A stretch of 64,000 bases of DNA from Tichowtungia aerotolerans (GTDB taxonomy: Bacteria > Verrucomicrobiota > Kiritimatiellia > Kiritimatiellales > Tichowtungiaceae). The notes below the pieces were generated by a model. It did not search any database. It had not been told where the DNA came from and worked only from the letters and a program-made list of their open reading frames with translations. Where the stretch lies: NCBI RefSeq assembly GCF_009905215.1, contig NZ_CP047593.1:1988900-2052899 (forward strand). Direction: 5' to 3'. Every line of letters starts with the position of its first letter. Position 1 is the first letter of the stretch. Below, one piece after another: positions 1 to 64,000 of this stretch. The translations under genes were made by a program, and so were the position numbers.

Positions 1-1020
1 ATCATTCGCGATGAATGGGCGCCGAACCTGCAGTTTGTGGATCGCTATGAAGCAATTCTGGAAAACCCCGAAATCGAGTGGGTAATGATCGGATCATGGA
101 ACTGTTTTCATGCGCAACAGGCGGTTGCCGCATTCAGAGCGGGGAAGCATGTGTTCTGCGAAAAGCCGCTGGCGACGACGTTCGAAGACTGCGTGGCAAT
201 GCGCAATGCGTGGAAAGAGAGCGGGCGGCAGTTTGTGATTGGGTTTACGCTGCGTTATTCCCCGCACTACCGGAAAATCAAAGAGCTGGTTTCTTCAGGT
301 GTGATCGGAGATCTGGTCAGTTTTGAATTTAATGAAACCATTTCGTTTGATCACGGCGGCTACATTATGGGCGGCTGGCGCGGCGACCGCGCCAAGGCGG
401 GAACGCACCTGCTGGAAAAATGCTCGCACGATATCGACATCGTGAACTGGATTGTCGGCGCTCCGGTTGCGCGGGTGGCATCCTTTGGCGGCCTCGACTT
501 TTTTGTTTCGGAAAACGAAAAGAAGATGGAGCGGATTGGAAATTCGCCGGACGGGAAACCGGCATATATGGCGCATGTCGGCGGAAGAATGAAAAATCCG
601 TTTACGGCCGACAAAAGTATCATCGATAATCAGGTGGTGATTCTGGAGTATAAAAACGGGGTTCGCGCTACGTTCCATGCCAACTGCAATGCGGCGATTC
701 TCGAGCGCAGGATGTATCTGTGCGGAACCGAAGGAGCGCTGCGTGCGGATGTCATCTGTGGAGAAATCGAAGTGCAGCGAATCGGGTACGATACCGACCT
801 TGAGGTGTTTGATACGAATACGGCCGACAGTCATGGTGGTGGCGACGATGTGCTGGGCAAAGAACTTCTCGACTGCATGATCGACGGGGCGGAGCCCGGT
901 TCCAATCTGGAGGACGGGTTTCTGGCAGCGATCACCTGTTTTGCGATTGATGATTCGATGGGCAATCGGGCCGTGGTGGATTTGTTGCCGTATTGGAACA
1001 GGGCGGGGATTGAATTTTAA
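1..1020 (+). CDS. Gfo/Idh/MocA family oxidoreductase (5' truncated by window edge)
   Basis: NAD(P)-dependent sugar or inositol dehydrogenase-like protein. The reading frame is open to base 1 with no stop, so the true start and the N-terminal GxGxxG dinucleotide-binding loop lie outside the window. Visible family marks are the CEKPLATT segment (the conserved EKP lysine), the GFTLRYSPHYRKIKELV helix that follows it, and the later alpha/beta domain with HLLEKCSHDIDIVNWI, which includes the usual catalytic-type histidine. Cytoplasmic. It is 26 bp upstream of an SSF symporter on the same strand and is probably co-transcribed with it, which suggests oxidation or epimerisation of an imported sugar. 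The substrate cannot be read from the sequence. Confidence 0.9.
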   Translation: MIRDEWAPNLQFVDRYEAILENPEIEWVMIGSWNCFHAQQAVAAFRAGKHVFCEKPLATTFEDCVAMRNAWKESGRQFVIGFTLRYSPHYRKIKELVSSGVIGDLVSFEFNETISFDHGGYIMGGWRGDRAKAGTHLLEKCSHDIDIVNWIVGAPVARVASFGGLDFFVSENEKKMERIGNSPDGKPAYMAHVGGRMKNPFTADKSIIDNQVVILEYKNGVRATFHANCNAAILERRMYLCGTEGALRADVICGEIEVQRIGYDTDLEVFDTNTADSHGGGDDVLGKELLDCMIDGAEPGSNLEDGFLAAITCFAIDDSMGNRAVVDLLPYWNRAGIEF

Positions 1021-1046
1021 CGAATGGCTGGAATGAGAGTGCGGCA

Positions 1047-2621
1047 ATGAGTCTGAGTTGGATTGATATTTTAGTACTAGTGGTTTATTTCGCGCTGACG
1101 CTGGGAATCGGTGCCTGGTTTTCCCGAAAGAACACCAGTACGGAGGAATATTTTCTGGGTGGTCGGTCGTTCCCCGGCTGGGCGTTGGGGTTGAGTCTGG
1201 TGGGAACCTGCATGAGTTCTGTGACGTTTCTTTCCCATCCGGCCGATGCGTTTAAGACCTCTCTGATTCGCCTCACGATTGCGTTTAGTTTTCCGCTGGT
1301 TGCGCTGTTCGGAGCGTATGTGCTGCTTCCGTTTTTTCGGCGAGGAACTATTTCGTCGGCCTATGAATATCTGGCGCAGCGGTTCGGGCGCTCTGTGTCC
1401 TGTTATGCCGCCTGCATTTTCTTTCTGATCCAGATCATTCGCGTGAGCACGATCCTCTATTTGATTTCACTGCTGATTCATACGGTGACCGGTATGGACT
1501 TCGTGACCTGTCTTCTTGTCGCTGGTGGCGTGACCGCGCTTTACACCGTCAGCGGCGGTTTCGACGCGGTGATCTGGACGGATGTAATGCAGACGCTGAC
1601 GCTGATTTCAGGTTCTTTCATTATGATTGGGCTGATTATTTTCAAAACTGACGGCGGGTTCGCATCGTTGATTCAGGCGGCATTGGACCATGGCAAACTA
1701 TCGCTGGTTAAGGACATCAGCGCCGTGACCGGTCAGCTTGAGCCGATCGGCGGCGGTTTTTCTCTAGGCGAAAAAACGTTTGCGATGCTTTTGATCATGG
1801 GTGTGGTTCAGTTTATGAACAGTCAGTTCGACCAGACCAGTATTCAGCGCTGGTGTTCCGCTAAGTCACCCAAAGAGGCGCGCAAGGCGATTCTGGTGCT
1901 GGCGTTCAGCGCGGTTCCGATCTGGGCAAGCTTCATGTTCGCCGGAACCATGCTCTGGGCTTACTTCTATTTCAATCCGGACCCGGCTGTTAGCGAGATG
2001 CTTTCCGGGGTGCGGAAGGCCGAAGAGATCGTTCCGTATTTTGTGGTGCACTACATGCCGGTTGGGTTGTCGGGGCTGGTGATTGCCGGGGCACTGGCGG
2101 CGGCAATGTCTTCGCTCAGTTCCAGTATCAACGCGGCCAGTATGGTTTGGGTGAATGACATCTATAAACCGTACCTGGTTAAGCTGCAGAGCGATAAACA
2201 TTATTTGAAGGTCGGATTCTTGGCATCGACCGTGGTTTCTCTGCTGATGCTGCTCGGCGCCTGGCTGTTTTATAAAGCTGATGCAAAAACGCTGAATGAT
2301 CTGGGGTGGATTCTTTCCAGCGTCTGTGGCGGCGGCATGGTGGGAATTTTCTTTCTGGGTGTATTTTCTCGTCGAGGTGACTATCGTGCGATCTGGACAG
2401 CCTTGCTTGTGAACGCATTGGTGACCTCCTATATCCTGCTGGACAGTCGCGGTGTGGTTCCCGGTCCGCTGTCCCTTTCTATTGATCTTTATTATGCGGC
2501 ACTGATCGGAAACGTGCTGACGTTCATTATTGCCTGGTTGAGCAGCTTTGTTTTCAAGAGCAGGGTGGAGGATTTGACCAACCTGACGGTCTGGGATCAG
2601 GATGGCTGTCCGCTGGTTTAA
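1047..2621 (+). CDS. SSF-family sodium:solute symporter
   Basis: Inner-membrane sodium-coupled transporter of 524 residues with about 13 hydrophobic segments. The N-terminus (DILVLVVYFALTLGIGAWFS, then NTSTEEYFLGGRSFPGW) is the SSF signature region, and the AAAMSSLSSSINAASMVW stretch near residue 350 is the conserved SSF helix with the sodium-site serines. It is a very close paralogue of the symporter at 39349: both carry CMSSVTFLSHPADAFKT-type segments and end in TNLTVWDQ-x-x-x-PLV. A more distant copy lies at 18739. The neighbours (oxidoreductase upstream, sialidase-fold protein downstream) suggest a sugar or sugar acid as substrate. Confidence 0.93.
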   Translation: MSLSWIDILVLVVYFALTLGIGAWFSRKNTSTEEYFLGGRSFPGWALGLSLVGTCMSSVTFLSHPADAFKTSLIRLTIAFSFPLVALFGAYVLLPFFRRGTISSAYEYLAQRFGRSVSCYAACIFFLIQIIRVSTILYLISLLIHTVTGMDFVTCLLVAGGVTALYTVSGGFDAVIWTDVMQTLTLISGSFIMIGLIIFKTDGGFASLIQAALDHGKLSLVKDISAVTGQLEPIGGGFSLGEKTFAMLLIMGVVQFMNSQFDQTSIQRWCSAKSPKEARKAILVLAFSAVPIWASFMFAGTMLWAYFYFNPDPAVSEMLSGVRKAEEIVPYFVVHYMPVGLSGLVIAGALAAAMSSLSSSINAASMVWVNDIYKPYLVKLQSDKHYLKVGFLASTVVSLLMLLGAWLFYKADAKTLNDLGWILSSVCGGGMVGIFFLGVFSRRGDYRAIWTALLVNALVTSYILLDSRGVVPGPLSLSIDLYYAALIGNVLTFIIAWLSSFVFKSRVEDLTNLTVWDQDGCPLV

Positions 2622-2643
2622 ACAATTATCTGAAAGAATGACT

Positions 2644-3861
2644 ATGGCTGATGTGTTTAAAAAAACCGTTTTAATATGGGGAATGATCGTCCTTTCGTGT
2701 CTGGCCGGAGAGCGTCGGCGGGTTCAGTTGCCTGACCCGAATGCTCCAATTCGGGTGAGTTCGGAACTGTTGAAAAAAGCCGACGATGCCACGTGGGGGC
2801 TTCCTGAAATTCCGGGAGTGGAATTGAAAACGGTTTATCGCGCAAATCCCGAGACGGGAACATTTGTGAATCATCCACAGCTTGCTTTTTTTAAGGGCCG
2901 AATGTATGTCGGGTTTCAGCTTTGTCCTTCAAACGAAGATTCGAATGATTCTGTTGCGGTGTACAGCAGCAGTGTGGATTTGAAGACATGGACGGCGCCC
3001 GAAGTGATCGGGCCGCCAGCGGAGGGAAATTATTTTCGTGCCAGTGTCGGCTGGATGCAGGATGAGAAAAATCTATATGCACTGGTTCTGCGCCGAGACG
3101 AGATCGGTACTGTCAATGAAACTGAGTATCGGGTGACGTCGGACGGGAAGACCTGGTCTGATTTGGAGGTATTGGTTCCGGATATGATGGGCTCTGCCGG
3201 GGCGCGGCCAATTACGCCGGGAGGGCGTTTTCTGCTGTCCGGGCATGGGGATCGTGAACGGAACGGGGCCGTACAGTATGAAACCGTTTTTTATTATCAT
3301 GACGGTGATGATTTATCCAAAGGCTGGGTGAGAAGTGACTCGTCACATGAGATTCTGAAATACGGCAGTTCGGACAGGGTGATGTCCCGGGGAATTGAGG
3401 CGGACTGGTTTAGGCGTCCGGACGGCGTGCTCGTACAGGTCCAGCGTGACGTTGTCAGAAGCGGCTATGTGATGGCTTGTGTCAGTGATGATCAGGGAGC
3501 GACCTGGGGTCACCCATTTCTGACCGATATTCCCGATTCCTCCAATATGCAGTGTGCCGGGAACCTTCCGGATGGCACCTGTTACATGATTACAACGCCG
3601 GGGCCGGTTCATGTCCCCAATGATAATTTGCAGCCGCGTATGCCGCTGGTTTTGTGGTTGAGCCGGGACGGCACTGTTTTCGATCGGGCATTTTTGATTC
3701 GTTCGACGCCGCCGGTGCGGCGGTATGAGGGGAAAAGTAAGACAGCAGGGTATAGTTACGTCGGCGCGCTGGCGCATGAGGAATTTTTATACATCACCTA
3801 TGCAACCAATAAAGAAGATGTTGAAATTTCATGTGTTCCTTTGGTCGGCTTGTATGATTAA
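2644..3861 (+). CDS. Secreted sialidase-fold (BNR/Asp-box) protein
   Basis: Predicted exported beta-propeller of the sialidase superfamily, about 405 residues. Asp-box motifs (SxDxGxTW type) are visible as TSDGKTWSD and SDDQGATWG, with a degenerate one at SSVDLKTWT. I chose the ATG at 2644 because GAAAG lies eight bases before it and the N-terminus then reads as a signal sequence (KKTVLIWGMIVLSCLAG, possibly a lipoprotein with VLSC). An upstream in-frame ATG at 2602 overlaps the symporter end and adds 14 residues; one at 2638 is also possible. The fold is shared by GH33 sialidases and other exo-glycosidases, so the substrate is not fixed. Confidence 0.8.
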   Translation: MADVFKKTVLIWGMIVLSCLAGERRRVQLPDPNAPIRVSSELLKKADDATWGLPEIPGVELKTVYRANPETGTFVNHPQLAFFKGRMYVGFQLCPSNEDSNDSVAVYSSSVDLKTWTAPEVIGPPAEGNYFRASVGWMQDEKNLYALVLRRDEIGTVNETEYRVTSDGKTWSDLEVLVPDMMGSAGARPITPGGRFLLSGHGDRERNGAVQYETVFYYHDGDDLSKGWVRSDSSHEILKYGSSDRVMSRGIEADWFRRPDGVLVQVQRDVVRSGYVMACVSDDQGATWGHPFLTDIPDSSNMQCAGNLPDGTCYMITTPGPVHVPNDNLQPRMPLVLWLSRDGTVFDRAFLIRSTPPVRRYEGKSKTAGYSYVGALAHEEFLYITYATNKEDVEISCVPLVGLYD

Positions 3862-4069
3862 AAGGAGATTCTTGAAGGTTTGTGAGGATTTTAAAGTTAA
3901 ATATTTTGAAATTTCAAAAAAATATTTCAAATTAGAATTGAAATTGCAGAGTGTTTTTTTTATAAACGAGCCAACAGAGAATAAATATGGTAAATGGGCA
4001 GGTCGGTGTTTTGAGGGGATCTGCCGCTTGGTTTGAAGATCGATAAAAGCAATCAGGAAGGAGACTGAG
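3862..4069. other. AT-rich intergenic region before the LamG genes
   Basis: About 200 bases rich in A+T, unlike the flanking genes. It holds an imperfect dyad around 3900-3935 (AAATATTTTGAAA followed by TTTCAAAAAAATATTT). It may contain a promoter for the LamG genes or end the upstream transcript; no clear operator of the type found at 17628 was seen. Confidence 0.4.
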
Positions 4070-5836
4070 ATGAGAAACTTATGTGCAACTGTTTTGACAG
4101 TTTTGTTTGCGTTCACTTCGGCATATTCAGCATTGGTGGCGCACTGGGATTTCAGTGATCAGACGTATAACGATCAGATCGGCAGCTTGAACGGCAGTGC
4201 CGTCGGAACCGTTTCAATTGTTCCTTCCGGCAATTACCGCTTTGATTACGCTCTCCAGACGACCGCTTCGGCTAATAACGCAAATTATTTGAATATCGGC
4301 AATATTGGTTCGCTGGGGATTTACACCAACAGTTTTACGCTGTCGTATTGGTTCAAGGCCAGCCAGGCAACCGTGGACGCCGGGTCCGGCGAGGTATGGG
4401 AAAGCTACTCAGGAAACTCTTCTGTTGGCTATGAAGGGATTCAGTCTGTCTTGCGCAAAACCAGTCAGTCCAGTGCCGGTAAGTTGTACTCTGTCGTTGC
4501 GGAAAACGGCACCACGTCAACTGCGCTGCTGAACAATGGGGTTCTGGCGGATGACAACTGGCATTGGATTGTCATTCGCTACGACGGCGCCACAGATGAG
4601 CTGAAGTATTTTGAGGACGGGGTGCACATTGCGTATCGTGACCAGACCCGCATTGCGTCGCTGGCCACAGAGGCTGCCCGGGATGCCCGTTTGGGGGATG
4701 GCTTCGGCGGTCTGATTGCTGACGTGCGGATTTATGATGCCGCGTTGTCTTTCACAACGGATGCAAACAGTGTCGTGACAGGCGGTGAGTTGAGCGAGTT
4801 TTATTCAGGTCTGCCCGCCGCGTTGGTAGCCCACTGGAATTTCGATGGGGAATCCTACGAAGACCGTGTGGGAAGCAATGATGGTCAGCCGCTTGGAGCC
4901 TGTTCGATTGTTCCTTCCGGAAATGGATACTTCACAAATGCTGTTCAAACCGGATCGACTCGCAATTCCGATGTTTTCAATGTGGGCACATTGGCAAATC
5001 TGAATCTGTCCACCAATGGTTTTACGCTGTCCTATTGGATTAAGCATGACCCGTTTGTGAATGCCGCAGGATTTGTTGATGTCTTTGAGAGTAATGCCCA
5101 GAGCATGGGAATGCGCACGACATTGCGAGCGAGTAATATTTCCAGTCCCAACCGGGCTTACACCTCAATTGAGGGGCTTGATGGTGCGGACGAGCTTCTG
5201 AACGGGGGAACCATGGCGGATGGCGAGTGGCACTGGGTTGTGATTCGCTATGACGGTGAGACCGATACGGCGCACTATTTTGAGGATGGACATTTTTATG
5301 ATACAGAAGTCGGTATCTTTACTCTGACCGATGGAGCCCGGAAGGTTTATATCGGAAACGGCTTTGATGGCCTGATTGGCGATATCCGCATCTATAACGG
5401 TCCGCTGAGCTACACGCTGAATGATTCCAATGATATCGTGGGCGGTGAACTGGATGCGATTAACGTTCCTGTTACGGATGACGTAGATGACGATGGCATT
5501 CCCAACACCTGGGAAGAGCTCTATTTCGGTAACTTGACTGGGGCCGTGCCGGGAGATGATCCGGATGCGGACGGCCATAATAACGAGGCTGAATATATTG
5601 CCGGCAGCGATCCGACCGATCCGGCCTCTTATTTCGCTGCGTATTTCAAAGCCGACTCCTCCCTGGAGTGGAATGCGGTTTCCGGACGCGTTTATTCGAT
5701 TTACTGGAGTTCTGATCTGATCAGCGGCTTCCAGTGTCTGGAAAGTAATGTGGTTTGGACCGGTTCCAACTTTGTTGATGCAGCCCACAGTGCTGATTCG
5801 CAAGGGTTTTACCGGGTGGATGTGCGGTTCGAGTAA
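4070..5836 (+). CDS. Secreted double-LamG protein with calcium-type repeat and C-terminal domain
   Basis: Extracellular or surface protein of 588 residues. A signal peptide (residues 1-20, ending FTSAYSA) is followed by two concanavalin-A-like LamG domains, about 24-240 and 252-465, each starting with LVAHWDF or LVAHWNF and containing WHWIVIRYDG-type strands. A thrombospondin-3/EF-type calcium segment (DVDDDGIPNTWEE, then DDPDADGHNNEAEY) comes next, and a 65-residue C-terminal domain ends in FYRVDVRFE. AGGAAGGAGA before the ATG fixes the start. It is 36 bp upstream of a clear paralogue at 5873 and likely binds carbohydrate. No catalytic domain is apparent. Confidence 0.88.
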   Translation: MRNLCATVLTVLFAFTSAYSALVAHWDFSDQTYNDQIGSLNGSAVGTVSIVPSGNYRFDYALQTTASANNANYLNIGNIGSLGIYTNSFTLSYWFKASQATVDAGSGEVWESYSGNSSVGYEGIQSVLRKTSQSSAGKLYSVVAENGTTSTALLNNGVLADDNWHWIVIRYDGATDELKYFEDGVHIAYRDQTRIASLATEAARDARLGDGFGGLIADVRIYDAALSFTTDANSVVTGGELSEFYSGLPAALVAHWNFDGESYEDRVGSNDGQPLGACSIVPSGNGYFTNAVQTGSTRNSDVFNVGTLANLNLSTNGFTLSYWIKHDPFVNAAGFVDVFESNAQSMGMRTTLRASNISSPNRAYTSIEGLDGADELLNGGTMADGEWHWVVIRYDGETDTAHYFEDGHFYDTEVGIFTLTDGARKVYIGNGFDGLIGDIRIYNGPLSYTLNDSNDIVGGELDAINVPVTDDVDDDGIPNTWEELYFGNLTGAVPGDDPDADGHNNEAEYIAGSDPTDPASYFAAYFKADSSLEWNAVSGRVYSIYWSSDLISGFQCLESNVVWTGSNFVDAAHSADSQGFYRVDVRFE

Positions 5837-5872
5837 GGCCGCTGAAGCCGGAAGCTTGTTGAATTTTAAAGG

Positions 5873-8800
5873 ATGAAGAAGCAGATGAAGAGAGTGTGTG
5901 CGGGTCTGATGGTTTTCGTTGCGGCGGCATTGCCGTCGTATGCGGGACTGGTGGCGTGGTGGGATTTCAGCGACGGGACGTATCGTGCTCGGGCCGGAGC
6001 TCTGGATGGGGTTGCTGTTGGAACGGTTTCCGTTGTAGACGTGACCGATTCGGCTGTACCTTTTGAGAAGGCCCTGAGAACAGCAGCTTCCGGTAATAAT
6101 GAGAATTACCTGAATATCGGCAATATCGGTTCGTTGGGAATTTACTCAAACAGCTTTACCTTGTCGTATTGGGTTAAGGCCAGCCAGGCTACGGTGGATG
6201 CCGGGTCGGGTGAGGTCTGGGAGAGCTATTCGGGAAGTTCCGCCTCTGGCTATGAGGGAATTCAGTCAGTTCTTCGTAAATCGTCGCAGTCCAATGCCGG
6301 CAAGTTGTATACCGTGGTTGCTGAAAACGGCACAACCTCAACCAAGCTGCTGAATCATGGCATTTTGACGAATGATCAGTGGCATTGGATTGTGATTCGC
6401 TACGATGGCGCAACAGATGAGCTGAAATATTTTGAGGATGGGGTGCATGTTGTCTATCGCGATGAGATCCGCATTGCTACCTTGGCAACCCAGCTCGAGC
6501 GGGATGCTCGACTGGGAGATGGGTTCGGCGGGCTGATCGCGGATGTTCGGATTTATGACACTGCTCTTTCTTTTTCAACCGATGACTTCGGAGCGGTAAT
6601 TAGTGGGGAGCTCAGTGAGGTTCCGCTGAAGCCGGAGCCTCCTGCGCCGCCTCCACCGGCAAAGTTGGTGGGTCATTGGGATTTCAGCGATGGGGCATAC
6701 GATGATTTAGTGGGAAGCAACGAAGGCGATCCACGTGGGATTTATTCGATTGTTCCATCGGGAAATGAATATTTCGCGAATGCGATTGAAATTGGGCCGA
6801 CACGCAATATCGATTATTTCAATGTCGGAACGTTGGAAAACCTCAATATAGGAACCAACAGTTTTACCGTGTCGTATTGGGTGAAACATGCCGCCTTCAC
6901 CAATGTCAATGGGTATGTCAACACGTTTGAAAGCAAGCAAGGCGGGATGGGGATAACCACCGTGCTGCGCGCGAGTAATATTTCCAATCCGAACCGGGCT
7001 TATACCACCATGGAAAGTTTGGATGGCACGGACGGCCTGCTGAACGGAGGAACTGTTGCGGATGGTGCATGGCACTGGATTGTTATTCGCTATGACGGCG
7101 AGACAGATACCGCGGATTATTTTGAAGACGGTCATCTGTATGATACGGAGACCGGAATTTTTTCTCTAACCGACGGACTGCGCAAAGTATTTATCGGAAA
7201 TGGCCTGGATGGTCAGATGGGCGACATTCGCATTTATAATGGTGCTTTGAGTTATACCTTGGATGGAACCGGTGATGTCGTTGGAGGCCAGTTGGCCACT
7301 GTTACGGAAAACTGGGGCGTTGAGTATGCTGTCTGTCCGTCGGATTATCAATTGTATCCCCGTGACCGGGCCACCGATACGGCGGTTGTTCAAATCAGCG
7401 GAGCGGTAAGCAACGGTGCTGTGTCTTCTGTTTTGTTACGTGTTTTTCGGGATGACGTGTTGAGCAGTACGGCGACCCAGTCTCTGGTGTTCGTGGATGG
7501 GGCCGCTCCGTTTGCGTTCGACACCACGATTGCTGCCGAGACGAATAACTATGATTTTGAAATCCTGCTTTCAAAAGACGGCCAGGAAAACCTGGTGCGG
7601 CGCGTCGAGGATGTGGTGGCGGGAGATGTGTTTGTTATTCAGGGCCAGTCCAATGCGGATGCTCGTCTGTATGACGGATCGGCCAGTGAAAACGAAAGCC
7701 CGTTTATTCGCACCTTCGGAATGAACAGCGACGTCGCTGAGGTGACCGAAACAACTCGGAAGTGGTTTTTAGCCAAGGGTGACGGAAGCCGCGGCATTCC
7801 AGGCGGGGTCGGGCAGTGGGGACTGCGCATGGCGCGGCTGTTGGTCGATGAGTATCAGGTGCCGGTGGCCATTCTTAACGGTGCGCATGGCGGGCGGCCC
7901 ATTGATTTTTTCCAGCGCAACGACGCGATGGCGAAGGATTTGAATACAAACTACGGCCGGTTGCTCTACCGGGCGCAAGCGGCCGGCGTGGCCGATGCGA
8001 TCCGCTCGATTCTGTGGTATCAGGGTGAATCCGATCAAGGAGACGGCGACGTCCATGAAACCGGTTTTGTTGCGCTGTATACTGACTGGAAAGAAGATTA
8101 CCCGTCGGTTGAACGGTTTTACATTCATCAGGTTCGCGTTGGGTGTGGTGTGGACAAGAATGATGTGGACCTGCGTGATCGGCAGCGCTGCCTGCCGGAT
8201 ACCTATCCGGACATGACGGTTATGTCGACGACCGGGGTTAACGGGCATGAGGGTTGTCACTATTTTTATGAAACCGGATATAAGGAAATCGGGAATCATA
8301 TCGCGGCGCTTGTCGCGGTTGACCTGTACGGTTCAGCCAATACGGCGAATGTAACGGCTCCCAATGTCGATTATGTTTATTTCAGCAAACCGACCTGCGA
8401 TGAGATTACGGTTGTGGTGCGTAAGCCGGAGGACCTGTTAACCTTTGATGCCGCTGCTTCTGCGGATTTTCTGCTGGAAGGTTCGCCGGTCGCGGTGACA
8501 AACGGAGTCATCGGGGCGAACAATACAATGGTTCTGTCGCTGGACGGCGATGCGTCCGGTGCGACCGGCCTGTCTTATACCGGGCATAGCTATGACGGCG
8601 CCTGGGTGACGAATGCCGCCGGTGTCGGCCTGTTGACATTCTATAATGTTCCGGTTCGGAAAGGCGATTCCGACAATGACGGGCTTGCGGATGAGTGGGA
8701 GGCGCATTTTTTCGGTGATGCAATGGGTGCGTCGCCCAATGAGGATTCGGATTCGGACGGACAGAGCAACCTGCAGGAATATATCGCCGGCTGTGATCCG

Positions 8801-9022
8801 ACCAGTTCGAACTCATTTTTTTCGGCTCGCTTAAGTTCTGACTGTGTCCTCGGTTGGAATGAGGTTTCCGGGCGGGTTTATTCGGTCTATTGGACATCCA
8901 ACCTGCTTGGCGGGTTCCAATGCTTGGAAAGCAATATTCCCTGGACGGGTTCCGGGTTTGTCGATGCGGCGCATCATGCGGAGCCGCTGGGATTTTACCG
9001 GGTTGAGGTTCAGCTTCAATAA
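5873..9022 (+). CDS. Secreted double-LamG protein with sialate O-acetylesterase (SASA) domain
   Basis: A 1049-residue exported multidomain protein: signal peptide (to about residue 24), LamG 1 (about 25-245), a proline-rich linker (PEPPAPPPP), LamG 2 (about 262-475), a linker, then a SASA/CE6-like SGNH esterase domain. The esterase has the serine block GQSNA near residue 590 and WYQGESD near residue 714; the expected C-terminal histidine may be in GCHYFYETGY. A calcium-type segment (SDNDGLADEWE) and the same C-terminal domain as the 4070 protein follow. The LamG halves align with the 4070 protein at high DNA similarity, so this gene looks like a duplicate with an esterase inserted. Probable role: binding and de-acetylating an extracellular glycan. 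Confidence 0.87.
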   Translation: MKKQMKRVCAGLMVFVAAALPSYAGLVAWWDFSDGTYRARAGALDGVAVGTVSVVDVTDSAVPFEKALRTAASGNNENYLNIGNIGSLGIYSNSFTLSYWVKASQATVDAGSGEVWESYSGSSASGYEGIQSVLRKSSQSNAGKLYTVVAENGTTSTKLLNHGILTNDQWHWIVIRYDGATDELKYFEDGVHVVYRDEIRIATLATQLERDARLGDGFGGLIADVRIYDTALSFSTDDFGAVISGELSEVPLKPEPPAPPPPAKLVGHWDFSDGAYDDLVGSNEGDPRGIYSIVPSGNEYFANAIEIGPTRNIDYFNVGTLENLNIGTNSFTVSYWVKHAAFTNVNGYVNTFESKQGGMGITTVLRASNISNPNRAYTTMESLDGTDGLLNGGTVADGAWHWIVIRYDGETDTADYFEDGHLYDTETGIFSLTDGLRKVFIGNGLDGQMGDIRIYNGALSYTLDGTGDVVGGQLATVTENWGVEYAVCPSDYQLYPRDRATDTAVVQISGAVSNGAVSSVLLRVFRDDVLSSTATQSLVFVDGAAPFAFDTTIAAETNNYDFEILLSKDGQENLVRRVEDVVAGDVFVIQGQSNADARLYDGSASENESPFIRTFGMNSDVAEVTETTRKWFLAKGDGSRGIPGGVGQWGLRMARLLVDEYQVPVAILNGAHGGRPIDFFQRNDAMAKDLNTNYGRLLYRAQAAGVADAIRSILWYQGESDQGDGDVHETGFVALYTDWKEDYPSVERFYIHQVRVGCGVDKNDVDLRDRQRCLPDTYPDMTVMSTTGVNGHEGCHYFYETGYKEIGNHIAALVAVDLYGSANTANVTAPNVDYVYFSKPTCDEITVVVRKPEDLLTFDAAASADFLLEGSPVAVTNGVIGANNTMVLSLDGDASGATGLSYTGHSYDGAWVTNAAGVGLLTFYNVPVRKGDSDNDGLADEWEAHFFGDAMGASPNEDSDSDGQSNLQEYIAGCDPTSSNSFFSARLSSDCVLGWNEVSGRVYSVYWTSNLLGGFQCLESNIPWTGSGFVDAAHHAEPLGFYRVEVQLQ
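8925..8939. repeat. TTCCAA-N3-TTGGAA palindrome, copy 1
   Basis: Perfect copy (spacer TGC) inside the C-terminal domain of the 5873 protein, encoding part of GFQCLES. The related position in the 4070 gene (5729) is an imperfect copy. Confidence 0.9.
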
Positions 9023-9151
9023 CCCGTACGAATTTGTTCGGTGCGCCATGTCTATTATTCTCCAGGAACATTGTGCTGCAGTGGTCGTGATGTAGGCATT
9101 CAATATGGAGCTTAGGACGTGTGGATTGTTTGGGCGATAGGGTTAAAGATC

Positions 9152-12100
9152 ATGCGAGTGAATAAGGTTTTAGCGAGCGTTTTTCTTTTTGCGGCAGCGT
9201 TGCATGCGGGTGACGTAGCTTCGAGGTGGAGCTTCAATCAGGAAGGCTTGAGCGGGTTGACTTTTAAGAGCGGTGCCGGAATTGAAGAGGCTTCTTCGCC
9301 TTCTCGCCGCGGGGTGCTGTCGTTTGGGGAAAACTCCGGAGTTGCCTCCTTGAACAGTGGACTGATACCGGAAGATTTTGATGAGAATAATTTCACCTTC
9401 AGCCTGATGTTCCGGTGCGATCCGCTTCCTCCAATCGGCAGTGCGTCGGCAGAGGATCAGAGTCTGTTTAAAAGCGAGCGTTTGAGCATGGTTGTTCGTC
9501 GCGGGAATGACGGCGGCAATGCCGGCACCATTTTCGCCATGCTGCAGGTTGGGGCAAAAAAAGTTTTGTTTAAGCCGAATGTGCGAGTCGATGACGGGCG
9601 GTGGCATCGCGTGACGCTGAGGTCGGATGCCCGGAAAAATCGCGTGCAGGTTTTCCTCGATGGTCAGTTGCATGCGAGTCGCGATGTGGAGGGATCTGCT
9701 CCGCTGCTTGCAACGGCCGAAGAGTTTGTTTTGGGGCCTGCTCCGGCAGCGCAGGTGGATGAGTTGAGTATCCATAATGTGGCGCTGGATGATGCGGCGG
9801 TGCGCAGTGCTTTTAATTATGCTTATTACGGGGTGGAGGATCGCAACCTGCAGGCGGGGATCGATTCGGTTCGAATCTTTATTCCCGCGAATCAGCCGGA
9901 GTTTTGTGCGCGCTATTCCCAGATCTTTGCCAGGCATTTGATGGGGCGTGCGCCGGCGGTGAAGGTGTCGTTTGAATCGCAGCGTCCGCTGCGCCCGGCG
10001 GAACGCGGCGAACTGCTTCTTGTGGCCGGCGTTGCCGGCGTGGACGCAGGGGCCGATGCGCTTTTGCGGGAAGGGCTTCCCCGGCTCCCGAGTGTGGACC
10101 GTCCGGGTCCGGAGGGCTTTTCTCTGAAGGTGGCGCCGTCCGGTGACGGGCTGACGGCATGGGTGGCCGGAACCGATGAGCGGGGCGTTTTGTATGGTTT
10201 GGGTCGCCTTCTTCTCCTGTCGCAAAAAGAAGGGTTTCGTGTTGGATGGCCGCAGGCGCTGGAGGTGGTTTCCGCCCCGCGCGTGGAGCTGCGTTCTGCG
10301 AACAGCGGGGCGTTTAAGCTTTCGATGGATGTTTCCTTGGCAAAGAAAACCGGGGCCCGCGCATGGAGCGTTGCGGAGGGCATCACCTATTGGGAAGAGT
10401 CGCTTCTGTTCGGCGTTAATTTTTACACCTACGGGCGAGGTCGGGTGACGCCGGTGAATTTGGAAAGCTATCGGAAGGATGGTCGCGGAATCGCCCTCGC
10501 GACGGATCAGGTCTGCGCGGATTATGGGATGCATATCTGCATTTCGCAGTCTGTAAACGGGCTGGGGCGATCCAATATGAAGCCGGGCTGGAATGCGTTG
10601 AATATTGCCGGCCAGGAAGATCCGCACCTGGCGTGCATGTCGATTCCCGAGGCTCGCGAGGCGATCATCGAAACGTGGGAAATTTATGCAAAAGAGAGCC
10701 AGCGGCTCGATTCCGCCTTGCTTGCGGCGGCGGATATTGCCGGCTGCCATTGTGAGGCGTGCCGCAAAGACTGGCCGAAGATGTATTATGAGCTGTGCTG
10801 TGATATCGCGGAGGTCGTTCATCGCTGGAAGCCGGATGCAAAACTCTATTTTTCCAACCAGGAAATGAGTTTTGAGCAGAACGAGGAATTGTTCGAGTTA
10901 GTGCGCAGGGATCGCAACAGCCCGCTGGCCGGATATATTTACGCCCCCGCCGGCAGCGAAAATTCGACTTATGGATATTTGCTGAAAAACCCGCGTTGGG
11001 ATCGCTATCCGGGACTTTATCCCGACAGCACGTTTTTGAAGTCCCGGCTGAGCTACCTGCAGCCGGGGCAGGATATTGTGTCGTTCCCGGATATTAGTCA
11101 CTGGAAGCGGGCCGAGTGCGGCGTGGCGTATGCCGATCCGATCATTTCCGAGGTTTACCCGCGCCGGACGTACACCGCCCGTCCGCTGGCGTACTCTAAA
11201 GCTTTTGATGAGCGCATGGCATATTGCTCTGGGGTTTCTGGTTATTCCGAAGGAAACCATGACGACTTCAATAAGTATTATTTGATGCGGCTGGCGTGGG
11301 ATCCGGATCTCGAACCCCGAGAGATTGCACGGGAATATTACGCTTATTATTGCGGTCCGGAGGCCGGTGAGCTGCTCGCAGATGCGGTTTTTCTCGGTGA
11401 GCAGATTCGTGAAAACCCCTTCCGCAGGAGCGGGGAAACTATTCGCCGCTATCGTCAGCTCGTACAGCAGGCGGGGGATTGCATGCCGCCAGAATATCTG
11501 GCGGGGAACTGGCGTTATTACCAAATGGATGTGCGTTCGCTGATTGATTTGTATTTGTACGAACGCATGAAATTTCAGCAGCAGCAGGTGAAGCAGGCGG
11601 AGCAGCTGATGCGGGCTGCCGGAGACAGCGCGGATCCTTCTGTGCGGCTGCGTGAGGCGCAGGATGTTCTTTCCGGCCAGTTTGAATCGGATCTGCTCGA
11701 TCAGGCGCGCGTCGCAGATGACATTACTGACAAGGCCATCGGGCTTCGTTCGTACGCTTTGAAGGTTGCGGACAGCGGCGATGTGGCGGGTGTTTATTGG
11801 CTGAAAGATCAGATTGAAATGATCCTTCAGCAAAGCGGTGCGTATGCGCAGTGCCGAATGATTCAGGGCGTTCTGAATTATGATCAGGTCGGACCGGACG
11901 AATTTTATGACAACTGCGGGACGATCGACCAGCAGCCTAATTATGATTTTGAAAGTGGTGAGCTGTATTATGGAACCGGCTCCTGGCCGAAAGAGACTCG
12001 GCCGTCACAGCGGTGGTATAACTACTCGTTTGAGGCCCAGGACGGCCTGGAATTTTCGTATAGCGGTCTGGACACAAATGCTGAATATACAGTCACTGTG

Positions 12101-12346
12101 ACCTGGCCGAATCCGACAGGCGTCAGTTTTGCGCTCAACAGTCCCAACGCGTTTTATGTTGAAGCCGATGGTGTTCAGGTTGGGATGGTAACTCCGCCGG
12201 ATCGGGTTGAGCAGTTCTCATTTGACTTGCCGGTTGCTGTTACGCAGGACGGAATCCTCAATGTTGCGTTGCGAAAAGTGACGGGGCAGAGTCGGTGCAC
12301 CTGTATTTCCGAAATATGGGTGAGGAAAAAAGACAAAGCAGATTAG
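9152..12346 (+). CDS. Large secreted glycosidase-like protein (LamG + GH20/GH67-type N-domain + DUF4838-like)
   Basis: Exported protein of 1064 residues. The ATG at 9152 gives a clean signal peptide (VLASVFLFAAALHA); an upstream in-frame start at 9119 would put 11 residues before it. Domains in order: LamG (about 15-225); an alpha/beta domain of the type found before GH20 and GH67 catalytic domains (DSVRIFIPANQPEFCARYSQIFA through RGVLYGLGRLLLL); a large TIM-barrel-like region with WEESLLFGVNFYTYGRGR; a cysteine cluster CHCEAC near residue 531; and a C-terminal beta-rich domain after residue 900. The cysteine cluster resembles that of DUF4838 proteins. Catalytic residues are not assigned, so the exact glycosidase family is uncertain. 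Confidence 0.72.
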   Translation: MRVNKVLASVFLFAAALHAGDVASRWSFNQEGLSGLTFKSGAGIEEASSPSRRGVLSFGENSGVASLNSGLIPEDFDENNFTFSLMFRCDPLPPIGSASAEDQSLFKSERLSMVVRRGNDGGNAGTIFAMLQVGAKKVLFKPNVRVDDGRWHRVTLRSDARKNRVQVFLDGQLHASRDVEGSAPLLATAEEFVLGPAPAAQVDELSIHNVALDDAAVRSAFNYAYYGVEDRNLQAGIDSVRIFIPANQPEFCARYSQIFARHLMGRAPAVKVSFESQRPLRPAERGELLLVAGVAGVDAGADALLREGLPRLPSVDRPGPEGFSLKVAPSGDGLTAWVAGTDERGVLYGLGRLLLLSQKEGFRVGWPQALEVVSAPRVELRSANSGAFKLSMDVSLAKKTGARAWSVAEGITYWEESLLFGVNFYTYGRGRVTPVNLESYRKDGRGIALATDQVCADYGMHICISQSVNGLGRSNMKPGWNALNIAGQEDPHLACMSIPEAREAIIETWEIYAKESQRLDSALLAAADIAGCHCEACRKDWPKMYYELCCDIAEVVHRWKPDAKLYFSNQEMSFEQNEELFELVRRDRNSPLAGYIYAPAGSENSTYGYLLKNPRWDRYPGLYPDSTFLKSRLSYLQPGQDIVSFPDISHWKRAECGVAYADPIISEVYPRRTYTARPLAYSKAFDERMAYCSGVSGYSEGNHDDFNKYYLMRLAWDPDLEPREIAREYYAYYCGPEAGELLADAVFLGEQIRENPFRRSGETIRRYRQLVQQAGDCMPPEYLAGNWRYYQMDVRSLIDLYLYERMKFQQQQVKQAEQLMRAAGDSADPSVRLREAQDVLSGQFESDLLDQARVADDITDKAIGLRSYALKVADSGDVAGVYWLKDQIEMILQQSGAYAQCRMIQGVLNYDQVGPDEFYDNCGTIDQQPNYDFESGELYYGTGSWPKETRPSQRWYNYSFEAQDGLEFSYSGLDTNAEYTVTVTWPNPTGVSFALNSPNAFYVEADGVQVGMVTPPDRVEQFSFDLPVAVTQDGILNVALRKVTGQSRCTCISEIWVRKKDKAD

Positions 12347-12690
12347 AGCATTGTAATATTGAAGTGCGGTAATACTTTGCGACACTCATGCTTTATGGGT
12401 GTTGTAAGCGGAGATGTTCTGTCAGAGAGCAATAGATGCTTGCCTCAGCTCACCCCTTAGGTTGCACGGAGCTATAATGTGCATATCACAATGTTTCAAC
12501 GTTGGCTTTGTGATTTACGCTATACCGGAAATTACGAACCCGAGAAACGGGGGCGCCGTCAGCTTATGAAGCACAAACGTGAGCAGTGGCTGTCCTTGAC
12601 CTCGATAGCATGCGCCATCCTGAAGCACGGCGACGCATGGTTGGAGAAGAGAAAGGATGGAGCGGTAGACTGTTTTTTAGATGCTGAGAA
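12347..12690. other. Intergenic region without a supported gene
   Basis: Between two convergent genes. It holds a small hairpin near 12382-12402 (ACACTCAT ... ATGGGTGT) and a TATAAT hexamer at 12473 lacking a convincing -35. An 86-codon open frame here runs through the terminator hairpin and is not supported. Confidence 0.5.
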
Positions 12691-12721
12691 AGCAGGGTTT
12701 CCAATCTTTGGAAACCCTGCT
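12691..12721. terminator. Bidirectional intrinsic terminator built on the TTCCAA palindrome
   Basis: A perfect 14-bp stem (AGCAGGGTTTCCAA with TTGGAAACCCTGCT) and a 3-base loop. It sits between the + strand gene ending at 12346 and the - strand gene ending at 12736. Short T runs follow on both strands. The core is a copy of the window-wide TTCCAA-N3-TTGGAA palindrome. Confidence 0.8.
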
Positions 12722-12735
12722 TTGCATCCGGAGGC

Positions 12736-14241
12736 TTAGGCTAAATCGTCCGGAGTGCAGTGGTCGTAGCACTCGAACGGAATGCCGAGTTCCTCGGCCA
12801 GGGCTTTGAGCGATCCGAGATGGTCGCCGAAGGCGGTCATCGGATGGTTGGTGTGCAGGTACCATTCGATTTTTCCGCACATGCGCACATAGTGCTGCGG
12901 CCAGTCGGGGCTGCAGTTGGCGGTTCTCTCTTTCCACTGTTCTTCGGTCGGCACGTCGGTGACGCCGCGGCCTGCGCAAAGGTAGAGCTGATGGTTGCGG
13001 TAGGAATAACGCGCCCAGGTCACCACGCCCGGTTTGCGGACGACGACGGAGCTGGTTCCGCCGCCAGCCTTGAAGTACATCGGCGTCTGGCGCTCGGACC
13101 ACGCTCCTTCAAGAGTCTTGTTGCTTCCCTTGGCGAAATAAGGGGCCAGTGCGCCGGAGTTGACGAGCCAGTAGAGTCCGTCTTTCCAGTAGCGCAGGTC
13201 ATTGAATCCGGCCGGTTTGCCGCCGCTGAGCAGCTTCAGGGTCTGCATGGCGAGCGCGGCACCGTCATCGGCTTCGGTGGCAACGACGACCGTTTTTCCG
13301 TCACCGTCCGGGCGCAGTTTGTTGTTGAGAATTCCGAGCGTCAGGTCGGTGGCCGGGTAATGCTCAATCCAGTCGAGCTGGTCCTGTACGCCCATGCAGG
13401 TGAGACCGTAGCGTTCCTTGAGCTCCAGCAGCGCGTAGTAGACTTTCATCTGAAAGAGAACCATCTCTTCTGTCAGTGCTTTTTTCGGGTTCTTTCCGAG
13501 TTTGAATTCCATGCCGTTATCTTTCAGGAATTTAAAGGCGGCTTTGGCTTTTTTCAGCGGCACTTTCTCCGCCATTTTGGCGAGGCGCAGGCCGTCGAAG
13601 CTTTCGCGAGCCATTCCGAAGATCGACAGGAAGTCTGCATCGGAAATTTTATTCCACATCTGCATGGAGCGCGGGCCGACCGCGCCGTAGATGGATCCTT
13701 TCAATGACGCGGCGGCCTTTCTGGCGCGCTGCTGGTCTTTCTCGGAAACCGCTACATCAATCAGTTTCGGAAGTTCCGGCTGATAGCTCCCTTTGTTCAG
13801 GAATGTGCTTAAGGCTTCTTTGTATTCATCGTGGTTGGAAAAATCCTCCACAAAGATACGGCTGGTTTCCACGCCGACCTGAGAGAGGCCGCCCTGCGCG
13901 GCGAGCAGCCCGACGGCTCCGGGGAAGTCGGGAAGGATGCTGCCGAGCATCAGTTTCGGAAGGTCGGATGGCAGCTGCCACATTGGAGAAACCGTAAAGT
14001 CCGGATAAGCCCAGCCGGCGATGAAGTTGATGAAACGGCTGCCTTTGGCTTTTTTGATGATTTTCAGGCCTTCGGCGACGCTGGCCACCGGTTTGGTCGG
14101 GTTCAGCACATTCGGGGTCCAGCCGCAGGCTTTGATCACGGCCTTGATTTCTTTGAGCTGTTCTTTTGCAACGGGCCAGACTTCGGCAATTGCGCTGTCG
14201 CGTTCATCCAGCGGGATATAGATATCAACAACTTTACTCAT
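12736..14241 (-). CDS. L-fucose/L-arabinose isomerase-family protein
   Basis: Aldose-ketose isomerase-like protein of 501 residues, shorter than classical FucI (about 590). The C-terminal half contains VVVATEADDGAALAMQ and, 25 residues after the glutamate, FNDLRYW; this matches the spacing of the metal-binding Glu and Asp of FucI and AraA. NHPMTAFGDH near the C-terminus may supply the histidine. AAGGAG precedes the start. It is 11 bp downstream of an FGGY kinase, so the pair probably isomerises and phosphorylates one pentose or deoxyhexose. The true FucI of the window is at 43010. The substrate is unknown. Confidence 0.75.
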   Translation of the reverse strand: MSKVVDIYIPLDERDSAIAEVWPVAKEQLKEIKAVIKACGWTPNVLNPTKPVASVAEGLKIIKKAKGSRFINFIAGWAYPDFTVSPMWQLPSDLPKLMLGSILPDFPGAVGLLAAQGGLSQVGVETSRIFVEDFSNHDEYKEALSTFLNKGSYQPELPKLIDVAVSEKDQQRARKAAASLKGSIYGAVGPRSMQMWNKISDADFLSIFGMARESFDGLRLAKMAEKVPLKKAKAAFKFLKDNGMEFKLGKNPKKALTEEMVLFQMKVYYALLELKERYGLTCMGVQDQLDWIEHYPATDLTLGILNNKLRPDGDGKTVVVATEADDGAALAMQTLKLLSGGKPAGFNDLRYWKDGLYWLVNSGALAPYFAKGSNKTLEGAWSERQTPMYFKAGGGTSSVVVRKPGVVTWARYSYRNHQLYLCAGRGVTDVPTEEQWKERTANCSPDWPQHYVRMCGKIEWYLHTNHPMTAFGDHLGSLKALAEELGIPFECYDHCTPDDLA

Positions 14242-14252
14242 GGTTATTCTCC

Positions 14253-15869
14253 TTATGATCGGCTTTTGATTTGTTTGAGTTTTTTCATCAGCTGCGGTTC
14301 TTCCTGCCCGAAGAAGTCGTGACAGCGTTTGTAAATGGAAAAGAGTTCGCGGTAGACGTTGGATGCTTCCGGGTTCGGCGTGAACGTTCGGGTGAACGGC
14401 TGGGTCATTTTTTCAACGGCTTCGGTGACGGTGTCGAACCCGCCCCGCGAGCTGCCGGCCGCCACAGCGCCGAAGATCGCGGAGCCCAGGGCGACCGCCT
14501 GGCCGGAGGCCGCCGTTTTGACGGGCAGTTCCAGCACATCCGCGAATGTCTGCATTACGAGGTCAAAGCGAATCAGGCCGCCGCAGGCGACCAGCTCAGT
14601 AACCGGCACGTTGTTGTCGAGATAGGAATCGACGATGATCTTGGTTCCGAAGGCGGTGGCTTCGATCAGTGCCCGGTAGACTTCTTCCGGTTTCGAGGCG
14701 AGGGTCAGCCCGAGAATGGTTCCGGACAGGTTGGTGTTCATCAGCACACTGCGGTTGCCGTTCATCCAGTCGAGAGCGACGAGGCCGCTTTCGCCGGGCT
14801 TGAGCTCGGCGGCTTTACTTTCGATTTCCAGAATCGGTGTTTCCATAAAGGTTTTTGCAAACCAGCCATAGATATCGCCAACGGCGGCCTGGCCGGATTC
14901 ATAACCGTAAAAGCCCGGCATGATGCCGTCTTTAACAACGCCGGCATAGCCGTTGAACAGGTGAAGATCGTTGGACGGAAGCATGTGACAGCCGGAGGTG
15001 CCCATGATCATGCAGAGCGGTCCGGCATCGGAAACCCCCATGCCGGGCACGCCGCTGTGCGCGTCGATGATCGCAGCGGAAACCGGCGTTCCGGCTTTCA
15101 GCCCGCTCTCGGCGGCGAAGGCTTCGGAAACCACACCGGCTTCTTCGCCGGCCGCGACAATGCGGTCGATGATTTTTCCGTTGAGACCGGCGAGTTTCGG
15201 ATCGAGTGCAGTCAGAAATTCTTCGGATGGATTGCCGAGCTCTTCACTCCAGAGGCCTTTATAACCGGCGGCGCAGGCGTTGCGGCTGAAGCTTCCGGTG
15301 ATCTGCTGGATGATCCAGTCGCCTGCTTCAATGAACAGGTCGGCGGCTTCATAAACTTCCGGTGCTTTTTCGAGTGTTTCCCAGCATTTTGGAATCAGCC
15401 ACTCACTGGAGATGATGCCGCTGTAGTAGTCGAGAAATTTTTCGCCGCGGGCATGGGCGATTTCGTTGACGCGGTCGGCCTGAGGCTGGGCGGCGTGATG
15501 TTTCCACAGCTTGACCCATGCCTGTGGATTGTCTTTGAACTTGTCCAGTTCGCAGAGCGGAGTGCCGTCCTGCTTGATCGGCAGAACAGTGCATGCGGTG
15601 AAGTCGATTCCGATTCCGATGATCTGATCTCCGTCGACTGCTTTAAGAACTTCGCGGATGACGGTGAGCGCACCATTGCGATAATCCGCCGGGCACTGCA
15701 GGGCAAATTCCGGCGGAAGTTTCTGGCCGCTGCCGGGCAGGGTGTCGGTCATGACGCCGTGGGCGTAGGTATAGGTGGCTTCAGCAATCTCTGCGCCGGT
15801 TTCACAGTCAACAATCAGTGCGCGAACCGATTCGGTTCCATAGTCGAGTCCAAGAGCATAACGGTTCAT
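14253..15869 (-). CDS. FGGY carbohydrate kinase, ribulokinase-like
   Basis: ATP-dependent sugar kinase of 538 residues, cytoplasmic. The N-terminal phosphate-binding motif LDYGTESVRALI and the GIGIDFTACTVLP segment are characteristic of the L-ribulokinase (AraB) branch of FGGY kinases. AAAGGAAT precedes the start. It is transcribed first in the pair with the isomerase-family gene at 12736 and diverges from an AraC-type regulator. L-ribulose, L-fuculose or another ketose could be the substrate; the closeness to AraB suggests a ketopentose, but the context contains no recognisable AraA or AraD. Confidence 0.85.
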   Translation of the reverse strand: MNRYALGLDYGTESVRALIVDCETGAEIAEATYTYAHGVMTDTLPGSGQKLPPEFALQCPADYRNGALTVIREVLKAVDGDQIIGIGIDFTACTVLPIKQDGTPLCELDKFKDNPQAWVKLWKHHAAQPQADRVNEIAHARGEKFLDYYSGIISSEWLIPKCWETLEKAPEVYEAADLFIEAGDWIIQQITGSFSRNACAAGYKGLWSEELGNPSEEFLTALDPKLAGLNGKIIDRIVAAGEEAGVVSEAFAAESGLKAGTPVSAAIIDAHSGVPGMGVSDAGPLCMIMGTSGCHMLPSNDLHLFNGYAGVVKDGIMPGFYGYESGQAAVGDIYGWFAKTFMETPILEIESKAAELKPGESGLVALDWMNGNRSVLMNTNLSGTILGLTLASKPEEVYRALIEATAFGTKIIVDSYLDNNVPVTELVACGGLIRFDLVMQTFADVLELPVKTAASGQAVALGSAIFGAVAAGSSRGGFDTVTEAVEKMTQPFTRTFTPNPEASNVYRELFSIYKRCHDFFGQEEPQLMKKLKQIKSRS

Positions 15870-15971
15870 ACCGGAATTCCTTTGTTTGATGGTTCTTTTC
15901 AGGAAAAGCGATTATGAGTGAGCACTCCATGTTTACAGATGCATCAAATTATCCTATTTTTGTCGTATCTT

Positions 15972-16817
15972 ATGGAAACAGCTTCTTATGAAAAAGTCGG
16001 GTTGTCTGAACAGGTGGAATATTCCTGTCCGCAGCGCTGGGAACCGCTGGATGCCGATTTTCGCATTAATGCTTTTGGGATTCATGAGGTGATGCCTCCG
16101 GTTATGGTCAATCGTCCGGATGGAACGGGCGACTGGCTCTTCATCCTGTTTCATGATGCCGGACAAGTTGTATTTTCAGATGATTGTCATGATGTGGAGT
16201 CCGGGGCTTTAGTCTGCTGTCCCTACGGAGCAGGGCATCGTTACGGACAGGAGGCCGCACAATGGGATCATTCATGGATTCACGTCGACGGGCCGTGGGT
16301 GAAGGACCGTCTGGAAGAATGCGGGGTTCAGGACGGCTCCATTTTAAAACTGGAGCATCCCAGTGCGATGGAGAATTGCCTGTGGCGGCTTTATGAAGAA
16401 CTGACCAGCCACCATCATCCCGATTCGGTAATCCTTAAGAATGTTTTTCACAACTGGCTGAGGGAGCTGATGCGTGATGTGAACGAAGGCGTGTCGCCCT
16501 TTGTTCCTGAAAAAATTCGGGACGTAAAACAGTACCTCGACCAACACGCCTGCCGTCCGGTGACGTTGCAGCTTCTGGCTGAGAAATCCGGCATTTCTGT
16601 TCCGCATCTGTGCGCGGAATTCCGACGCTGTTACGGGGATTCTCCAATCAATTATCTGATTGGGTTGCGTTTGAAGCAGGCGCGCTATCTGCTGCTCGAC
16701 CGTGGGCTGAGCATCGGCGAAATCGCGGCTCGCGTCGGCTACGACGACATCTACCACTTTTCCAAACTGTTCAAAAAACACTTTGGCGTCAGTCCGCGCG
16801 CGATGCGCACAGCTTAA
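15972..16817 (+). CDS. AraC-family transcriptional regulator (divergent from kinase/isomerase)
   Basis: Regulator with an N-terminal cupin-like effector domain (WLFILFHDAGQVVF ... DHSWIHVDGPW) and a C-terminal double helix-turn-helix (VTLQLLAEKSGISVPHLCAEF, then SIGEIAARVGYDDIYHFSKLFKKHFG). I chose the ATG at 15972; the frame stays open upstream to a GTG at 15918 and an ATG at 15939, and no candidate has a convincing ribosome site, so the start is uncertain. It is divergent from the FGGY kinase operon, about 100 bp away, and probably controls it in response to the sugar. It ends three bases before the convergent gene at 16821. Confidence 0.85.
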   Translation: METASYEKVGLSEQVEYSCPQRWEPLDADFRINAFGIHEVMPPVMVNRPDGTGDWLFILFHDAGQVVFSDDCHDVESGALVCCPYGAGHRYGQEAAQWDHSWIHVDGPWVKDRLEECGVQDGSILKLEHPSAMENCLWRLYEELTSHHHPDSVILKNVFHNWLRELMRDVNEGVSPFVPEKIRDVKQYLDQHACRPVTLQLLAEKSGISVPHLCAEFRRCYGDSPINYLIGLRLKQARYLLLDRGLSIGEIAARVGYDDIYHFSKLFKKHFGVSPRAMRTA

Positions 16818-16829
16818 ACTCTATAGAGT
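16818..16829. repeat. Perfect 12-bp palindrome at a convergent gene junction
   Basis: ACTCTATAGAGT lies directly after the + strand AraC stop and contains the stop codon of the - strand AraC gene. The two genes are separated by three bases, so this short palindrome is the only structure available between them. Confidence 0.6.
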
Positions 16830-17609
16830 GTTCTGCTGCTGTTTCCGCCATTGGCCGGGCGGCAGCCCATGGGCTTTGCGAAAGGTGCGGACAAAGTGAT
16901 TCACATCAGGATAACCGCAGATGACGGCAACTTCTTTTACGGAGAGATACGGAGTCATAAGGGCTGACCGGGCGGCTTTCATCCGCTGTTCATGGAGATA
17001 GCGCATCGGGCTTGTTTTCAGGTGGGTCCGAAAGAGCAGGTGCAGGTTGCTGGAGCTCATGCGGGTATGTGCGGCAAGTGTTTCGACGGTGATGGGTTCG
17101 TCGATGTGGTCGTTGATGTAGCGCAGGATAACGCGCAGCAGCGGCGGGGTCTGTTCGAGCTCCTGATGCAGGACATGCTGCTGCTGAAGCTGTTCAAGGA
17201 TGGCTGCCATGACGAGGTTTGCGGCTTCCGGTGCCGCCTGTGTCTGACTGAGAGAGATGGCGGAGAGCAGCAGCATGCTTTGTTCGATGAATGAAATGTC
17301 CGGCAGCGCGACGACATGGGGTTCGGCGCAGACAAGAGTCGGGGGAGCAGTGAATCCGCAGTATACGGTGTCGATGTGGCCGTGCGAGATCTGGTCATGA
17401 ACCTGATGGGCGGGCATGGCAATGATGTCGCCGGGGTGGGCGGTCAGGGTTTGTCCGTCGACATGAACCTCGCAGGTCCCTTTGCGGATCAGGATCAGTT
17501 CCATGCATTCATGCGCATGTTCGCGAACATTTTTGGCTCTGCGGTGAATTCCGGCAAAAAGCAGTGTGATTTCCTGATTCGCCGTCCTTGCATACTCCGA
17601 GGTTTCCAT
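16821..17609 (-). CDS. AraC-family regulator, paralogue 1
   Basis: Transcription factor of 262 residues: an N-terminal cupin sensor (CMELILIRKGTCEVHVDGQ, PGDIIAMPAHQVHD) and a C-terminal double helix-turn-helix (ITVETLAAHTRMSSSNLHLLF; SVKEVAVICGYPDVNHFVRTF). It is a close paralogue of the regulator at 30460; both end in PPGQWRKQQQN-x-L and have almost identical second recognition helices. The gene is divergent from the nucleoside hydrolase/symporter/aldolase unit. The intervening 100 bases hold one of the four conserved operator-promoter sites, so it is the best candidate to bind that site. Confidence 0.9.
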   Translation of the reverse strand: METSEYARTANQEITLLFAGIHRRAKNVREHAHECMELILIRKGTCEVHVDGQTLTAHPGDIIAMPAHQVHDQISHGHIDTVYCGFTAPPTLVCAEPHVVALPDISFIEQSMLLLSAISLSQTQAAPEAANLVMAAILEQLQQQHVLHQELEQTPPLLRVILRYINDHIDEPITVETLAAHTRMSSSNLHLLFRTHLKTSPMRYLHEQRMKAARSALMTPYLSVKEVAVICGYPDVNHFVRTFRKAHGLPPGQWRKQQQNTL

Positions 17610-17627
17610 GGAGTAAAATTTTGTAGC

Positions 17628-17662
17628 AATATGCTATTTCTTGTCAATATGCCATATTGTGA
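17628..17662 (+). promoter_or_regulatory. Conserved operator-promoter, site A
   Basis: A 34-bp element with TGCTAT, TTGTCA and a terminal ATATTGTG, matching the element at 37862 in 26 of 34 positions. Its end supplies a -35-like TTGTGA (17657-17662), followed after 18 bases by CATACT (17681-17686). It lies 75 bases before the ATG at 17737 and 18 bases from the start of the divergent AraC gene. Confidence 0.75.
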
Positions 17663-17736
17663 TTTTTCTGCCGGTCGCGGCATACTGGTTCTGCTGGAAA
17701 TCGAATTGGAAAATGAATTTATCGAAAAGTAGCCGT

Positions 17737-18729
17737 ATGGAGAAAATAAAGAAACCGGTTCAGCTTCTGCTGGATACTGATATGGGCAACGACATTGATG
17801 ATGCGCTTGCATTGGCAATGATTCATGCTCTTCAAAGCCGAGGGGAGTGTGAGCTGATTGGCGTGACTGTAAGCAAGGATAATCCGTACGCTGCCATGTA
17901 TGTGGATCTGATCAATACCTTCTATTCCCGAGGGAACATTCCGATCGGCTGTGTCGCAAACGGAGCAACTCCGGAAGAGGGAACGTATGCCCGTCAGGTG
18001 GTGGAATTGGCGGATGACGCGGGTGTCCCTTTGTTTGAGCGGACGATGGGAGATCCGGCGGAATATCCGTCCGCAGTTGCGATGACCCGCCGTCTGCTTG
18101 CTGCGTCTGACGACGAGGCGGTGGTGGTGCTGATGATCGGGTTTTCCACCAATATGGCCCGTCTGCTGGAAAGCAGTCCGGACGAGCATAGCGAGCTGGG
18201 CGGGCTGGAGCTGTTTAAGAAAAAAGTCAGTCATGTCGTGATGATGGCCGGAGAGTTTGCTCCGGACATTCTGGCGGATCCCATGCAGAAGAAGGCCGAG
18301 TTCAACGTCCGGCTGGATGTGCCGTCTGCCCGGGCTTTTATTGCCCGTTGTCCTCGCCCCATCTGGTTTTCCGGGCTGGAGGTCGGAAAGAGTGTCCTGT
18401 ATCCGGCGGCAGCATTGGACGCCGATTACGGCTGGTGCACTTATCACCCGGTTGTGGAAGCGTATAAACGCTATCTGCCGATGCCGTATGACCGGCCGAC
18501 CTGGGATTTGACGGCAGTGCTTTTTGCAGTTCGTCCGGGACAGGGATATTTCGGGGTTTCCGAGCCGGGTCTGGTTAATGTCGATGAAAACGGATATGTT
18601 CGGTTTCGTCCGCATCCAGACGGATTGCACCGCTATTTGACGGTCAATGATCAGCAGCGGGTACTGGTCGGTGAGGTTCAAAATGAACTGGCAGCACAGC
18701 CGTGTGAGGCTGAGACAGTTTTAGCTTAA
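17737..18729 (+). CDS. Nucleoside hydrolase (IUNH) family protein
   Basis: N-glycosidase-family enzyme of about 330 residues with the calcium/ribose-binding motif DTDMGNDIDDALALAM near the N-terminus and the family segment SHVVMMAGEF. The ATG at 17737 is preferred because the motif then sits at the usual position; an in-frame ATG at 17713 adds eight residues. It is followed by an SSF symporter 9 bp downstream and then by an aldolase. The same trio recurs at 39349-42884, so it may hydrolyse a glycosidic bond in an imported compound rather than salvage nucleosides. Expression is expected from the site A promoter. Confidence 0.88.
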   Translation: MEKIKKPVQLLLDTDMGNDIDDALALAMIHALQSRGECELIGVTVSKDNPYAAMYVDLINTFYSRGNIPIGCVANGATPEEGTYARQVVELADDAGVPLFERTMGDPAEYPSAVAMTRRLLAASDDEAVVVLMIGFSTNMARLLESSPDEHSELGGLELFKKKVSHVVMMAGEFAPDILADPMQKKAEFNVRLDVPSARAFIARCPRPIWFSGLEVGKSVLYPAAALDADYGWCTYHPVVEAYKRYLPMPYDRPTWDLTAVLFAVRPGQGYFGVSEPGLVNVDENGYVRFRPHPDGLHRYLTVNDQQRVLVGEVQNELAAQPCEAETVLA

Positions 18730-18738
18730 GGAACGGAT

Positions 18739-20304
18739 ATGGGACTGACGGTATTAGACTACATTGTGCTGGCCGGCTATTTTGCGGCGATGGCCCTGAT
18801 GGGGGTTTATTTTTCGAAACGCAATAAAAACACCGAAGAGTATTTTGTCGGCGGGCGATCATTTGCCGGCTGGGTGATCGGGTTGAGTCTGGTGGGAACA
18901 TCCATCAGCTCCGTAACGTTTCTTGCATTTCCGGCGGATGCATTTAAGACCGCCTGGCTGCGTTATCTGCCGTCGCTGGGGCTGCTGGTCGCCGTGGCGG
19001 TGGCCGCGGTTTTTGTGCTTCCGATTTACCGGCGGCTTCGTCTGACAACGGCCTATGAATATCTGGAGCATCGGTTCGGCCCGTCTGTCCGCGTGTATGG
19101 CGCGGTCGCGTTTGTGATCGGGCAGCTGCTGCGGTTGAGTATTATTTTGTATCTGGTTTCGCTGCTGGTTCATGAGATGACCGGCTGGAACCTGACATTC
19201 TGCATCATCGGATGCGGTGTGTTTGTTGCATTCTACACCATTGTGGGTGGTATTGATGCGGTGATCTGGACCGATGTAATCCAAACGGTTGTGCTGGCTC
19301 TCGGCGGCGTGATCTGTGTGTGTGTGATTATCCATCAGCTGCCGGGTGGGCTGGGACAGATTTTTTCGGTTGCGCTGGCCGATCATAAACTGGCGATTGC
19401 CGATATGCAGCCGGACGGTACGCTTCAGCCGGTCGGGTGGGGGCTTTCTTTGAGCAGCAAAACCGGAACGATGCTGTTAATTTACGGGATTGTCGGTTTC
19501 CTCACAGAATATATGAGCAATCAGAATGTGGTGCAGCGCTACGCCGCTTCCAAAAGTACTCGTGAGGCTCGTAAGGCCATGATTGTGTGTGCGGGTGCGA
19601 GTGTTCCCATCTGGGCGTTTTATATGTTTCTCGGAACATCTCTTTATGTGTTTTTCAAGGTGTTTCCGGTTGATGCCGCTTCGGAAATGCTCAGTGGCGT
19701 TCGCAAGGCCGAGCAGGTCCTTCCGTTCTTTATTATCCATTATCTTCCCCCGGGAGTTACCGGACTGGTGATTGCCGCCGCCGTGGCGGCGGCAATGTCC
19801 TCACTCGATTCATCCATCAACTCCATTTCCGCGGTGGGAGTGACGGATCTTTACAGACGATATTTTGCCAAGGGGAAAAGCGACGGACATTTCATGCGGG
19901 CGGCCTGGAGCATGGCTGTGGTGACAAGTGTGCTGATGATTGTCGGAGCGATTGTTCTTGCGAAAACAGAGACCAAAACGCTTCAGGATGCGGCGACGAT
20001 TGTCGGCTCCCTGCTGGGGGCCGGACTGCTCGGGATGTATATACTCGGTTTCTTTACCCGGCACGGCGATGCCCGCTCGGTGTGGGTCGGCATCCTGTTT
20101 ACCGTGATTTTTACGGCGTGGACGGTGGTTGCGGACCGCTGCCCGGACCTGCTGCCGGAGGCTTTGGCCATTCCATTCGATCTCTATTACACCGGCATCA
20201 TCGGAAACATCCTGATGTTTGTAACCGGATATTTGCTCAGCCTTCTTTTGCCGCGGAAAAAACGTGAGCGACTGGATGAACTGACTGTTTGGGGTGCCCG
20301 TTGA
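18739..20304 (+). CDS. SSF-family sodium:solute symporter
   Basis: Inner-membrane symporter of 521 residues, about 13 membrane segments, with NKNTEEYFVGGRSFAGW near the N-terminus and AAAMSSLDSSINSISAVG in the conserved sodium-site helix. It is the most divergent of the three SSF proteins here but keeps the family-specific C-terminal ELTVWGAR, comparable to NLTVWDQ in the other two. AAGGAACGGAT before the ATG supports the start. Set between a nucleoside hydrolase-like gene and a DHDPS/NAL-family aldolase, it probably imports the substrate or product of those enzymes. Sialic-acid transporters of this family exist but are not proven here. Confidence 0.92.
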   Translation: MGLTVLDYIVLAGYFAAMALMGVYFSKRNKNTEEYFVGGRSFAGWVIGLSLVGTSISSVTFLAFPADAFKTAWLRYLPSLGLLVAVAVAAVFVLPIYRRLRLTTAYEYLEHRFGPSVRVYGAVAFVIGQLLRLSIILYLVSLLVHEMTGWNLTFCIIGCGVFVAFYTIVGGIDAVIWTDVIQTVVLALGGVICVCVIIHQLPGGLGQIFSVALADHKLAIADMQPDGTLQPVGWGLSLSSKTGTMLLIYGIVGFLTEYMSNQNVVQRYAASKSTREARKAMIVCAGASVPIWAFYMFLGTSLYVFFKVFPVDAASEMLSGVRKAEQVLPFFIIHYLPPGVTGLVIAAAVAAAMSSLDSSINSISAVGVTDLYRRYFAKGKSDGHFMRAAWSMAVVTSVLMIVGAIVLAKTETKTLQDAATIVGSLLGAGLLGMYILGFFTRHGDARSVWVGILFTVIFTAWTVVADRCPDLLPEALAIPFDLYYTGIIGNILMFVTGYLLSLLLPRKKRERLDELTVWGAR

Positions 20305-20340
20305 TTCAAAAAAATGATGTAGAAAAACGAAGGAAATGAA

Positions 20341-21246
20341 ATGAAACCGATTTGTGGAATTATACCGCCGGTGGTGACCCCGCTGGCTGCGCAGGACCAA
20401 CTGGATGAGCCGGGGCTGGAGCGACTGATTGAACATATTCTGGCCGGTGGAGTCCACGGTCTTTTTATTCTCGGCACCACCGGAGAGGGACCGGACTGCA
20501 GCTACGCAGTCCGGCGGGCGATGATCGACCGGACCTGCCGGCAGGTTGATGGGCGTGTCCCGGTTCTCGTAGGGATTACGGACACATCGTATGCGGAATC
20601 CGTTTCGCTGGCGAACTATGCTGCGGAGTGCGGTGCGGATGCCGTAGTGGCGGCCCCGCCATATTACTTTTCGGTCGGACAGCCGGAGCTACAGGACTAT
20701 TTTCTGGACCTGTTTGATAAAATGCCGTTACCGGTGATGCTGTACAACATGCCGTCCTGCACCAAGGTGAATATCGGGATCGATGTGCTTCGCAGGTTGT
20801 TGGAGCATCCCAATATGGCCGGGTTCAAAGACAGTTCCGGGCAGATGGTTTATTTCCATCTGGCGCTGCGTCTCTTTGCTGATTATCCGGAGAAAAGCAT
20901 TCTGGTCGGCCCGGAGGAACTGCTGGCTGAATCCACGTTGATGGGCGGACATGGAGGCGTAAGCGGCGGAGCCAACGTGTTTCCGAAGCTGTATGTGAAT
21001 TTATATAACGCGGCCCGAGAAGGGAACCTTTCCGAGACCCGTCGACTGCATGAACTTGTAATTCGAGTGACCGACCTTTATCGGGTTGGACGACATACTT
21101 CGTCGACGATCAAGGGGATTAAAGCCGCGCTCGGCTGTTTGGGAATCTGTTCGGACATCATGCTGGAACCCTTCCGGCATTTCTTTGCGGAGGACCGCAA
21201 ACGGGTTCAGGCAGTGCTGGATGAGCTTCTGCCTAGAATGACATAA
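20341..21246 (+). CDS. DHDPS/N-acetylneuraminate lyase family aldolase
   Basis: Class I, Schiff-base aldolase or synthase of 301 residues. The family marks are complete: GTTGEG at 45-50, the tyrosine Y135 in LYNMP, and the Schiff-base lysine K163 in GFKDSSG. It acts on a 2-keto acid, usually cleaving to or condensing with pyruvate. GAAGGAAATGAA before the ATG gives a good start. As part of a catabolic unit it is unlikely to be the lysine-biosynthesis enzyme DapA; candidates are N-acetylneuraminate lyase or a 2-keto-3-deoxy-sugar-acid aldolase. A paralogue is at 41952. Confidence 0.88.
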   Translation: MKPICGIIPPVVTPLAAQDQLDEPGLERLIEHILAGGVHGLFILGTTGEGPDCSYAVRRAMIDRTCRQVDGRVPVLVGITDTSYAESVSLANYAAECGADAVVAAPPYYFSVGQPELQDYFLDLFDKMPLPVMLYNMPSCTKVNIGIDVLRRLLEHPNMAGFKDSSGQMVYFHLALRLFADYPEKSILVGPEELLAESTLMGGHGGVSGGANVFPKLYVNLYNAAREGNLSETRRLHELVIRVTDLYRVGRHTSSTIKGIKAALGCLGICSDIMLEPFRHFFAEDRKRVQAVLDELLPRMT

Positions 21247-21257
21247 GACGAGGAAAA

Positions 21258-23699
21258 ATGATGAATAAATACAATTGCTTCAAATTGATTTTATCAGGGT
21301 TTGTCTTTTTCAGTTTCAATGCCGTGCTTGGGGTGGATTTCAGCAGTGTGCCGGGAACGGTTCTGGACTACCAGCCCTTGGATTATGATTCGGGATACTC
21401 CGCTCCGCGCGTGTTTATTTCCGACCCGGAAATTCTGGTTCTGTCCAATGGAACCTATCTCGCCGCACATGCGCTGGCCGGACGAAGTTCCAATTCCGAT
21501 GATTCCGGAAAGACTACGGTTTTCCGTTCCACGGACAAGGGAAGTTCCTGGACGGAGCTGACCACGATCCATGGCATTCTTCGGGGCAGTCTGGTGGAAT
21601 ACGGTGGGGCGGTTTATCTGCTGGGGTCGTTGAACGACGATGGCGGCGGCGTTGTCATCTGCAAATCCACCGATCAGGGAGACACCTGGTCCAGGTCGGC
21701 AACATTTGCGATAAGCGGGCTGGCGACTCCGAACAACCCGGTGGTTTTCAATGGCCGCCTGTGGAGCGCCGGCGGCCGGTCCAGTTTTTCCGCGCCGGTC
21801 GAATCGAACTTTCTCGCGGAAGCCTCCTGGACCAAAAGAAACGGATTTCCGGCACCGCAGGATGACTGGCCCTCCGGCATCGCTTTTCTAGGCGAGGGGC
21901 AGCTGGTTGCCTCGCCGGACCTGGGGCTGTATATCATGCCGAAAGTCAAAGGATATCCCTACACAACATTGGCTGCAGTGGACGCATCAACAGGACTGGT
22001 GTCATTTGATCCGGATACGGATTTTGTTTCCTTGCCCGGTGCGGAGAAAAAGTTCGGTGCGGCCTATGATGCGGTGTCCGGTAAGGCTTATGTGCTGAGC
22101 AATCCGATTCTACCGATTCATGAAAATTCAGGTATAGCTCTGGATATGATTCGCAATACCGCGGCATTGCTCAGTTCCAGTGATTTGCGCAACTGGAATG
22201 TTGAAAGAATAGTTATCTATTCCACCGACGAGGAGCAGGACGGGTTCGGCTACATGAACTTTGACGTTGACGGATCGAATATGGTGATTGCCGCACGAAC
22301 CGCCTTTCCGGTCGGCAGCGATGACCCGGAAAGGGGACACGATTCCAACCTTCTGACATTTCATGTCATTCCGAATTTCAGAAACGCCGCGCCGGATCAC
22401 GTCCTGAAACTCTCGGGTGAGAATGTGCTGCGGTATGAAAAAACGAATTACGAAGATGCGCCGCTGGGAGACTTTGCTCTGGGCTCCACATTTGCCGGAG
22501 CAGCGCTGACTTCTCCGGACGGATTCGGCAAGGCGTCCAATGGAGATGTTTACATTCACGAAAGCGGCGGACGGATCCTGCACTTTGATGCGTCCGGAAA
22601 TTTTCTGGGGACCGTTGATGATTCCCCGGTCACATTCCAGGCCTCGGCGTTGAGTATGGATCAGCCGGCAAACGGCGAATGCTCCTGGACCGGTTCGTCC
22701 GGCGGGAACTGGTTTGATTCTTCCAATTGGTATTACTGGGGGCGGGCCGACTCTGCGGGGGAAATTGCGGTTTTCGGCAGCGCATTGACCGGAACAACCG
22801 CTTTCACCGTGGATGAATCGTATACTCTTGCCGGATTCCGGTTCCTTACAACAAGATCCTGTACGTTTTCCGGTTCCGGCGGTTTGATGATTGAAGGAAC
22901 CAATGCTCTTTTCGATATTTACAGGGGCTCCCATGAGATCGAACTTCCGGTGACGCTGAATCAGGATGCGCTGTTTTCTGCGAATCCCGGAACGGATTTA
23001 ACAATAGATGGCGCCCTTGATTTGAACGGGAGCACGTTGACGGCGGAAGGTTCCGGCGAATTGAAAGTGGAAAACGGAAATGTTGCACTGAAAGGCGGAT
23101 CATTCATTGTTGGTGGCGGATCTGTTGTGTTTACAAACACCCTGTGTCGGTTCGGCGGGGGGGCGGTGGAGTTTGCGGTTCCGGCCGGTTTTTCTCCGGA
23201 AGAAGGGGACAGTTTTCATCTTATGGAAGGCGATATTCCGGATGACATTGCGGATCATATCGTCCTGCCTGCATTGGCAGCAGGATTGACATGGGATACG
23301 TCCGCTCTTCTGTCCAGCGGGAATGTGTCTGTTATTGTGAAGGTGCCGGAAGAGTGGATGAGTCAATACGGCCTGGCGACAAGCGGGGTGGAGGATTTTA
23401 TTGATTCCGATGGAGACGGAATGGACAACTACTCTGAATGGAAGGCGGGAACCGATCCGCTTGATGCTCATTCCTTTTTTACCTGCAGTGCTTCCGCAAC
23501 GGCAGCCAATGGGTTCGGGCTGCATTGGGCCGGCCAGACCGGCCGCACATATCGGGTGGATTATTCCACAAACCTGACATCCGTTCCGGCTTTTACCACG
23601 CTTCGATCCGGAATTCCCGGAATAGACGGCCTGAATGAATTTGCAGACACAAACCGGACGGCATATCCATCTGTCTATTATCGAATTGTTGTCGAATAG
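21258..23699 (+). CDS. Secreted sialidase-fold protein with beta-strand repeat region and C-terminal domain
   Basis: An 813-residue exported protein. After the signal peptide (to about residue 25) comes a sialidase/BNR propeller (about 30-400) with Asp boxes RSTDKGSSWTE and KSTDQGDTWSR. From about 470 to 690 the sequence becomes strand-rich and Gly/Asn/Thr-rich (CSWTGSSGGNWFDSSNWYYWG onward), like autotransporter-associated beta repeats. A calcium-type segment (DSDGDGMDNYSEW) and a C-terminal domain follow (GRTYRVDYSTNLTSV ... YYRIVVE), related to the ends of the proteins at 4070 and 5873. GAGGAAAA precedes the start. Probably an extracellular exo-glycosidase or glycan-binding protein of the locus. 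Confidence 0.8.
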   Translation: MMNKYNCFKLILSGFVFFSFNAVLGVDFSSVPGTVLDYQPLDYDSGYSAPRVFISDPEILVLSNGTYLAAHALAGRSSNSDDSGKTTVFRSTDKGSSWTELTTIHGILRGSLVEYGGAVYLLGSLNDDGGGVVICKSTDQGDTWSRSATFAISGLATPNNPVVFNGRLWSAGGRSSFSAPVESNFLAEASWTKRNGFPAPQDDWPSGIAFLGEGQLVASPDLGLYIMPKVKGYPYTTLAAVDASTGLVSFDPDTDFVSLPGAEKKFGAAYDAVSGKAYVLSNPILPIHENSGIALDMIRNTAALLSSSDLRNWNVERIVIYSTDEEQDGFGYMNFDVDGSNMVIAARTAFPVGSDDPERGHDSNLLTFHVIPNFRNAAPDHVLKLSGENVLRYEKTNYEDAPLGDFALGSTFAGAALTSPDGFGKASNGDVYIHESGGRILHFDASGNFLGTVDDSPVTFQASALSMDQPANGECSWTGSSGGNWFDSSNWYYWGRADSAGEIAVFGSALTGTTAFTVDESYTLAGFRFLTTRSCTFSGSGGLMIEGTNALFDIYRGSHEIELPVTLNQDALFSANPGTDLTIDGALDLNGSTLTAEGSGELKVENGNVALKGGSFIVGGGSVVFTNTLCRFGGGAVEFAVPAGFSPEEGDSFHLMEGDIPDDIADHIVLPALAAGLTWDTSALLSSGNVSVIVKVPEEWMSQYGLATSGVEDFIDSDGDGMDNYSEWKAGTDPLDAHSFFTCSASATAANGFGLHWAGQTGRTYRVDYSTNLTSVPAFTTLRSGIPGIDGLNEFADTNRTAYPSVYYRIVVE

Positions 23700-23761
23700 T
23701 GTGTTTGGATTGAATGACGGTTTTTGAACAGGAAAACAAAATATCAGAAAGGTGATAAGTT

Positions 23762-24508
23762 ATGGATCTGTCGAAACAGGTGATTGTATCGTGGCTGGCT
23801 TTGATTGGAATAGCCGTTGCCGGGAATTCTTCGTTTTATACGCCGGAGGAGGACCTCGGCGGGTTGACCTATCACCGGGCGGCCAATGATCAGTTGCCTA
23901 ATGTGCTGATTATCGGGGATTCGATTTCGATTGGGTATACGACCCCGGTCATTGAAAAACTGGCGGGCATAGCCAATGTGGAGCGTATTCCCGTGAACGG
24001 CGGGGATACAGCGAGCGGCTTGCGAAGAATCAATCATTGGGTGGGGCAGAAAAAATGGGATGTGATTCATTTTAATTTTGGACTGCACGACCTGTGCTAC
24101 CGCCACCCCGATTCCCCCAATCATGGTCACCGGGATAAGATCAACGGGACGATTGCGGTTCCGCTGGATCAGTATGAAAAGAACCTGGAACAGCTGGTCG
24201 CCCGGCTGGAAGCGACCGGCGCGGCCCTGGTGTGGGCTTCGACCACTGTGGTGCCCGATGGAGAACTCGGACGCATTGCGGGGGATGAAATCCGATACAA
24301 CCAGGTCGCCGCCCGGGTGATGAAAAAACATCATATTGCCATGGATGATCTGCATGCGGTGACGGCGTCTTTCGGGCCCGAATTATTCCGGGCTTTCGGA
24401 GACGTTCATTATGTGAAAGCAGGGTATGAGGAACTTGCCGGTCAGGTTGCTGAATCAATTAAAAAAGCATTAGGTGAAAAAGTGAAACAGGGGTCGAATC
24501 ATGAATAA
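23762..24508 (+). CDS. Secreted SGNH/GDSL-type hydrolase
   Basis: Predicted exported esterase of 248 residues. The SGNH blocks are visible: VLIIGDSISIG (nucleophile serine), NGGDTASG (oxyanion glycine/asparagine region), FGLHDLC in place of the usual GxND, and a C-terminal DVHYVKAGY with the Asp-His pair. The signal sequence is modest (VIVSWLALIGIAVAG). It overlaps the sulfatase gene by eight bases, so the two are translationally coupled and probably de-esterify and de-sulfate the same glycan. Acetyl or other acyl esters are likely substrates. GAAAGGTGATAAGTT precedes the ATG. Confidence 0.85.
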   Translation: MDLSKQVIVSWLALIGIAVAGNSSFYTPEEDLGGLTYHRAANDQLPNVLIIGDSISIGYTTPVIEKLAGIANVERIPVNGGDTASGLRRINHWVGQKKWDVIHFNFGLHDLCYRHPDSPNHGHRDKINGTIAVPLDQYEKNLEQLVARLEATGAALVWASTTVVPDGELGRIAGDEIRYNQVAARVMKKHHIAMDDLHAVTASFGPELFRAFGDVHYVKAGYEELAGQVAESIKKALGEKVKQGSNHE

Positions 24509-25952
24509 AAGAAATATAGCGAAAATAGGTTTGGTTGGTGTCAGTGCCTGTGTGTCCGGTTGGGGCGGTCAGGTTTTCGGTGAAGAGCATGCCCGTCCAA
24601 ATATTGTGTTCATGCTGGCAGACGATCATGGTCCCTGGGCGTTCGGGCGCGGCGGAAGCAGTGATGCAATAACGCCGAACCTTGACCGGTTGGCTGATGA
24701 AGGCGGCGTTTTTACGCATCTGTTCGGACCGGCAGCGGTTTGCAGTCCGGGGCGGGCATGCCTGATCACCGGACGATACAGTACGGAGGTGGGGGTGCCT
24801 GACTATCTGGGCGAAGATCCGCAAATAGGACTGGAGCAGGACTTCATGACGTGGCCTTCCCTGTTAAAGGACGCAGGCTACGCCACGGCGCTGTTCGGGA
24901 AGTGGCATCTGGGAGAGCAGGATCGTCATCATCCAACCGCCCATGGATATCAGGAGTTCAAGGGTTGGCGGATCGGTGCCGGCATTTCGAAGGATCCGGT
25001 GATTGAAATAGATGGCGAGGATGTGAAGGTCAAAGGGTATACCCCGGACATTCTGGCCGACTATGGAGTCGATTTTATTAAACGTCATAAGGATGCCCCG
25101 TTTTTGCTTTCGGTTCACTTCTGGGCGCCGCACGCAAACCACGGTGTGAAAACGGAAGGAGACAGAACCTGGCTCCCGTTGAAGGATGAGGATTGGCTTC
25201 TGTTCAAAGATCTCGATCCGGTGATTCCGAACCCCGATTATCCCAAACTGGATATTCACCGGGTGAAACGAATGACCCGCGAATATCTTGCTTCAGTTCA
25301 CAGTGTGGACCGGAATGTCGGCAGAATTATGGCGGTTCTGGACGAACTGCATCTGGCTGATAACACGATTGTCATTTATACGGCGGATAACGGGTTTAAC
25401 ATCGGACACAATGGAATATGGCACAAGGGAAACGGCAGGAAAATTCTGACGAATAACCGGAGTGCCAGACCCAACCTCTGGGATAATTCCGTGCGGCTGC
25501 CGGGAATCATTCGCTGGCCGGGCGTGGTTGCTTCCGGGGAAGTGTACACCGATACGGTGACAAGTCTGGATTGGTTCCCGACCCTGTGCGCTGCTGCCGG
25601 CGTAGACTGCAGTGCGTATCCTGTGAGAGGCCGCAACCTTTACGGGTTTCTTCAGGGGCGTTCTGCAGATTGGAACAACAGTTTTTTCGGCCAGTATAAA
25701 ATGTGGGACTGGAACCAGGGCGGGGCGGATATGCGAACCTATCGGACGCCCCGTTGGAAGCTGGTTCGGGACTTTAACGGGGTTATTTCTGATGAGCTCT
25801 ATTATTTGTATGAAGATCCGAGTGAATGGCACAACCTGATTGATGTCAATGAGCCGCAGGTTCAGAAGTATAGGGAAATGCTGAACCGGAAACTGATGGA
25901 ACAGATGCGGGAAATTGACGATCCGTCTTTGCCTGACAGTCATCGGGATTAG
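24501..25952 (+). CDS. Secreted type I sulfatase
   Basis: Formylglycine-dependent sulfatase (alkaline phosphatase superfamily, S1 type) of 483 residues. The signal sequence is about residues 1-27. Metal ligands D41-D42 in LADDHG and the D296-N297 pair in TADNGFNIG are present, as are K134 and H136 of GKWHLG. The modification motif is C81-S-P-G-R85, with Gly where Ser or Ala is usual. The enzyme should cleave a sulfate ester from an oligosaccharide outside the cytoplasm. No sulfatase-maturing enzyme is encoded in this window, so it must lie elsewhere. It overlaps the SGNH gene. Confidence 0.93.
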   Translation: MNKRNIAKIGLVGVSACVSGWGGQVFGEEHARPNIVFMLADDHGPWAFGRGGSSDAITPNLDRLADEGGVFTHLFGPAAVCSPGRACLITGRYSTEVGVPDYLGEDPQIGLEQDFMTWPSLLKDAGYATALFGKWHLGEQDRHHPTAHGYQEFKGWRIGAGISKDPVIEIDGEDVKVKGYTPDILADYGVDFIKRHKDAPFLLSVHFWAPHANHGVKTEGDRTWLPLKDEDWLLFKDLDPVIPNPDYPKLDIHRVKRMTREYLASVHSVDRNVGRIMAVLDELHLADNTIVIYTADNGFNIGHNGIWHKGNGRKILTNNRSARPNLWDNSVRLPGIIRWPGVVASGEVYTDTVTSLDWFPTLCAAAGVDCSAYPVRGRNLYGFLQGRSADWNNSFFGQYKMWDWNQGGADMRTYRTPRWKLVRDFNGVISDELYYLYEDPSEWHNLIDVNEPQVQKYREMLNRKLMEQMREIDDPSLPDSHRD

Positions 25953-25993
25953 CGAAAATCGGCTGGCGGGTGCGCACTGAAAACTTTAGTGCT

Positions 25994-26028
25994 TGCATGC
26001 TATGAATAGTCGTTTGGTCATATGGTTT
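25994..26028 (+). promoter_or_regulatory. Conserved operator-promoter, site D (diverged copy)
   Basis: A weaker copy matching the 37862 element at 21 of 34 positions, with TGCTAT and CATAT in register. A GATAAT hexamer (26045-26050) stands where the other copies have their -10. It ends 86 bases before the ATG at 26114 and splits the LamG tandem from the sulfatase unit. Confidence 0.5.
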
Positions 26029-26113
26029 TACTGGTGAATGAGTGGATAATTATCGTTGTGAGTTAAAAAAGGTATTGAATGTTAACGGATAAGAATCGGA
26101 AGGAGTAAAGGAT

Positions 26114-27082
26114 ATGAATGTAAAAAAAGTAACGGTACAGTATATGGCATGGGCTTTGTTTGCCGGCATCATCGCAGTTCGTGCCGAAGTGGTTGCCTTG
26201 TGGGATTTTGAAGAGGGAACGGTTGATTCGAACATGGTTGTATCAACGGATTCAGTTTCCGGATTAATTGCCGTTCCTGCCACTGTAAATCCTCCAATAT
26301 ACATTGCGGGAGCCGATGGCGTTGCCAAGGGGGCCGGCATTCTTCGGGTGGAAGATGCTTCCGGACTTCTCAATGGGTTCTCGGAATTTCATATCAAGTT
26401 CGATATCGACCTGACTCAGGATGCGACAGGCGGAACGCAGGTTTTTCTGAGAAACGGCTGGGAGAAAGTTTCCTTTGATATTTACCTGCAGGCGGATAAT
26501 ACGATTCTTGCCTGGTTGGTCGATACAAACGGAACGGAGCAAACGGTCAAAGCGGTTGGTTCTGATTTATCGGCGGATGCCGGATGGCAGACGGTTTCGG
26601 TTGTCTGGGATGGTTCGGCGATGTCCATTTCAGTGGACGGTGCGGCACAGGGACTGAACAATACAACCGACACCTCTGTTGCTGTTGAACTGGGCGCTCT
26701 TCAGGCTGCCAATGTCGACCTGGCGATTGGAGGAGCGCTTCGTTCGTCCGGAACGACAACCCAGTATCTGTACGGCAGGATGGATAATATTATAATCAGC
26801 AATACGAGTGTTCTTCCTGTGTCTGCTTCTATTTCCAGCCTGGCTTCTGTTTCCGGAGATCTGATCCGGCTGACGGTCTCCACCGATTCTCCGGTTGATT
26901 TTTATCCGAAAAGCACGACCAACCTTGCGACTGCCGTCTGGACGGGAGTTGCTCATTCTGATGATGGCCTGAATCCTTTTGTGGTAACCAACCTGTCCTA
27001 TTCAACCCAGGCAGGGGCCGACCGTGTCATTTACCTGGAAGCAGATTCCGCCGTCCGGTTTTTCGGGCTTGGTGAAGAATAA
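26114..27082 (+). CDS. Secreted LamG-domain protein
   Basis: Exported protein of 322 residues: signal peptide (to about residue 24, ending AVRA), one LamG-type domain (VVALWDFEEG ... SVVWDGSAMSISVDG ... YLYGRMDNIIIS), then a C-terminal beta domain of about 75 residues ending AVRFFGLGEE. AAGGAG precedes the ATG. It is the first member of a tandem family with 27104 and 28541, with short phrases conserved between copies (ADAGWQTVSVVWDG, TTTQYLYG). Probably binds a polysaccharide at the cell surface; no catalytic domain is seen. Confidence 0.8.
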   Translation: MNVKKVTVQYMAWALFAGIIAVRAEVVALWDFEEGTVDSNMVVSTDSVSGLIAVPATVNPPIYIAGADGVAKGAGILRVEDASGLLNGFSEFHIKFDIDLTQDATGGTQVFLRNGWEKVSFDIYLQADNTILAWLVDTNGTEQTVKAVGSDLSADAGWQTVSVVWDGSAMSISVDGAAQGLNNTTDTSVAVELGALQAANVDLAIGGALRSSGTTTQYLYGRMDNIIISNTSVLPVSASISSLASVSGDLIRLTVSTDSPVDFYPKSTTNLATAVWTGVAHSDDGLNPFVVTNLSYSTQAGADRVIYLEADSAVRFFGLGEE

Positions 27083-27103
27083 GATCTGTAAATATAAGTA
27101 GTG

Positions 27104-28504
27104 ATGATGAATAAAATGTTTCACAGTTGTTTTTTCATGCAATGGGTTCTGTCGGCCGTTTTCGCTGCCGGAACCGCAGCCGCACAGGCGGGCGTTGTTG
27201 CGTACTGGGATTTTGAAGAGGGGTCGGCAGGAACCGCCGTTGTGTCGGCCGGAGACTCCGTCTCCGGGCTTGCAGCGGTTCCCGCGGCCGGAGACGTGCA
27301 GTATGTCGCTGGAAACGACAGTGCTGCCGCCATTGAATCCGGCATCCTGAAGGCGGAAGACCCCAATGGTATTTTGAACGGCCTGACCGAACTGAATATT
27401 ACGTTCGACATCAACTTGGCGGCGGATGTAACAGGAGGAACCCAGGTTTGTGTCCGCAATGGATACAGTGACATTTCATTCAACGTCTATCTGCAGGCAG
27501 GTAATGCAATCCTGGCGCGGCTGACAGATGTTGATGGAAACGATCAAACGGTCAGGGCATATGGGTCGGACCTGTCAGCGGCCGTCGGCTGGCAGACCGT
27601 GTCTGTGGTTTGGACCGGCTCGGAGTTGTCGATTTCCGTTGATGGGGTCTTCCAGCTGCTGAACTATCAGGAGATTACCTCGGTTTCGGTTCCACTGGGC
27701 CGGTTGGTCGATTCCGATGCGGATTTTGGAATTGGAGGAATGATCCGGACCGATGGAACCACCAGCCAGAAACTGAATGGCAGCCTGGACAATATTGTAA
27801 TTAGCAATACCGGTGCCGTCCCGGTGCTTTCGACCCATGCAGGAACCGTGGCTTCGTGGGATTTTGAGGAAGGCGTGACGGGCAGCAGCATTGTTGAAGC
27901 GTTGGATTCCGCTTCCGGGTTAACAGCGGTTCCTGCGACGGGGTCTCCGGTTTATGTGACCGGTTCCGGCGGCGGAGTTGCTGCCGGGGCCGGCATCCTG
28001 AAGGTGCCTGATTCGGCGAAGCGCCTGATTGGGTTTTCAAAATTTGAGATTATGTTTGATGTCGATTTGAATCAGGATGTAACGGATGGAACGCAGGCTT
28101 TTTTGAGAAACGGATACAGTACCGTTCCGCTGAATATATATCTTCAAAGCGATAATACGATTCTGGTCTGGTTAACGGATATAAACGGGAATGAGCAGAT
28201 TACCAGGGCCTACCATTCGGATTTATCAGCCGCTGCCGGCTGGCAGACGGTTTCGGTTGTCTGGGATGGCCGGGCTCTTGCGATTTCGGTCGACGGAGTT
28301 GCCCAGCAGCTGAACAGCACGCCGAAAACCTTTGCGGTGGTTCTGTTGGATGAGCTGGCTGATCCTGATGCGGACTTCGGAATCGGCGGGATGATCCGTG
28401 CCAATGGAACGACCAGTCAGCAGCTGGATGGTTCACTGGATAATATAATAATCAAAACACCGGATCTGGTTGGAACGTTATCCTTTTTCGGTTTAGATGG
28501 ATAA
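27104..28504 (+). CDS. Secreted protein with two LamG domains
   Basis: About 466 residues with a signal peptide ending near TAAAQAG, then two tandem LamG domains (about 28-240 and 245-460). Both start with (V/T)VA(Y/S)WDFEEG and carry GWQTVSVVW strands. Each half is similar to the single LamG of the 26114 protein, so the three domains come from local duplication. The protein ends at SFFGLDG without the calcium segment found in the 4070 family. Adjacent in-frame ATG codons at 27101 and 27104 make the start ambiguous by one residue. Likely glycan binding. Confidence 0.8.
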   Translation: MMNKMFHSCFFMQWVLSAVFAAGTAAAQAGVVAYWDFEEGSAGTAVVSAGDSVSGLAAVPAAGDVQYVAGNDSAAAIESGILKAEDPNGILNGLTELNITFDINLAADVTGGTQVCVRNGYSDISFNVYLQAGNAILARLTDVDGNDQTVRAYGSDLSAAVGWQTVSVVWTGSELSISVDGVFQLLNYQEITSVSVPLGRLVDSDADFGIGGMIRTDGTTSQKLNGSLDNIVISNTGAVPVLSTHAGTVASWDFEEGVTGSSIVEALDSASGLTAVPATGSPVYVTGSGGGVAAGAGILKVPDSAKRLIGFSKFEIMFDVDLNQDVTDGTQAFLRNGYSTVPLNIYLQSDNTILVWLTDINGNEQITRAYHSDLSAAAGWQTVSVVWDGRALAISVDGVAQQLNSTPKTFAVVLLDELADPDADFGIGGMIRANGTTSQQLDGSLDNIIIKTPDLVGTLSFFGLDG

Positions 28505-28540
28505 TTGGATGTGTGTGATTTTTCTGGGGTAAAAGATATA

Positions 28541-30310
28541 ATGAGTCCTTTTTGTTTTTTGATAGGTCGGCGCTGTGTTTTTCTGTATTTATGTTTTCTG
28601 TTTCTTTTCATTTTCACGGCCGGTTCTGAAACCATAGCCCAATGGGATTTTGAAAATGGATCCGGGACCGATGGAATTTCCGGGCTGACACCGTTGCCGT
28701 ATGATTCCAGCGTTGTGACGCTGAACGACGGGGTGCTGCTGTTGGATAATCAGAATCGATCCGATGCCGAAGGGTCCATATGGGTCATTCCGGACGATCC
28801 TGTTTTGACCGGGCATGCCGATGGCGGATCGGGATATACTTCGCTGATTCTGGAAGCGGATGTGAAACCATCGGCAGTCAGCGAACAGATGCAGCTTATT
28901 CGAAAAATGGATGGAGAGCTCGGGTATCAACTTTTTATTCGAAAGGATGGCCGGATCAGTTTCCGGATACGAACCGACGAAGGAGCATTTGCTGCGACCA
29001 GTAAAAATGCAATAGCTGCGGACGGTCGGTGGCACCATATTGAGGCCGTTTGGGACAGCAGTCTTTGGAGTTATAACATACACCTTGCCGTGGATGGGGT
29101 TGTTGCCTGGAAGTCGACCAAAATTAAAAACCTGACCGATACGACGGGTCCGCTGACCATTGGCGGGCTGTATCGTTCGGCGGGGAATATCGGGCAGCGC
29201 TTTTCGGGGCAGATTGATAACGTTCAGATCAGCGTAGACCGTCCCGAAGTCATGCAGAAGCCAGGCAGGCCTCTCGAAGACCCGGCGGTTATGACCGGTC
29301 AGCATCTGACGAATCAGCCTGGGTTTTTGTCCATGCAGTTTGTGTATCAGGAACCGGTTACGCCGGAGTGTCATGCCGGCACTTTGGTGCAGCGCCCGGA
29401 CGGTTCGGTGATGGCCGCCTGGTTTGGCGGTACTCATGAAGGACATGTGGATGTCCGGATCTGGCAGAGTGTGTTTGATGGATCTCGCTGGTCGGATCCT
29501 CGCGATGTTGTTGCTCAGGGAACGTTTAAAGACGGCAGTCCGAGTTCTGTCTTTAATCCGGTACTGTTCCAGTATCCGGATAGCGGTCCGATGCTTCTTT
29601 TCTATCTCAGTGGTAATTTTAATCCCGGAAATATGATGAGCAGCTATGATGGAGGCCGCACCTGGTCTGATTGGGTCGTTTTGCCGGGAGATATTCGAGG
29701 GGCTTCTAAAAATAAGCCGATTCTGTTGGATGACGGAACATTGATCTGTCCTGACAACGGGAATAAGGGGCTTAAGTTTGACCGGACCCGCGACTTTGGA
29801 AAAACATGGTTGGAGTCCGGCCTGACGCCGCCCGGCGAAATTGATGCGATTCAGCCGGCCCTTCTTGTGCATCAGGACGGCCGCCTGCAGGCGCTGGCCC
29901 GTTCTAAAACCGGATCCATTGTGACAACCTGGTCCGAAGACCAAGGGGCCACATGGTCTGCGTTGGAAAAAACATCTCTGCCGAATAATTATTCGGGAAT
30001 TGATGCGGTGACGCTGTCCGATGGTCGGTTTGTGGTTGTTTATAATCATTCAGGTATGAAGAAGAATGGTGGTTGGGGAGCCCGCACGCCGTTGAACATT
30101 GCGGTGTCAGACGACGGAATTAACTGGTCGGCCGCTGTCGTCCTTGAAGACGAAGAGGGAGAATATTCCTATCCGGTGATCATTCAGTCTTCAGACGGAA
30201 GGCTGCATGTGCTCTACACGTGGCATCGCCTGCGCATGAAGCATGTGGTTCTTGATCCCGAAGCCTTTGAGCTGGCTCCGATCGTCGACGGAAAGTGGCC
30301 GAGCTTCTGA
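28541..30310 (+). CDS. Secreted LamG-sialidase (BNR-type) protein
   Basis: About 589 residues. I chose the ATG at 28541 because it directly precedes the hydrophobic signal (CVFLYLCFLFLFIFTAGSE); a TTG at 28505 would abut the previous stop. Residues 30-230 form a LamG domain (TIAQWDFENG ... RWHHIEAVW). Residues 260-580 form a BNR-type sialidase domain with CHAGTLVQRPDGSVMAAWFGGTHEG and Asp boxes SYDGGRTWSD, SEDQGATWS and SDDGINWS. It should be an exo-acting glycosidase outside the cell. GH33 sialidase or another family with the same propeller, such as GH93, are the options. Confidence 0.85.
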   Translation: MSPFCFLIGRRCVFLYLCFLFLFIFTAGSETIAQWDFENGSGTDGISGLTPLPYDSSVVTLNDGVLLLDNQNRSDAEGSIWVIPDDPVLTGHADGGSGYTSLILEADVKPSAVSEQMQLIRKMDGELGYQLFIRKDGRISFRIRTDEGAFAATSKNAIAADGRWHHIEAVWDSSLWSYNIHLAVDGVVAWKSTKIKNLTDTTGPLTIGGLYRSAGNIGQRFSGQIDNVQISVDRPEVMQKPGRPLEDPAVMTGQHLTNQPGFLSMQFVYQEPVTPECHAGTLVQRPDGSVMAAWFGGTHEGHVDVRIWQSVFDGSRWSDPRDVVAQGTFKDGSPSSVFNPVLFQYPDSGPMLLFYLSGNFNPGNMMSSYDGGRTWSDWVVLPGDIRGASKNKPILLDDGTLICPDNGNKGLKFDRTRDFGKTWLESGLTPPGEIDAIQPALLVHQDGRLQALARSKTGSIVTTWSEDQGATWSALEKTSLPNNYSGIDAVTLSDGRFVVVYNHSGMKKNGGWGARTPLNIAVSDDGINWSAAVVLEDEEGEYSYPVIIQSSDGRLHVLYTWHRLRMKHVVLDPEAFELAPIVDGKWPSF

Positions 30311-30322
30311 GTTTTCTGAACA

Positions 30323-30373
30323 GAACCCGCAGGTGTTTCCAATGATTGAAAAAAAACGGAACTTGCGGGGTTC
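30323..30373. terminator. Candidate terminator hairpin
   Basis: GAACCCGC at 30323 pairs with GCGGGGTTC at 30365 (one bulged G) around an A-rich loop. It lies between the + strand LamG-sialidase and the - strand AraC gene, which converge here. A TTCCAA palindrome follows at 30379. There is no strong T run, so this is tentative. Confidence 0.4.
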
Positions 30374-30378
30374 ATGCT

Positions 30379-30393
30379 TTCCAAGGTTTGGAA
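30379..30393. repeat. TTCCAA-N3-TTGGAA palindrome, copy 3
   Basis: Perfect copy (spacer GGT) between convergent genes; a one-mismatch copy lies at 30337. Copy 2 is the core (12699-12713) of the terminator at 12691. Confidence 0.9.
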
Positions 30394-30459
30394 TATTTAT
30401 TCCGTCGTTGAGTCCGGCTGTTTCGGCAGCCGGTATTTCTCATGAGGTGCTTTTGTTGG

Positions 30460-31248
30460 TTACAGTATGTTCTGCTGCTGCTTCCGCCACTGTCCGGGCG
30501 GAATCCCGTGTATTTTCCGGAAGGTTCGAATGAAATAATTCACATCGGGATATCCGCAGATGGCGGCAACTTCTTTGACAGACAGGTACGGAGTTTGCAG
30601 TGCGAATTTTGCGGCCTGCATACGCTGGGTGTTTAAATATTGAAGCGGGCTGGTGTCGAGGTGTTCCCGGAAGAGCATCTGAAGGTGGCTGACGCTCATG
30701 TGCATGTGATCGGCAAGCTCCTTGATCAGCAGAGGTTTGTCCAGATTGTCATCAATGTACCGCAGGGTAACCCGTAGCATCGGCGGAATTGTTTTCTGTT
30801 CTTCGTGAAGAGAATGCTGGTGCCGGAGCTGTTTGAGAACAGCGGAAAAGACGGTGTCTGCGGCATCTTCTGCTGCCTGAAGCTGGCTGAGACGTATAGA
30901 GACCAGCAGCATCATGCATTTTTCAATAAAAGCAGCATCGGGCAGCGGAATCACGTGGGGCTCGGGAAATGTCAGCGATGCCGGTGCATTGAATCCGCAG
31001 AAGACCGTTTCGATCGGTTCTTCTGCGGCCTGGTCGTGCACCTGATGTGCCGGCATGGTGATAATGTCGCCGGCGCTTGCCTGGAGCGTATGCGGTCCGG
31101 CGTGCACTGTGCATGAGCCTTTTTTGATAAGGATCAGTTCGGAGCAGGCATGCGCGTGTTCGCGAATGTTGCTTTCGTAGCAGCAGCTGGCAAAGACCAG
31201 TTTGACGGATTCTGCCGTCGGCGGGGTTCGTTGTGAGAGCTTATCCAT
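30460..31248 (-). CDS. AraC-family regulator, paralogue 2
   Basis: A 262-residue regulator with a cupin sensor (CSELILIKKGSCTVHAG, AGDIITMPAHQVHD) and a C-terminal double helix-turn-helix (LLIKELADHMHMSVSHLQMLF; SVKEVAAICGYPDVNYFIRTF). It is the same length as the regulator at 16821 and matches it closely throughout, so one arose by duplication. A partial operator (TGCTAT type) lies 37 bases upstream of its start and a full one at 31425, which suggests autoregulation and control of the divergent unit starting at 31533/31806. Confidence 0.9.
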   Translation of the reverse strand: MDKLSQRTPPTAESVKLVFASCCYESNIREHAHACSELILIKKGSCTVHAGPHTLQASAGDIITMPAHQVHDQAAEEPIETVFCGFNAPASLTFPEPHVIPLPDAAFIEKCMMLLVSIRLSQLQAAEDAADTVFSAVLKQLRHQHSLHEEQKTIPPMLRVTLRYIDDNLDKPLLIKELADHMHMSVSHLQMLFREHLDTSPLQYLNTQRMQAAKFALQTPYLSVKEVAAICGYPDVNYFIRTFRKIHGIPPGQWRKQQQNIL

Positions 31249-31284
31249 GCTGATACAGTTTCGACCGATCTGCGGCTGTTTGTC

Positions 31285-31304
31285 AATGTGCTATTAAGTC
31301 AGGT
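31285..31304 (+). promoter_or_regulatory. Partial operator half-site upstream of AraC paralogue 2
   Basis: The first ten bases (AATGTGCTAT) are identical to those of the sites at 31425 and 37862 and are followed by a GTCAGG, but the second half has decayed. It sits 37 bases upstream of the AraC start and could mediate autoregulation. Confidence 0.4.
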
Positions 31305-31424
31305 TTTTCAGAGAACTGTTTTTTTAGTCCGGCAGTTAATTTTTTAGAAGAGTGGTTTGTTTGGGTTGGTTGTGAGGTGATGTCCTGAGATGCTGTTCCG
31401 CCTGACTTAAGGTGTTTGTGTTAA

Positions 31425-31459
31425 AATGTGCTATAAATTGTCAGTTTGACAGGTTGTGA
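31425..31459 (+). promoter_or_regulatory. Conserved operator-promoter, site B
   Basis: Matches the 37862 element at 29 of 34 positions. The core TGTCA-GTT-TGACA is a perfect inverted repeat where site C has TGCCA-GTT-TGGCA, so the change is compensated in both arms. TTGTGA (31454-31459) and CATAAT (31478-31483), 18 bases apart, form a sigma70-like promoter. Confidence 0.75.
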
Positions 31460-31532
31460 GATGTTTCGGAGACGGGGCATAATAAAAACACTCGGGGTTT
31501 TTTCCACGACGATGGGATACAGGAGTTGTTTA

Positions 31533-31754
31533 ATGATTAGAATGTGTTGGCTTGTGCTTGTTGCCTGTTTTTTTCTGGCAGAGAGAGGGCTTTCCGACCT
31601 TACTTTGCCGACGGTTTTTGCGATCAAGCATTGGGGGTGTGGCGGGGCGGTGGATATTGGTATTGGAAACTCAGAGGAAAAGGCAATGGATTGGACGTTT
31701 TCCGGGAATGCCGCAGAGTACGTGTTGCGCCGGTTGGTTGTGTTTGTCAAATAG
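31533..31754 (+). CDS. Possible small secreted protein or remnant gene
   Basis: A 73-residue frame starting with a signal-peptide-like stretch (MIRMCWLVLVACFFLAERGLS). I list it for two reasons: AGGAG stands seven bases before the ATG, and that ATG is 74-75 bases after the conserved operator at 31425, the same spacing as the first gene at sites A and C. No family was recognised in the rest (DLTLPTVFAIKHWGCGG onward). It could be a decayed first gene of the unit, since LamG genes occupy this place at sites C and D, or a short exported peptide. Weakly supported. Confidence 0.35.
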   Translation: MIRMCWLVLVACFFLAERGLSDLTLPTVFAIKHWGCGGAVDIGIGNSEEKAMDWTFSGNAAEYVLRRLVVFVK

Positions 31755-31805
31755 TGTTCTGCGGGAGTTGGGCCCGGGGCGGAGCTTTTAAAATTGGAGA
31801 TGCTG

Positions 31806-34526
31806 ATGTTTGTAATGAAAAAATGTGTATGTTTTGTTTTAGGGCCAGCCTTAATTAAAATGGTGGGGTGCTGTTTTGTTATGGGTGCTTTTTCGGTTTG
31901 TGCGGATTCTTTCAGTGATTCAGAAATTGTGTCGCTTTCCTTTGAATCCGGCCCGGATTGTTGTGATCAAAACGGTGTGGCTGGAAGTTATCTTAAAACC
32001 GATGCCGGCAGTAGCGAGTTATTTAGAGCATTCGGTTCGTTGATTTCCGGTCCGGTAACTGTTTCCTGCTGGATTAAAATCGACTCTTTTCCGGAAAATG
32101 GCGCTGCTGCATGGACAGATCAAAGTCCTATGACGGTTTATCGAATGTATCCTGCCGGTCACGATGTGGCGGCTTACTGCCGAATCTATAAGAAACGGGT
32201 GCGGGTCAGTTATTATCAAAGCGGTGTGCTGGATATTAATCTGGATGGTGTCACAGAGCTGGAAACCGATCAATGGTATCACATTACGGTTACAGATGAC
32301 GGCGTTCGAGAAATTCGTTTGTACGTGAACGGGGTTTTGGACGCCAAGGCATCGAATGGGTTTTCGCGTCCGGCATGGGTAGGAATTAATTTGGTGCAGA
32401 TGGGTGGCCGACGGCATTTGCTGGGCGGGTTGGATGAGCTTCGTGTTTTCAACAAAAGTTTATTGAGCGAGCAGGTGACGGGTCTGATGAAGGAAGGTGT
32501 TCGGTCGAGCGATCTTTCGGAAATTCAAAATTCCACATCCAAAAGCAGTTCGTTATATGGTTGGTATCCGGCTCTGAAAGTGAAGGATAATGTGTTGCAT
32601 CCGCTGATTGACCAGTTGTGTTGCAGTGCTACGGTGCTTCCATGGTATGGTGCGAACTCTAAAGATTTGCTTCTGCGTGGGGCAGATAACATGCTCGGAA
32701 CGCGGACGGCGGTTTATCGGTATCTGGGTGAGCATCAGGGGTTGCCTGTGTATGATTCCGGAACAACCATTAAGAATCTGCCCGGGAAAAATTATCAGGC
32801 GGTGGTTCGCGAAAACGGGCTGTTCGATATTTATGCGAATGGATATGAGACGATTTACGGCAAAAAGAGCATTATCCGTTATGTGAATTGCGGTGTGGCT
32901 GGGGCTCCGAAATTTGGCGAAGCGGAACTGGTGTTTGTTGATGGAGAGGATATTAGTTCTGCACTTGGCAGTAGGCAGCTTTCAGGTTGGTGCATTACTG
33001 ATGTGGATGGCGATCAAACGCCGGATCTGCTGTTTGCGGGAATCACTGTTCCGGGCGAAGGATACTGGCCTTTTGGTCAGAGCCCGTGGTCAGGCCGGGA
33101 TATGCCTCACATTGGTGCGGGCAAAGGGTATGATGTCCGCGGACAGTGGCTGGGGGGGCATCGAATCAGTGAGGTTTTTTGGGCGAAGGGCTCTCGGAAT
33201 CGCAATGGAGATCTTAGCTTTTCTAATAGCCAGATGGTGTATGACCGAATGACGGGTAATTCGCTCAAATGGCTTTCCGGGGAGTCGGAGCGCGCTCTGA
33301 ATGTGATAGAGTGCGAAGGGAAGCGCTATCTGCTTCAGACAGGGAGCGTAGATGAAATTCTGGCATTTCAAATGCAGTGGGAAGACGGGGATCTGGTTTG
33401 TGCTGCCGCTGAGAATGTGTTGGGCAGTGGGCCGACTGTGAGGGAAACCTATTTCCCTGCAAAGGTTGTTGTCGAGGATATGGATAACGATGGTGTTCCC
33501 GAGATTCTCCTCGACGGGAATCCTGGTCGCATTGTGATGCTGAAGGGATCTCGGATCGGAGCTTTTGAAGAAGTGGGTTCGGTTCTGATGAAGGGCGGTT
33601 CGGTTGCCGGAGATACGTTGGTTGCGCCTTGTCGCGTGGACTGGACTGGGAATGGGGCCGATGATTTGATTGTGGGGGATGCTTCCGGTTGGCTTGTGTT
33701 TTGGCCGGGAACCGATGATGCAACCGTTTATGGAACTCCGACGTTTATGAGAACGGGTGACGAAGTGGTTCACCATCAGGCTGGATATTCCGGTTCCATT
33801 CAGGGACCGAATGAAAAACGGTGGGGTTATCTCAAGCCAACGGTGGGGCACTGGAACGGTGATTCGAAGCCGGACCTGATTTCGAACGATATTGAGGGTC
33901 GCTTGTTTCTGTATGAACGGACCGATGATCCGATGGTGCTGACATCTCCGGTTCCATTTGCGCTGAACGGAAAGCCGTTGCAGATTGCATGGCGTGCTGG
34001 ACCCGCCATCATTGACTCAAAATATGCGTATGGTGGTGCTGTACAAAGCGCATTGCTGTTGGTGGACTGGAACGGAAATTTGTCCGTTGGGGTTCCGCAT
34101 CAGCCGGGTGGAACGAATTTTTCATCGATTGATAAGTTAACATATGAGGATGGCTCTCCCATGATCATGTGCGGCCCTGCCGGGCATTGGGGGCGGACTT
34201 GTGTTTCTGTTGTCGACTGGGATGAGGACGGTGTCTGGGATGTTGTTTGCGGTTCAATCAATGGCTGTAATCTTTATATTCTCGGCGAAAAGCTTAGCTC
34301 CGGTGGTACAACGCCGCTCTTTATCAGGAACATCGGATCAAACAGTGATCCGGTGTTTGCTCGTCCGGTGCCGATCCGAAAGGCGGATGGAAGCCTGTTG
34401 AATTTCAGGATTCATACGGCAACGCCATGGCCGACAGATCTGGACGGGGATGGACGCCTGGATCTTCTTGTTGGTGCGGAAGATGGCAAAGTCTACAGTT
34501 TGTATCGGGATGATCTTTCCTGGTAG
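31806..34526 (+). CDS. Secreted LamG/FG-GAP beta-propeller protein
   Basis: About 906 residues. The ATG at 31806 follows GGAG by six bases and precedes a signal sequence (CVCFVLGPALIKMVGCCFVMGAFSVCA). Residues 35-225 are LamG-like (VSCWIKIDSFPENG ... LGGLDELRVFN). From about 390 there are repeated calcium-binding FG-GAP/VCBS blades: DVDGDQTPDLLFAG, DMDNDGVPEILLDG, GNGADDLIVGD, NGDSKPDLISND, DEDGVWDVVCGS and DLDGDGRLDLLVGA. Such propellers occur in adhesins and some polysaccharide lyases, and no active site was identified. It is followed after 58 bases by a beta-helix protein, with which it probably acts. Confidence 0.8.
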   Translation: MFVMKKCVCFVLGPALIKMVGCCFVMGAFSVCADSFSDSEIVSLSFESGPDCCDQNGVAGSYLKTDAGSSELFRAFGSLISGPVTVSCWIKIDSFPENGAAAWTDQSPMTVYRMYPAGHDVAAYCRIYKKRVRVSYYQSGVLDINLDGVTELETDQWYHITVTDDGVREIRLYVNGVLDAKASNGFSRPAWVGINLVQMGGRRHLLGGLDELRVFNKSLLSEQVTGLMKEGVRSSDLSEIQNSTSKSSSLYGWYPALKVKDNVLHPLIDQLCCSATVLPWYGANSKDLLLRGADNMLGTRTAVYRYLGEHQGLPVYDSGTTIKNLPGKNYQAVVRENGLFDIYANGYETIYGKKSIIRYVNCGVAGAPKFGEAELVFVDGEDISSALGSRQLSGWCITDVDGDQTPDLLFAGITVPGEGYWPFGQSPWSGRDMPHIGAGKGYDVRGQWLGGHRISEVFWAKGSRNRNGDLSFSNSQMVYDRMTGNSLKWLSGESERALNVIECEGKRYLLQTGSVDEILAFQMQWEDGDLVCAAAENVLGSGPTVRETYFPAKVVVEDMDNDGVPEILLDGNPGRIVMLKGSRIGAFEEVGSVLMKGGSVAGDTLVAPCRVDWTGNGADDLIVGDASGWLVFWPGTDDATVYGTPTFMRTGDEVVHHQAGYSGSIQGPNEKRWGYLKPTVGHWNGDSKPDLISNDIEGRLFLYERTDDPMVLTSPVPFALNGKPLQIAWRAGPAIIDSKYAYGGAVQSALLLVDWNGNLSVGVPHQPGGTNFSSIDKLTYEDGSPMIMCGPAGHWGRTCVSVVDWDEDGVWDVVCGSINGCNLYILGEKLSSGGTTPLFIRNIGSNSDPVFARPVPIRKADGSLLNFRIHTATPWPTDLDGDGRLDLLVGAEDGKVYSLYRDDLSW

Positions 34527-34584
34527 AAGTTGCTCTTAGAGCTTTAGGTGGCTGCGTGAGTAGATCAAAAGAGAGAATCTTAGA

Positions 34585-37500
34585 ATGATCAATGGTTTTC
34601 TGTTTGTGGCTTTTTCTTTTTTTCTGCGGCCGGAACCCATTGAATGTCGGACGGTTTATCAGAAATTTGACGGGACACAGGTTTGGTCCTCCAGTATTGG
34701 AAGTTCGGCGAATCTTCAGACGGTGATTGAGACCGGTGCTCAGTATTTGCACGCGGATTTTTTTCGCAACAGTTCTGATTCCGGACGAGTCGCAATCTGC
34801 GGGGAGCTGGGGAATGCTGCAATTCCGGCGGGAACGACAGCCGGCAATGTGCCTCCTTTCTGGATGGAGTTTGATACCAGAACTTTTGAGGGCAGCGGAC
34901 TCAACACCTTTGTCGGTCTGTTTAATGATTCTGGCGATAATGATGACCATCCGCAACTGAACTGGATTGGTGCAGTACTTTCTGTTGGAGGAGTGCATGG
35001 GACGACCAAGAACAGTAGCGGATATTTGGCAAGCACACCAATAGCGCTGGACGGAACGGGCGTTTTGCACCGAGTCAAAATGAAGGTTTATAATACCGGG
35101 GAGCAAACCCTGATGGACGTTTCCCTGTACCGAATTGATGACGAGACATTTGAGGTGGAACAAATCAACGAGATCGCAGGTTTCGTTGTTCTTGATGAGG
35201 GCGAAAGCTTTGTGCAGGGACTGGATGTTTTTGGGGTTCGGAATAAAATTAATTCTGAGCAGATACCCCCGTCGTATCTTTCCGCCGATTTGGACAATCT
35301 GTATTTTTCTCTGGAAACGGCCAATAAAGAACAGCCGGTTCCGTCGTTTGCGCCCCTGTGTGTCAGTGCAAAACTATCGACAGGATCTCCGTATTTTGAC
35401 CCGTGGAATACAGACCGCTGGTCCGAATGGTATTCTGGAACAAACCTGATTAAATCATTTGCCGTCGATTGTAATGTTGTGCTTGCCGATCGCGGAGGAA
35501 GCACCAACCGCTGGAAGCCATCTGTTTCTCAGCTTTCATCCGGACGATTGTTTTATCTCGGGAACTGTTCCCGAGGTATTACATTTGATGGAAATGGGCA
35601 ATATATCGATGCACGCTTAGGAAAGGCATCGTCTGTGACGGTGCAAACTCTATACGAACATTACGAGGAATACTCTCACAGCATTCGTCATCCTCTGACA
35701 AATTGTTTCTACTGTGTTGGAATAGAAGAACCGACGTTTGATGAAACCATCATTCGTGACCTTTGGGTTTTTGGCTGTATTCATGCGTTTAGAACTGGTG
35801 GCATTTCTCATCCGGTGACGGTAGATGCGGTCAGATTTCGACAGAATTTCTGGAGTGCACTGCTGAGCGGAAAAAATACGACCATCAGTCATTGTAGTCT
35901 TATGGAGGGTGCGTGGGGCGGGTTATATTTGGGATATGGCTCTTCATTCAATCATATTGAATACGTTTCCTGGAGAGATAATAACTACCAGCAGCATAAG
36001 TATTACAGTGATATTGCAGTAGATTCCAGTTATGGGAACCTGATTGAGAACTGCACGCACGAAGCGCCTAGCGGCGGGGATTACCACGTTGCTGTTAAAA
36101 TGTTTCGTAATATGGGAGAGGGGCCCGGTGGTATTGCTCATCATTTAAGAGAAACTCCACCCAATGACAACATTTTTAGAAATAACTCGATTGCCGGATA
36201 CAGCGTTGGGTACGAAGCTGCTGCGCGAATGGGAGAGGATATTGTTTACGACCTCTCTGGAGAAGGGCGAGATTATGCTTCGTATAATCTTTTTGAAGAC
36301 AACAGCTTTTTCAGCACATCTGTTGGCATTAAGGTGAATGTTTCAGGAAACTCTATTAGAGGAAACCTTTTCCAGAATGTGATACATCCGATAGTGCTTC
36401 ATTGTGTGTTTTACAGCCTGACTGAAACACGAATTGAAGATCAGGATGGAACCCGAGTATCGTTCTGGGAGAAAAATTCTGATTATACAGGCAGTCCAGA
36501 TTATGCAAAGTGGTTCTCTCTGCAGAACGATCTAAATTCTGATACAGATCCTTCTGAACGCTATTTCCATTTGAGTTATTCCGGGGCTCCTGCTTTTGAC
36601 ACTTTTACCGGCTCTTCCGTATTGGTCAAACAAACTGATAATAACACGTCCCAAATTATAAACCGATCTACAATGAAGGATGTTTATGCTTCGGGTGGAA
36701 CGCCGGTGGATATAGCCATCGGTAATTTCTGGGATAGTAACCCGGGGGATGAAATTGCAATTATCTGGGATGCTCCGGTTTCGCGGATTGCAGGAACAAA
36801 TTACTATTCAATTATTATTTATGACACAAACGGAATTGAAGTGAACCGTTGCGGGAAAAGTACGGTGCCATGGCGGGCGATTGCTTCTGGAAACTTTATC
36901 AGCCTTTTAGGGGATGAGATTGCGGCGGTTCCGGAAACGGCAGTTGACGGGAAATATCCGATTTATGTTTTTGCCCGGGGACGCGAACATGCCAGCTATA
37001 CAAATATCCCGAACAATACAGTCAAAATTCATTGCTTGGCGGGAGGCGACTTTAATCCCTCATTGAGATTTGACGAAATCGCTTATGTAAGTTCGAGTGC
37101 AAGAACCGTTATTCAGCATGTGAAGCCATCGTCTGATTGGACTGAAGAGACCGTGAGTCCGTCCTGGATTCTTGATGTTGCAGCCGGAGATTTTGATTTG
37201 ACCGCGGACGGAGACGAGATTGCAATGATTCGTAATACTCGTCGGGCTCTGGTCTATCTCTTCCATCCCGGTGATTTGACATATTATTCCACGGTCGGTC
37301 CGAATAGCGGTCCGACTTTCGGCGCTCTTGCCGCCGGAAATTTTGATGGGGATGCAACAGAAGAAATGGCGGTGGCTTTGGAAGATGTCGTTAACGGCGA
37401 GTATCCGATTCACTGCTTCAACCCAGGTGATAGTAGCGCGTTTAAGGAACTCAGCCAGAATGTACTGGGCGTCCCGGCACAGGCTATCGCAGCCTGTGAT

Positions 37501-37707
37501 GTTACAGTGGGGGAAACCCTTGGTGTTTACGAACGTGCTCAGGGGTTTTTCAGCGCAGACTATGGCGCGACGATGTCGGATTGGGGGAAATGTATCGCGG
37601 TGTTGCCTTCTGCTCCGCAGATCACAGCTGTACCTGTTTTTCTTTTGAATGCCGCTCCTGCTGATAACACAGATGAATATCTCAAAGTCGTTCCGATAGT
37701 TAGATGA
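34585..37707 (+). CDS. Secreted right-handed beta-helix protein with C-terminal propeller-like repeats
   Basis: About 1040 residues with a short hydrophobic N-terminus (NGFLFVAFSFFL). The middle (about 360-640) reads as a parallel beta-helix: short repeated turns with N and C ladders (NTTISHCSLMEG, GNLIENCTHEAP, DNIFRNNSIAG, YNLFEDNSFFS, NSIRGNLFQNV). This is the fold of pectate-lyase-type and other polysaccharide-active proteins. Residues about 715-980 hold repeated GNFWDSNPGDEIAII, GDFDLTADGDEIAMI and GNFDGDATEEMAVAL units, akin to FG-GAP blades. It is likely an extracellular lyase or glycosidase, but no catalytic residues can be named. Confidence 0.72.
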   Translation: MINGFLFVAFSFFLRPEPIECRTVYQKFDGTQVWSSSIGSSANLQTVIETGAQYLHADFFRNSSDSGRVAICGELGNAAIPAGTTAGNVPPFWMEFDTRTFEGSGLNTFVGLFNDSGDNDDHPQLNWIGAVLSVGGVHGTTKNSSGYLASTPIALDGTGVLHRVKMKVYNTGEQTLMDVSLYRIDDETFEVEQINEIAGFVVLDEGESFVQGLDVFGVRNKINSEQIPPSYLSADLDNLYFSLETANKEQPVPSFAPLCVSAKLSTGSPYFDPWNTDRWSEWYSGTNLIKSFAVDCNVVLADRGGSTNRWKPSVSQLSSGRLFYLGNCSRGITFDGNGQYIDARLGKASSVTVQTLYEHYEEYSHSIRHPLTNCFYCVGIEEPTFDETIIRDLWVFGCIHAFRTGGISHPVTVDAVRFRQNFWSALLSGKNTTISHCSLMEGAWGGLYLGYGSSFNHIEYVSWRDNNYQQHKYYSDIAVDSSYGNLIENCTHEAPSGGDYHVAVKMFRNMGEGPGGIAHHLRETPPNDNIFRNNSIAGYSVGYEAAARMGEDIVYDLSGEGRDYASYNLFEDNSFFSTSVGIKVNVSGNSIRGNLFQNVIHPIVLHCVFYSLTETRIEDQDGTRVSFWEKNSDYTGSPDYAKWFSLQNDLNSDTDPSERYFHLSYSGAPAFDTFTGSSVLVKQTDNNTSQIINRSTMKDVYASGGTPVDIAIGNFWDSNPGDEIAIIWDAPVSRIAGTNYYSIIIYDTNGIEVNRCGKSTVPWRAIASGNFISLLGDEIAAVPETAVDGKYPIYVFARGREHASYTNIPNNTVKIHCLAGGDFNPSLRFDEIAYVSSSARTVIQHVKPSSDWTEETVSPSWILDVAAGDFDLTADGDEIAMIRNTRRALVYLFHPGDLTYYSTVGPNSGPTFGALAAGNFDGDATEEMAVALEDVVNGEYPIHCFNPGDSSAFKELSQNVLGVPAQAIAACDVTVGETLGVYERAQGFFSADYGATMSDWGKCIAVLPSAPQITAVPVFLLNAAPADNTDEYLKVVPIVR

Positions 37708-37861
37708 GCGTCAGTCAGGACATAGCTTGACCTTTTAGAATATAGTCATATTTATAAATTCATATCAGATGGATATTCATATTTTGGCCGGTAAAGCAGG
37801 CCGGATGATACATCTTCCAGTCTTTGGAATGAACGTCGATATGTCTCCGGGTATTTGCCAA

Positions 37862-37896
37862 AATGTGCTATCAATTGCCAGTTTGGCATATTGTGT
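37862..37896 (+). promoter_or_regulatory. Conserved operator-promoter, site C
   Basis: The reference copy of the element: TGCTAT, then TTGCCA-GTT-TGGCA as an inverted repeat, ending in ATATTGTG. TTGTGT (37891-37896) is followed 17 bases later by TAGGAT (37914-37919), a plausible promoter. It ends 76 bases before the ATG at 37972, the first gene of the LamG/symporter/hydrolase/aldolase/FucI unit. Confidence 0.75.
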
Positions 37897-37971
37897 GAAA
37901 TCAGTTGTGATCATAGGATTTAGTACTGGATGATGAGAGTCCATTGAGGAGTAAACAGAGAGGAGATCATA

Positions 37972-39093
37972 ATGATAAAATATGTAAGAATGATTGTCTG
38001 TTGGGTTGCCTTGGGATGTATGGGTTTGGGGCAGGCTGAAACCATTGCTTATTGGGGATGGAATGATCAGGGGGTTGAAGACGAAACGTTGGTCCAGAAA
38101 ACCTACAATGAAGAGGGATCTTCAACGATGAATATCCAGAAGGCTAATTCGATTAATACGGCCGGACAGGCTCAGGATCCGGCGTTTACCCCTTATGGAT
38201 ATCATGAAACGGCATGGGAGTACAGCGGGGATCAATACGGTGCCAGTTCTTTTGCATCGTCCGATTATGAGACGATGAACGGGCTGGAATCTATGACGAT
38301 CGAAGGGTTTTTCAAGTTAAGCGCATCGAATATCACGTATCGCCAGACAATTATTGATTTCTCAGATCTTGATACAGGCGCTCATAAGTTTGAGGTATCT
38401 GTTCGGCGATTTGCCGATGATGATTATCGATTAGAGTATTCGACGACCTCGCTGAGCGGAACTACAGAGAATGTTACATTAAAAGTCGGAGGGCTTCCTG
38501 TTGGGGATAACAATACGACTGGTCCGATAGCATTGGATGCATGGTACGGATTTGCGGTCACTGTGGCGGCAGACGATGATTCGGACGGGGATGCCCGTGT
38601 CGAGGCAACCATTATGGATATGGCAACCGGCGATGAGATTACTGCTGGAAAAAATGATGTTGATTTAATCAACCTGGATCTTACTGGAGATGCAAATCCG
38701 TATTTAACGATTGGGGGAGAGCTTGGAAACCGGTCTGTGCCGGACTCGGGGGCTCCGGTTTTGATTAATGACTTCAATGGGATTATTGATGAAATCCGCA
38801 TTTCCACTGGTCTTGTGGCTCCGGAGGATCGCTTGTATAATATTCTTTCTTTTCCAGGAGATCCGACGATTGAAGCGATTGACGACATCGCCATTGAGGT
38901 TATCGGGGGTACAAATGCAGTGTTGAGCTGGATGGGGGACAGTGTCGGTACTTATACACTTCAGTATCGATCGACTTTGGACAGCGGAGCGTGGAGCAAT
39001 CTGGTCGAAAATATTCCAGGTGTTGATGCGATGATGTCGGTGACTAATCCAATTACAGGTTCGCTGGGGTTTTATCGAACAACGGCCGAATAG
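37972..39093 (+). CDS. Secreted LamG-like protein with C-terminal domain
   Basis: Exported protein of 373 residues with a signal peptide ending GLGQA. A LamG-like domain covers about 24-285 (TIAYWGWNDQG ... MTIEGFFKLS ... NDFNGIIDEIRIS). The last 75 residues (AVLSWMGDSVGTYTLQYRSTLDSGAWSNL ... GFYRTTAE) form the same type of C-terminal domain as in the 4070, 5873 and 21258 proteins, though without the calcium segment. AGAGAGGAG precedes the start. It is the first gene after operator site C and probably binds the inducing glycan outside the cell. Confidence 0.8.
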   Translation: MIKYVRMIVCWVALGCMGLGQAETIAYWGWNDQGVEDETLVQKTYNEEGSSTMNIQKANSINTAGQAQDPAFTPYGYHETAWEYSGDQYGASSFASSDYETMNGLESMTIEGFFKLSASNITYRQTIIDFSDLDTGAHKFEVSVRRFADDDYRLEYSTTSLSGTTENVTLKVGGLPVGDNNTTGPIALDAWYGFAVTVAADDDSDGDARVEATIMDMATGDEITAGKNDVDLINLDLTGDANPYLTIGGELGNRSVPDSGAPVLINDFNGIIDEIRISTGLVAPEDRLYNILSFPGDPTIEAIDDIAIEVIGGTNAVLSWMGDSVGTYTLQYRSTLDSGAWSNLVENIPGVDAMMSVTNPITGSLGFYRTTAE

Positions 39094-39348
39094 GAGTTTT
39101 ATCGGGTACATTTTTTCGAACTGGTTTTGGTTCAGGTCTCTGATCTTGATTTTGCCACGACATTGCATGTGCATGAAGCATGCCGGGTTCTGTTTGTCTC
39201 CTAAAGATAAAGCAGAGGGTTTGTGATAGAAAGCTAGCCGGTACGGATAGATCGGGCTTCTGACGGCTGAGTCTATTGTTCTATTTGGACTGGATCTTTA
39301 AATCGGTGTGGAATGAAAAGCTTCTTTGGTTTTGAAAGCAGAATATAA
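39094..39348. other. Intergenic region before the third symporter
   Basis: About 255 bases with no open frame worth naming, no operator copy of the TGCTAT type and no strong terminator. It may carry an internal promoter or be a simple spacer. Confidence 0.4.
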
Positions 39349-40935
39349 ATGATGGATACATTACACATCCGGTTTCTGGATATTCTTGTTCTGGTGCTTT
39401 ATTTTGGAGCGACAATCGGGATTGGGCTGTTTTTTTCGCGGAAAAATACAAACACTGAAGAGTATTTTCTGGGTGGTCGTTCCTTTCCCGGTTGGGCGCT
39501 CGGGCTGAGTCTTGTTGGAACCTGCATGAGTTCCATTACGTTTCTGTCTCACCCGGCCGATGCGTTCAAAACGACATTTGTACGAATGTCCACGATGATC
39601 AGTTTTCCGCTGGTTTCCCTGTTCGCGGTGTTCATACTGCTTCCGTTTTTCCGCCGGGGAACTATTTCTTCTGCTTATGAATATCTGGCGAGGCGGTTTG
39701 GAAAATCTGTTTCCTGCTATGCAGCCTGCATCTTCTTCCTGATTCAGGTGATCCGGATCAGTACGATTCTCTACCTGATTTCTTTGCTGATTCATACCGT
39801 GCTCGGGTTGAATTTCATGACCTGTCTTGTGCTGGCGGGCGGCATCACCGCGTTGTATACCGTCAGTGGCGGCTTTGATGCAGTCATCTGGACGGATGTT
39901 CTCCAGACAATCACGTTGATCTTTGGTTCGGTGATTATTGTCGGACTGGTTTCTGTTCATACGTCTGGTGGATTATCAGCGTTGGTTCAGGCCGCATTTG
40001 AACACGGGAAATTTTCTCTGGTCCGTGACTTGGATTCGTCAAACGGCCTGTTGGAACCGTTAAAAAGCGGATTCTCCCTGACGGATAAAACCCTGCTTAT
40101 GCTCTTGATCATGGGTGTTGTTCAATACCTGACCGGACAGTTTGATCAGACCAGCATTCAACGCTGGTGTTCGGCAAAGTCTCCGCATGAGGCCAGGAAA
40201 GCAATCTATGTCCTCGCATTGTCAGCGGTTCCGATCTGGGCCAGCTTTATGTTCGCGGGAACCATGCTGTGGGCATTCTTTTATTTTCATCCGGATCCGG
40301 CGGTGACGGAAATGCTTTCCGGAGTTCGCAAGGCGGAAGAGATCGTTCCTTACTTTGTGGTTAACTATATGCCGCCCGGCCTTTCTGGTCTGCTGATTGC
40401 CGGGGCACTGGCTGCGGCGATGTCGTCACTCAGTTCCAGCATCAACGCCGCCAGCATGGTTTGGGTTCAGGATATCTATAAGCCGTATCTCGTGAAGTCC
40501 AAAACAGATAAGCATTATCTGCGGGTCGGATTTGTCTCGGCCGGGATTGTTTCTTTGCTGATGCTGATCGGTGCCTATCTTTTTTATACAGCGAATACAA
40601 AAACCCTGAATGATCTGGGGCTGATCATTACCAGTGTCTGTGCCGGTGGTATGCTCGGGGTTTTTCTTTTTGGAGTGCTGACACGGCGCGGGGATTATCG
40701 GGCCATCTGGGCTGCGCTGGCAGTGAATGCGGTATTCACCAGCTACATTCTGCTGGATAACAGCGGAGTGATTCCCGATTTCGCATCTCTCTCGATAGAC
40801 CTCTATTTTACAGCCCTGATCGGCAATTCACTGACCTTTTTGACGGCGTTTCTGGCCAGCTTTGTCTTTAAAACAAAAATTACTGATTTCACCAACCTGA
40901 CGGTTTGGGATCAGGAGGATATCCCGCTTGTGTAG
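39349..40935 (+). CDS. SSF-family sodium:solute symporter
   Basis: Inner-membrane symporter of 528 residues and close paralogue of the 1047 protein. The two share NTEEYFLGGRSFPGWALGLS, FDQTSIQRWCSAKSP and AAAMSSLSSSINAASMVW, plus the C-terminal TNLTVWDQ. Adjacent methionine codons (ATGATG) lie at 39349 and 39352. It is followed 21 bp later by a nucleoside hydrolase-like gene and then by an aldolase and L-fucose isomerase, so the imported solute is likely a sugar or glycoside from the glycan degraded by the upstream secreted proteins. Confidence 0.93.
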   Translation: MMDTLHIRFLDILVLVLYFGATIGIGLFFSRKNTNTEEYFLGGRSFPGWALGLSLVGTCMSSITFLSHPADAFKTTFVRMSTMISFPLVSLFAVFILLPFFRRGTISSAYEYLARRFGKSVSCYAACIFFLIQVIRISTILYLISLLIHTVLGLNFMTCLVLAGGITALYTVSGGFDAVIWTDVLQTITLIFGSVIIVGLVSVHTSGGLSALVQAAFEHGKFSLVRDLDSSNGLLEPLKSGFSLTDKTLLMLLIMGVVQYLTGQFDQTSIQRWCSAKSPHEARKAIYVLALSAVPIWASFMFAGTMLWAFFYFHPDPAVTEMLSGVRKAEEIVPYFVVNYMPPGLSGLLIAGALAAAMSSLSSSINAASMVWVQDIYKPYLVKSKTDKHYLRVGFVSAGIVSLLMLIGAYLFYTANTKTLNDLGLIITSVCAGGMLGVFLFGVLTRRGDYRAIWAALAVNAVFTSYILLDNSGVIPDFASLSIDLYFTALIGNSLTFLTAFLASFVFKTKITDFTNLTVWDQEDIPLV

Positions 40936-40956
40936 CAGCATTTTCGGAAAGGATTT

Positions 40957-41913
40957 ATGATGAGAGAAACAGCAGGTGCTTTTGGAAAAACACGGCTTTT
41001 GATCGATACCGACGCCAATAATGAAACGGACGATCAGCACGCGATTGCTTACGCACTGTTCAGTGATGAGTCGCTGGACGTTGAAGGCATCACGGTGAAT
41101 CAGACCCATAACGGTGGAACGGTTGATGTGCAGATGGAAGAGGCGGTTCGCATTGTTAAGCTGTGCGACCGCTATCCGGACATTCCGATGTATAAAGGAG
41201 CCAACGGAAACCTTAAGGATATTCTTCCCCATCTTGACACACCGGACTTTGATGGCCATGAAGCGGTCGATTTTATTATTGAGCAGGCGCTTAAAGAGTC
41301 GGATTCAAAACTGGTTCTTCTTCCGATCGGCAAGCTGACGAATATTGCTCTGGCATTGGCGAAGGCTCCGGAAATTATCCCGAATGTCCGGGTGGTCTGG
41401 CTCGGTTCCAACTTCCCGGCGGAGGAAGATGTTGAATATAACCTGACCAGCGACCGGGATGCGGTTCGATACCTGCTGGACTGTCCGGTTGAGTTTGAAA
41501 TGGTCACGGTTCTTTTTGGCGATCCGGAAGGAACCTGGGGTCTTAAGGTTTCCCAGGAGGAGATTCTTAGAACCATGCCGGGGGTCGGGCCGCGCATTTC
41601 TGAGCCTGTAACGGGGCGGCATGGCGGTGAATTTTTCTGTTTTGGAGATTATTCTGCCAATCTGTACGCCAATGCTCCCCAGCACGGAACACCGCCGGGA
41701 CGACCGCTGTTCGACGTGGGTGCGGTGGCTGTCGTGAAAAATCCGGAATGGGCCAGAGCGACCGTTATCCCGCGCCCGATGCTGGTCGATCGAGGTTGGA
41801 GCCTTCGTCCGGAGAATTCCATGAAAATGGTTGTTTGGGATTGTTTTAACCGAACCGAAATCATTTCGGACTTTTTTGAAACCATGGAAGCCTGCCGCAT
41901 GTGCAGTTGCTGA
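40957..41913 (+). CDS. Nucleoside hydrolase-family protein (variant motif)
   Basis: A 318-residue member of the IUNH superfamily. The N-terminal motif is DTDANNETDDQHAIAYAL, which keeps the metal-binding aspartates of the classic DTDxGxDDA motif but replaces its glycine with asparagine; this is typical of a side branch whose substrates are not nucleosides for certain. SKLVLLPIGKLTNIALAL is another family segment. GAAAGGATTT lies before the start, and a second ATG follows immediately. It lies between an SSF symporter and a DHDPS-family aldolase, repeating the gene set at 17737-21246. Confidence 0.83.
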   Translation: MMRETAGAFGKTRLLIDTDANNETDDQHAIAYALFSDESLDVEGITVNQTHNGGTVDVQMEEAVRIVKLCDRYPDIPMYKGANGNLKDILPHLDTPDFDGHEAVDFIIEQALKESDSKLVLLPIGKLTNIALALAKAPEIIPNVRVVWLGSNFPAEEDVEYNLTSDRDAVRYLLDCPVEFEMVTVLFGDPEGTWGLKVSQEEILRTMPGVGPRISEPVTGRHGGEFFCFGDYSANLYANAPQHGTPPGRPLFDVGAVAVVKNPEWARATVIPRPMLVDRGWSLRPENSMKMVVWDCFNRTEIISDFFETMEACRMCSC

Positions 41914-41951
41914 CAAACAGTGCATAACAGAATCTAAAACAGGGAGTGCGT

Positions 41952-42884
41952 GTGTCTTTAGAGAATGGATTTTTAAAAGGAATTATTCCCCCGCTGGTTA
42001 CACCGTTGCTGGGACGTGATGAGCTGGATACGGAAGGACTTGAAAAACTGGTTGAACATATTTTGGCGGGTGGTGTTCACGGGCTTTTTGTTCTGGGAAC
42101 AACGGGCGAAGCGCCGGGCCTGAGCTATCGACTGCGCCAGGAAATTATTTCCCGGACCTGCCGTCAGGTTGCGGGCCGCGTCCCGGTCGTCGTTGGCATT
42201 ACCGATACGTCCTTTGCCGAGTCTGCTAATCTTGCACGCTTCTCTGCGGATTCCGCCGCGTCCGCCGTTGTGTTGGCCCCGCCGTATTATTTTCCCGCCG
42301 GGCAGCCCGAGCTGCTGGAGTATATTGAGCACCTCGTTCCAGAGCTTCCGCTTCCGCTGGTGCTTTACAATATGCCAAGTCACACCAAACTGGTGTTCGA
42401 GCCGGATACCGTCCGAAAAGCCATGGATATTCCGGAGGTGATCGGGCTGAAAGACAGTTCGGCCAATATGGTGTATTTTCATCGCCTGCAGCTGTTCCTG
42501 AAAGAGCGGCCGGACTTTACTCTGCTGGTCGGGCCGGAGGAGCTGTTGGGAGAAACGGTTCTGCTGGGCGGGCACGGCGGTGTCTGCGGCGGAGCCAACC
42601 TTTTTCCCCGGCTTTATGTTCGTTTATATGAAGCGGCGGTGGCCGGCGATCGGACCCGGGTTGAAGAACTCCATGAGCTGGTCATGCAGATCAGTTCCAC
42701 GATTTACAGTGTCGGCCATTATGGCTCGAGCTTTCTCAAAGGCATCAAATGTGCGCTGGCTCTCGAAGGAATCTGCAGCGATTTCATGGCAGAACCCTTT
42801 CATCGTTTCAATGCCCCGGAAAAGGCCCGGATTTCTGAATATCTGGATAAGTTCAACCCCATCATCAACAGTCAATGCTGTTGA
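41952..42884 (+). CDS. DHDPS/N-acetylneuraminate lyase family aldolase
   Basis: Class I aldolase or synthase of about 310 residues. I chose the GTG at 41952 because AGGGAG ends five bases before it; a GTG at 41946 overlaps that ribosome site. GTTGEA near 49-54, Y139 in LYNMPS and the Schiff-base K167 in GLKDSS are in place. It is a paralogue of the 20341 gene (shared LVEHILAGGVHGLFVLGTTGE and VGPEELL segments). It probably cleaves a 2-keto-3-deoxy sugar acid or N-acetylneuraminate-like acid to pyruvate and an aldehyde. It is separated from fucI by a GC-rich hairpin. Confidence 0.88.
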   Translation: MSLENGFLKGIIPPLVTPLLGRDELDTEGLEKLVEHILAGGVHGLFVLGTTGEAPGLSYRLRQEIISRTCRQVAGRVPVVVGITDTSFAESANLARFSADSAASAVVLAPPYYFPAGQPELLEYIEHLVPELPLPLVLYNMPSHTKLVFEPDTVRKAMDIPEVIGLKDSSANMVYFHRLQLFLKERPDFTLLVGPEELLGETVLLGGHGGVCGGANLFPRLYVRLYEAAVAGDRTRVEELHELVMQISSTIYSVGHYGSSFLKGIKCALALEGICSDFMAEPFHRFNAPEKARISEYLDKFNPIINSQCC

Positions 42885-42914
42885 TTGCTGGATGAAACTT
42901 TATGGAGTAATGGG

Positions 42915-42940
42915 CCGGGTGTGTAAATTTTACCACCCGG
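42915..42940 (+). other. GC-rich hairpin between aldolase and fucI
   Basis: CCGGGTG (42915-42921) pairs with CACCCGG (42934-42940), with further A/T pairs inside. There is no T run after it, so it is more likely an mRNA processing or stability element, or a weak attenuator, than a terminator. Confidence 0.4.
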
Positions 42941-43009
42941 AAAGACGACAGCATATTGGGCGGCGCGTGGGTATAAACAGCTGTTTGAAAACCCTGAAAG
43001 GAGCTTCCA

Positions 43010-44803
43010 ATGGCTGGGAAAAATCAGAACTCGTGGATCACTAAACTTCCAAAGATTGGAATTCGTCCGACCATTGACGGCCGTTACGGCGGCGTGCGCG
43101 AATCGCTTGAAGACCAGACGATGAACATGGCGAAGAGCGCCGCAACGCTGATCAGTGAAAATCTGAAATACCCGAACGGTGAACCGGTTGAGTGTGTTAT
43201 TGCCGATACCTGCATTGGTGGTGTGGCTGAAGCTGCGGCCTGTGCCGAAAAATTTGACGGCGAAAACGTTGGGATTTCACTCACCGTAACCCCCTGCTGG
43301 TGCTACGGCTCCGAAACCATGGACATGGATCCGATTCGCCCCAAAGCTGTCTGGGGCTTCAACGGCACCGAACGTCCCGGCGCGGTCTACCTCGCCGCCG
43401 TGCTCGCCGGACACACCCAGAAAGGTCTTCCGGCATTCGGGATCTATGGTCGCGATGTGCAGGACGCCGGCGACACCTCTGTTCCGGAAGATGTGCAGGA
43501 AAAAATACTTCGTTTTACCAAAGCCGGCCTCGCGGTAGCCATGATGCGCGGCAAATCCTACCTCTCCATGGGCGGGTGCTCGATGGGAATTGCCGGATCC
43601 ATTGTCGACCAGAATTTCTTCGAAGACTACCTTGGCATGCGCGTGGAAGCCATCGACCTGACCGAATTCACCCGCCGTATGCGCGACGGGATTTATGACA
43701 AGGCCGAATACAGCAAAGCCCTTAAATGGGTGAAAACCAACTGCCCGGAAGGACACGACCCGAACAAGGGGAAAGCCAGGCGCAGCCGCGGGAAACTGGA
43801 TGCCGAGTGGGAAGATTCCGTCAAAATGGCAATGATCACCCGCGATCTGATGGTCGGAAATGACAAGCTCGATAAAATGGGATACAAGGAAGAAGCCCGC
43901 GGTCACAACGCGATTCTTTCCGGCTTTCAGGGGCAGCGCAACTGGACCGACTGCTTCCCGAACGGCGACTTCCTCGAAGCCATCTCCAACAGCTCCTTCG
44001 ACTGGAACGGCATTCGCATGCCGCGTCTGGTCGCCACTGAAAACGACAGCCTCAACGGCGTGCCGATGCTTCTCAGCTACCTGCTTACCAACACCGCGCA
44101 GGTCTTTGCTGACGTTCGTACTTACTGGAGTCCGGAAGCAATTAAGCGCGTTACCGGTTACGAAGTGGAAGGCGTTGCCGCAGGCGGCCTGATCCATCTC
44201 ATCAACTCCGGTTCTGCGTCGCTCGACGGAAGCGGTCAGCAGTCCATAGACGGTAAGCCCGCCATGAAACCGTTCTGGGAAATCACCACCAAAGAAAAGA
44301 ATGCCTGCCTGAAAGCCACCACATGGCATCCGTCAGACGGCGGCTATTTCCCCGGCGGCGGCTGGTCCTCCAAGTTTGTTTCCAAAGGCGGAATGCCGAT
44401 CACGATGAGCCGTGTGAACATCGTCAAAGGCCTCGGTCCGGTTCTGCAGCTCGCCGAAGGGTGGACTGCTGAGCTTCCGGAAAAAGTGCATAAAACACTC
44501 GATGACCGCACTAACAACACCTGGCCGACCACCTGGTTCGCTCCGCGCATTACCGGCAAAGGCGCCTTCACCGACGTTTACAGCGTGATGGCCAAGTGGG
44601 GTGCCAACCACGGTGCATTCAGTTATGGCCACATCGGGGCGGACCTGATTACGCTGGCCTCCATGCTGCGCATTCCGGTTTTCATGCACAACGTGGAAGA
44701 AAGCGATGTGTATCGCCCGAGCGCATGGAACTCTTTCGGAACCGAAGGAATCGAAGGCGCCGATTTCCGTGCCTGCCAAACTTACGGACCAATCTACGGC
44801 TAG
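43010..44803 (+). CDS. fucI: L-fucose isomerase
   Basis: Cytoplasmic enzyme converting L-fucose to L-fuculose, and also able to use D-arabinose in known members. It has 597 residues, the normal family length. The manganese ligands known from the E. coli enzyme (E337, D361, H528) correspond to E344 in [11 protein letters not shown]368 in AQVFADVR and H534 in GANHGAF, so the site is complete. AAAGGAGCTTCC before the ATG is a strong ribosome site. Codon choice favours C-ending codons more than the upstream genes do. No fuculokinase or fuculose-1-phosphate aldolase follows; the FGGY kinase at 14253 could serve, which is inference. A terminator follows. Confidence 0.95.
43047..43061. repeat. TTCCAA-N3-TTGGAA palindrome, copy 4
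   Basis: Perfect copy (spacer AGA) near the 5' end of fucI, encoding L-P-K-I-G-I. Confidence 0.9.
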
Positions 44804-44820
44804 ATTCGGCTCAAACCTGT

Positions 44821-44897
44821 AAGCCCGGTCTCCAGACTTTGGAAAGATACTGTGTCGCAGTGCAGTTGCTTTTCCAATGTTTGGAAAACCGGGTTTT
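44821..44897 (+). terminator. Terminator after fucI
   Basis: AGCCCGG (44822) can pair with CCGGGTT (44889), followed by a run of five T residues. The enclosed loop contains one imperfect (44830) and one perfect (44872) TTCCAA-N3-TTGGAA palindrome, which could form the stem on its own. Confidence 0.6.
44872..44886. repeat. TTCCAA-N3-TTGGAA palindrome, copy 5
   Basis: Perfect copy (spacer TGT) inside the fucI terminator region. Confidence 0.9.
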
Positions 44898-44914
44898 TCT
44901 GTTATCCTGCCCGG

Positions 44915-45379
44915 ATGAAGCTTCTTCGTAGACCTTTGAGGCACTATTTGATCGCGGCCGGTGTTTTGTGCCTGCTTGTTTTGTCCCGCTGTCATTTTAT
45001 TGCGCCGGCCCTGCGCAAACCGGACGCGGTGATGCAGATGAAAACCACCGGGTACTGCGCCTGTGGCAAATGCTGCAGCTGGAAAATCAACTGGTACGGC
45101 CTTCCGGTCTATTCATCCGGATCGCTGAAAGGACAGTTTAAGGTTGTCGGAAAAACCGCCAGCGGAAAAATGGCCCGCCCCGGCACCGTTGCCGTCGATC
45201 CAAGGCTTTTTCCAATGGGAACCAAATTCTATATTCCCGGCTATGGCTGGGGAATTGCCCGCGACACGGGCGGCGATATCAAAGGCCGCCATCTGGATCT
45301 TTTTTTCTGGCTCCACGCCTCCGGCAGACACTGGGGCGTGAAGAGCAAAAAGGTCAAAGTCTGGTTTCCTGGGAATTAA
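44915..45379 (+). CDS. 3D-domain protein, probable lipoprotein
   Basis: About 154 residues with an N-terminal membrane or lipoprotein signal (LIAAGVLCLLVLSRC). The C-terminal part is a 3D domain: GTVAVDPRLFPMGTKFYIPGYG ... ARDTGGDIKGRHLDLFF, with the three aspartates that name the domain. Such domains occur in MltA-like lytic transglycosylases and resuscitation-type cell-wall enzymes, so a role in peptidoglycan cleavage is likely. A CACGKCC cysteine cluster precedes the domain. I chose the ATG at 44915 because it gives a sensible signal; the frame is open further upstream through the fucI terminator. It converges with the 45376 gene and overlaps it by four bases. Confidence 0.82.
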   Translation: MKLLRRPLRHYLIAAGVLCLLVLSRCHFIAPALRKPDAVMQMKTTGYCACGKCCSWKINWYGLPVYSSGSLKGQFKVVGKTASGKMARPGTVAVDPRLFPMGTKFYIPGYGWGIARDTGGDIKGRHLDLFFWLHASGRHWGVKSKKVKVWFPGN

Positions 45380-46245
45380 AGACTCCACGGCAGACGGCCG
45401 GGAGAGTTTGTGTCGAGCTGGCCGGATGCGAGCAGGTCATCGAGCTGGGCCAGCAGGCGCGGTTTGTCTTTTGGAAAGCGGCCTTCGAGCGGAATAATGT
45501 TCGACGAGTGATCCGAACGGAAAACCGTTGAGTCCAGTTCGAGGTTTGCGATCTGTTCCCGCAGTTCTTTCACCGCCTGAAATTCCGTGACCATTTTGAA
45601 TCCGCTTTTATAGAGCGGTGTGTTGGGAGTCGTTACCAGACGCAGGGCGGAGAGCAGGCGCGGCTGCATTTTATTCAGAACGTCGGCCGTGGCATGGGCA
45701 TGAAGGGTGGAGCGCCGTTCCCCGGCGAGACCGGTGAGGATCATAACGGACATGCGCAGTCCTGCGGCCTGTGCGCGTTGTCCGGCCTCTATCATTTGTT
45801 CGGCGGTTTCGCGTTTGTTAACGGTTTTGAGTGTCTCGTTGTCGCCGCTTTCGAGTCCCATGTAGAGTGTGTTGAGCTTCAGCTCTTTCAGGCGTTGGAG
45901 CTCGTCATCGGTTTTGGCCAGAATGGATGTTCCGTTGGCGTAGATGCCGACGCGCGCGAGGCGGCTGAATTTTTCGTTCAGCGAAAGCAGCATGGTTTCC
46001 AGGGTTTGGAAATCCAGATGCATTACATCGCCGTCGGCGAGAAAGATGCGCCGTGCGTCCGGCCACATTTTCCAATGTTTGGAAATTTCGCGCTCGGCGT
46101 TTTCCAGCCCTTGGAAATGATATTTCACGCCCTTGTACATGCCGCAGAAGGTGCAGCCGTTCCACGGGCATCCGTCGGCGACCCGGATGATCAGGCTGTC
46201 CGCTTCGCCCGGCGGCCGGTAGAGAGTATGAGTTTTTCCAAACAT
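45376..46245 (-). CDS. Radical SAM protein with CX4CX2C motif
   Basis: A 289-residue radical SAM enzyme. The iron-sulfur motif is VADGCPWNGCTFCGMYKG, i.e. C-x4-C-x2-C, one residue longer in the first spacing than the usual CX3CX2C; this spacing is found in a recognisable family with the phrase CPWN-x-CTFC. A GLESGDNETLK segment matches the glycine-rich SAM-binding region of this superfamily. The reaction is unknown. The start codon and next codons are part of a TTCCAA-N3-TTGGAA palindrome (46236-46250). Divergent from the Mut7-C gene. Confidence 0.85.
   Translation of the reverse strand: MFGKTHTLYRPPGEADSLIIRVADGCPWNGCTFCGMYKGVKYHFQGLENAEREISKHWKMWPDARRIFLADGDVMHLDFQTLETMLLSLNEKFSRLARVGIYANGTSILAKTDDELQRLKELKLNTLYMGLESGDNETLKTVNKRETAEQMIEAGQRAQAAGLRMSVMILTGLAGERRSTLHAHATADVLNKMQPRLLSALRLVTTPNTPLYKSGFKMVTEFQAVKELREQIANLELDSTVFRSDHSSNIIPLEGRFPKDKPRLLAQLDDLLASGQLDTNSPGRLPWSL
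46070..46084. repeat. TTCCAA-N3-TTGGAA palindrome, copy 6
   Basis: Perfect copy (spacer TGT) inside the radical SAM gene; one-mismatch copies lie at 45997 and 46102 in the same gene. Confidence 0.9.
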
Positions 46246-46250
46246 TGGAA
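46236..46250. repeat. TTCCAA-N3-TTGGAA palindrome, copy 7
   Basis: Perfect copy overlapping the start codon of the radical SAM gene at 46245. Confidence 0.9.
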
Positions 46251-46325
46251 AAACATAGCAGAGCGACGGCCGCGAAGAAAGATTTGCGGTTTCCGTTTTA
46301 TGGACAAAAGAGCATCATTGCGGGA

Positions 46326-47072
46326 ATGAAAGAACACATGGCTCAATTCAGGTTCTACGAGGAGTTGAACGATTTTCTTCCTCCGGATCAGCGCAAAGAG
46401 GCCGTGAATTACAGCTTTAATGGCTGCCCGGCCATTAAAGATCCGATTGAAGCGATGGGGGTGCCGCATACCGAGGTGGAGCTGATTATTGTCAACGGCG
46501 AGTCCGTCGGGTTTGAGTACCGGTTGCGGGTCGGCGACCGCGTTGCCGTTTATCCGGTTTGTGAGAGTCTGGATGTCTTACCGTTGGTTCGGTTGCGTCC
46601 GGAGCCGCTGCGCCGCACGGCGTTTGTGCTGGATGTTCATCTCGGCAAGCTGGCACGCATTCTGCGGTTGCTCGGGTTTGATGTTCTTTACCGGAACGAT
46701 TTTAACGACGAGGAGATCATCCGGATTTCACTGGCTGAACATCGCATTATTCTGACCCGCGACCGTCCGATGCTTTTCAACAAAATCATTACCCACGCTC
46801 ACTGGCTGCACAGCACCGATGCTGAAGAACAGGCGGTCGAGGTGCTCCAGCGGTTTGATCTCTTTGGTCGGGTTCAGATGTTTCATCGCTGTCCTGTCTG
46901 TAACGGATTTGTTCAGCCGGTGGAGAAAGAGCATGTTCTAGACCGCCTGGAGCCTCTGACCAAAAAGTACTATGATCTCTTTTTTAAATGCAGTGACTGC
47001 GGAAAAATCTACTGGCAGGGAACGCATTACGACCGCATTCTCCAGCGCCTTGAACGCATCCGCCGGTCATGA
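46326..47072 (+). CDS. Mut7-C RNAse domain protein with N-terminal ubiquitin-like domain
   Basis: About 248 residues. The first 80 residues match the Mut7-C ubiquitin-like domain (QFRFYEELNDFLPPDQR ... GDRVAVYPVCESLD). The rest is a Mut7-C PIN-like RNase domain (FVLDVHLGKLARILRLLGFDVLYRND ... LTRDRPML), closed by a zinc-type region with two CxxC pairs (RCPVCNGF and KCSDCGKIY). It probably cleaves RNA in the cytoplasm. I chose the ATG at 46326; the frame extends to 46245 over the divergent gene start, and 46338 is also possible. Confidence 0.88.
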   Translation: MKEHMAQFRFYEELNDFLPPDQRKEAVNYSFNGCPAIKDPIEAMGVPHTEVELIIVNGESVGFEYRLRVGDRVAVYPVCESLDVLPLVRLRPEPLRRTAFVLDVHLGKLARILRLLGFDVLYRNDFNDEEIIRISLAEHRIILTRDRPMLFNKIITHAHWLHSTDAEEQAVEVLQRFDLFGRVQMFHRCPVCNGFVQPVEKEHVLDRLEPLTKKYYDLFFKCSDCGKIYWQGTHYDRILQRLERIRRS

Positions 47073-47214
47073 CATGGATGATCGCAGGTATCCTGCCTGC
47101 TTTGATGCCCAACGCTCATCGTTTGAGAGGGGACGGATCGCGACTCATAGTTCTCGTTTCAAGGATTTCCATGATTTTATAGGTTCCGCATTTGCGGGCT
47201 TTGAGGAATCCGCT

Positions 47215-48409
47215 TCAGGCGGCTTCGGCCAGTCGTCCTTCGCTGAGTAGGTCGAACAACCATTCGGCGGCATAACGCGGATCATCCTGAGGAATGCCAG
47301 CCTGAATCTCCATCAGCCATTTGGCGTTGAAACGTTCCTGCGCACCGAGCGGCGAGGACATGATGATCGGTATGCCGAGTCCGCAGTAGAAGGAGAGTTC
47401 GCTGGGTTTGGTCCAGAGAATGTCGGTGGTGCGGATGACTTGGGCGAATTGGTCGAAGTAGTCCTGCTGATCGGCACCGAAAATAATCTGCAGGTTTGGC
47501 GAGCCGGGAAGCAGGTCGTTTTTCACCTGTTCAAAAAAGTCGCGGACATCTTCGCGTACGCCGGCCACCAGATTGAGCCGGATGTCTCCGGTCGCAATTT
47601 TTCGAAGCAGGCTGACGGCAATCTGCTGTCCGGTCTCGCGCTGAGCACCGGCTCCGCTGACGGCATACGTCAGTGTCAGCGGCCGGTCGGTGGCCGGTCG
47701 GAAATTCTCCGAGCCGAGAAAATGCTGCACATTCAGACCGTGCAAAGGGTGAAAGCGTTTGGCGGGGTCGAGATGAATCAGCCGCTGTCCCAAGTCTGCG
47801 CGGAGTATATCCAGATTTGGGCCGCCCAGCGTTTCTTCCGGAAGCGGGAAGCCGGTCAGGAAAATCCGCTCGTCAGGGACGCCGTAGCTTTTCAGGCGCT
47901 GCAGGGCGCGGCCGCAGGGAACGAAATAGCGAATGCGGCTGGCCCGCGGATTTTTTGCCACCCATGCCCGGCTGATTTCCGCGTCACAGATGATGCAGTA
48001 GACCGGGTCGTATCCAGCATGGTCGGCAGCGATGGCCGGCAGCATGAACGAAGTGATCATCGGCAGCGGTTTTGTGCGCATTCTCCGAATCAGTTCATCG
48101 CCGATTCCTTTGTGAATCAGTCGGTCCATTAAATGAACCTGATAGGTTGGGCGGGAGAGGTCGCGCAGCGGATAAAACGGGGCAATTTCCTGGAGTTGAT
48201 CCGGCATGCCGAACAGCGGTTTTCCAATGATTGGAACCGAGCGGATGCGGGAGAGAAATTCATAGGAACGGCGGGTCCGCTCCTAGAGTTTTTTCTTTTG
48301 AAGAACAGACTTCGGGACTGCCGGCCGGTAGAATACCGCCTTCGGCAAGTTGCCGCAGCGGATTGGCCGCCCGCTGGTGGCCAAGACCCATATCGCCGAA
48401 ACTACCCAC
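47215..48409 (-). pseudogene. GT-B type glycosyltransferase-like gene with an apparent frameshift
   Basis: The C-terminal 330 residues (from 48207) read as a MurG/GT-B-like protein, e.g. TTDILWTKPSELSFYCGLGIPIIMSSPLGAQERFN. Upstream of 48207 the same frame continues as clearly coding sequence (SYEFLSRIRSVPIIGKPLFG) until a TAG at 48285-48283. The missing N-terminus is in another frame: GSFGDMGLGHQRAANPLRQLAEG, a glycine-rich donor-domain start beginning at a GTG at 48409, which runs into TGA at 48262-48260. A one-base shift between about 48262 and 48285 would join them. This is a disrupted gene, a sequencing error or, less likely, programmed frameshifting. Confidence 0.7.
48222..48236. repeat. 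TTCCAA-N3-TTGGAA palindrome, copy 8
   Basis: Perfect copy (spacer TGA) inside the frameshifted glycosyltransferase gene, encoding V-P-I-I-G-K. Confidence 0.9.
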
Positions 48410-48478
48410 GCTCGAGTATTCGTGACGCCTGTCATGGCGCAAACATGCCGTATGGGCTCAAAAAAGGAAACCCCGGAG

Positions 48479-48493
48479 TTCCAATGTTTGGAA
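48479..48493. repeat. TTCCAA-N3-TTGGAA palindrome, copy 9
   Basis: Perfect copy (spacer TGT) in the intergenic region upstream of the frameshifted gene. Confidence 0.9.
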
Positions 48494-48634
48494 AACAGAG
48501 CCGATGGATCAAACAAACATATCTGAAACCTGAATCGAAGAGAGTGATTTGAGGAAATCGCAGAAAATTGTGGAAAAACCATACAGTATTTTTTACTGTT
48601 TATTTTTTAACATATCGTATTGAGGAGTGTTGGG

Positions 48635-49330
48635 ATGAAAAATCTGGCTGTTGTCGTTTTTATTTTAGCTGCTGCTGTGTCATTTGCCGGGGAAGGAAAG
48701 CATCTGTTTATTTTGTCCGGGCAGTCAAATATGGCGCGTTTTGACCCCAATGTGTCGTTTGCGCCTGCGGTTGAAAAAGAGTTCGGCAAAGAGAATGTGA
48801 TTGTAGTGAAGGATGCGCTGGGCGGGCAGCCGATCAGCCGCTGGTACAAAGATTGGAAAGACGCAGACGGTGTGGTTCCGGAATCAACCGGCGATCTGTA
48901 TGACCGGCTGATGGACATTGTGAATCCGGCGATTGAAAGGCAGCAGATCGCAACGGTTACGTTTATCTGGATGCAGGGCGAGCGCGATGCCCGCGAAAAA
49001 TACGGATCTGTTTATGAGAAAAGCCTCAACGGACTGGTGGATCAGCTGGGCAAAGATCTGAGCCGGGATGACATCAATGTGGTGGTCGGCCGGATCAGCG
49101 ATTTTGATTTAGAGAATAAACTCTATCCAGACTGGACCAAAGTGCGCGAAGCACAGGTTCACTTTGCTGAAAACTTCCCGCGCGGCGCCTGGATCGATAC
49201 TGACGATTGCAACACCGGCCTGAACCATCAGGGAAAAAACGTGACCGATGACCTGCATATGTCTGTTGACGGCTATAAACTCATGGGCGAACGCTATGCC
49301 GAAAAAGCCATTGAGCTGATTAAAAAATAA
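48635..49330 (+). CDS. Secreted SASA/CE6-type esterase
   Basis: About 231 residues. The ATG at 48635 gives a clean signal peptide (NLAVVVFILAAAVSFA) and follows GAGGAGTGTTGGG; a TTG at 48620 is the only upstream alternative. The sialate O-acetylesterase-type blocks are present: SGQSNMA (nucleophile serine), WMQGERDA (GESD variant with Arg), and DDLHMSVDGYKLMG with the Asp-His pair. It should remove acetyl groups from extracellular sugars. It is a stand-alone relative of the domain found inside the 5873 protein, but lies outside the glycan locus. Confidence 0.85.
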   Translation: MKNLAVVVFILAAAVSFAGEGKHLFILSGQSNMARFDPNVSFAPAVEKEFGKENVIVVKDALGGQPISRWYKDWKDADGVVPESTGDLYDRLMDIVNPAIERQQIATVTFIWMQGERDAREKYGSVYEKSLNGLVDQLGKDLSRDDINVVVGRISDFDLENKLYPDWTKVREAQVHFAENFPRGAWIDTDDCNTGLNHQGKNVTDDLHMSVDGYKLMGERYAEKAIELIKK

Positions 49331-49365
49331 ATTTCTAAACGATCGGCCGCAACGGGACTGAAGGG

Positions 49366-49554
49366 CTATTCTTTCATCCCGAACAGCTTCATGATTTTCG
49401 CTGCCGGGCAGAATCCGGTGAAGGCCGACTGGATCAGGTTGATGCCGATAAAGGCGGTGAACAGCAGCCACCATTTGCTGCCTGCGGCGACCAACAGAAC
49501 CGATGCCAGAATCATGACCCCGGCGAATACGCGTACTCCGTTTTCTACTTTCAT
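49366..49554 (-). CDS. DUF2892 small membrane protein
   Basis: A 62-residue inner-membrane protein with two hydrophobic segments (VRVFAGVMILASVLLVAAG; WWLLFTAFIGINLIQSAFTGFCPAAKIMKLFG). The GFCPAAKIMKLFG ending is typical of DUF2892 proteins, also found fused to rhodanese domains in YgaP. It is the last gene of the minus-strand envelope operon, 11 bp after the DUF302 gene. DUF2892 and DUF302 often occur together near sulfur or redox-related genes; the function is unknown. Confidence 0.85.
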   Translation of the reverse strand: MKVENGVRVFAGVMILASVLLVAAGSKWWLLFTAFIGINLIQSAFTGFCPAAKIMKLFGMKE

Positions 49555-49565
49555 GACTGCCTCCT

Positions 49566-50033
49566 TTACTGATTCAGGAACGCGGTGAAGGCTGCGGTTT
49601 CCGGGGCGACGGATCCTCCCATCATTTTTGCAACGGTTCCCCCGAACATACGGCCCATCAATCCCGCATTCATTGTAGCGACATAGACTGATCCGTCACT
49701 TTTTTCGTAAACCGAAATGGTGCAGGGCATCATCAGCGAGACGTACATGGAATCGTCGTCATTCAGAATTTCCGCGGCATAGTGCGGCTCGCAGATTTTC
49801 AGCAGGGTCACGCGCGGTGCGGTCTGTCCGCGTTTGGCCAGACTTTTCTGCATGTCCATGTTGCTGGAAATGACCCAGCCTCCGTTGGTCACGGCGCTTT
49901 CGATTTTTTGAACGGTCTCTTCGTAGGAAAGCGGGCTGACGCGTTCTTTCAGCATCAGTCCCGGCGCGGCCAGTTTGGCAATGACTGCGAACAGTACGAA
50001 TCCGATGATGATTCCTGTAAGTATCTTTTTCAT
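49566..50033 (-). CDS. DUF302 domain protein
   Basis: About 155 residues with an N-terminal membrane anchor (KKILTGIIIGFVLFAVIAKLAAPG) followed by a periplasmic-side DUF302 domain (SYEETVQKIESAVTNGGWVISSNMDMQKSL ... KICEPHYAAEIL ... YVSLMMPCTISVYEK). The ATG at 50033 is set by GGAGAAGCAA; the frame extends eight codons upstream. The cysteine in KICEP and that in MPCTI are typical family positions. Function unknown; perhaps heme or sulfur related. Confidence 0.88.
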   Translation of the reverse strand: MKKILTGIIIGFVLFAVIAKLAAPGLMLKERVSPLSYEETVQKIESAVTNGGWVISSNMDMQKSLAKRGQTAPRVTLLKICEPHYAAEILNDDDSMYVSLMMPCTISVYEKSDGSVYVATMNAGLMGRMFGGTVAKMMGGSVAPETAAFTAFLNQ

Positions 50034-50051
50034 TTGCTTCTCCTGGTCATT

Positions 50052-50132
50052 GCCCACGAATCACACGAATATTCACGAATGGAATTTACTGTACTCTTTC
50101 AGGATTCGTGTTCATTCGTGTGATTCGTGGGC
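50052..50132. repeat. Inverted repeat of CACGAAT units (empty element)
   Basis: The left arm 50052-50080 and right arm 50104-50132 match at 26 of 29 positions when one is reverse-complemented; the loop is 23 bases. The unit is CACGAAT repeated three times. It lies between the DUF302 and beta-barrel genes. Confidence 0.85.
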
Positions 50133-50138
50133 GGTTTT

Positions 50139-51389
50139 TTAAAAGCTATATCTCGCGGCGAGCGCGATGTTGCTGTCATCCTCGAACTGTCCGAAGAATG
50201 TGTGGTTGTGGTTTCCGATAAAAATATTGCCGCGCGCTTCGATCAGCCAGTTGTCGGTCAGCTTGTAGGAGACGTTGGGGCGCAGGTAAGCGTCCTGATC
50301 GGTGGGCGACCAGTAGGTAAACAGACCGAGCGTCAGGTTCTGGTTCATCAGCATTTGGGTCAGGCGCAGCGTGATCACATGGCGGTCTTCGTCACGACGC
50401 GGGCCGGATGCGGTTTGCTGATACTCATCATAATCCATCATGTGCTCGATGTAGTACTGAACCGAGCCGGTCAGGTCGGTTGCCAGCTCGTGCTCGTAGC
50501 CGGCCAGAACGCGGAATTCGCTGTTGGGCGTGAACGGATCAGTTCCGTCGCGGTCATCGCGTGAGTCGTAATACCCTGCTTCAAGATTGGCGATGCCGCC
50601 GGCCAGCGCGCCGCGCGCACTGGCGCCGTACACGGACAGTTTCGGGAAGGTGTTTTGCATGGTGCTCAAATCATACCCCTGTGGCGTTTTCCAGAACCCA
50701 TTATACCCGTATCCCGCGATTTCCCAACCCTGGAAATTCCGGTAGATGCGCAGGGCAATCTCGTCATCTTCAAACCAGTCGTCGGGCTTATCGGTTTGCA
50801 GGTCGGCGCCGGTCAGACCCGTTCCGCCCCAGTAGGAAAAGCGCTCGCCGTCGATAAAGCGGTCGGAATCGAAGCGCGGTATATAGGCGACATCAATGGT
50901 CGCGAAGGAGGGGAAAAAGCTCACGAACAGCGCGTCAGACGGCGCCTTGAGGTATTCCTCATCGCGTCCGGCAAAGAACGATTTCCAATCCTTGGAAAAC
51001 AGATCGTTGATGAACAGCAGGTCGCCGGTTCCCCACGTCAGGATCTGGCGCCCGACCTTCACGTCCGCCCAGTACACCGGCGTAAAGAGCACATTCAGCT
51101 CGCGCAGGTCGATCGGCCCTTCGCCGGTTTCCAGATCAATATGATCGTGATTATTCGCCACGCCGTCGTAGAGAAAATCCGAGCGCGCCGTCAGCGTGAA
51201 CAGATCGTGATACCAGATGCTGTTGAGCTGGAGGCGGGCTTCGCTCAAGGTTTCGTCATCAGAATTCGGATCACTCTGAATTCGGACGCCGTAGCGCGCA
51301 TCCACGAACCCGTGAAGCTCCTGAGCGAAGCTCGGCGAAAGATGAAAGATGAAAGATGAAATCAGAAAAAGGGTTTTCAGTTTTTTCAT
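50139..51389 (-). CDS. Outer-membrane beta-barrel protein (DUF1302-like)
   Basis: About 416 residues: signal peptide (KTLFLISSFIFHLSPSFA) followed by a strand-rich barrel (LHGFVDARYGVRI ... SEARLQLNSIWYHDLFTLTARSDFLYDG ... DVKVGRQILTWGTGDLLFINDLF) ending in an aromatic residue (AARYSF), as outer-membrane proteins do. GGAGCAGCAGC precedes the ATG at 51389. It is downstream of a LolA-like gene and an MMPL transporter, a combination known in Gram-negative bacteria for moving lipids or hydrophobic compounds to the outer membrane. A 7-base tandem repeat lies in the signal peptide region. Confidence 0.82.
   Translation of the reverse strand: MKKLKTLFLISSFIFHLSPSFAQELHGFVDARYGVRIQSDPNSDDETLSEARLQLNSIWYHDLFTLTARSDFLYDGVANNHDHIDLETGEGPIDLRELNVLFTPVYWADVKVGRQILTWGTGDLLFINDLFSKDWKSFFAGRDEEYLKAPSDALFVSFFPSFATIDVAYIPRFDSDRFIDGERFSYWGGTGLTGADLQTDKPDDWFEDDEIALRIYRNFQGWEIAGYGYNGFWKTPQGYDLSTMQNTFPKLSVYGASARGALAGGIANLEAGYYDSRDDRDGTDPFTPNSEFRVLAGYEHELATDLTGSVQYYIEHMMDYDEYQQTASGPRRDEDRHVITLRLTQMLMNQNLTLGLFTYWSPTDQDAYLRPNVSYKLTDNWLIEARGNIFIGNHNHTFFGQFEDDSNIALAARYSF
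50983..50997. repeat. TTCCAA-N3-TTGGAA palindrome, copy 10
   Basis: Perfect copy (spacer TCC) inside the beta-barrel gene, encoding part of FSKDWKSF. Confidence 0.9.
51337..51361. repeat. Heptanucleotide tandem repeat in a signal peptide
   Basis: GAAAGAT occurs three times plus GAAAT, encoding part of the signal peptide of the beta-barrel protein. A gain or loss of one unit would shift the reading frame. Confidence 0.7.
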
Positions 51390-51414
51390 GCTGCTGCTCC
51401 AGCTGTTTTTAATG

Positions 51415-51433
51415 GCCACAAAAAACACAAAAA
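51415..51433. repeat. Left inverted repeat flanking the 142-residue gene
   Basis: GCCACAAAAAACACAAAAA, identical over 19 bases to the reverse complement of 51901-51919. The two copies bracket the small gene at 51447-51875. Confidence 0.85.
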
Positions 51434-51446
51434 GTCACAAGAATGG

Positions 51447-51875
51447 TCACTTCCCTATCGTGCGTTTTAATGCATCTAAACCAGGCGTTCTTGAGGCTAA
51501 GAATCCAGTTCTTTTCGGGTAGAGCACGAGGACTTTTCCAAACGCAGTTGGCTTGTTAGATTTAATGATTACGAAATGTGGATAGAAGAAACATAAGTCA
51601 ATGATGTTATGGATATCACTCAACTTGAGTTCATCTGATTTAAAGAAGCCCTGCAGGTGAATCCCGTCAGGGGTGAGAGATACATGACAACTGCTTCTGC
51701 CCAACCATAAAAGCAGAAGGGCGCATAAACCAAATATTACAGACCCAATGGTAGTGATGACAATGTCGTCAGAATCTGAAAACCAGATGCCTACAGAGGC
51801 GATCAGAAAAAAGGTGCCGAGGAGGATGTCTAAAAACTTTCTGACAAATGTAGCTTTAGATGATATTCTTTTCAT
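51447..51875 (-). CDS. Small membrane protein bracketed by inverted repeats
   Basis: A 142-residue protein with two adjacent hydrophobic segments (FLDILLGTFFLIASVGIWF; IVITTIGSVIFGLCALLLLWLG) followed by a strand-rich soluble part (CHVSLTPDGIHLQGFFKSDELKLSDIHNI), the layout of small bacterial PH-domain-like membrane proteins. It is visibly richer in A+T than the operon around it. It separates the LolA-like gene from the beta-barrel gene and lies between two identical 19-base inverted repeats, so it looks like an insertion. Function unknown. Confidence 0.7.
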   Translation of the reverse strand: MKRISSKATFVRKFLDILLGTFFLIASVGIWFSDSDDIVITTIGSVIFGLCALLLLWLGRSSCHVSLTPDGIHLQGFFKSDELKLSDIHNIIDLCFFYPHFVIIKSNKPTAFGKVLVLYPKRTGFLASRTPGLDALKRTIGK

Positions 51876-51900
51876 TTTTTTGGATAGTTTTCTTTTTGAT

Positions 51901-51919
51901 TTTTTGTGTTTTTTGTGGC
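51901..51919. repeat. Right inverted repeat flanking the 142-residue gene
   Basis: The reverse complement of this stretch is identical to 51415-51433; together they enclose one gene and about 60 bases of spacer. Confidence 0.85.
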
Positions 51920-51928
51920 TAACACTCT

Positions 51929-52705
51929 CTACTTCGTTGCTTCTCTGGGAGGTCTTCTCAGGAAGCGTTCGGTGAAGATCATGTCTTTGAGGCCGATGTT
52001 GTATTGAACGCTGCTGAAGCTGTTGACGGTGTAGGTGCCGCGGGCGAGGTCGTCGACGCGCGACTCGGTGACGGTCGGGAAGCCCTGAATAGTTTCGATT
52101 TTCGTTGCTTCAACGCGGCGATAGAGCTTGCCGTTTTGGTCGAGGTATTCGGCTTTAACCGGCAGGAAGGTTTCTTTGTCGATCTGCACGGTATATTTGC
52201 TGAAGTCGACGGAGCCGGGATCCTTCGGAACGTTTTTGACGATGTACTGCGTGTCGGTTTCGTCGATCAGCTCATGTGTGTCTTCCCACAGCGCGCGGCC
52301 TGAAACATCCTCGTAGACAAAGTCGGAGCCGACAAAGCTGGTGCGTTTGTCGCCGGGCGCGATCGGCTTCACCAGATTGAGCGCGGGCAGGAATAGCCAG
52401 CGGCTGTCGTCTTTGCCCTGTTCAACTTCTTTCCAGACCATGAATACCTGGCGGCGCACATCGGCCGGTTCCTTGAAGTAGACATAAAACTTCTGGGTTC
52501 CGTTGCCGGTGTTGAGGCGCAGGATGCGGAACTCGCGTTCGCGTGTGCCGCCGCCGGCATCGGTGATCACCATTTTGACATCAGCTTGACCGTCAGATCC
52601 TGCATAATATGAAGCTTGGTTTGCTTTGTCGACGATCTCGTCGACGGTCAGAGCGAATGCGTTGATTGATACCAGAGTCAGTATTGCTGTGATCCACTTT
52701 TTCAT
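51929..52705 (-). CDS. Outer-membrane lipoprotein-sorting (LolA-like) protein
   Basis: About 258 residues with a signal peptide (KKWITAILTLVSINAFA) and a LolA-like half-barrel typical of proteins paired with MMPL transporters (TVDEIVDKANQASYYAGSDG ... REREFRILRLNTGNGTQKFYVYFKEPADVRRQVFMVW ... SRWLFLPALNLVKPI). GGAGGATCAGAA precedes the ATG at 52705. It probably carries a lipid or lipoprotein across the periplasm between the MMPL pump encoded upstream and the beta-barrel encoded downstream. The substrate is unknown. Confidence 0.85.
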   Translation of the reverse strand: MKKWITAILTLVSINAFALTVDEIVDKANQASYYAGSDGQADVKMVITDAGGGTREREFRILRLNTGNGTQKFYVYFKEPADVRRQVFMVWKEVEQGKDDSRWLFLPALNLVKPIAPGDKRTSFVGSDFVYEDVSGRALWEDTHELIDETDTQYIVKNVPKDPGSVDFSKYTVQIDKETFLPVKAEYLDQNGKLYRRVEATKIETIQGFPTVTESRVDDLARGTYTVNSFSSVQYNIGLKDMIFTERFLRRPPREATK

Positions 52706-52740
52706 TTCTGATCCTCCATTTTGATAGCCCAAATAATTTC

Positions 52741-52810
52741 ACCGCGGATTACGCTGATGAAGACGGATTATAGGGAATAAGAATCCGTATAAATCCGCGT
52801 TATCAGCGGT
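52741..52810. repeat. Inverted repeat, CCGCGGAT family (empty element)
   Basis: The arms 52741-52768 and 52783-52810 match at 22 of 28 positions in inverted orientation, around a 14-base loop. It lies between the MMPL and LolA-like genes and contains no gene. Confidence 0.8.
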
Positions 52811-52825
52811 TAATAACAATTAGTT

Positions 52826-55819
52826 TCATTCGTGTTCATTCGTGGTTTTCCTAAATAAGTATTTTTTCAATCCGGTTGCTAAGGCTGCCAATATAAATAA
52901 CGTCGCCAGCCACGAGACGGCCATAATGGTGGCGAGGAAGAAGCCGACGGTGCGGTAGGGCGTGAGCGGCGCGAAGAGCAGCGGCGTGAAGCCGAGCGAG
53001 ATGGTGATGGCGTTGCGGCTAATGGCCATGGCCGGTTCCTTGAACATTTCCTTGATGGCTTCCTGCCAGCTGCCGAATTTTTTCTGCAGCTCGCGAGCGC
53101 GCTCGAGGAAGTGGATGGCAAAGTCGACGCTCAGTCCCAGCGTGAGCGAGGAGAGGACGGCGACCGGCATGTCGTAGTCTTTGCCGACCCAGCCGAGCAG
53201 GCCGTAGATGAAGGTGATGGTGACGCTGAGCGGGATCATCGCCAGCAGGCCGAAGAGCGGCGAGCGGAACAGAACCATCATCATGATCAGCACAACGATG
53301 AAGCTGCTGCCGAGCGCGGAGAGCATGCCGGTGACCATGCGATCCTGCCAGACGACGTTGAGGTAGGTCAGTCCGGCCCACTCAACACTCATCGGAACCG
53401 GCGGCGGGTTGGCGGCGATCCAGTCGGCGGCTTCTTCTGTGACGGCGGACATATCGGTGTTGTCGCCACTGGTGAGCTGCACCCAGATATTGGCGTCCTG
53501 ATAGTCGCGCGTGACGAGGTGGAACAGGCTGTCTTTTTTCTTCATGCCTTCGAGCTGGATGAAAACCTGTCCGCAGGCGGCGGCGGTGTCCGGTACGCTG
53601 TAGTTGGCATCGTTTTTCTGATCGATGGCATCTTTGAGGTCTGCCGGCACGCTGGACGGATCAATGTACTGCAGTTCATACGATGCTTTCTTGAGCGCGT
53701 CGACCGCGCTGCTGGTTTTTCCAATCTTTGGAAACGCTTCGAGGTGATCCTGCAGTTTTGCGATCCAGCGCAGCATGTCCGGCTGTTTCATCGGTGGCGC
53801 GGTGATTTCGGCTTTCTGTTCATAGAGGAAATCGACGAAAGAAAGCGCGGTGTATTCATCGGTAACTTCCAAAGCCGCTTCTCTCAAATCTTCACCGCTC
53901 AAACCTTCCAAGGAGGCTGAGCCTCCACCCTTAAGGGTTTCCAATGCTTGTGAAATAGCAGGCCTGTCGGTGCTACCGACTTCCAAGATTTGGAAAAAGA
54001 CCGTGGTGTTTTCGAGCGCGGCGGGTTCCATGTAGTTAATGTCGTCGGCGAGTTTCATCCACGGGCCGCTGACGGCGTCGTCGATTTTCTGCGCCTCGTT
54101 GATGAGGGTGACGAAGCATTCGTCCGGGTTGCAGCTGGAGACGTTGCTGTATTTTGCGTGCTGCAGGTCGAGCAGGGCGGTGAACTGCCTGGTCTGCTCC
54201 GGCAGTTTTTCGGTAAAGCGCTCCTGGGCCGCGGCTCTCATCTTGACGAGGGCTTCTGTGCAGGTGCAGGCGTCCGAGGTTTTCGGGGTGAAGGTGAGGT
54301 AGGCGGTGTAGGTGCCGCCGAAGTGGTGGTTGAGCACCGCGTCGGCAACACGGATTCGATGGGTTTTCGTGAACCACTTAACCGGGTTGTCGTTGACCTG
54401 GATACGCTGGATTCCGATGGCGGAGATGATGACGACCAGACTGCTCAGCACCAGAATCAGTTTCCAATGGTTGTAAGAGAAGGTTCCGGTTTTTTCGAGC
54501 AGGCCGTCGAGCCCGCGGCGGGTGTGGTGCTCTTCTTTATCGGGAAGCGCATCGAGCATTTTTTTCGGGACGAAGAGCATGATGTAGGCGGGCACGAAGG
54601 TCATGGTGAGCACCCACGCCAGCGCGACCCCGAAGGCGACGTGCGCACCGAATACTTTGACCGGCGGGATCGGGGTGAAGATGAGCGAGGCGAATCCGGC
54701 GATGGTGGTGAGCGAGGTGTAGAGCATCGGCATGAAGAGGTGGCCGATGACGTGCTTGACCGTTTCTTTTTTGTCGCGGAAGCGGTGATAGGCGTCAAAG
54801 AATTCGCTGAGGATGTGGACCGAGTCGGCGACAGCGATCGGCATGAGGAAGATGGCGATCATGGAGCTCATGATGTGTACGTCGAAGCCGAGGCCGATTA
54901 AGAGACCCATGGTGCAGATGACGCTGACGATGGCGACGAGCATCGGCGCAATGATGAGAGAGAGCCGACGGAAGAAGAGCAGCAGGAGCAGGAAGATGAC
55001 GAGTCCGGCCAACGGCGCAGAGCTGGCCATCTGGACGAGCATTTCGATGCCGAAGGTGTCCTGTGCGACCGGCTGGCCGGTAATGTAGACCTGGTCTTCG
55101 ACAGGCCAGTCGGCGGTCAGTTTTTCGACGAGGTTGGCGACGTTGTAACTGTAGGTTTTTGCAACGATGGGAATGTAAAGCGCGACCGCTTTCCCGTCCT
55201 CGGAAACGAGCGTTCCTTTGTAGAGCGGGTTGTTCATGGCGTCGTCGCGGATGACCAGTGCCTCTTCGCGCGTTGTCGGCGGCTCTTCCATCAGGTACTC
55301 GATTTTGAGCGAACCCTGATCCGCCTGTTTGATGTTATCGACCACCGGCGGGCTGATCAGTTCCGGTTTGATGATGGCGCTGTTGCCGTCTTCGTCGAAC
55401 AGGTGGTTCACGTCGTGGCGGAATACCTTTTCGAGAATCCGTTTGCCTGCGCTTGCGGGCTGAAGATCGGGAACGAAGGTTTCCGGTACGGTGATCTCGG
55501 GCAGACCGTCGGCGTTCTGCCGCAGGCTGAGCAGCTGTTTGGTGAGTGTGTGGATGCGACCGAGCGTTTCGACGTTGAAGACGCCGTCCGGGTTGTTGGT
55601 GTTGACGATTCCGGCGATAACGAAATCGTAGAGTGCGTACTTTTCTTTGGTGCGGTTATGAAAGACCCGGACCGGTTCGTCAGGGGAGAGCATGTTTTCG
55701 GGGTCGTTGTCGAACTGGACCTTCGGGAACTGCTCGGTGCCGAAGATGACTGCGGCCAGTACCAGCAGAACGACGATCCAAGGGAAACGGAGGCTGAAGT
55801 GTGTCAGTTTTAGTTTCAT
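52826..55819 (-). CDS. RND/MMPL-family transporter
   Basis: Inner-membrane transporter of 997 residues with two similar halves. Each half has one N-terminal membrane helix, a large periplasmic region, and five or so helices in a cluster (first cluster about 255-430, second about 820-990). Both clusters show MMPL-type segments: MPIAVADSVHILSEFFDAYHRF and LGLSVDFAIHFLERARELQ. It should be driven by proton flow and move lipids or other hydrophobic compounds, with the LolA-like and beta-barrel partners downstream. The last six residues and the stop are encoded by a CACGAAT repeat. Confidence 0.92.
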   Translation of the reverse strand: MKLKLTHFSLRFPWIVVLLVLAAVIFGTEQFPKVQFDNDPENMLSPDEPVRVFHNRTKEKYALYDFVIAGIVNTNNPDGVFNVETLGRIHTLTKQLLSLRQNADGLPEITVPETFVPDLQPASAGKRILEKVFRHDVNHLFDEDGNSAIIKPELISPPVVDNIKQADQGSLKIEYLMEEPPTTREEALVIRDDAMNNPLYKGTLVSEDGKAVALYIPIVAKTYSYNVANLVEKLTADWPVEDQVYITGQPVAQDTFGIEMLVQMASSAPLAGLVIFLLLLLFFRRLSLIIAPMLVAIVSVICTMGLLIGLGFDVHIMSSMIAIFLMPIAVADSVHILSEFFDAYHRFRDKKETVKHVIGHLFMPMLYTSLTTIAGFASLIFTPIPPVKVFGAHVAFGVALAWVLTMTFVPAYIMLFVPKKMLDALPDKEEHHTRRGLDGLLEKTGTFSYNHWKLILVLSSLVVIISAIGIQRIQVNDNPVKWFTKTHRIRVADAVLNHHFGGTYTAYLTFTPKTSDACTCTEALVKMRAAAQERFTEKLPEQTRQFTALLDLQHAKYSNVSSCNPDECFVTLINEAQKIDDAVSGPWMKLADDINYMEPAALENTTVFFQILEVGSTDRPAISQALETLKGGGSASLEGLSGEDLREAALEVTDEYTALSFVDFLYEQKAEITAPPMKQPDMLRWIAKLQDHLEAFPKIGKTSSAVDALKKASYELQYIDPSSVPADLKDAIDQKNDANYSVPDTAAACGQVFIQLEGMKKKDSLFHLVTRDYQDANIWVQLTSGDNTDMSAVTEEAADWIAANPPPVPMSVEWAGLTYLNVVWQDRMVTGMLSALGSSFIVVLIMMMVLFRSPLFGLLAMIPLSVTITFIYGLLGWVGKDYDMPVAVLSSLTLGLSVDFAIHFLERARELQKKFGSWQEAIKEMFKEPAMAISRNAITISLGFTPLLFAPLTPYRTVGFFLATIMAVSWLATLFILAALATGLKKYLFRKTTNEHE
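52828..52845. repeat. CACGAAT repeat overlapping the MMPL stop codon
   Basis: ATTCGTGTTCATTCGTGG matches the right arm of the 50052-50132 element. Read on the minus strand it encodes the C-terminal T-T-N-E-H-E of the transporter and its stop. Confidence 0.75.
53719..53733. repeat. TTCCAA-N3-TTGGAA palindrome, copy 11
   Basis: Perfect copy (spacer TCT) inside the MMPL transporter gene, in the segment for its second periplasmic region. Confidence 0.9.
53981..53995. repeat. TTCCAA-N3-TTGGAA palindrome, copy 12
   Basis: Perfect copy (spacer GAT) inside the MMPL gene, with an imperfect copy 40 bases before it. Confidence 0.9.
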
Positions 55820-55837
55820 GATATGTTCCTCAAAAAA

Positions 55838-56287
55838 TTAACCGCGAAAGAACGCAGAGATCGCAAAGAAAAGAACCGGGATTAATCCTGCAGCCTGAGA
55901 GACGGTTTTTTTACTTTTTGCGAATTTCTTAATTTCAAATTTATAGGATCCGAAATTGATCAGGAGCCCATGCTCTTTGCCGGCACCTTTGAGGTAATGG
56001 ATGAGTTGTGCCTGATGTTCTGCTGTTATTGTCTTACAGGCTTTGAGTTCCACGATGAGTTCATCTTCAATAAACAAATCGGCGTAGTATTCTCCGATTT
56101 CGGTGCCGTCTTCGTCGTAGATGAGTAAGCGGTGCTGCTGTTTTACATCCAATCCGGTTTTACGGAGACGGTGAGACAGAGCGTTCTCATAAACCTTTTC
56201 CAGGTATCCATTTCCGTGATATTCATGAACTGCGTAGGCGGTTTCTTGAACCTGATCACAAAGGGCAATGATTTGGTCTGTGTTCAT
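55838..56287 (-). CDS. GxxExxY protein, inserted between regulator and transporter
   Basis: A 149-residue protein of the GxxExxY family, which has a nuclease-like PD-(D/E)XK fold. The name motif is GYLEKVYENAL; the conserved core EYYADLFIEDELIVELKACKTITAEHQAQLIHYLK includes D, E and K in nuclease-like positions. The cellular role of the family is not established. It lies between the ArsR regulator and the MMPL gene and is bracketed by inverted repeats. Its last ten or so residues (FFAISAFFRG) are encoded by the left repeat, which suggests insertion of the gene and repeat as a unit. Confidence 0.88.
   Translation of the reverse strand: MNTDQIIALCDQVQETAYAVHEYHGNGYLEKVYENALSHRLRKTGLDVKQQHRLLIYDEDGTEIGEYYADLFIEDELIVELKACKTITAEHQAQLIHYLKGAGKEHGLLINFGSYKFEIKKFAKSKKTVSQAAGLIPVLFFAISAFFRG
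55839..55872. repeat. Left inverted repeat of the GxxExxY gene
   Basis: It begins TAACCGCGAAAGAACGCA and matches the reverse complement of 56293-56326 at roughly three quarters of positions. It overlaps the 3' end of the GxxExxY frame, including its stop. Confidence 0.75.
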
Positions 56288-56292
56288 TGTTT

Positions 56293-56326
56293 TTCCTTTT
56301 GCGTTCCTTGCGTTCTTTTGTGGTTA
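56293..56326. repeat. Right inverted repeat of the GxxExxY gene
   Basis: The reverse complement begins TAACCACAAAAGAACGCA. The TAA at its outer edge is the stop codon of the ArsR gene. Confidence 0.75.
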
Positions 56327-56662
56327 CAGATTCTCAAAATCCTCTTTTGTGCAGTGGGTGCAGATGCAGTTCAAAATGGAGAGGGGGCGGGGATCGGAAA
56401 TGGAATACCACATTTCCTTGCCGCGGCGTTCGCCGGCAAGCAGTCCGACACGCCGCATCTGATTGAGATGCTGAGAGACGACGGCCTGCGGAAATCCTGT
56501 TTCTTTGATCAGCGCATGCACGGGCACCTCCTGTTCCCGTTCGAGAATCTCAATGATACGCAGTCGTTGCGGATGTGCGAGCATTTTCAAAGTCTGTGCT
56601 GCACGTTCCAGTGCTTCAACGGTCAGCCGTCCTTCGCGAATACATGAGTGGGTCGTTTTCAT
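56324..56662 (-). CDS. ArsR/SmtB-family transcriptional regulator
   Basis: A 112-residue winged-helix repressor (ALERAAQTLKMLAHPQRLRIIEIL ... ALIKETGFPQAVVSQHLNQMRRVGLLAGERRGKEMWYSIS). The recognition helix is FPQAVVSQHLNQM. C-terminal cysteines (NCICTHC) and an N-terminal HSC may bind metal or sense thiols or sulfur compounds. It is the first gene of the minus-strand envelope operon and probably controls it, binding near its own start in the AT-rich region at 56663-56700. Confidence 0.9.
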   Translation of the reverse strand: MKTTHSCIREGRLTVEALERAAQTLKMLAHPQRLRIIEILEREQEVPVHALIKETGFPQAVVSQHLNQMRRVGLLAGERRGKEMWYSISDPRPLSILNCICTHCTKEDFENL

Positions 56663-56765
56663 AACGAAAACATATTAAAAAATTAAAATATGTCAATATC
56701 ATGGTTTCCTGGATGATGTGCCGCGCGGACTTTCAATCTTCTGCCGAATTCGGAACACTGTTGTG

Positions 56766-57656
56766 ATGAAGGCATTTTTGAACAGACATGATCTGATTTT
56801 AATGGAGGCCGCCGTCGTTGAGCGGCTGAGACGATGTAGCGGAGTGTCATTGCATTCGACACTGGTGAATGCGCCTTTAATTTATGATGAAGAGGGTTGC
56901 GCGGCCCTGTCTTCGATTTATCGGGAATATATGCAGGTCGCAGAAGAGACCGGAATCCCACTGATTCTCTGTACTCCGACCTGGAGGGCGAACCGCGAGC
57001 GGGTGGATGCGTCCGGAGTGAAGGGGTCCATTAATACCGATGCGGTGCAGTTTATGCGGTCTCTGAACAGTGGGCGAACAGATGTTCGCATTGGAGGAAT
57101 GCTCGGTTGCCGCAATGACTGCTATAAGCCGGAGGAGGGATTATCTTCTACAGAGGCAGAAGCATTTCATGCGTGGCAGATCAATCAGCTGGCCGACGCG
57201 GGGGTCGATTTTCTGCTGGCAGAAACCCTGCCGTTTGTTGAAGAAGCAGAGGGCATTGCCAAGGCGGTGGCTGCGACCGACGTGCCGTATGTGATCAGTT
57301 TTGTAATTTCACGCGATGGGCATGTTCTGGACGGAACTCCACTGCTGGATGCAGTTCGTCGAGTGGATGCTGCTGTAGACCGTAAACCGATGGGATTTAT
57401 GGTCAACTGTGCCTATCCGACCTTTCTGTGCGTTGATGATCAGCCGCCGGAGCTCTTTGACCGACTGATCGGTTATCAGGCAAATGCTTCCTCGCTGGAC
57501 CACTGCGATCTGGATAATGCGGATCAGCTGCAGTCTGAATCGGTTGAAGAGTGGGCCGCGGAAATGCGCCGTCTCAACCGGGCGTTCGGCATGAAAATTC
57601 TCGGGGGATGCTGCGGAACGACGGCCGATCATTTGCGGGCGATGCTGAGCTCCTGA
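56766..57656 (+). CDS. Homocysteine S-methyltransferase-family protein
   Basis: About 296 residues, cytoplasmic. The zinc-binding cysteines are in place: VNCAYP and the C-terminal GGCCGTTADHLRAM. The family transfers a methyl group to homocysteine from S-methylmethionine, S-adenosylmethionine or related donors. I chose the ATG at 56766 because the family N-terminus (FLNRHDLILMEAA) begins there; the frame extends upstream to 56718 without a ribosome site. It converges with the MFS gene across a TTCCAA palindrome. Confidence 0.87.
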   Translation: MKAFLNRHDLILMEAAVVERLRRCSGVSLHSTLVNAPLIYDEEGCAALSSIYREYMQVAEETGIPLILCTPTWRANRERVDASGVKGSINTDAVQFMRSLNSGRTDVRIGGMLGCRNDCYKPEEGLSSTEAEAFHAWQINQLADAGVDFLLAETLPFVEEAEGIAKAVAATDVPYVISFVISRDGHVLDGTPLLDAVRRVDAAVDRKPMGFMVNCAYPTFLCVDDQPPELFDRLIGYQANASSLDHCDLDNADQLQSESVEEWAAEMRRLNRAFGMKILGGCCGTTADHLRAMLSS

Positions 57657-57659
57657 TGT

Positions 57660-57674
57660 TTCCAAACCTTGGAA
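57660..57674. repeat. TTCCAA-N3-TTGGAA palindrome, copy 13
   Basis: Perfect copy (spacer ACC) filling the 20-base gap between two convergent genes, probably acting as their terminator stem. Confidence 0.9.
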
Positions 57675-57676
57675 AA

Positions 57677-58849
57677 TCAGGATGCAGAAGAGTCGTTTGA
57701 TTTGGTTCGGATCAGGCAGGTGAACGGAATGGCGCCGAGGCCGATAGCGGCGGAAAGCTGGTAAGTGGTGACGAATCCAAAGCGGTCGGCGAAGATGCCG
57801 ACGAGCAGGGCAACGATGGAGCCGGCGAAAAAGTTGAGCGTCATGAAGACCCCGTTTGCGAAGGAGGGCCGGTCGGTTTCCAGATCGTGAATCATGGCCA
57901 TGAACACGGGCGTGTTGGCGAAAAGAACCAGTCCCATCAGCGCGATCAGCACCCACTGCCACGGCGCAGAGGCAATGGTGAACAGTCCCATCAGGACCGG
58001 ACTGAGAACGGCCACGGCAATGAGGATGGCTTTGCGCCCGATTCTGTCGGACCAGGTTCCGGCCAGCAGGGCGCCTGCCGCGCCGGTCAGTTCCATGAGG
58101 GCCAGAGCGACGGCTGCGGTTTTAATGGAGCTTCCGGTTGAGACCATGTAGGCGGGTAGAAACGTGGAGAGCGCGGTTTTGGAGAAAGCGCGCAGGAGCA
58201 TAACCGGAGTGATGCTTGCAAAGAAGGGAGTGATTTCCCGGACGGTTTGTCCGAGAGGGGCTTTTTCGGTTTTTTGCTGGTGCTGAATATGCCGCTTATC
58301 GATTTTACGCAGGTTCAGGAACAGAACCAGCGATGCGACCAGTCCGAACGGGATCAGCCGCCAGATTCCTTCCAGTCCCCACCAGGAGACGGCGGCGGTG
58401 ACGAGCAGCGGCCCCAAGGTGCGGGCCATTTCCCCGCCGAACATAAAAAAGCTCATACCGCGCCCAATTTTATCGCCGGAGACCTGCCGCATGAGAACCG
58501 GCGCGGTGACATGGAACACGGCGGCACTGATGCCGAAAACGAAAAAGAGAATACCGAGAGCGGCTACGGAGGGAGCGATCCCCAGCAGGCACATGCAGGT
58601 GATGGTGACGACCGGTGCGGCAACAATGGCCGAGCGGATTACCAGCCGGTCGGCCATTAAACCGATCAGTGGATTGAGCAGGGCCGGGATACGCTGAATA
58701 ACCGTAAGCAGTCCTGCGATCGCATAGTTGAACCCGAGTTTTTGAGTCAGCAGCGGAATCAGCGGGGCGAAAAACGATGCAAATACATCGTGCAGCAGGT
58801 GTGCGGCGGCAATGGACAGCACATTTCCGGTTTTAAACTGCTTTTTCAT
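57677..58849 (-). CDS. MFS transporter
   Basis: About 390 residues and 12 membrane segments. The first-half motif LNPLIGLMADRLVIR and the second-half motif LLAGTWSDRIGRKAIL match the MFS cytoplasmic-loop signature (D-R-x-G-R-K). The substrate is unknown; drug or sugar exporters of this size are common. The ATG at 58849 is chosen because the frame upstream runs into the terminator hairpin at 58862. It may be read as a separate unit after that terminator. Confidence 0.87.
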   Translation of the reverse strand: MKKQFKTGNVLSIAAAHLLHDVFASFFAPLIPLLTQKLGFNYAIAGLLTVIQRIPALLNPLIGLMADRLVIRSAIVAAPVVTITCMCLLGIAPSVAALGILFFVFGISAAVFHVTAPVLMRQVSGDKIGRGMSFFMFGGEMARTLGPLLVTAAVSWWGLEGIWRLIPFGLVASLVLFLNLRKIDKRHIQHQQKTEKAPLGQTVREITPFFASITPVMLLRAFSKTALSTFLPAYMVSTGSSIKTAAVALALMELTGAAGALLAGTWSDRIGRKAILIAVAVLSPVLMGLFTIASAPWQWVLIALMGLVLFANTPVFMAMIHDLETDRPSFANGVFMTLNFFAGSIVALLVGIFADRFGFVTTYQLSAAIGLGAIPFTCLIRTKSNDSSAS

Positions 58850-58861
58850 GATGAATAAAAA

Positions 58862-58891
58862 GGAGGTTTGGACACGGGTATCCAAACCTCC
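58862..58891 (-). terminator. Intrinsic terminator of the ORP-like operon
   Basis: On the minus strand, GGAGGTTTGGA and TCCAAACCTCC form an 11-bp stem with an 8-base loop, followed by TTTTTAT. It comes 24 bases after the last gene (58915) and before the MFS start. Confidence 0.9.
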
Positions 58892-58914
58892 GCTTTCTCA
58901 GTCATCCACTCCTC

Positions 58915-59253
58915 TTAATGGTCGCAGGCGTTGGCGCCGGAAACGAGCGTTCCGTTCATCCAGGCGGTGACCAGTTCTTCAGACGGAGCAGACGGAGCGC
59001 CGACGACGACCTGAATGTCGTTCTGCACAAAGATCTGCTGGGCGCGCTGACCCATACCGCCGGCAATAATCATGTTGGCACCCTGTTCATGGAGCCATGC
59101 GGGAATAACGCCGGGTTCGTGCGGCGGCGGGGTCATTGCCTCACAATCGGTGATGGTTTTTGTTTCGGGATCGACGGTGAGAATTTCAAACTGCTGGCAG
59201 TGCCCGAAATGCATGCACAGTTTTCCTTCAGCGGTAGGGATTGCGATTTTCAT
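58915..59253 (-). CDS. NifX/NifB-like (orange-protein type) cofactor-binding protein
   Basis: A 112-residue protein of the dinitrogenase iron-molybdenum cofactor family (KIAIPTAEGKLCMHFGHCQQFEI ... GANMIIAGGMGQRAQQIF ... IQVVVGA). The FGHC segment is the usual metal-cluster contact region. CAGGAGAAGAAA precedes the ATG at 59253, which overlaps the previous stop by four bases. No nitrogenase genes are visible, so it more likely belongs to the anaerobe-specific orange-protein type systems. Confidence 0.88.
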   Translation of the reverse strand: MKIAIPTAEGKLCMHFGHCQQFEILTVDPETKTITDCEAMTPPPHEPGVIPAWLHEQGANMIIAGGMGQRAQQIFVQNDIQVVVGAPSAPSEELVTAWMNGTLVSGANACDH

Positions 59254-60050
59254 TTTCTTCTCCTGACTTGTGCGAGGAACCATTCGGGTTCCTGGCGTTC
59301 TTTAAAGTTTGTGTAGAGCCGTTCAGCGATTTCTTTAATTTTCGGTGTTGTAAAGATGCGGGCGTGGCTGGTGCATACCTTGATGCAGGCGGCGCACCAG
59401 ATGCATTTTGAGTCGTCGGTCTGCGGGCCGTCTTCAGTCATTGTGATGGCGTTGGTTGGGCAGAAGGTTTCGCACAGGCCGCACTTGATGCAGTTGTTGT
59501 TGGATCCGGTTGCCGCGACACCGGGCGGGTTCATTGTTTCTTTCACATACGGCGTGCTGCCGGGGACGGACGGCGTTGCGAACGGTCCGCCGCCAGCGAG
59601 CTTTTTCTGAACGAGTACGGCGAATTCCGCAGCTTTTTCCAGGTCGGCGGCGTCGGGGCGGCCGACCGCAATCGGAAACTCTTTCCGTGTGAAGGAGTGC
59701 TCTCCGATGAAGGTGGCGGCGGCGGCGACCTCAAAACCCTGTTCAGTGCAGAGCTGGGTCAGCTCGAGCAGGGCGTCGTCCACTTTGGCATTACCGTAGA
59801 CAGCGATGGCGACGGCTTTGGCTCCGTTTCCCTGAACGGCTTTAACGCGCTCAGTGGCGACGCCGGGCAGGCGTCCGCTGTAGATCGGCATGACGATCAC
59901 GACGACATCGTCCGGACCGAATGTTTTTTCGATTGCGGCCTTTGTGATGTCGAATGATTCCCCTGCTTCGACGTTCAGGTTTTCCTGAACCGCCTTGGCA
60001 ACGGTTGCCCCGGTCTGGGTCGGTGAAAAGAAAAGGGTATGCGCTTTCAT
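59250..60050 (-). CDS. EFR1-like flavodoxin/ferredoxin fusion protein
   Basis: About 266 residues. A flavodoxin-like domain (HTLFFSPTQTGATVAKAV, the FMN phosphate loop; VVIVMPIYSGRLPGVA) is followed by two 4Fe-4S motifs (CIKCGLCETFCPTNA and CIWCAACIKVCTSHA). It should shuttle electrons in the cytoplasm between reduced partners of this operon. The ATG at 60050 is four bases after the glutaredoxin stop; the frame extends 12 codons upstream into that gene. Confidence 0.9.
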   Translation of the reverse strand: MKAHTLFFSPTQTGATVAKAVQENLNVEAGESFDITKAAIEKTFGPDDVVVIVMPIYSGRLPGVATERVKAVQGNGAKAVAIAVYGNAKVDDALLELTQLCTEQGFEVAAAATFIGEHSFTRKEFPIAVGRPDAADLEKAAEFAVLVQKKLAGGGPFATPSVPGSTPYVKETMNPPGVAATGSNNNCIKCGLCETFCPTNAITMTEDGPQTDDSKCIWCAACIKVCTSHARIFTTPKIKEIAERLYTNFKERQEPEWFLAQVRRRK

Positions 60051-60054
60051 GAAC

Positions 60055-60309
60055 TTAATCCTCCCACTCTTTGTCTTCGATGGCAATCAGGCAGTCGGCT
60101 CCGGTCCAGACCAGCTCGCAGTCCGGAACAACCATAACGGGCGCCTGCCGGATCTGGCGGTGGTCAAGGCCGCGTTGAGTCAGTTCGTCAATCAGGTCCT
60201 GCATGTGTTCTTCAGCAGACAGGATTTCGTGTTTGAATTCTTTCAGCGCGGCTTTGACCTGTTCGCAGATCGGGCAGTTGCGGCTGGTGTAGAGTTTAAT
60301 CGGTTTCAT
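60055..60309 (-). CDS. Glutaredoxin-like thiol protein
   Basis: An 84-residue thioredoxin-fold protein with the active site CPIC (SRNCPICEQVKAAL) and the cis-proline region APVMVV. It probably reduces disulfides or handles cluster intermediates. It overlaps its upstream neighbour by one base and is followed by the EFR1-like gene after four bases. Confidence 0.9.
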   Translation of the reverse strand: MKPIKLYTSRNCPICEQVKAALKEFKHEILSAEEHMQDLIDELTQRGLDHRQIRQAPVMVVPDCELVWTGADCLIAIEDKEWED

Positions 60310-61151
60310 TAGTTTCTTTCGTTTAGAGTGATAACGGTTCCGGCCGGGCAGGGCCTGACCTTTCCTGGAAATTCGCGCCAGAGTTGTGCGGCGGCATCAA
60401 AACCGGTGCAGTGACACGGGAAAATGCAGCGGATCTTCAGCTTGCGAAGCGCTTTGATCGTCTTATTCATTCGGTTCGCAGACGCACTGTGCAGGTGCAT
60501 GCCGCCGATGACGGTGTGGATCGGGCGATTTTCGGTCAGGCTCCGAATGTACTGGAGTGTATTAATCACGCCGGAATGAGCGCAGCCCAGAATCACAGTG
60601 GTTCCGTTTTCGCTTTCAACGAATGCGGCCTGGTCATCCGGAAGAGTATCCGGTTCGGTGCCGGCAACATTACAGAAAAACGGTCCGCCGGTATTTTCAA
60701 AATCGGTCGTGCGCGGAACCGGGCCGGTCAGGCGCAGTCCGCCGGGCAGTTCGACCGGTGCTTCGGTGCGGACCCAGTCCGCCTGCTGAAGCAGTGCGTT
60801 CCGGTCTGCCTCAGGCATCGCGACGGAACGGCTCTCCATTTGTCTGTAGCAGACAAATTTTGATTCGATGACTGCGGGATGGGCGTAAACTTTCGGGTGT
60901 TCCATCATAGCCAGCGCCGTATGAAGTCCGCCGGTATGGTCGTAATGACCGTGGCTCAGCACCACGGTTTTTACATCGGCAAGACTCAGGCCCAGTTTTT
61001 CGAGGTTGTGTTTCAGCACGAAGCCCTGGCCGGTGTCGAACAGAATCTTTTCACCACCGGTTTCGATCAGAAACGCGAGGCCGTGCTCGGCGAGGATGCC
61101 GAGCTTGCCTGCGGTGTTTTCCGCCAGAACGGTGATCCGGAGATTGTTCAT
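60309..61151 (-). CDS. MBL-fold metallo-hydrolase
   Basis: About 280 residues. The metal-binding signature is LSHGHYDHTGGL, with the later HLHSASANRMNKTI and FPCHCTG segments supplying further ligands. It resembles the beta-lactamase-fold hydrolases annotated as dihydropterin-ribofuranosyl-aminobenzene phosphate synthase-like; the substrate is not known. The ATG at 61151 shares its A with the stop of the mrp-like gene (TGATG). Confidence 0.88.
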   Translation of the reverse strand: MNNLRITVLAENTAGKLGILAEHGLAFLIETGGEKILFDTGQGFVLKHNLEKLGLSLADVKTVVLSHGHYDHTGGLHTALAMMEHPKVYAHPAVIESKFVCYRQMESRSVAMPEADRNALLQQADWVRTEAPVELPGGLRLTGPVPRTTDFENTGGPFFCNVAGTEPDTLPDDQAAFVESENGTTVILGCAHSGVINTLQYIRSLTENRPIHTVIGGMHLHSASANRMNKTIKALRKLKIRCIFPCHCTGFDAAAQLWREFPGKVRPCPAGTVITLNERN

Positions 61152-62047
61152 CAGGCCTCCTGTTTTGCGGTCGGACATGAACTGCTGCTTGAGCAGCTGC
61201 TGCAGCCGCTGTCACATGTGGCGGGTTCTTTTCCGGGCAGCAGTTGCAGCGCTGTATCAATCTGTTCGACCGCTTTTTCAAAAGCGACTGCAGTGGCGGA
61301 CTCGCCGTGGTGCTCCAGAAAACTGCGGCCTTCGTCGCCGCAAAGGCCGATGGCGGGATCGATGGGAATCCGTCCGAGAAATGCTTCGTTGAATTTTTCG
61401 GCGGTTTTGCGTCCGCCGTCTTTTCCGAACAGATGAACTTCTTCGCCGCACTTCGGGCAGACGAATCCGCTCATGTTTTCAAGGATTCCAAGGATTGGAA
61501 GATTGAGTTTGCGGCAGAACTGAATGGACTTGCGCACATCGGCGGCTGCGATTTCCTGAGGTGTGGTGACCACCACGCCGCCATCGGGAGAGTTGATCAG
61601 CTGGCAGACGGAAAGCGGTTCGTCACCGGTGCCGGGCGGGCAGTCGATAATCAGATAGTCGAGACGGCCCCAGTTCACCTGTCCAAGCATTTGCTCAAGA
61701 ATGCCGTTTTTTGCCGGTCCGCGTACGATGATGGCCTGGTCAGGATGTGCAATCATGAAACCGGCGGACATCAGTTTGATTCCGTTTGCGGTGACCGGAT
61801 TGATCGCGTCATTCGTCTGCGTGGCGGTCTGTCCGACCAGATTGAACAGCGTCGGGACGCTGGGGCCATGGATATCGGCATCGAGCAGGCCGACCGAAAA
61901 TCCTTTTGCGGCCAGCGACATGGCCAGATTGGCCGACACTGTGCTTTTGCCGACGCCGCCCTTTCCGGACAGGACGACAATTTTATGTTTGATGGCGCTC
62001 ATTCGCAGTTGAACTGCGGACGGTTCGTTTACTTCATGTTCTGACAT
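61151..62047 (-). CDS. Mrp/NBP35-type iron-sulfur cluster carrier ATPase
   Basis: About 298 residues with the deviant Walker A SGKGGVGKSTVSANLA, LDADIHGPSVPTLF, and the FVCPKCGEEVHLFG cysteine pair of the family. It binds and transfers 4Fe-4S clusters. It ends in a cysteine-rich tail (CDSGCSSCSSSSSC). GGGAG precedes the ATG at 62047, which overlaps the MinD-like gene by 19 bases. Confidence 0.93.
   Translation of the reverse strand: MSEHEVNEPSAVQLRMSAIKHKIVVLSGKGGVGKSTVSANLAMSLAAKGFSVGLLDADIHGPSVPTLFNLVGQTATQTNDAINPVTANGIKLMSAGFMIAHPDQAIIVRGPAKNGILEQMLGQVNWGRLDYLIIDCPPGTGDEPLSVCQLINSPDGGVVVTTPQEIAAADVRKSIQFCRKLNLPILGILENMSGFVCPKCGEEVHLFGKDGGRKTAEKFNEAFLGRIPIDPAIGLCGDEGRSFLEHHGESATAVAFEKAVEQIDTALQLLPGKEPATCDSGCSSCSSSSSCPTAKQEA
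61486..61500. repeat. TTCCAA-N3-TTGGAA palindrome, copy 14
   Basis: Perfect copy (spacer GGA) inside the mrp-like gene, encoding part of LPILGILEN. Confidence 0.9.
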
Positions 62048-62898
62048 ATTTTCTCCCACAAGGTTTTGATTGAGGTTGCTGCGGGTCCATCGTTCCACTC
62101 CACGATGCTTCGTGCCTGAATCTGGGCGTGAGTAATGGAGGCGTCGTATGGAATCCGCTCTAAAACAGTTGCTCCGGCCTGAACCGCGGCATCTTCGATG
62201 CGCGCGCTCATTTCCGGGTTAATATCCCATTTATTGACGCTGATAAAAGCCGGGATTTTAAAATGTCGCGTCAGTTCGAGCACGCGCAGCAGGTCATGTT
62301 TGCCGGAAAGGGTTGGTTCTGTAATTACCAATACGGCGTCGGTTCCGCCGATGGAGGCGATGACCGGGCAGCCGGTTCCGGGCGGGCCATCGATGATCAG
62401 CCAGTCCGCTTCGGTCTTTTCCGCGAGCTGTTTCGCCTGTTGTCGCACCGTATTAACCAGTTTGCCTGAATTTTCGGCGGCGATTTCCAGTTTTGCGTGC
62501 ACCATCGGTCCGTAGCGGGTGTCCGAGTGGAACCAGTTGCCGCACAGACATTCCGGAAAGTCGATCGCTTTGGCGGGACAGAATTGCACACAGACGCCGC
62601 ATCCTTCGCAGGCGAACGGATTGATGCGGAATGTTCCATCCTGTTCGATTACGGCATCGAAGCGGCAGAGTTCCATGCACTGTCCGCATCCGGTGCATTC
62701 ATTTTCGCGGATGACGGCTTCGTGCCCGCTGAAAAATTCATGCTGTTCCTGAACATCGGGGTTCAGCAGCAGATACAGATCGGCAGCGTCGACATCGCAG
62801 TCTGCCAGTACTGCATTCCGGGCCAATGCTGCAAATGAACCGGTGACGCTGGTTTTTCCGGTTCCGCCTTTTCCGCTGATAATGACCAGTTCCTTCAT
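62029..62898 (-). CDS. MinD-like ATPase with ferredoxin insert (second copy)
   Basis: A 289-residue P-loop ATPase (SGKGGTGKTSVTGSFA) with two 4Fe-4S motifs inserted after residue 60 (CTGCGQCMELCRFDA and CEGCGVCVQFCPAKA). It pairs with the homologous 62895 gene; together they match the two ferredoxin-MinD ATPases of orange-protein clusters. It overlaps its upstream neighbour by four bases (ATGA). Confidence 0.92.
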   Translation of the reverse strand: MKELVIISGKGGTGKTSVTGSFAALARNAVLADCDVDAADLYLLLNPDVQEQHEFFSGHEAVIRENECTGCGQCMELCRFDAVIEQDGTFRINPFACEGCGVCVQFCPAKAIDFPECLCGNWFHSDTRYGPMVHAKLEIAAENSGKLVNTVRQQAKQLAEKTEADWLIIDGPPGTGCPVIASIGGTDAVLVITEPTLSGKHDLLRVLELTRHFKIPAFISVNKWDINPEMSARIEDAAVQAGATVLERIPYDASITHAQIQARSIVEWNDGPAATSIKTLWEKICQNMK

Positions 62899-63731
62899 TG
62901 GGAAACCTCCGTCTGGATGCTGCGGATGATGTTGCGGAACCCGGCGTTCAGCGCCGGCTCGGCCTGCAAAAGGCTGTCACCGCGTGAGTAGGCTTTTGCA
63001 ATTTCCCGTGATTCGGGAATCTGCAGCAGAATCGAAATGGTTTCTTCCTCGCAGTAGCGGACAACCCGGTCATCGCCGGCGTCGGAGCGATTGATCACAA
63101 CGCTGAAGGGGAGCCCAAGTTTACGAACGGTTTCCACCGCCAGCTTCAGATCGTTGAGGCCGAACGGAGTGGGCTCGGTGACGAGCACGACAAAATCACA
63201 GCCGGAGACTGCGGTAATCATCGGACAGGACGTCCCGGGCGGAGAATCAATGATGACCGGCAGGTCGGGGGCTGCTTTTTTTGCAGCCCGGATCAGCGGC
63301 GGAGCCATGGCGCAGCCGATCTTCAGGCGGCCTTCGAGCGTTGTGATGGTTCCGCTTTGTCCGCAGCTCAGTTCGCCGATCACTTTGGGGATTTCTGTAA
63401 TGGCATTGGCCGGACAGATTCGAGTGCATCCACCGCAGCTGTGGCACAGTTCCGGAAAAACCATGACCCCTTTGCCTGCGACCGCAATGGCATTATAGGT
63501 GCAAAAACTGCTGCAGGCGCCGCAGCCTGTGCATTTTTCGGCGTCAATGTTCGGCACCGGTATAGTTACGTCTGTCCGGGATTTCAGCCCGGGTTTCAGA
63601 AAGAATGCACTGTTGGGTTCTTCGACGTCGCTATCGATCAGGCAAACTGGAGAGTCAAAAGCCTGAGCCAGCGCAACAGATACGGTGGTTTTGCCGGTGC
63701 CGCCTTTCCCGGATGCTACTGCAATTTTCAT
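62895..63731 (-). CDS. MinD-like ATPase with ferredoxin insert (first copy)
   Basis: A 278-residue P-loop ATPase (ASGKGGTGKTTVSVALA) with 4Fe-4S motifs CTGCGACSSFCTYNA and CHSCGGCTRICPANA. GGAGAAAGCGAAAC precedes the ATG at 63731; the longer frame upstream overlaps the DUF89 gene and is not needed. It probably forms a hetero- or homodimer with the 62029 product. Confidence 0.92.
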   Translation of the reverse strand: MKIAVASGKGGTGKTTVSVALAQAFDSPVCLIDSDVEEPNSAFFLKPGLKSRTDVTIPVPNIDAEKCTGCGACSSFCTYNAIAVAGKGVMVFPELCHSCGGCTRICPANAITEIPKVIGELSCGQSGTITTLEGRLKIGCAMAPPLIRAAKKAAPDLPVIIDSPPGTSCPMITAVSGCDFVVLVTEPTPFGLNDLKLAVETVRKLGLPFSVVINRSDAGDDRVVRYCEEETISILLQIPESREIAKAYSRGDSLLQAEPALNAGFRNIIRSIQTEVSQ

Positions 63732-64000
63732 TGTTTCGCTTTCTCCATCAGAACGTGTGTTCCAAGCGGCTGTCCGGAGGCGTTGGCCACCATGGGACAT
63801 TTTACCTTAAAGAGGAAAAAGATCTGCCGTGGATTTTCGTTGAGGGTTTCGAAATTTCCCTGGCCCTTTGAGATAACCAGATCGGCAGAGTTGAAAAGGG
63901 CGCGGAACTTATCATTGCACTGTTCCAGATCGGTTCCCGGAACATCGTTACCGTTTCCAATGATTGGAACCAGGTCGTGAAGACCCGCAAGGCGGGCATC
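63728..64000 (-). CDS. DUF89/ARMT1-like protein (3' part only, cut by window edge)
   Basis: I read this frame directly from the minus strand: it is open from base 64000 to a TGA at 63730-63728. The 90 residues include VPIIGNGNDVPGTDL and LVISKGQGNFETL, then IFFLFKVKCPMVA; this pattern is typical of the DUF89 (ARMT1-like, metal-dependent phosphatase) family C-terminus. The stop overlaps the start of the MinD-like gene (ATGA). The N-terminus lies outside the window. Confidence 0.8.
   Translation of the reverse strand, partial: DARLAGLHDLVPIIGNGNDVPGTDLEQCNDKFRALFNSADLVISKGQGNFETLNENPRQIFFLFKVKCPMVANASGQPLGTHVLMEKAKQ
63955..63969. repeat. TTCCAA-N3-TTGGAA palindrome, copy 15
   Basis: Perfect copy (spacer TGA) inside the truncated DUF89 gene, encoding V-P-I-I-G-N. 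Confidence 0.9.

Follow-up and report, generated by a model that had tools for sequence, protein, structure and literature searches.

In Escherichia coli, AraC binds at pBAD/pC (sites araI and araO) beside or over the -35 hexamer, and its gene is divergent from the target operon. The system described here shares with it a regulator built of a cupin sensor and two helix-turn-helices (HTHs), a site that overlaps the -35, and a divergent regulator gene. It differs in the sequence of the site, in lacking a clean 17-bp direct repeat at 21 bp, and in having two paralogous regulators and several scattered targets. Two AraC-family regulators over sugar catabolism are also known in E. coli, namely the rhamnose-use activators RhaR and RhaS. 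Each of these recognizes an inverted repeat of its own, made of two half-sites (PMC3870299), whereas here one type of site stands at all units and no inverted repeat is conserved. As in the rhamnose regulons of AraC type, the motif is lineage-specific and was recognized at catabolic operons by phylogenetic footprinting (PMC3870299; RegPrecise). Those regulons belong to other lineages (the text of PMC3870299 mentions neither Verrucomicrobia nor Planctomycetes), and it is by lineage that we distinguish them here. Polysaccharide-use clusters of Kiritimatiellota (Pontiella, Tichowtungia; PMC10880615, PMC7356697) show a similar sulfatase-rich glycan degradation; the words "transcriptional regulator" do not occur in PMC10880615, and we found no paper on such an operator or on AraC regulons in these lineages. 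What we describe is probably an ordinary AraC-type regulon, with a textbook mechanism, that is new in its sequence and its lineage. Regulators of polysaccharide use seem hardly characterized in these sulfatase-rich bacteria, and AraC-type genes number over 40 in the genome examined here.

The window is a stretch of 64,000 nucleotides from Tichowtungia aerotolerans. It contains four copies of a 34-bp element and, next to two of them, a pair of paralogous araC genes:

17628..17661, + strand: operator copy A, between the divergent araC1 (- strand) and the nucleoside-hydrolase-like gene IUNH1 (+ strand); 26/34 identical to copy C
25994..26027, + strand: operator copy D, weaker, 5' of a LamG-LamG-LamG/BNR unit; 21/34 identical to copy C
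31425..31458, + strand: operator copy B, 5' of a LamG/FG-GAP unit; 29/34 identical to copy C
37862..37895, + strand: operator copy C, 5' of gene 37972 and possibly of the SSF/IUNH/DHDPS/FucI genes
16821..17609, - strand: AraC1, 262 amino acids, candidate binder; cupin-type sensor and C-terminal AraC HTH (Pfam: HTH_18, 1.3e-22; AraC_binding, 2.1e-9)
30460..31248, - strand: AraC2, 262 amino acids, candidate binder; 60% identical to AraC1

These positions and identities are exactly those given by an earlier, sequence-only reading of the window. Copies A and B agree at 25/34 positions, and the mutual range among A, B and C is 25-29/34. Both regulators match the AraC-type double HTH (PF12833 and PF00165) and the N-terminal cupin sensor (PF02311, AraC_binding) above cut-off, and AraC1 has PDB matches to the DNA-binding domains of XylR and AraC. 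A third AraC-family gene (15918-16817) is convergent with araC1, 3 bp away, and has no operator copy upstream.

We consider it likely that the 34-bp element serves a small AraC-family regulon as its operator, with AraC1 and/or AraC2 as its predicted activators. The recurrence of the element was assessed with a position matrix built from A, B and C, against simulated sequences of the same length as the window. The simulated best score is 10.8 +/- 2.6 (maximum 18.0), while A, B and C score 47-51 when included in their own matrix and 30.0, 36.9 and 39.3, respectively, when held out. The held-out score of copy D, 13.3, is the highest remaining among 128,000 positions, yet by score it has P~0.15 in the window alone; this figure is what speaks for a chance similarity among AT-rich intergenic stretches. 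When two sites from another genome (E and F of genome G238, see below) are added to the matrix, D reaches 21.2, the next match being at 7.1, and we therefore accept it; with these sites included, A, B, C and D, each held out, outrank all other positions of the window. Chance similarity is also contradicted by the conservation in other genomes and by the genome-wide search given below, where five copies and no other position reach E-values of 4.5e-7 to 1e-4, so that we regard it as having almost no probability.

The locus also carries duplicated SSF, IUNH, DHDPS and araC genes (the IUNH-SSF-DHDPS set occurs at 17737-21246 and again at 39349-42884), and the copies could accordingly be promoter DNA that was recently duplicated along with its genes. 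The flanking sequences argue otherwise. Identity between copies is 6-16/40 upstream and 7-16/34 downstream, about the chance level, while the element itself is kept; for the fifth copy (described below) the upstream figure is 18/60, and the site is conserved across classes. The element is thus a constrained site, selected as such and not merely a part of a copied promoter, and recent duplication is scarcely credible as an explanation.

Within the element, the sequence-only reading had drawn attention to an inner inverted repeat (TGYCA/TGRCA) whose two arms change together in copies B and C. The paired change occurs between B and C only; intact in these two, the repeat is broken in copies A and D and in sites E, F and I, and for this reason we do not retain it as a defining feature. 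The length of 34 bp would fit two tandem half-sites of approximately 17 bp; compared with itself, the matrix shows weak maxima at 16 bp (0.44) and 18 bp (0.43). The element has no two equal half-sites in clean tandem: box 1 repeats at 18 bp and box 2 at 16 bp.

The genome was scanned with profile models that apply a first-look filter, by which weak copies may be missed. A model of the four copies recovers A-D at E-values from 3e-7 to 1e-5, copy C being the best match in the genome (E 2.9e-7), and adds one weak match at about 3,237,797 (E 0.14). That match is 31/34 identical to copy A, which rules out an element confined to the cluster in the window. A further weak match, at 3009420, lies within a coding gene and was dropped. 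The additional features are as follows:

L106:9799-9832 (genome position 3,237,798, ~3.24 Mb), intergenic: fifth operator copy, 1.2 Mb from the window
L106:10063-15688: TPR-TPR-ExbB-ExbD-ExbD operon, starting ~230 bp downstream of the fifth copy

The fifth copy has the same putative -10 hexamer as copy A (CATACT) at the same 18-bp spacer, and no AraC gene is found among the annotated genes of the 19-kb stretch around it. With this copy in the model, the five copies range from E 4.5e-7 to 1e-4 and the next match (E 0.40) is inside a coding gene. The proposal of a single AraC regulon holds up as far as the shared module and the tie to the AraC lineage are concerned, but its extent had been drawn too narrowly; the regulon is small and, given a copy in a distant intergenic region, extends beyond the window to the TPR-ExbB-ExbD unit. 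A scannable site that connects the AraC pair with five units of one genome, among them an unforeseen ExbB/ExbD system, can serve as a starting motif for related genomes. Its value is one of assignment, not of mechanism.

Relatives of AraC1 and AraC2 were sought in samples of 388 genomes (phylum), 273 (the order of G238) and 240 (own class). The single close orthologue in these samples is that of G238, a genome of a different class, at 55% identity; none was found in the 239 other sampled genomes of the own class. In G238, araC and an IUNH gene (59% identity) are transcribed divergently, and a LamG-BNR gene (60%) follows the latter. A core set shared at 55-60% identity with another class, when the sampled genomes of the own class have no close AraC1/2 relative, suggests horizontal transfer of araC, IUNH and LamG-BNR together. 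A tree groups AraC1 with AraC2 to the exclusion of the G238 protein (SH-aLRT 93), and the duplication that made the pair is accordingly younger than its separation from that orthologue.

Does the element accompany these relatives? When 60 kb around the orthologous araC were scored with the position matrix, the two best matches, E and F, flank araC; the scores are 27.4 (P~5e-4) and 22.6 (P~3e-3), compared with 10.0 +/- 3.2 for the best random scores. Site E occupies the intergenic space that araC shares with the divergent IUNH gene, ahead of the IUNH and LamG-BNR orthologues, just as copy A lies between araC1 and IUNH1: an orthologous site at an orthologous promoter. Site F is just behind araC, ~95 bp before a secreted-protein gene. 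The whole G238 genome (4.5 Mb) has no match besides E and F, by models that include E and F, whose E-values there are for this reason not independent; model R1 gave no match in G238 and, in a phylum-wide scan, only weak matches outside its own genome. On a Phycisphaeraceae contig (L031), from another phylum and with an AraC of 35% identity, related sites are found 5' of both LamG genes that flank araC. Their top score is 18.4, a value attained by 1% of simulations; they are 26/34 identical to each other, and the nearest window copy is D (23/34 and 20/34).

A link between the element and the AraC1/AraC2 lineage is supported by this conservation beside araC in another class and another phylum. 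It bears directly on whether some other regulator, for instance the third AraC of the window or a protein encoded elsewhere, recognizes the element, the proximity of araC1 and araC2 being incidental. Candidates are plentiful, with the third gene in the window and about 40 more AraC genes in the genome. Yet the element travels with AraC1/2 relatives in both G238 and L031, and the third AraC finds matches in the G238 stretch at the HTH level only, the best of them being the AraC1 orthologue. We consider a different regulator quite improbable.

The promoters downstream of the element are similarly arranged. The putative -10 hexamers in the window are:

17681..17686, + strand: CATACT, unit A, 18 bp past TTGTGA
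26045..26050, + strand: GATAAT, unit D, spacer 16
31478..31483, + strand: CATAAT, unit B, spacer 18
37914..37919, + strand: TAGGAT, unit C, spacer 17

The -10-like hexamers that had been reported 16-18 bases after the element are all present. A hexamer with at least 4/6 identity to TATAAT at a spacer of 16-18 is found at five of the six sites A-F (A, B, C, D and E; the background is 0.085 per site) and not at site F. The operon-side -35 hexamers, for which the end of the element (TTGTG) stands in, are poor (2-4/6). In the AraC family, activation from a site over the -35 is known as class II. A poor -35 covered by the site, and a -10 that follows at 16-18 bp, fit the suggestion of class II activation without proving it. 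On the L031 contig the -10 candidates are ~6 bp further downstream, and this geometry may not be universal.

The distance to the first start codon, reported as 75, 74, 76 and 86 bp, is correct as arithmetic, but the value of 74 for copy B does not lead to the start of the gene. The ORF that begins with the ATG at 31533 is just 73 codons long and stops at 31754; the LamG/FG-GAP gene starts at ~31794-31818, in the same frame and ~260-290 bp beyond that codon. This ORF (31533-31754) has a good ribosome site and a signal-peptide-like start, ends in TAG, and has no relative in the window. It may be a leader peptide, a gene remnant or the result of a nonsense mutation. Nor is a spacing from element to start conserved more widely, being 95-140 bp in other genomes and ~230 bp at the fifth site.

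We infer from this arrangement how the regulon might work, including binding, the arrangement of the dimer, activation, the inducer and the sharing of sites by both paralogues. A dimer of AraC1 and/or AraC2, each with a cupin sensor and two HTHs, would bind the element once a breakdown product of the target glycan fills the sensor. The promoter-proximal ATTGTG would then place it over the -35, from where RNA polymerase would be recruited to the -10 hexamer 16-18 bp downstream. Secreted LamG and sialidase-like proteins, a sulfatase, an esterase, a symporter, an aldolase and a nucleoside-hydrolase-like enzyme would be induced together, as would the distant TPR-ExbB-ExbD membrane system. Since the element recurs before these units and is conserved in distant bacteria next to a regulator gene of this type, the two sister proteins probably co-activate these sugar-use units.

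The same AraC operator could instead be mainly a repressor site that blocks polymerase until the inducer arrives, or it could repress araC and activate the operons. The overlap with the -35 is compatible with this; copy A also spans a TTGACA hexamer that points to araC1, and a TGTGCTA box lies close 5' of many araC genes. The poor operon-side -35 hexamers are, however, those of promoters that depend on an activator, not of strong promoters in need of repression, and we think a mainly repressing role unlikely. For araC1 itself, autoregulation through copy A is likely, given that this copy overlaps the region just upstream of the gene.

Which genes would the predicted activator control? Families are from Pfam:

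17737..25952, + strand: unit A, with IUNH1, an SSF symporter, a DHDPS-family aldolase, an 813-amino acid protein (weak TSP3), a GDSL esterase and a sulfatase
26114..30310, + strand: unit D, with two LamG proteins and a LamG-BNR (sialidase-like) protein
31794..37707, + strand: unit B, with a secreted LamG/FG-GAP protein and a 1040-amino acid protein without Pfam family
37972..39093, + strand: first gene of unit C, 373 amino acids, with a signal-peptide-like start and without Pfam family
39349..44803, + strand: SSF2, IUNH2, DHDPS2 and FucI, candidate members of unit C after a gap of 255 bp

A terminator-like hairpin (30414-30433) lies past unit D. The 255-bp gap before 39349 contains neither an element nor a terminator-like site, so that FucI may belong to unit C, reached by read-through from copy C, or may stand outside it. 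The fucose isomerase and kinase genes, at which an L-fucose regulon would carry the element, do not have it: there is no copy directly 5' of FucI (43010), and a scan of the whole window yielded none at the genes at 12736 (FucI-like) and 14253 (FGGY kinase). The closest solved relatives of the pathway proteins are the sodium:solute symporter 5nv9, aldolases of the DHDPS/N-acetylneuraminate-lyase type, and sialidases B and C. The symporter 5nv9 is a sialic acid transporter. On these similarities, fucose is no better a candidate substrate than a sialic-acid-like compound. A third SSF gene (1047-2618) is 75% identical to SSF2, and a nucleoside-hydrolase-fold enzyme is found next to a sialidase-like protein and a lyase-type aldolase.

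At more distant homologues a part of the element appears to recur. We took the region upstream of the best AraC homologue (~30% identity) in each of 28 other genomes. None has the full 34-bp element above noise, while the core box alone is common: TGTGCTA lies upstream of araC in 15/28. The box TTGTGCTA, which was noticed post hoc in this set, is present exactly in 14/28 (permuted words: mean 0.4, maximum 4), and 24/28 have it with at most one mismatch (mean 6.2, maximum 16). Among held-out second-rank homologues it is exact in 3/19 and within one mismatch in 12/19 (permuted mean 4.0, maximum 10); ten further held-out homologues give 0/10 and 4/10 (mean 2.0, maximum 8), and no exact copy precedes any of 20 other araC genes in the genome of the window. 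We propose with moderate confidence that TTGTGCTA is a half-site of a wider AraC subfamily. It is tempting to go further and imagine a large subfamily, phylum-wide with one case in Planctomycetota, that has kept an old, slowly changing core of TTGTGCTA and a downstream ATTG at its own genes and at operons for secreted LamG proteins, a tentative view that we hold slightly more apt to fail than to stand. If true, this core could predict glycan-use regulons in these bacteria. In the window, an isolated half-site-like TGTGCTAT (31285..31297, + strand; box 31287-31294) just 5' of araC2, with the same box that precedes many distant araC homologues, is a possible autoregulatory site. The TGTGCTA box was seen 5' of same-phylum araC homologues at L076-L080, L085-L091, L095, L097 and L098.

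Follow-up and report, generated by a model that had tools for sequence, protein, structure and literature searches.

Gene order and repeat elements of the operon

The window analysed here, a stretch of 64,000 nucleotides from Tichowtungia aerotolerans (NZ_CP047593.1), carries on its minus strand an operon that runs from an ArsR regulator through an MMPL transporter, a LolA-like protein, an outer-membrane protein (OMP) and a DUF302 protein to a YgaP-like protein. The operon junctions hold two loaded inverted repeats, two empty ones and a fifth, single arm (Table 1). An inverted-repeat search recovered, at the right coordinates, all five of the repeat features that had been predicted from the letters of the window, and both hairpins predicted to be empty do indeed enclose no gene.

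Table 1. Genes and repeat elements of the operon, in window coordinates
Feature	Position	Strand	Basis or detail
YgaP-like transmembrane protein gene	49366..49554	-	profile match
DUF302 gene	49566..50036	-	profile match
Empty element, CACGAAT-type units	50052..50132	.	29-nt arms, 90% complementary
Putative outer-membrane protein gene	50139..51389	-	kept in the operon of relatives; no family match
Loaded element with 142-aa gene, CACAAAA-type units	51415..51919	-	arms 51415-51440 and 51894-51919
142-aa protein gene, passenger	51447..51875	-	weak resemblance to STM3941 family, below cut-off
LolA-like outer-membrane lipoprotein-sorting protein gene	51929..52708	-	profile match
Empty element, CGCGGAT-type units	52738..52813	.	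32-nt arms
Single three-unit arm (CACGAAT, CACGAAT, AACTAAT)	52819..52845	.	also codes 3' end of MMPL gene
MMPL/RND transporter gene	52826..55819	-	profile match
GxxExxY-loaded element, CGCAAAG/CGCAGAG-type units	55839..56326	-	arms 55839-55876 and 56289-56326
GxxExxY protein gene, predicted PD-(D/E)XK nuclease family, 149 aa	55838..56287	-	TIGR04256, PF13366
ArsR/SmtB-type regulator gene, operon gene 1	56324..56662	-	profile match

The arms of the GxxExxY element are 38 nt long and 76% complementary. The original prediction placed this gene between inverted repeats; the arms are there, but the reading frame does not merely lie between them, since it spans the whole downstream arm and its last approximately 13 codons are arm sequence. 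The stop codon of the ArsR gene falls within the other arm. Around the 142-aa gene the arms are 26 nt long and 92% complementary, and their outer 19 nt are perfect, in agreement with the identical 19-base repeats reported there. The 142-aa protein, which resembles the STM3941 family at 20.2 bits against a cut-off of 40, is probably a membrane protein, as judged by eye from its sequence.

With a seed of 10 and a score of at least 16, the window contained 5 inverted repeats, compared with none in any of 10 simulated first-order Markov sequences. Taken together with a 400-kb sample of the same 3.88-Mb genome (20 stretches of 20 kb), it yielded 28 inverted repeats at this score, of which just 8 belong to the unit type described below, the others including different repeat types, as against 1 in one simulated set; at a score of at least 17 there were 19 and 0, respectively. 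The repeats of the window are confirmed as real and far above chance expectation.

Arms of three phased units

Each arm is approximately 27 nt long and is built of three units of about 7 nt (C[AG]CNRAN) that repeat every 9-10 nt, with the two arms of an element inverted. We parsed units in 85 GxxExxY elements with clear arms, and retained the 61 that gave three units in both arms (24 were dropped); unit spacing was 9/9, 10/9 or 9/10 in 102 of the 122 arms. Unit identity within an arm was 82% in 21 elements of this genome and its relatives, vs 62% after shuffling, and 0 of 2000 shuffles reached the observed value. Units agree inside an element and differ between elements, with CACGAAT, CACAAAA, CGCGGAT, CGCAAAG and others present in one genome. 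The proposal that the repeats form one element class is borne out by this shared architecture, but with units that vary from one element to the next, the window contains four members of the class instead of a single element in four copies.

Immediately outside the CC, the left and right arms have the same base in 95% of 59 elements, vs 39% expected, and we therefore count that base as part of the element. Outside the element ends lies a T-rich (TTTA) flank on both sides. In 21 of 57 elements the GxxExxY reading frame has its stop codon within the downstream arm. Genome matches to the arms were obtained with a single-arm sequence model, which is weak (best E 0.09, 17 matches); a hairpin covariance model was dropped as MAFFT misaligned the diverse hairpins.

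Predicted RNA folding of four elements, compared with shuffles, gave z values of -8.3, -2.9, -7.5 and -4.1, the values of -8.3 and -7.5 belonging to empty elements, which fold far better than their shuffles. Such strong folds, together with the intergenic position of the hairpins, are what ordinary regulatory hairpins or terminators of independent origin at each junction would show. We give this explanation very little credence, given that the three-unit architecture and the association with GxxExxY genes are shared across phyla. Intrinsic terminators, which the original prediction had itself named as the reading that would speak against it, were also searched for and rejected: 11 terminator-like sites were found, not above a background of 10.2 (sd 3.0), and downstream of the empty hairpins, in the direction of the operon, there is none. 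Transcription through the elements, as first proposed, would fit this lack of a signal above background.

Association of the arms with GxxExxY genes

A search with the GxxExxY protein of the window, limited to one genome per species, returned 113 loci, of which 80 were kept and 78 could be scored. Inverted arms (score of at least 14) flank 60 of these 78 loci, as opposed to 4 of 209 neighbouring ORFs, and the products of 3 of those 4 ORFs identify them as GxxExxY genes themselves. This control replaced a null of mismatched arm pairs, in which 13 of 79 lay above the 99% point and which is too harsh because the arms share a consensus. According to their titles, the 80 records derive from Verrucomicrobia, Kiritimatiellae, Lentisphaerae, Planctomycetes, Desulfobacteraceae, Hydrogenedentota, Acidobacteria, Cloacimonetes and others.

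Within the T. aerotolerans genome itself, arms surround 8/8 intact GxxExxY genes at a score of at least 12 and 6/8 at a score of at least 14 (controls, 0/9); a ninth copy, a sub-threshold fragment, was left out of the scoring. From relatives we fetched 29 GxxExxY genes, 5 of them too near contig ends to score, and found arms around 19 of the remaining 24 (controls, 1/11). A further 40 genes of relatives, scored with wider flanks and without a control, had arms in 32 cases. GxxExxY matches are present in 8 of 72,556 plasmid records, and both plasmid-borne cases examined were without arms; the phage sequences searched gave no match. Because arms score below 14 at 18 of the 78 loci and are absent from the two plasmid cases, the association, although strong, does not extend to every GxxExxY gene. 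The genes bracketed by arms had been described as passengers, and loaded forms do exist, but GxxExxY is no random passenger: it is the characteristic and by far the most recurrent gene of this element class.

The GxxExxY protein of the window scores 120.5 bits against TIGR04256 (cut-off 35) and 114.3 against PF13366 (cut-off 22). The motif set of PD-(D/E)XK nucleases comprises a catalytic E, a D, (D/E)xK and QxxxY. Among 49 aligned GxxExxY sequences E30, D70, K82 and Y98 are invariant, and E80 and Q94 are conserved in at least 90%. The predicted structure (pLDDT 90) has as its best PDB rows SSO0001, which we take to be a Cas4, AdnAB and lambda exonuclease; as the VIA-align Z was below 8 in all but three rows, we claim no single PDB relative, and describe the predicted fold as Cas4/RecB-like. 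On its residues and its modelled fold, we assign GxxExxY to the PD-(D/E)XK nucleases.

Arms shared by empty and loaded elements

A GxxExxY gene elsewhere in the genome (L004) has the arms of the empty hairpin at 50052, another (L008) has those found around the 142-aa gene, and a third (L005) has the unit type of the hairpin at 52738. The elements of the window that are empty or carry other cargo thus match GxxExxY elements of their own genome in 3/3 unit types, and the expectation that such elements occur both empty and loaded holds, with the same arms on both forms in one genome. At one genomic locus, near 61.7-61.9 kb, what remains of a GxxExxY gene between a pair of CACAAAA arms codes for roughly its first 24 residues, and we read this locus as a deletion derivative of a GxxExxY element, on its way to an empty one. 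The elements are short, have terminal inverted repeats and lack a transposase, as MITEs do, and an origin by internal deletion, likewise a criterion for MITEs, is represented by this one case and by the empty elements that have the arms of loaded ones.

Similar pairings occur in relatives. G002, G010, G019 and G025 have CACTAAT hairpins at the MMPL-LolA junction as well as CACTAAT-armed GxxExxY genes, and G029 has both a CACGAAT hairpin and a CACGAAT-armed GxxExxY gene. No matching GxxExxY element was found for the CACTAAT hairpins of G014 and G031 (3/5 and 5/8 genes examined), for the CACAAAA hairpins of G002 and G003 (3/4 and 8/12 genes examined) or for the CGCAAAG hairpin of G003 (8/12 genes examined).

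The 400-kb sample contained four further elements of the unit type: the one at 1.70 Mb encloses a GxxExxY gene, and the other three share a single ExbB/ExbD operon, so that the elements cluster. In the ExbB/ExbD operon (L172 5045-12285, genome ~1.305-1.312 Mb), two of the three elements have GxxExxY genes. Another sampled stretch (L169 4578-5241, genome 704,578-705,241) contains four strong inverted repeats in a row, with 28-32-nt arms.

That such arms can hold other passengers, as they do the 142-aa gene in the window and a 65-aa gene in G002, could also mean that an unrelated host transposase or recombinase moves arms and GxxExxY gene in trans, and that GxxExxY is cargo, for example with a role in defence or addiction. 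The genome has Y1 transposase genes (5 matches over cut-off) and one reverse transcriptase, and GxxExxY bears a weak, sub-threshold resemblance to Cas4-like and candidate defence models. We nevertheless think this explanation unlikely, considering that GxxExxY is so much the recurrent gene of the class, and that six transposase and reverse transcriptase loci, read by eye over 500 nt on each side, have no clear inverted arms of the unit type; with nothing clear in these flanks, we do not favour Y1 transposase or reverse transcriptase as owners of the arms. A GCAAAG-like stretch lies downstream of one of these loci (L163).

Junctions of the operon in related genomes

We obtained 20 stretches of the operon from relatives and read their junctions by eye. 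At the LolA-OMP junction, readable in 18 relatives, the 142-aa gene was found in 0/18. Arms of the CACAAAA type are present there in two relatives, around the different, 65-aa gene in G002 and beside a peroxiredoxin-like gene in G003; in G025 and G019 heptamer arrays flank a gene for an S23p four-helix-bundle protein, and the spacer is almost absent in G010 and G001. The ArsR and MMPL genes lie within 600 nt of each other in 10 relatives, and GxxExxY was found between them in 0/10; G002 and G003 have an empty CACAAAA hairpin at this place, and in G010 the two genes touch. A homologue of the 142-aa protein was detected in 1/39 relatives, at 40% identity and without arms. The junctions of relatives are therefore bare, or hold other elements or other passengers, and this presence, absence and replacement at the same junctions upholds the proposal that the elements insert between operon genes.

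At the MMPL-LolA junction the picture differs from that predicted. The two passengers do not recur, as had been expected, but this junction, compared in 19 relatives, has an old element common to two families: a CACTAAT/CACGAAT hairpin is present in seven relatives (G010, G002, G025, G019, G014, G031 and G029), its first arm coding for or adjoining the MMPL C-terminus. In an alignment of the seven, 91% of cells pair and 5/23 pairs have changed on both sides, and we interpret the hairpin as one older element shared by these relatives. The feature of the window first called a half copy, at 52828, is a single arm, but a complete one of three units, and it occupies the place of the older hairpin, with the CGCGGAT hairpin next to it. 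It is probably a remnant of the older element, and we infer that the younger CGCGGAT hairpin inserted into the older element or replaced part of it.

A stem kept through two-sided changes, along with the folding of two of four elements at z -8.3 and -7.5, could be explained if the elements were the equivalent, in operons, of 23S rRNA intervening sequences, with RNase III removing the stem, selection acting on RNA removal and DNA mobility being rare. The Coxiella intervening sequence, as presented in PMC4990558, provides a precedent: its small S23p ORF lies between terminal inverted repeats (stem) of about 28 bp, with tandem heptamers beside it, it is excised by RNase III, and S23p intervening sequences are described in that source as selfish. 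In this bacterial order, S23p genes (TIGR02436) occur in heptamer arrays, with inverted arms in 10/23 scored, and at the junctions of this very operon in G004, G025 and G019. We consider the explanation improbable, for an RNA stem calls for neither the helical 9-10-nt pitch, nor the three units per arm, nor the correlation between protein and units (see below). The elements of the window, moreover, all lie between protein genes, in mRNA operons and none in rRNA, and their passengers are GxxExxY, the main one of the class, and the 142-aa protein, neither of them an S23p. The S23p heptamer elements, with their period of 7 nt, form a separate class, sister to the GxxExxY elements; the heptamers beside the Coxiella ORF link this S23p class to known elements. 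S23p genes between tandem heptamer arrays (GAAACTN, GATGCTT, GCCTAAA and others) were seen at L050 3131-3571, L056 4276-4695, L059 4224-4586 and L068-L070.

The gene content of the operon varies in further respects. The DUF302 gene, located at 49566-50036 in the window, is found after the OMP gene, between ArsR and MMPL or before ArsR in different relatives (L053, L054, L062, L063). A peroxiredoxin-like gene, so named by eye, has entered the operon of G003 at the LolA-OMP junction (L062), and an apparent truncated copy of it is present at the MMPL-LolA junction of G026 (L066).

Transmission and mobility

In two pairs of GxxExxY genes whose products are 91% and 84% identical, the flanks show no detected similarity, and four pairs at 77-81% identity do share flanks. 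From this combination we conclude that the elements both move and are inherited, many of them being simply inherited. Protein identity and unit identity are correlated among 54 elements of this genome and its relatives (Mantel r 0.46, 0/5000 permutations, with GxxExxY reading frames picked by HMM), with unit identity at 0.86-0.89 above 60% protein identity and at 0.61-0.62 below 45%. Sets that included some wrong frames gave r 0.17 (own genome and relatives, 59/2000) and r 0.29 (1/5000; nine loci flagged, at least one wrong). At the level of sequence, this correlation indicates that arms and GxxExxY gene are transmitted as one unit. The correlation is also what one would expect if the protein recognised the arms, but it is no proof of this, as co-inheritance could give it too.

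In a search for target duplications, the best flanking repeats averaged 3.35 vs 3.14 in shuffled flanks (sd 0.12), and no consistent direct repeat was found in the T-rich TTTA flanks, in a comparison that had no very close empty site. A neighbour within 400 nt is present on each side of 37 elements. The two neighbours share a strand in 28 of these, and in 28/28 such cases the element's gene (ORFs chosen by length) reads in the sense direction. The median distances to the neighbours are 16 and 33 nt.

On balance, and with only slightly more confidence than doubt, we favour the explanation that these are one class of small selfish elements, in which a nuclease gene and its arms move together and of which the empty elements are deletion derivatives. 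The complete form, of approximately 420-650 bp, would consist of two inverted three-unit arms around a GxxExxY gene that reads with the host operon, the 9-10-nt pitch of the units corresponding to about one turn of DNA. Internal deletion, seen in a single case, would leave short or empty hairpins, and the same arms could house other small genes, again seen in single cases. The GxxExxY nuclease may recognise the phased units of its own arms, spread the element by cutting and copying through repair, in a homing-like manner, and act in trans on empty elements with the same units; a nuclease alone, it should be said, has no joining activity. Persistence between operon genes would be favoured by the sense orientation, the little added sequence and a hairpin that is not a terminator; RNase III may also cleave the stem in the transcript, as it does in 23S rRNA intervening sequences. 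The parts of this scheme that can be read from the sequences themselves are the architecture, the association, the co-transmission, the deletion derivative and the turnover at junctions.

A more specific version, which we regard as possible but would sooner doubt than accept, is that the elements are autonomous and their class widespread, that each GxxExxY nuclease reads a private code of three helically phased units, that code and nuclease co-diverge, and that several distinct lineages reside in one genome, each mobilising its own empty elements in trans while the operon supplies the promoter.

Relation to known systems

The elements described here share features with several kinds of known repeats. 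REP/REPIN sequences are small palindromes, dispersed in the genome, whose mobility is ascribed to a RAYT (Y1) gene that acts in trans and has the same palindromes at its own ends. The likeness to our elements lies in dispersed palindromes combined with a gene that bears them at its ends; the gene here, however, is a predicted PD-(D/E)XK nuclease and not a Y1 transposase, and the arms are long and composed of several units.

Correia/NEMIS and ERIC MITEs, as characterised in PMC10969869, are likewise short, palindromic, mostly intergenic and of low to moderate copy number, and the same source reports RNase III cleavage of Correia transcripts and ORFs that are sometimes inside MITEs. Unlike these, the present elements have arms of three phased units with element-specific spelling and a recurrent nuclease gene in their complete form, and no target duplication was detected. 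The TAACTGA heptamers of Beggiatoaceae are also short, reiterated intergenic units with a patchy distribution across phyla, but are presented in the relevant part of PMC4679880 as one fixed heptamer in tandem, direct array, without inverted arms or passenger. A Thiomargarita MITE, a palindrome tentatively tied to a PD-(D/E)XK (YhgA-like) protein, differs, in the account of it in PMC4853749, in its nuclease family, in the 10-bp direct repeats at its ends and in being a single sequence family.

GxxExxY proteins are annotated in many genomes and little treated in the literature searched; PMC8934634 mentions them in passing, and the name also occurs in PMC12085832. Six arm sequences did not occur in the literature that we searched with them, and a description of this element class was not found there; the elements look like a little-described kind of selfish DNA. 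The tie to a recognisable DNA architecture gives the GxxExxY family a testable function, that of a nuclease set against its own arms, and unexplained intergenic hairpins of PVC-group and other environmental bacteria become one class. If recognition is shown, the variable but internally uniform units would constitute natural protein-DNA specificity pairs.

We also note a second dispersed palindrome, approximately TTTTCCAANNNTTGGAAAA, that is repeated in the T. aerotolerans genome and in relatives (L049, L062). In the window, similar palindromes lie at 44870-44888, 46068-46085, 46234-46252, 50982, 53718 and 53980, and they occur also within the coding sequence of the OMP and MMPL genes; further copies are at L169 3680-3840, L173 1590, L174 4503, L175 8901 and L177 541.
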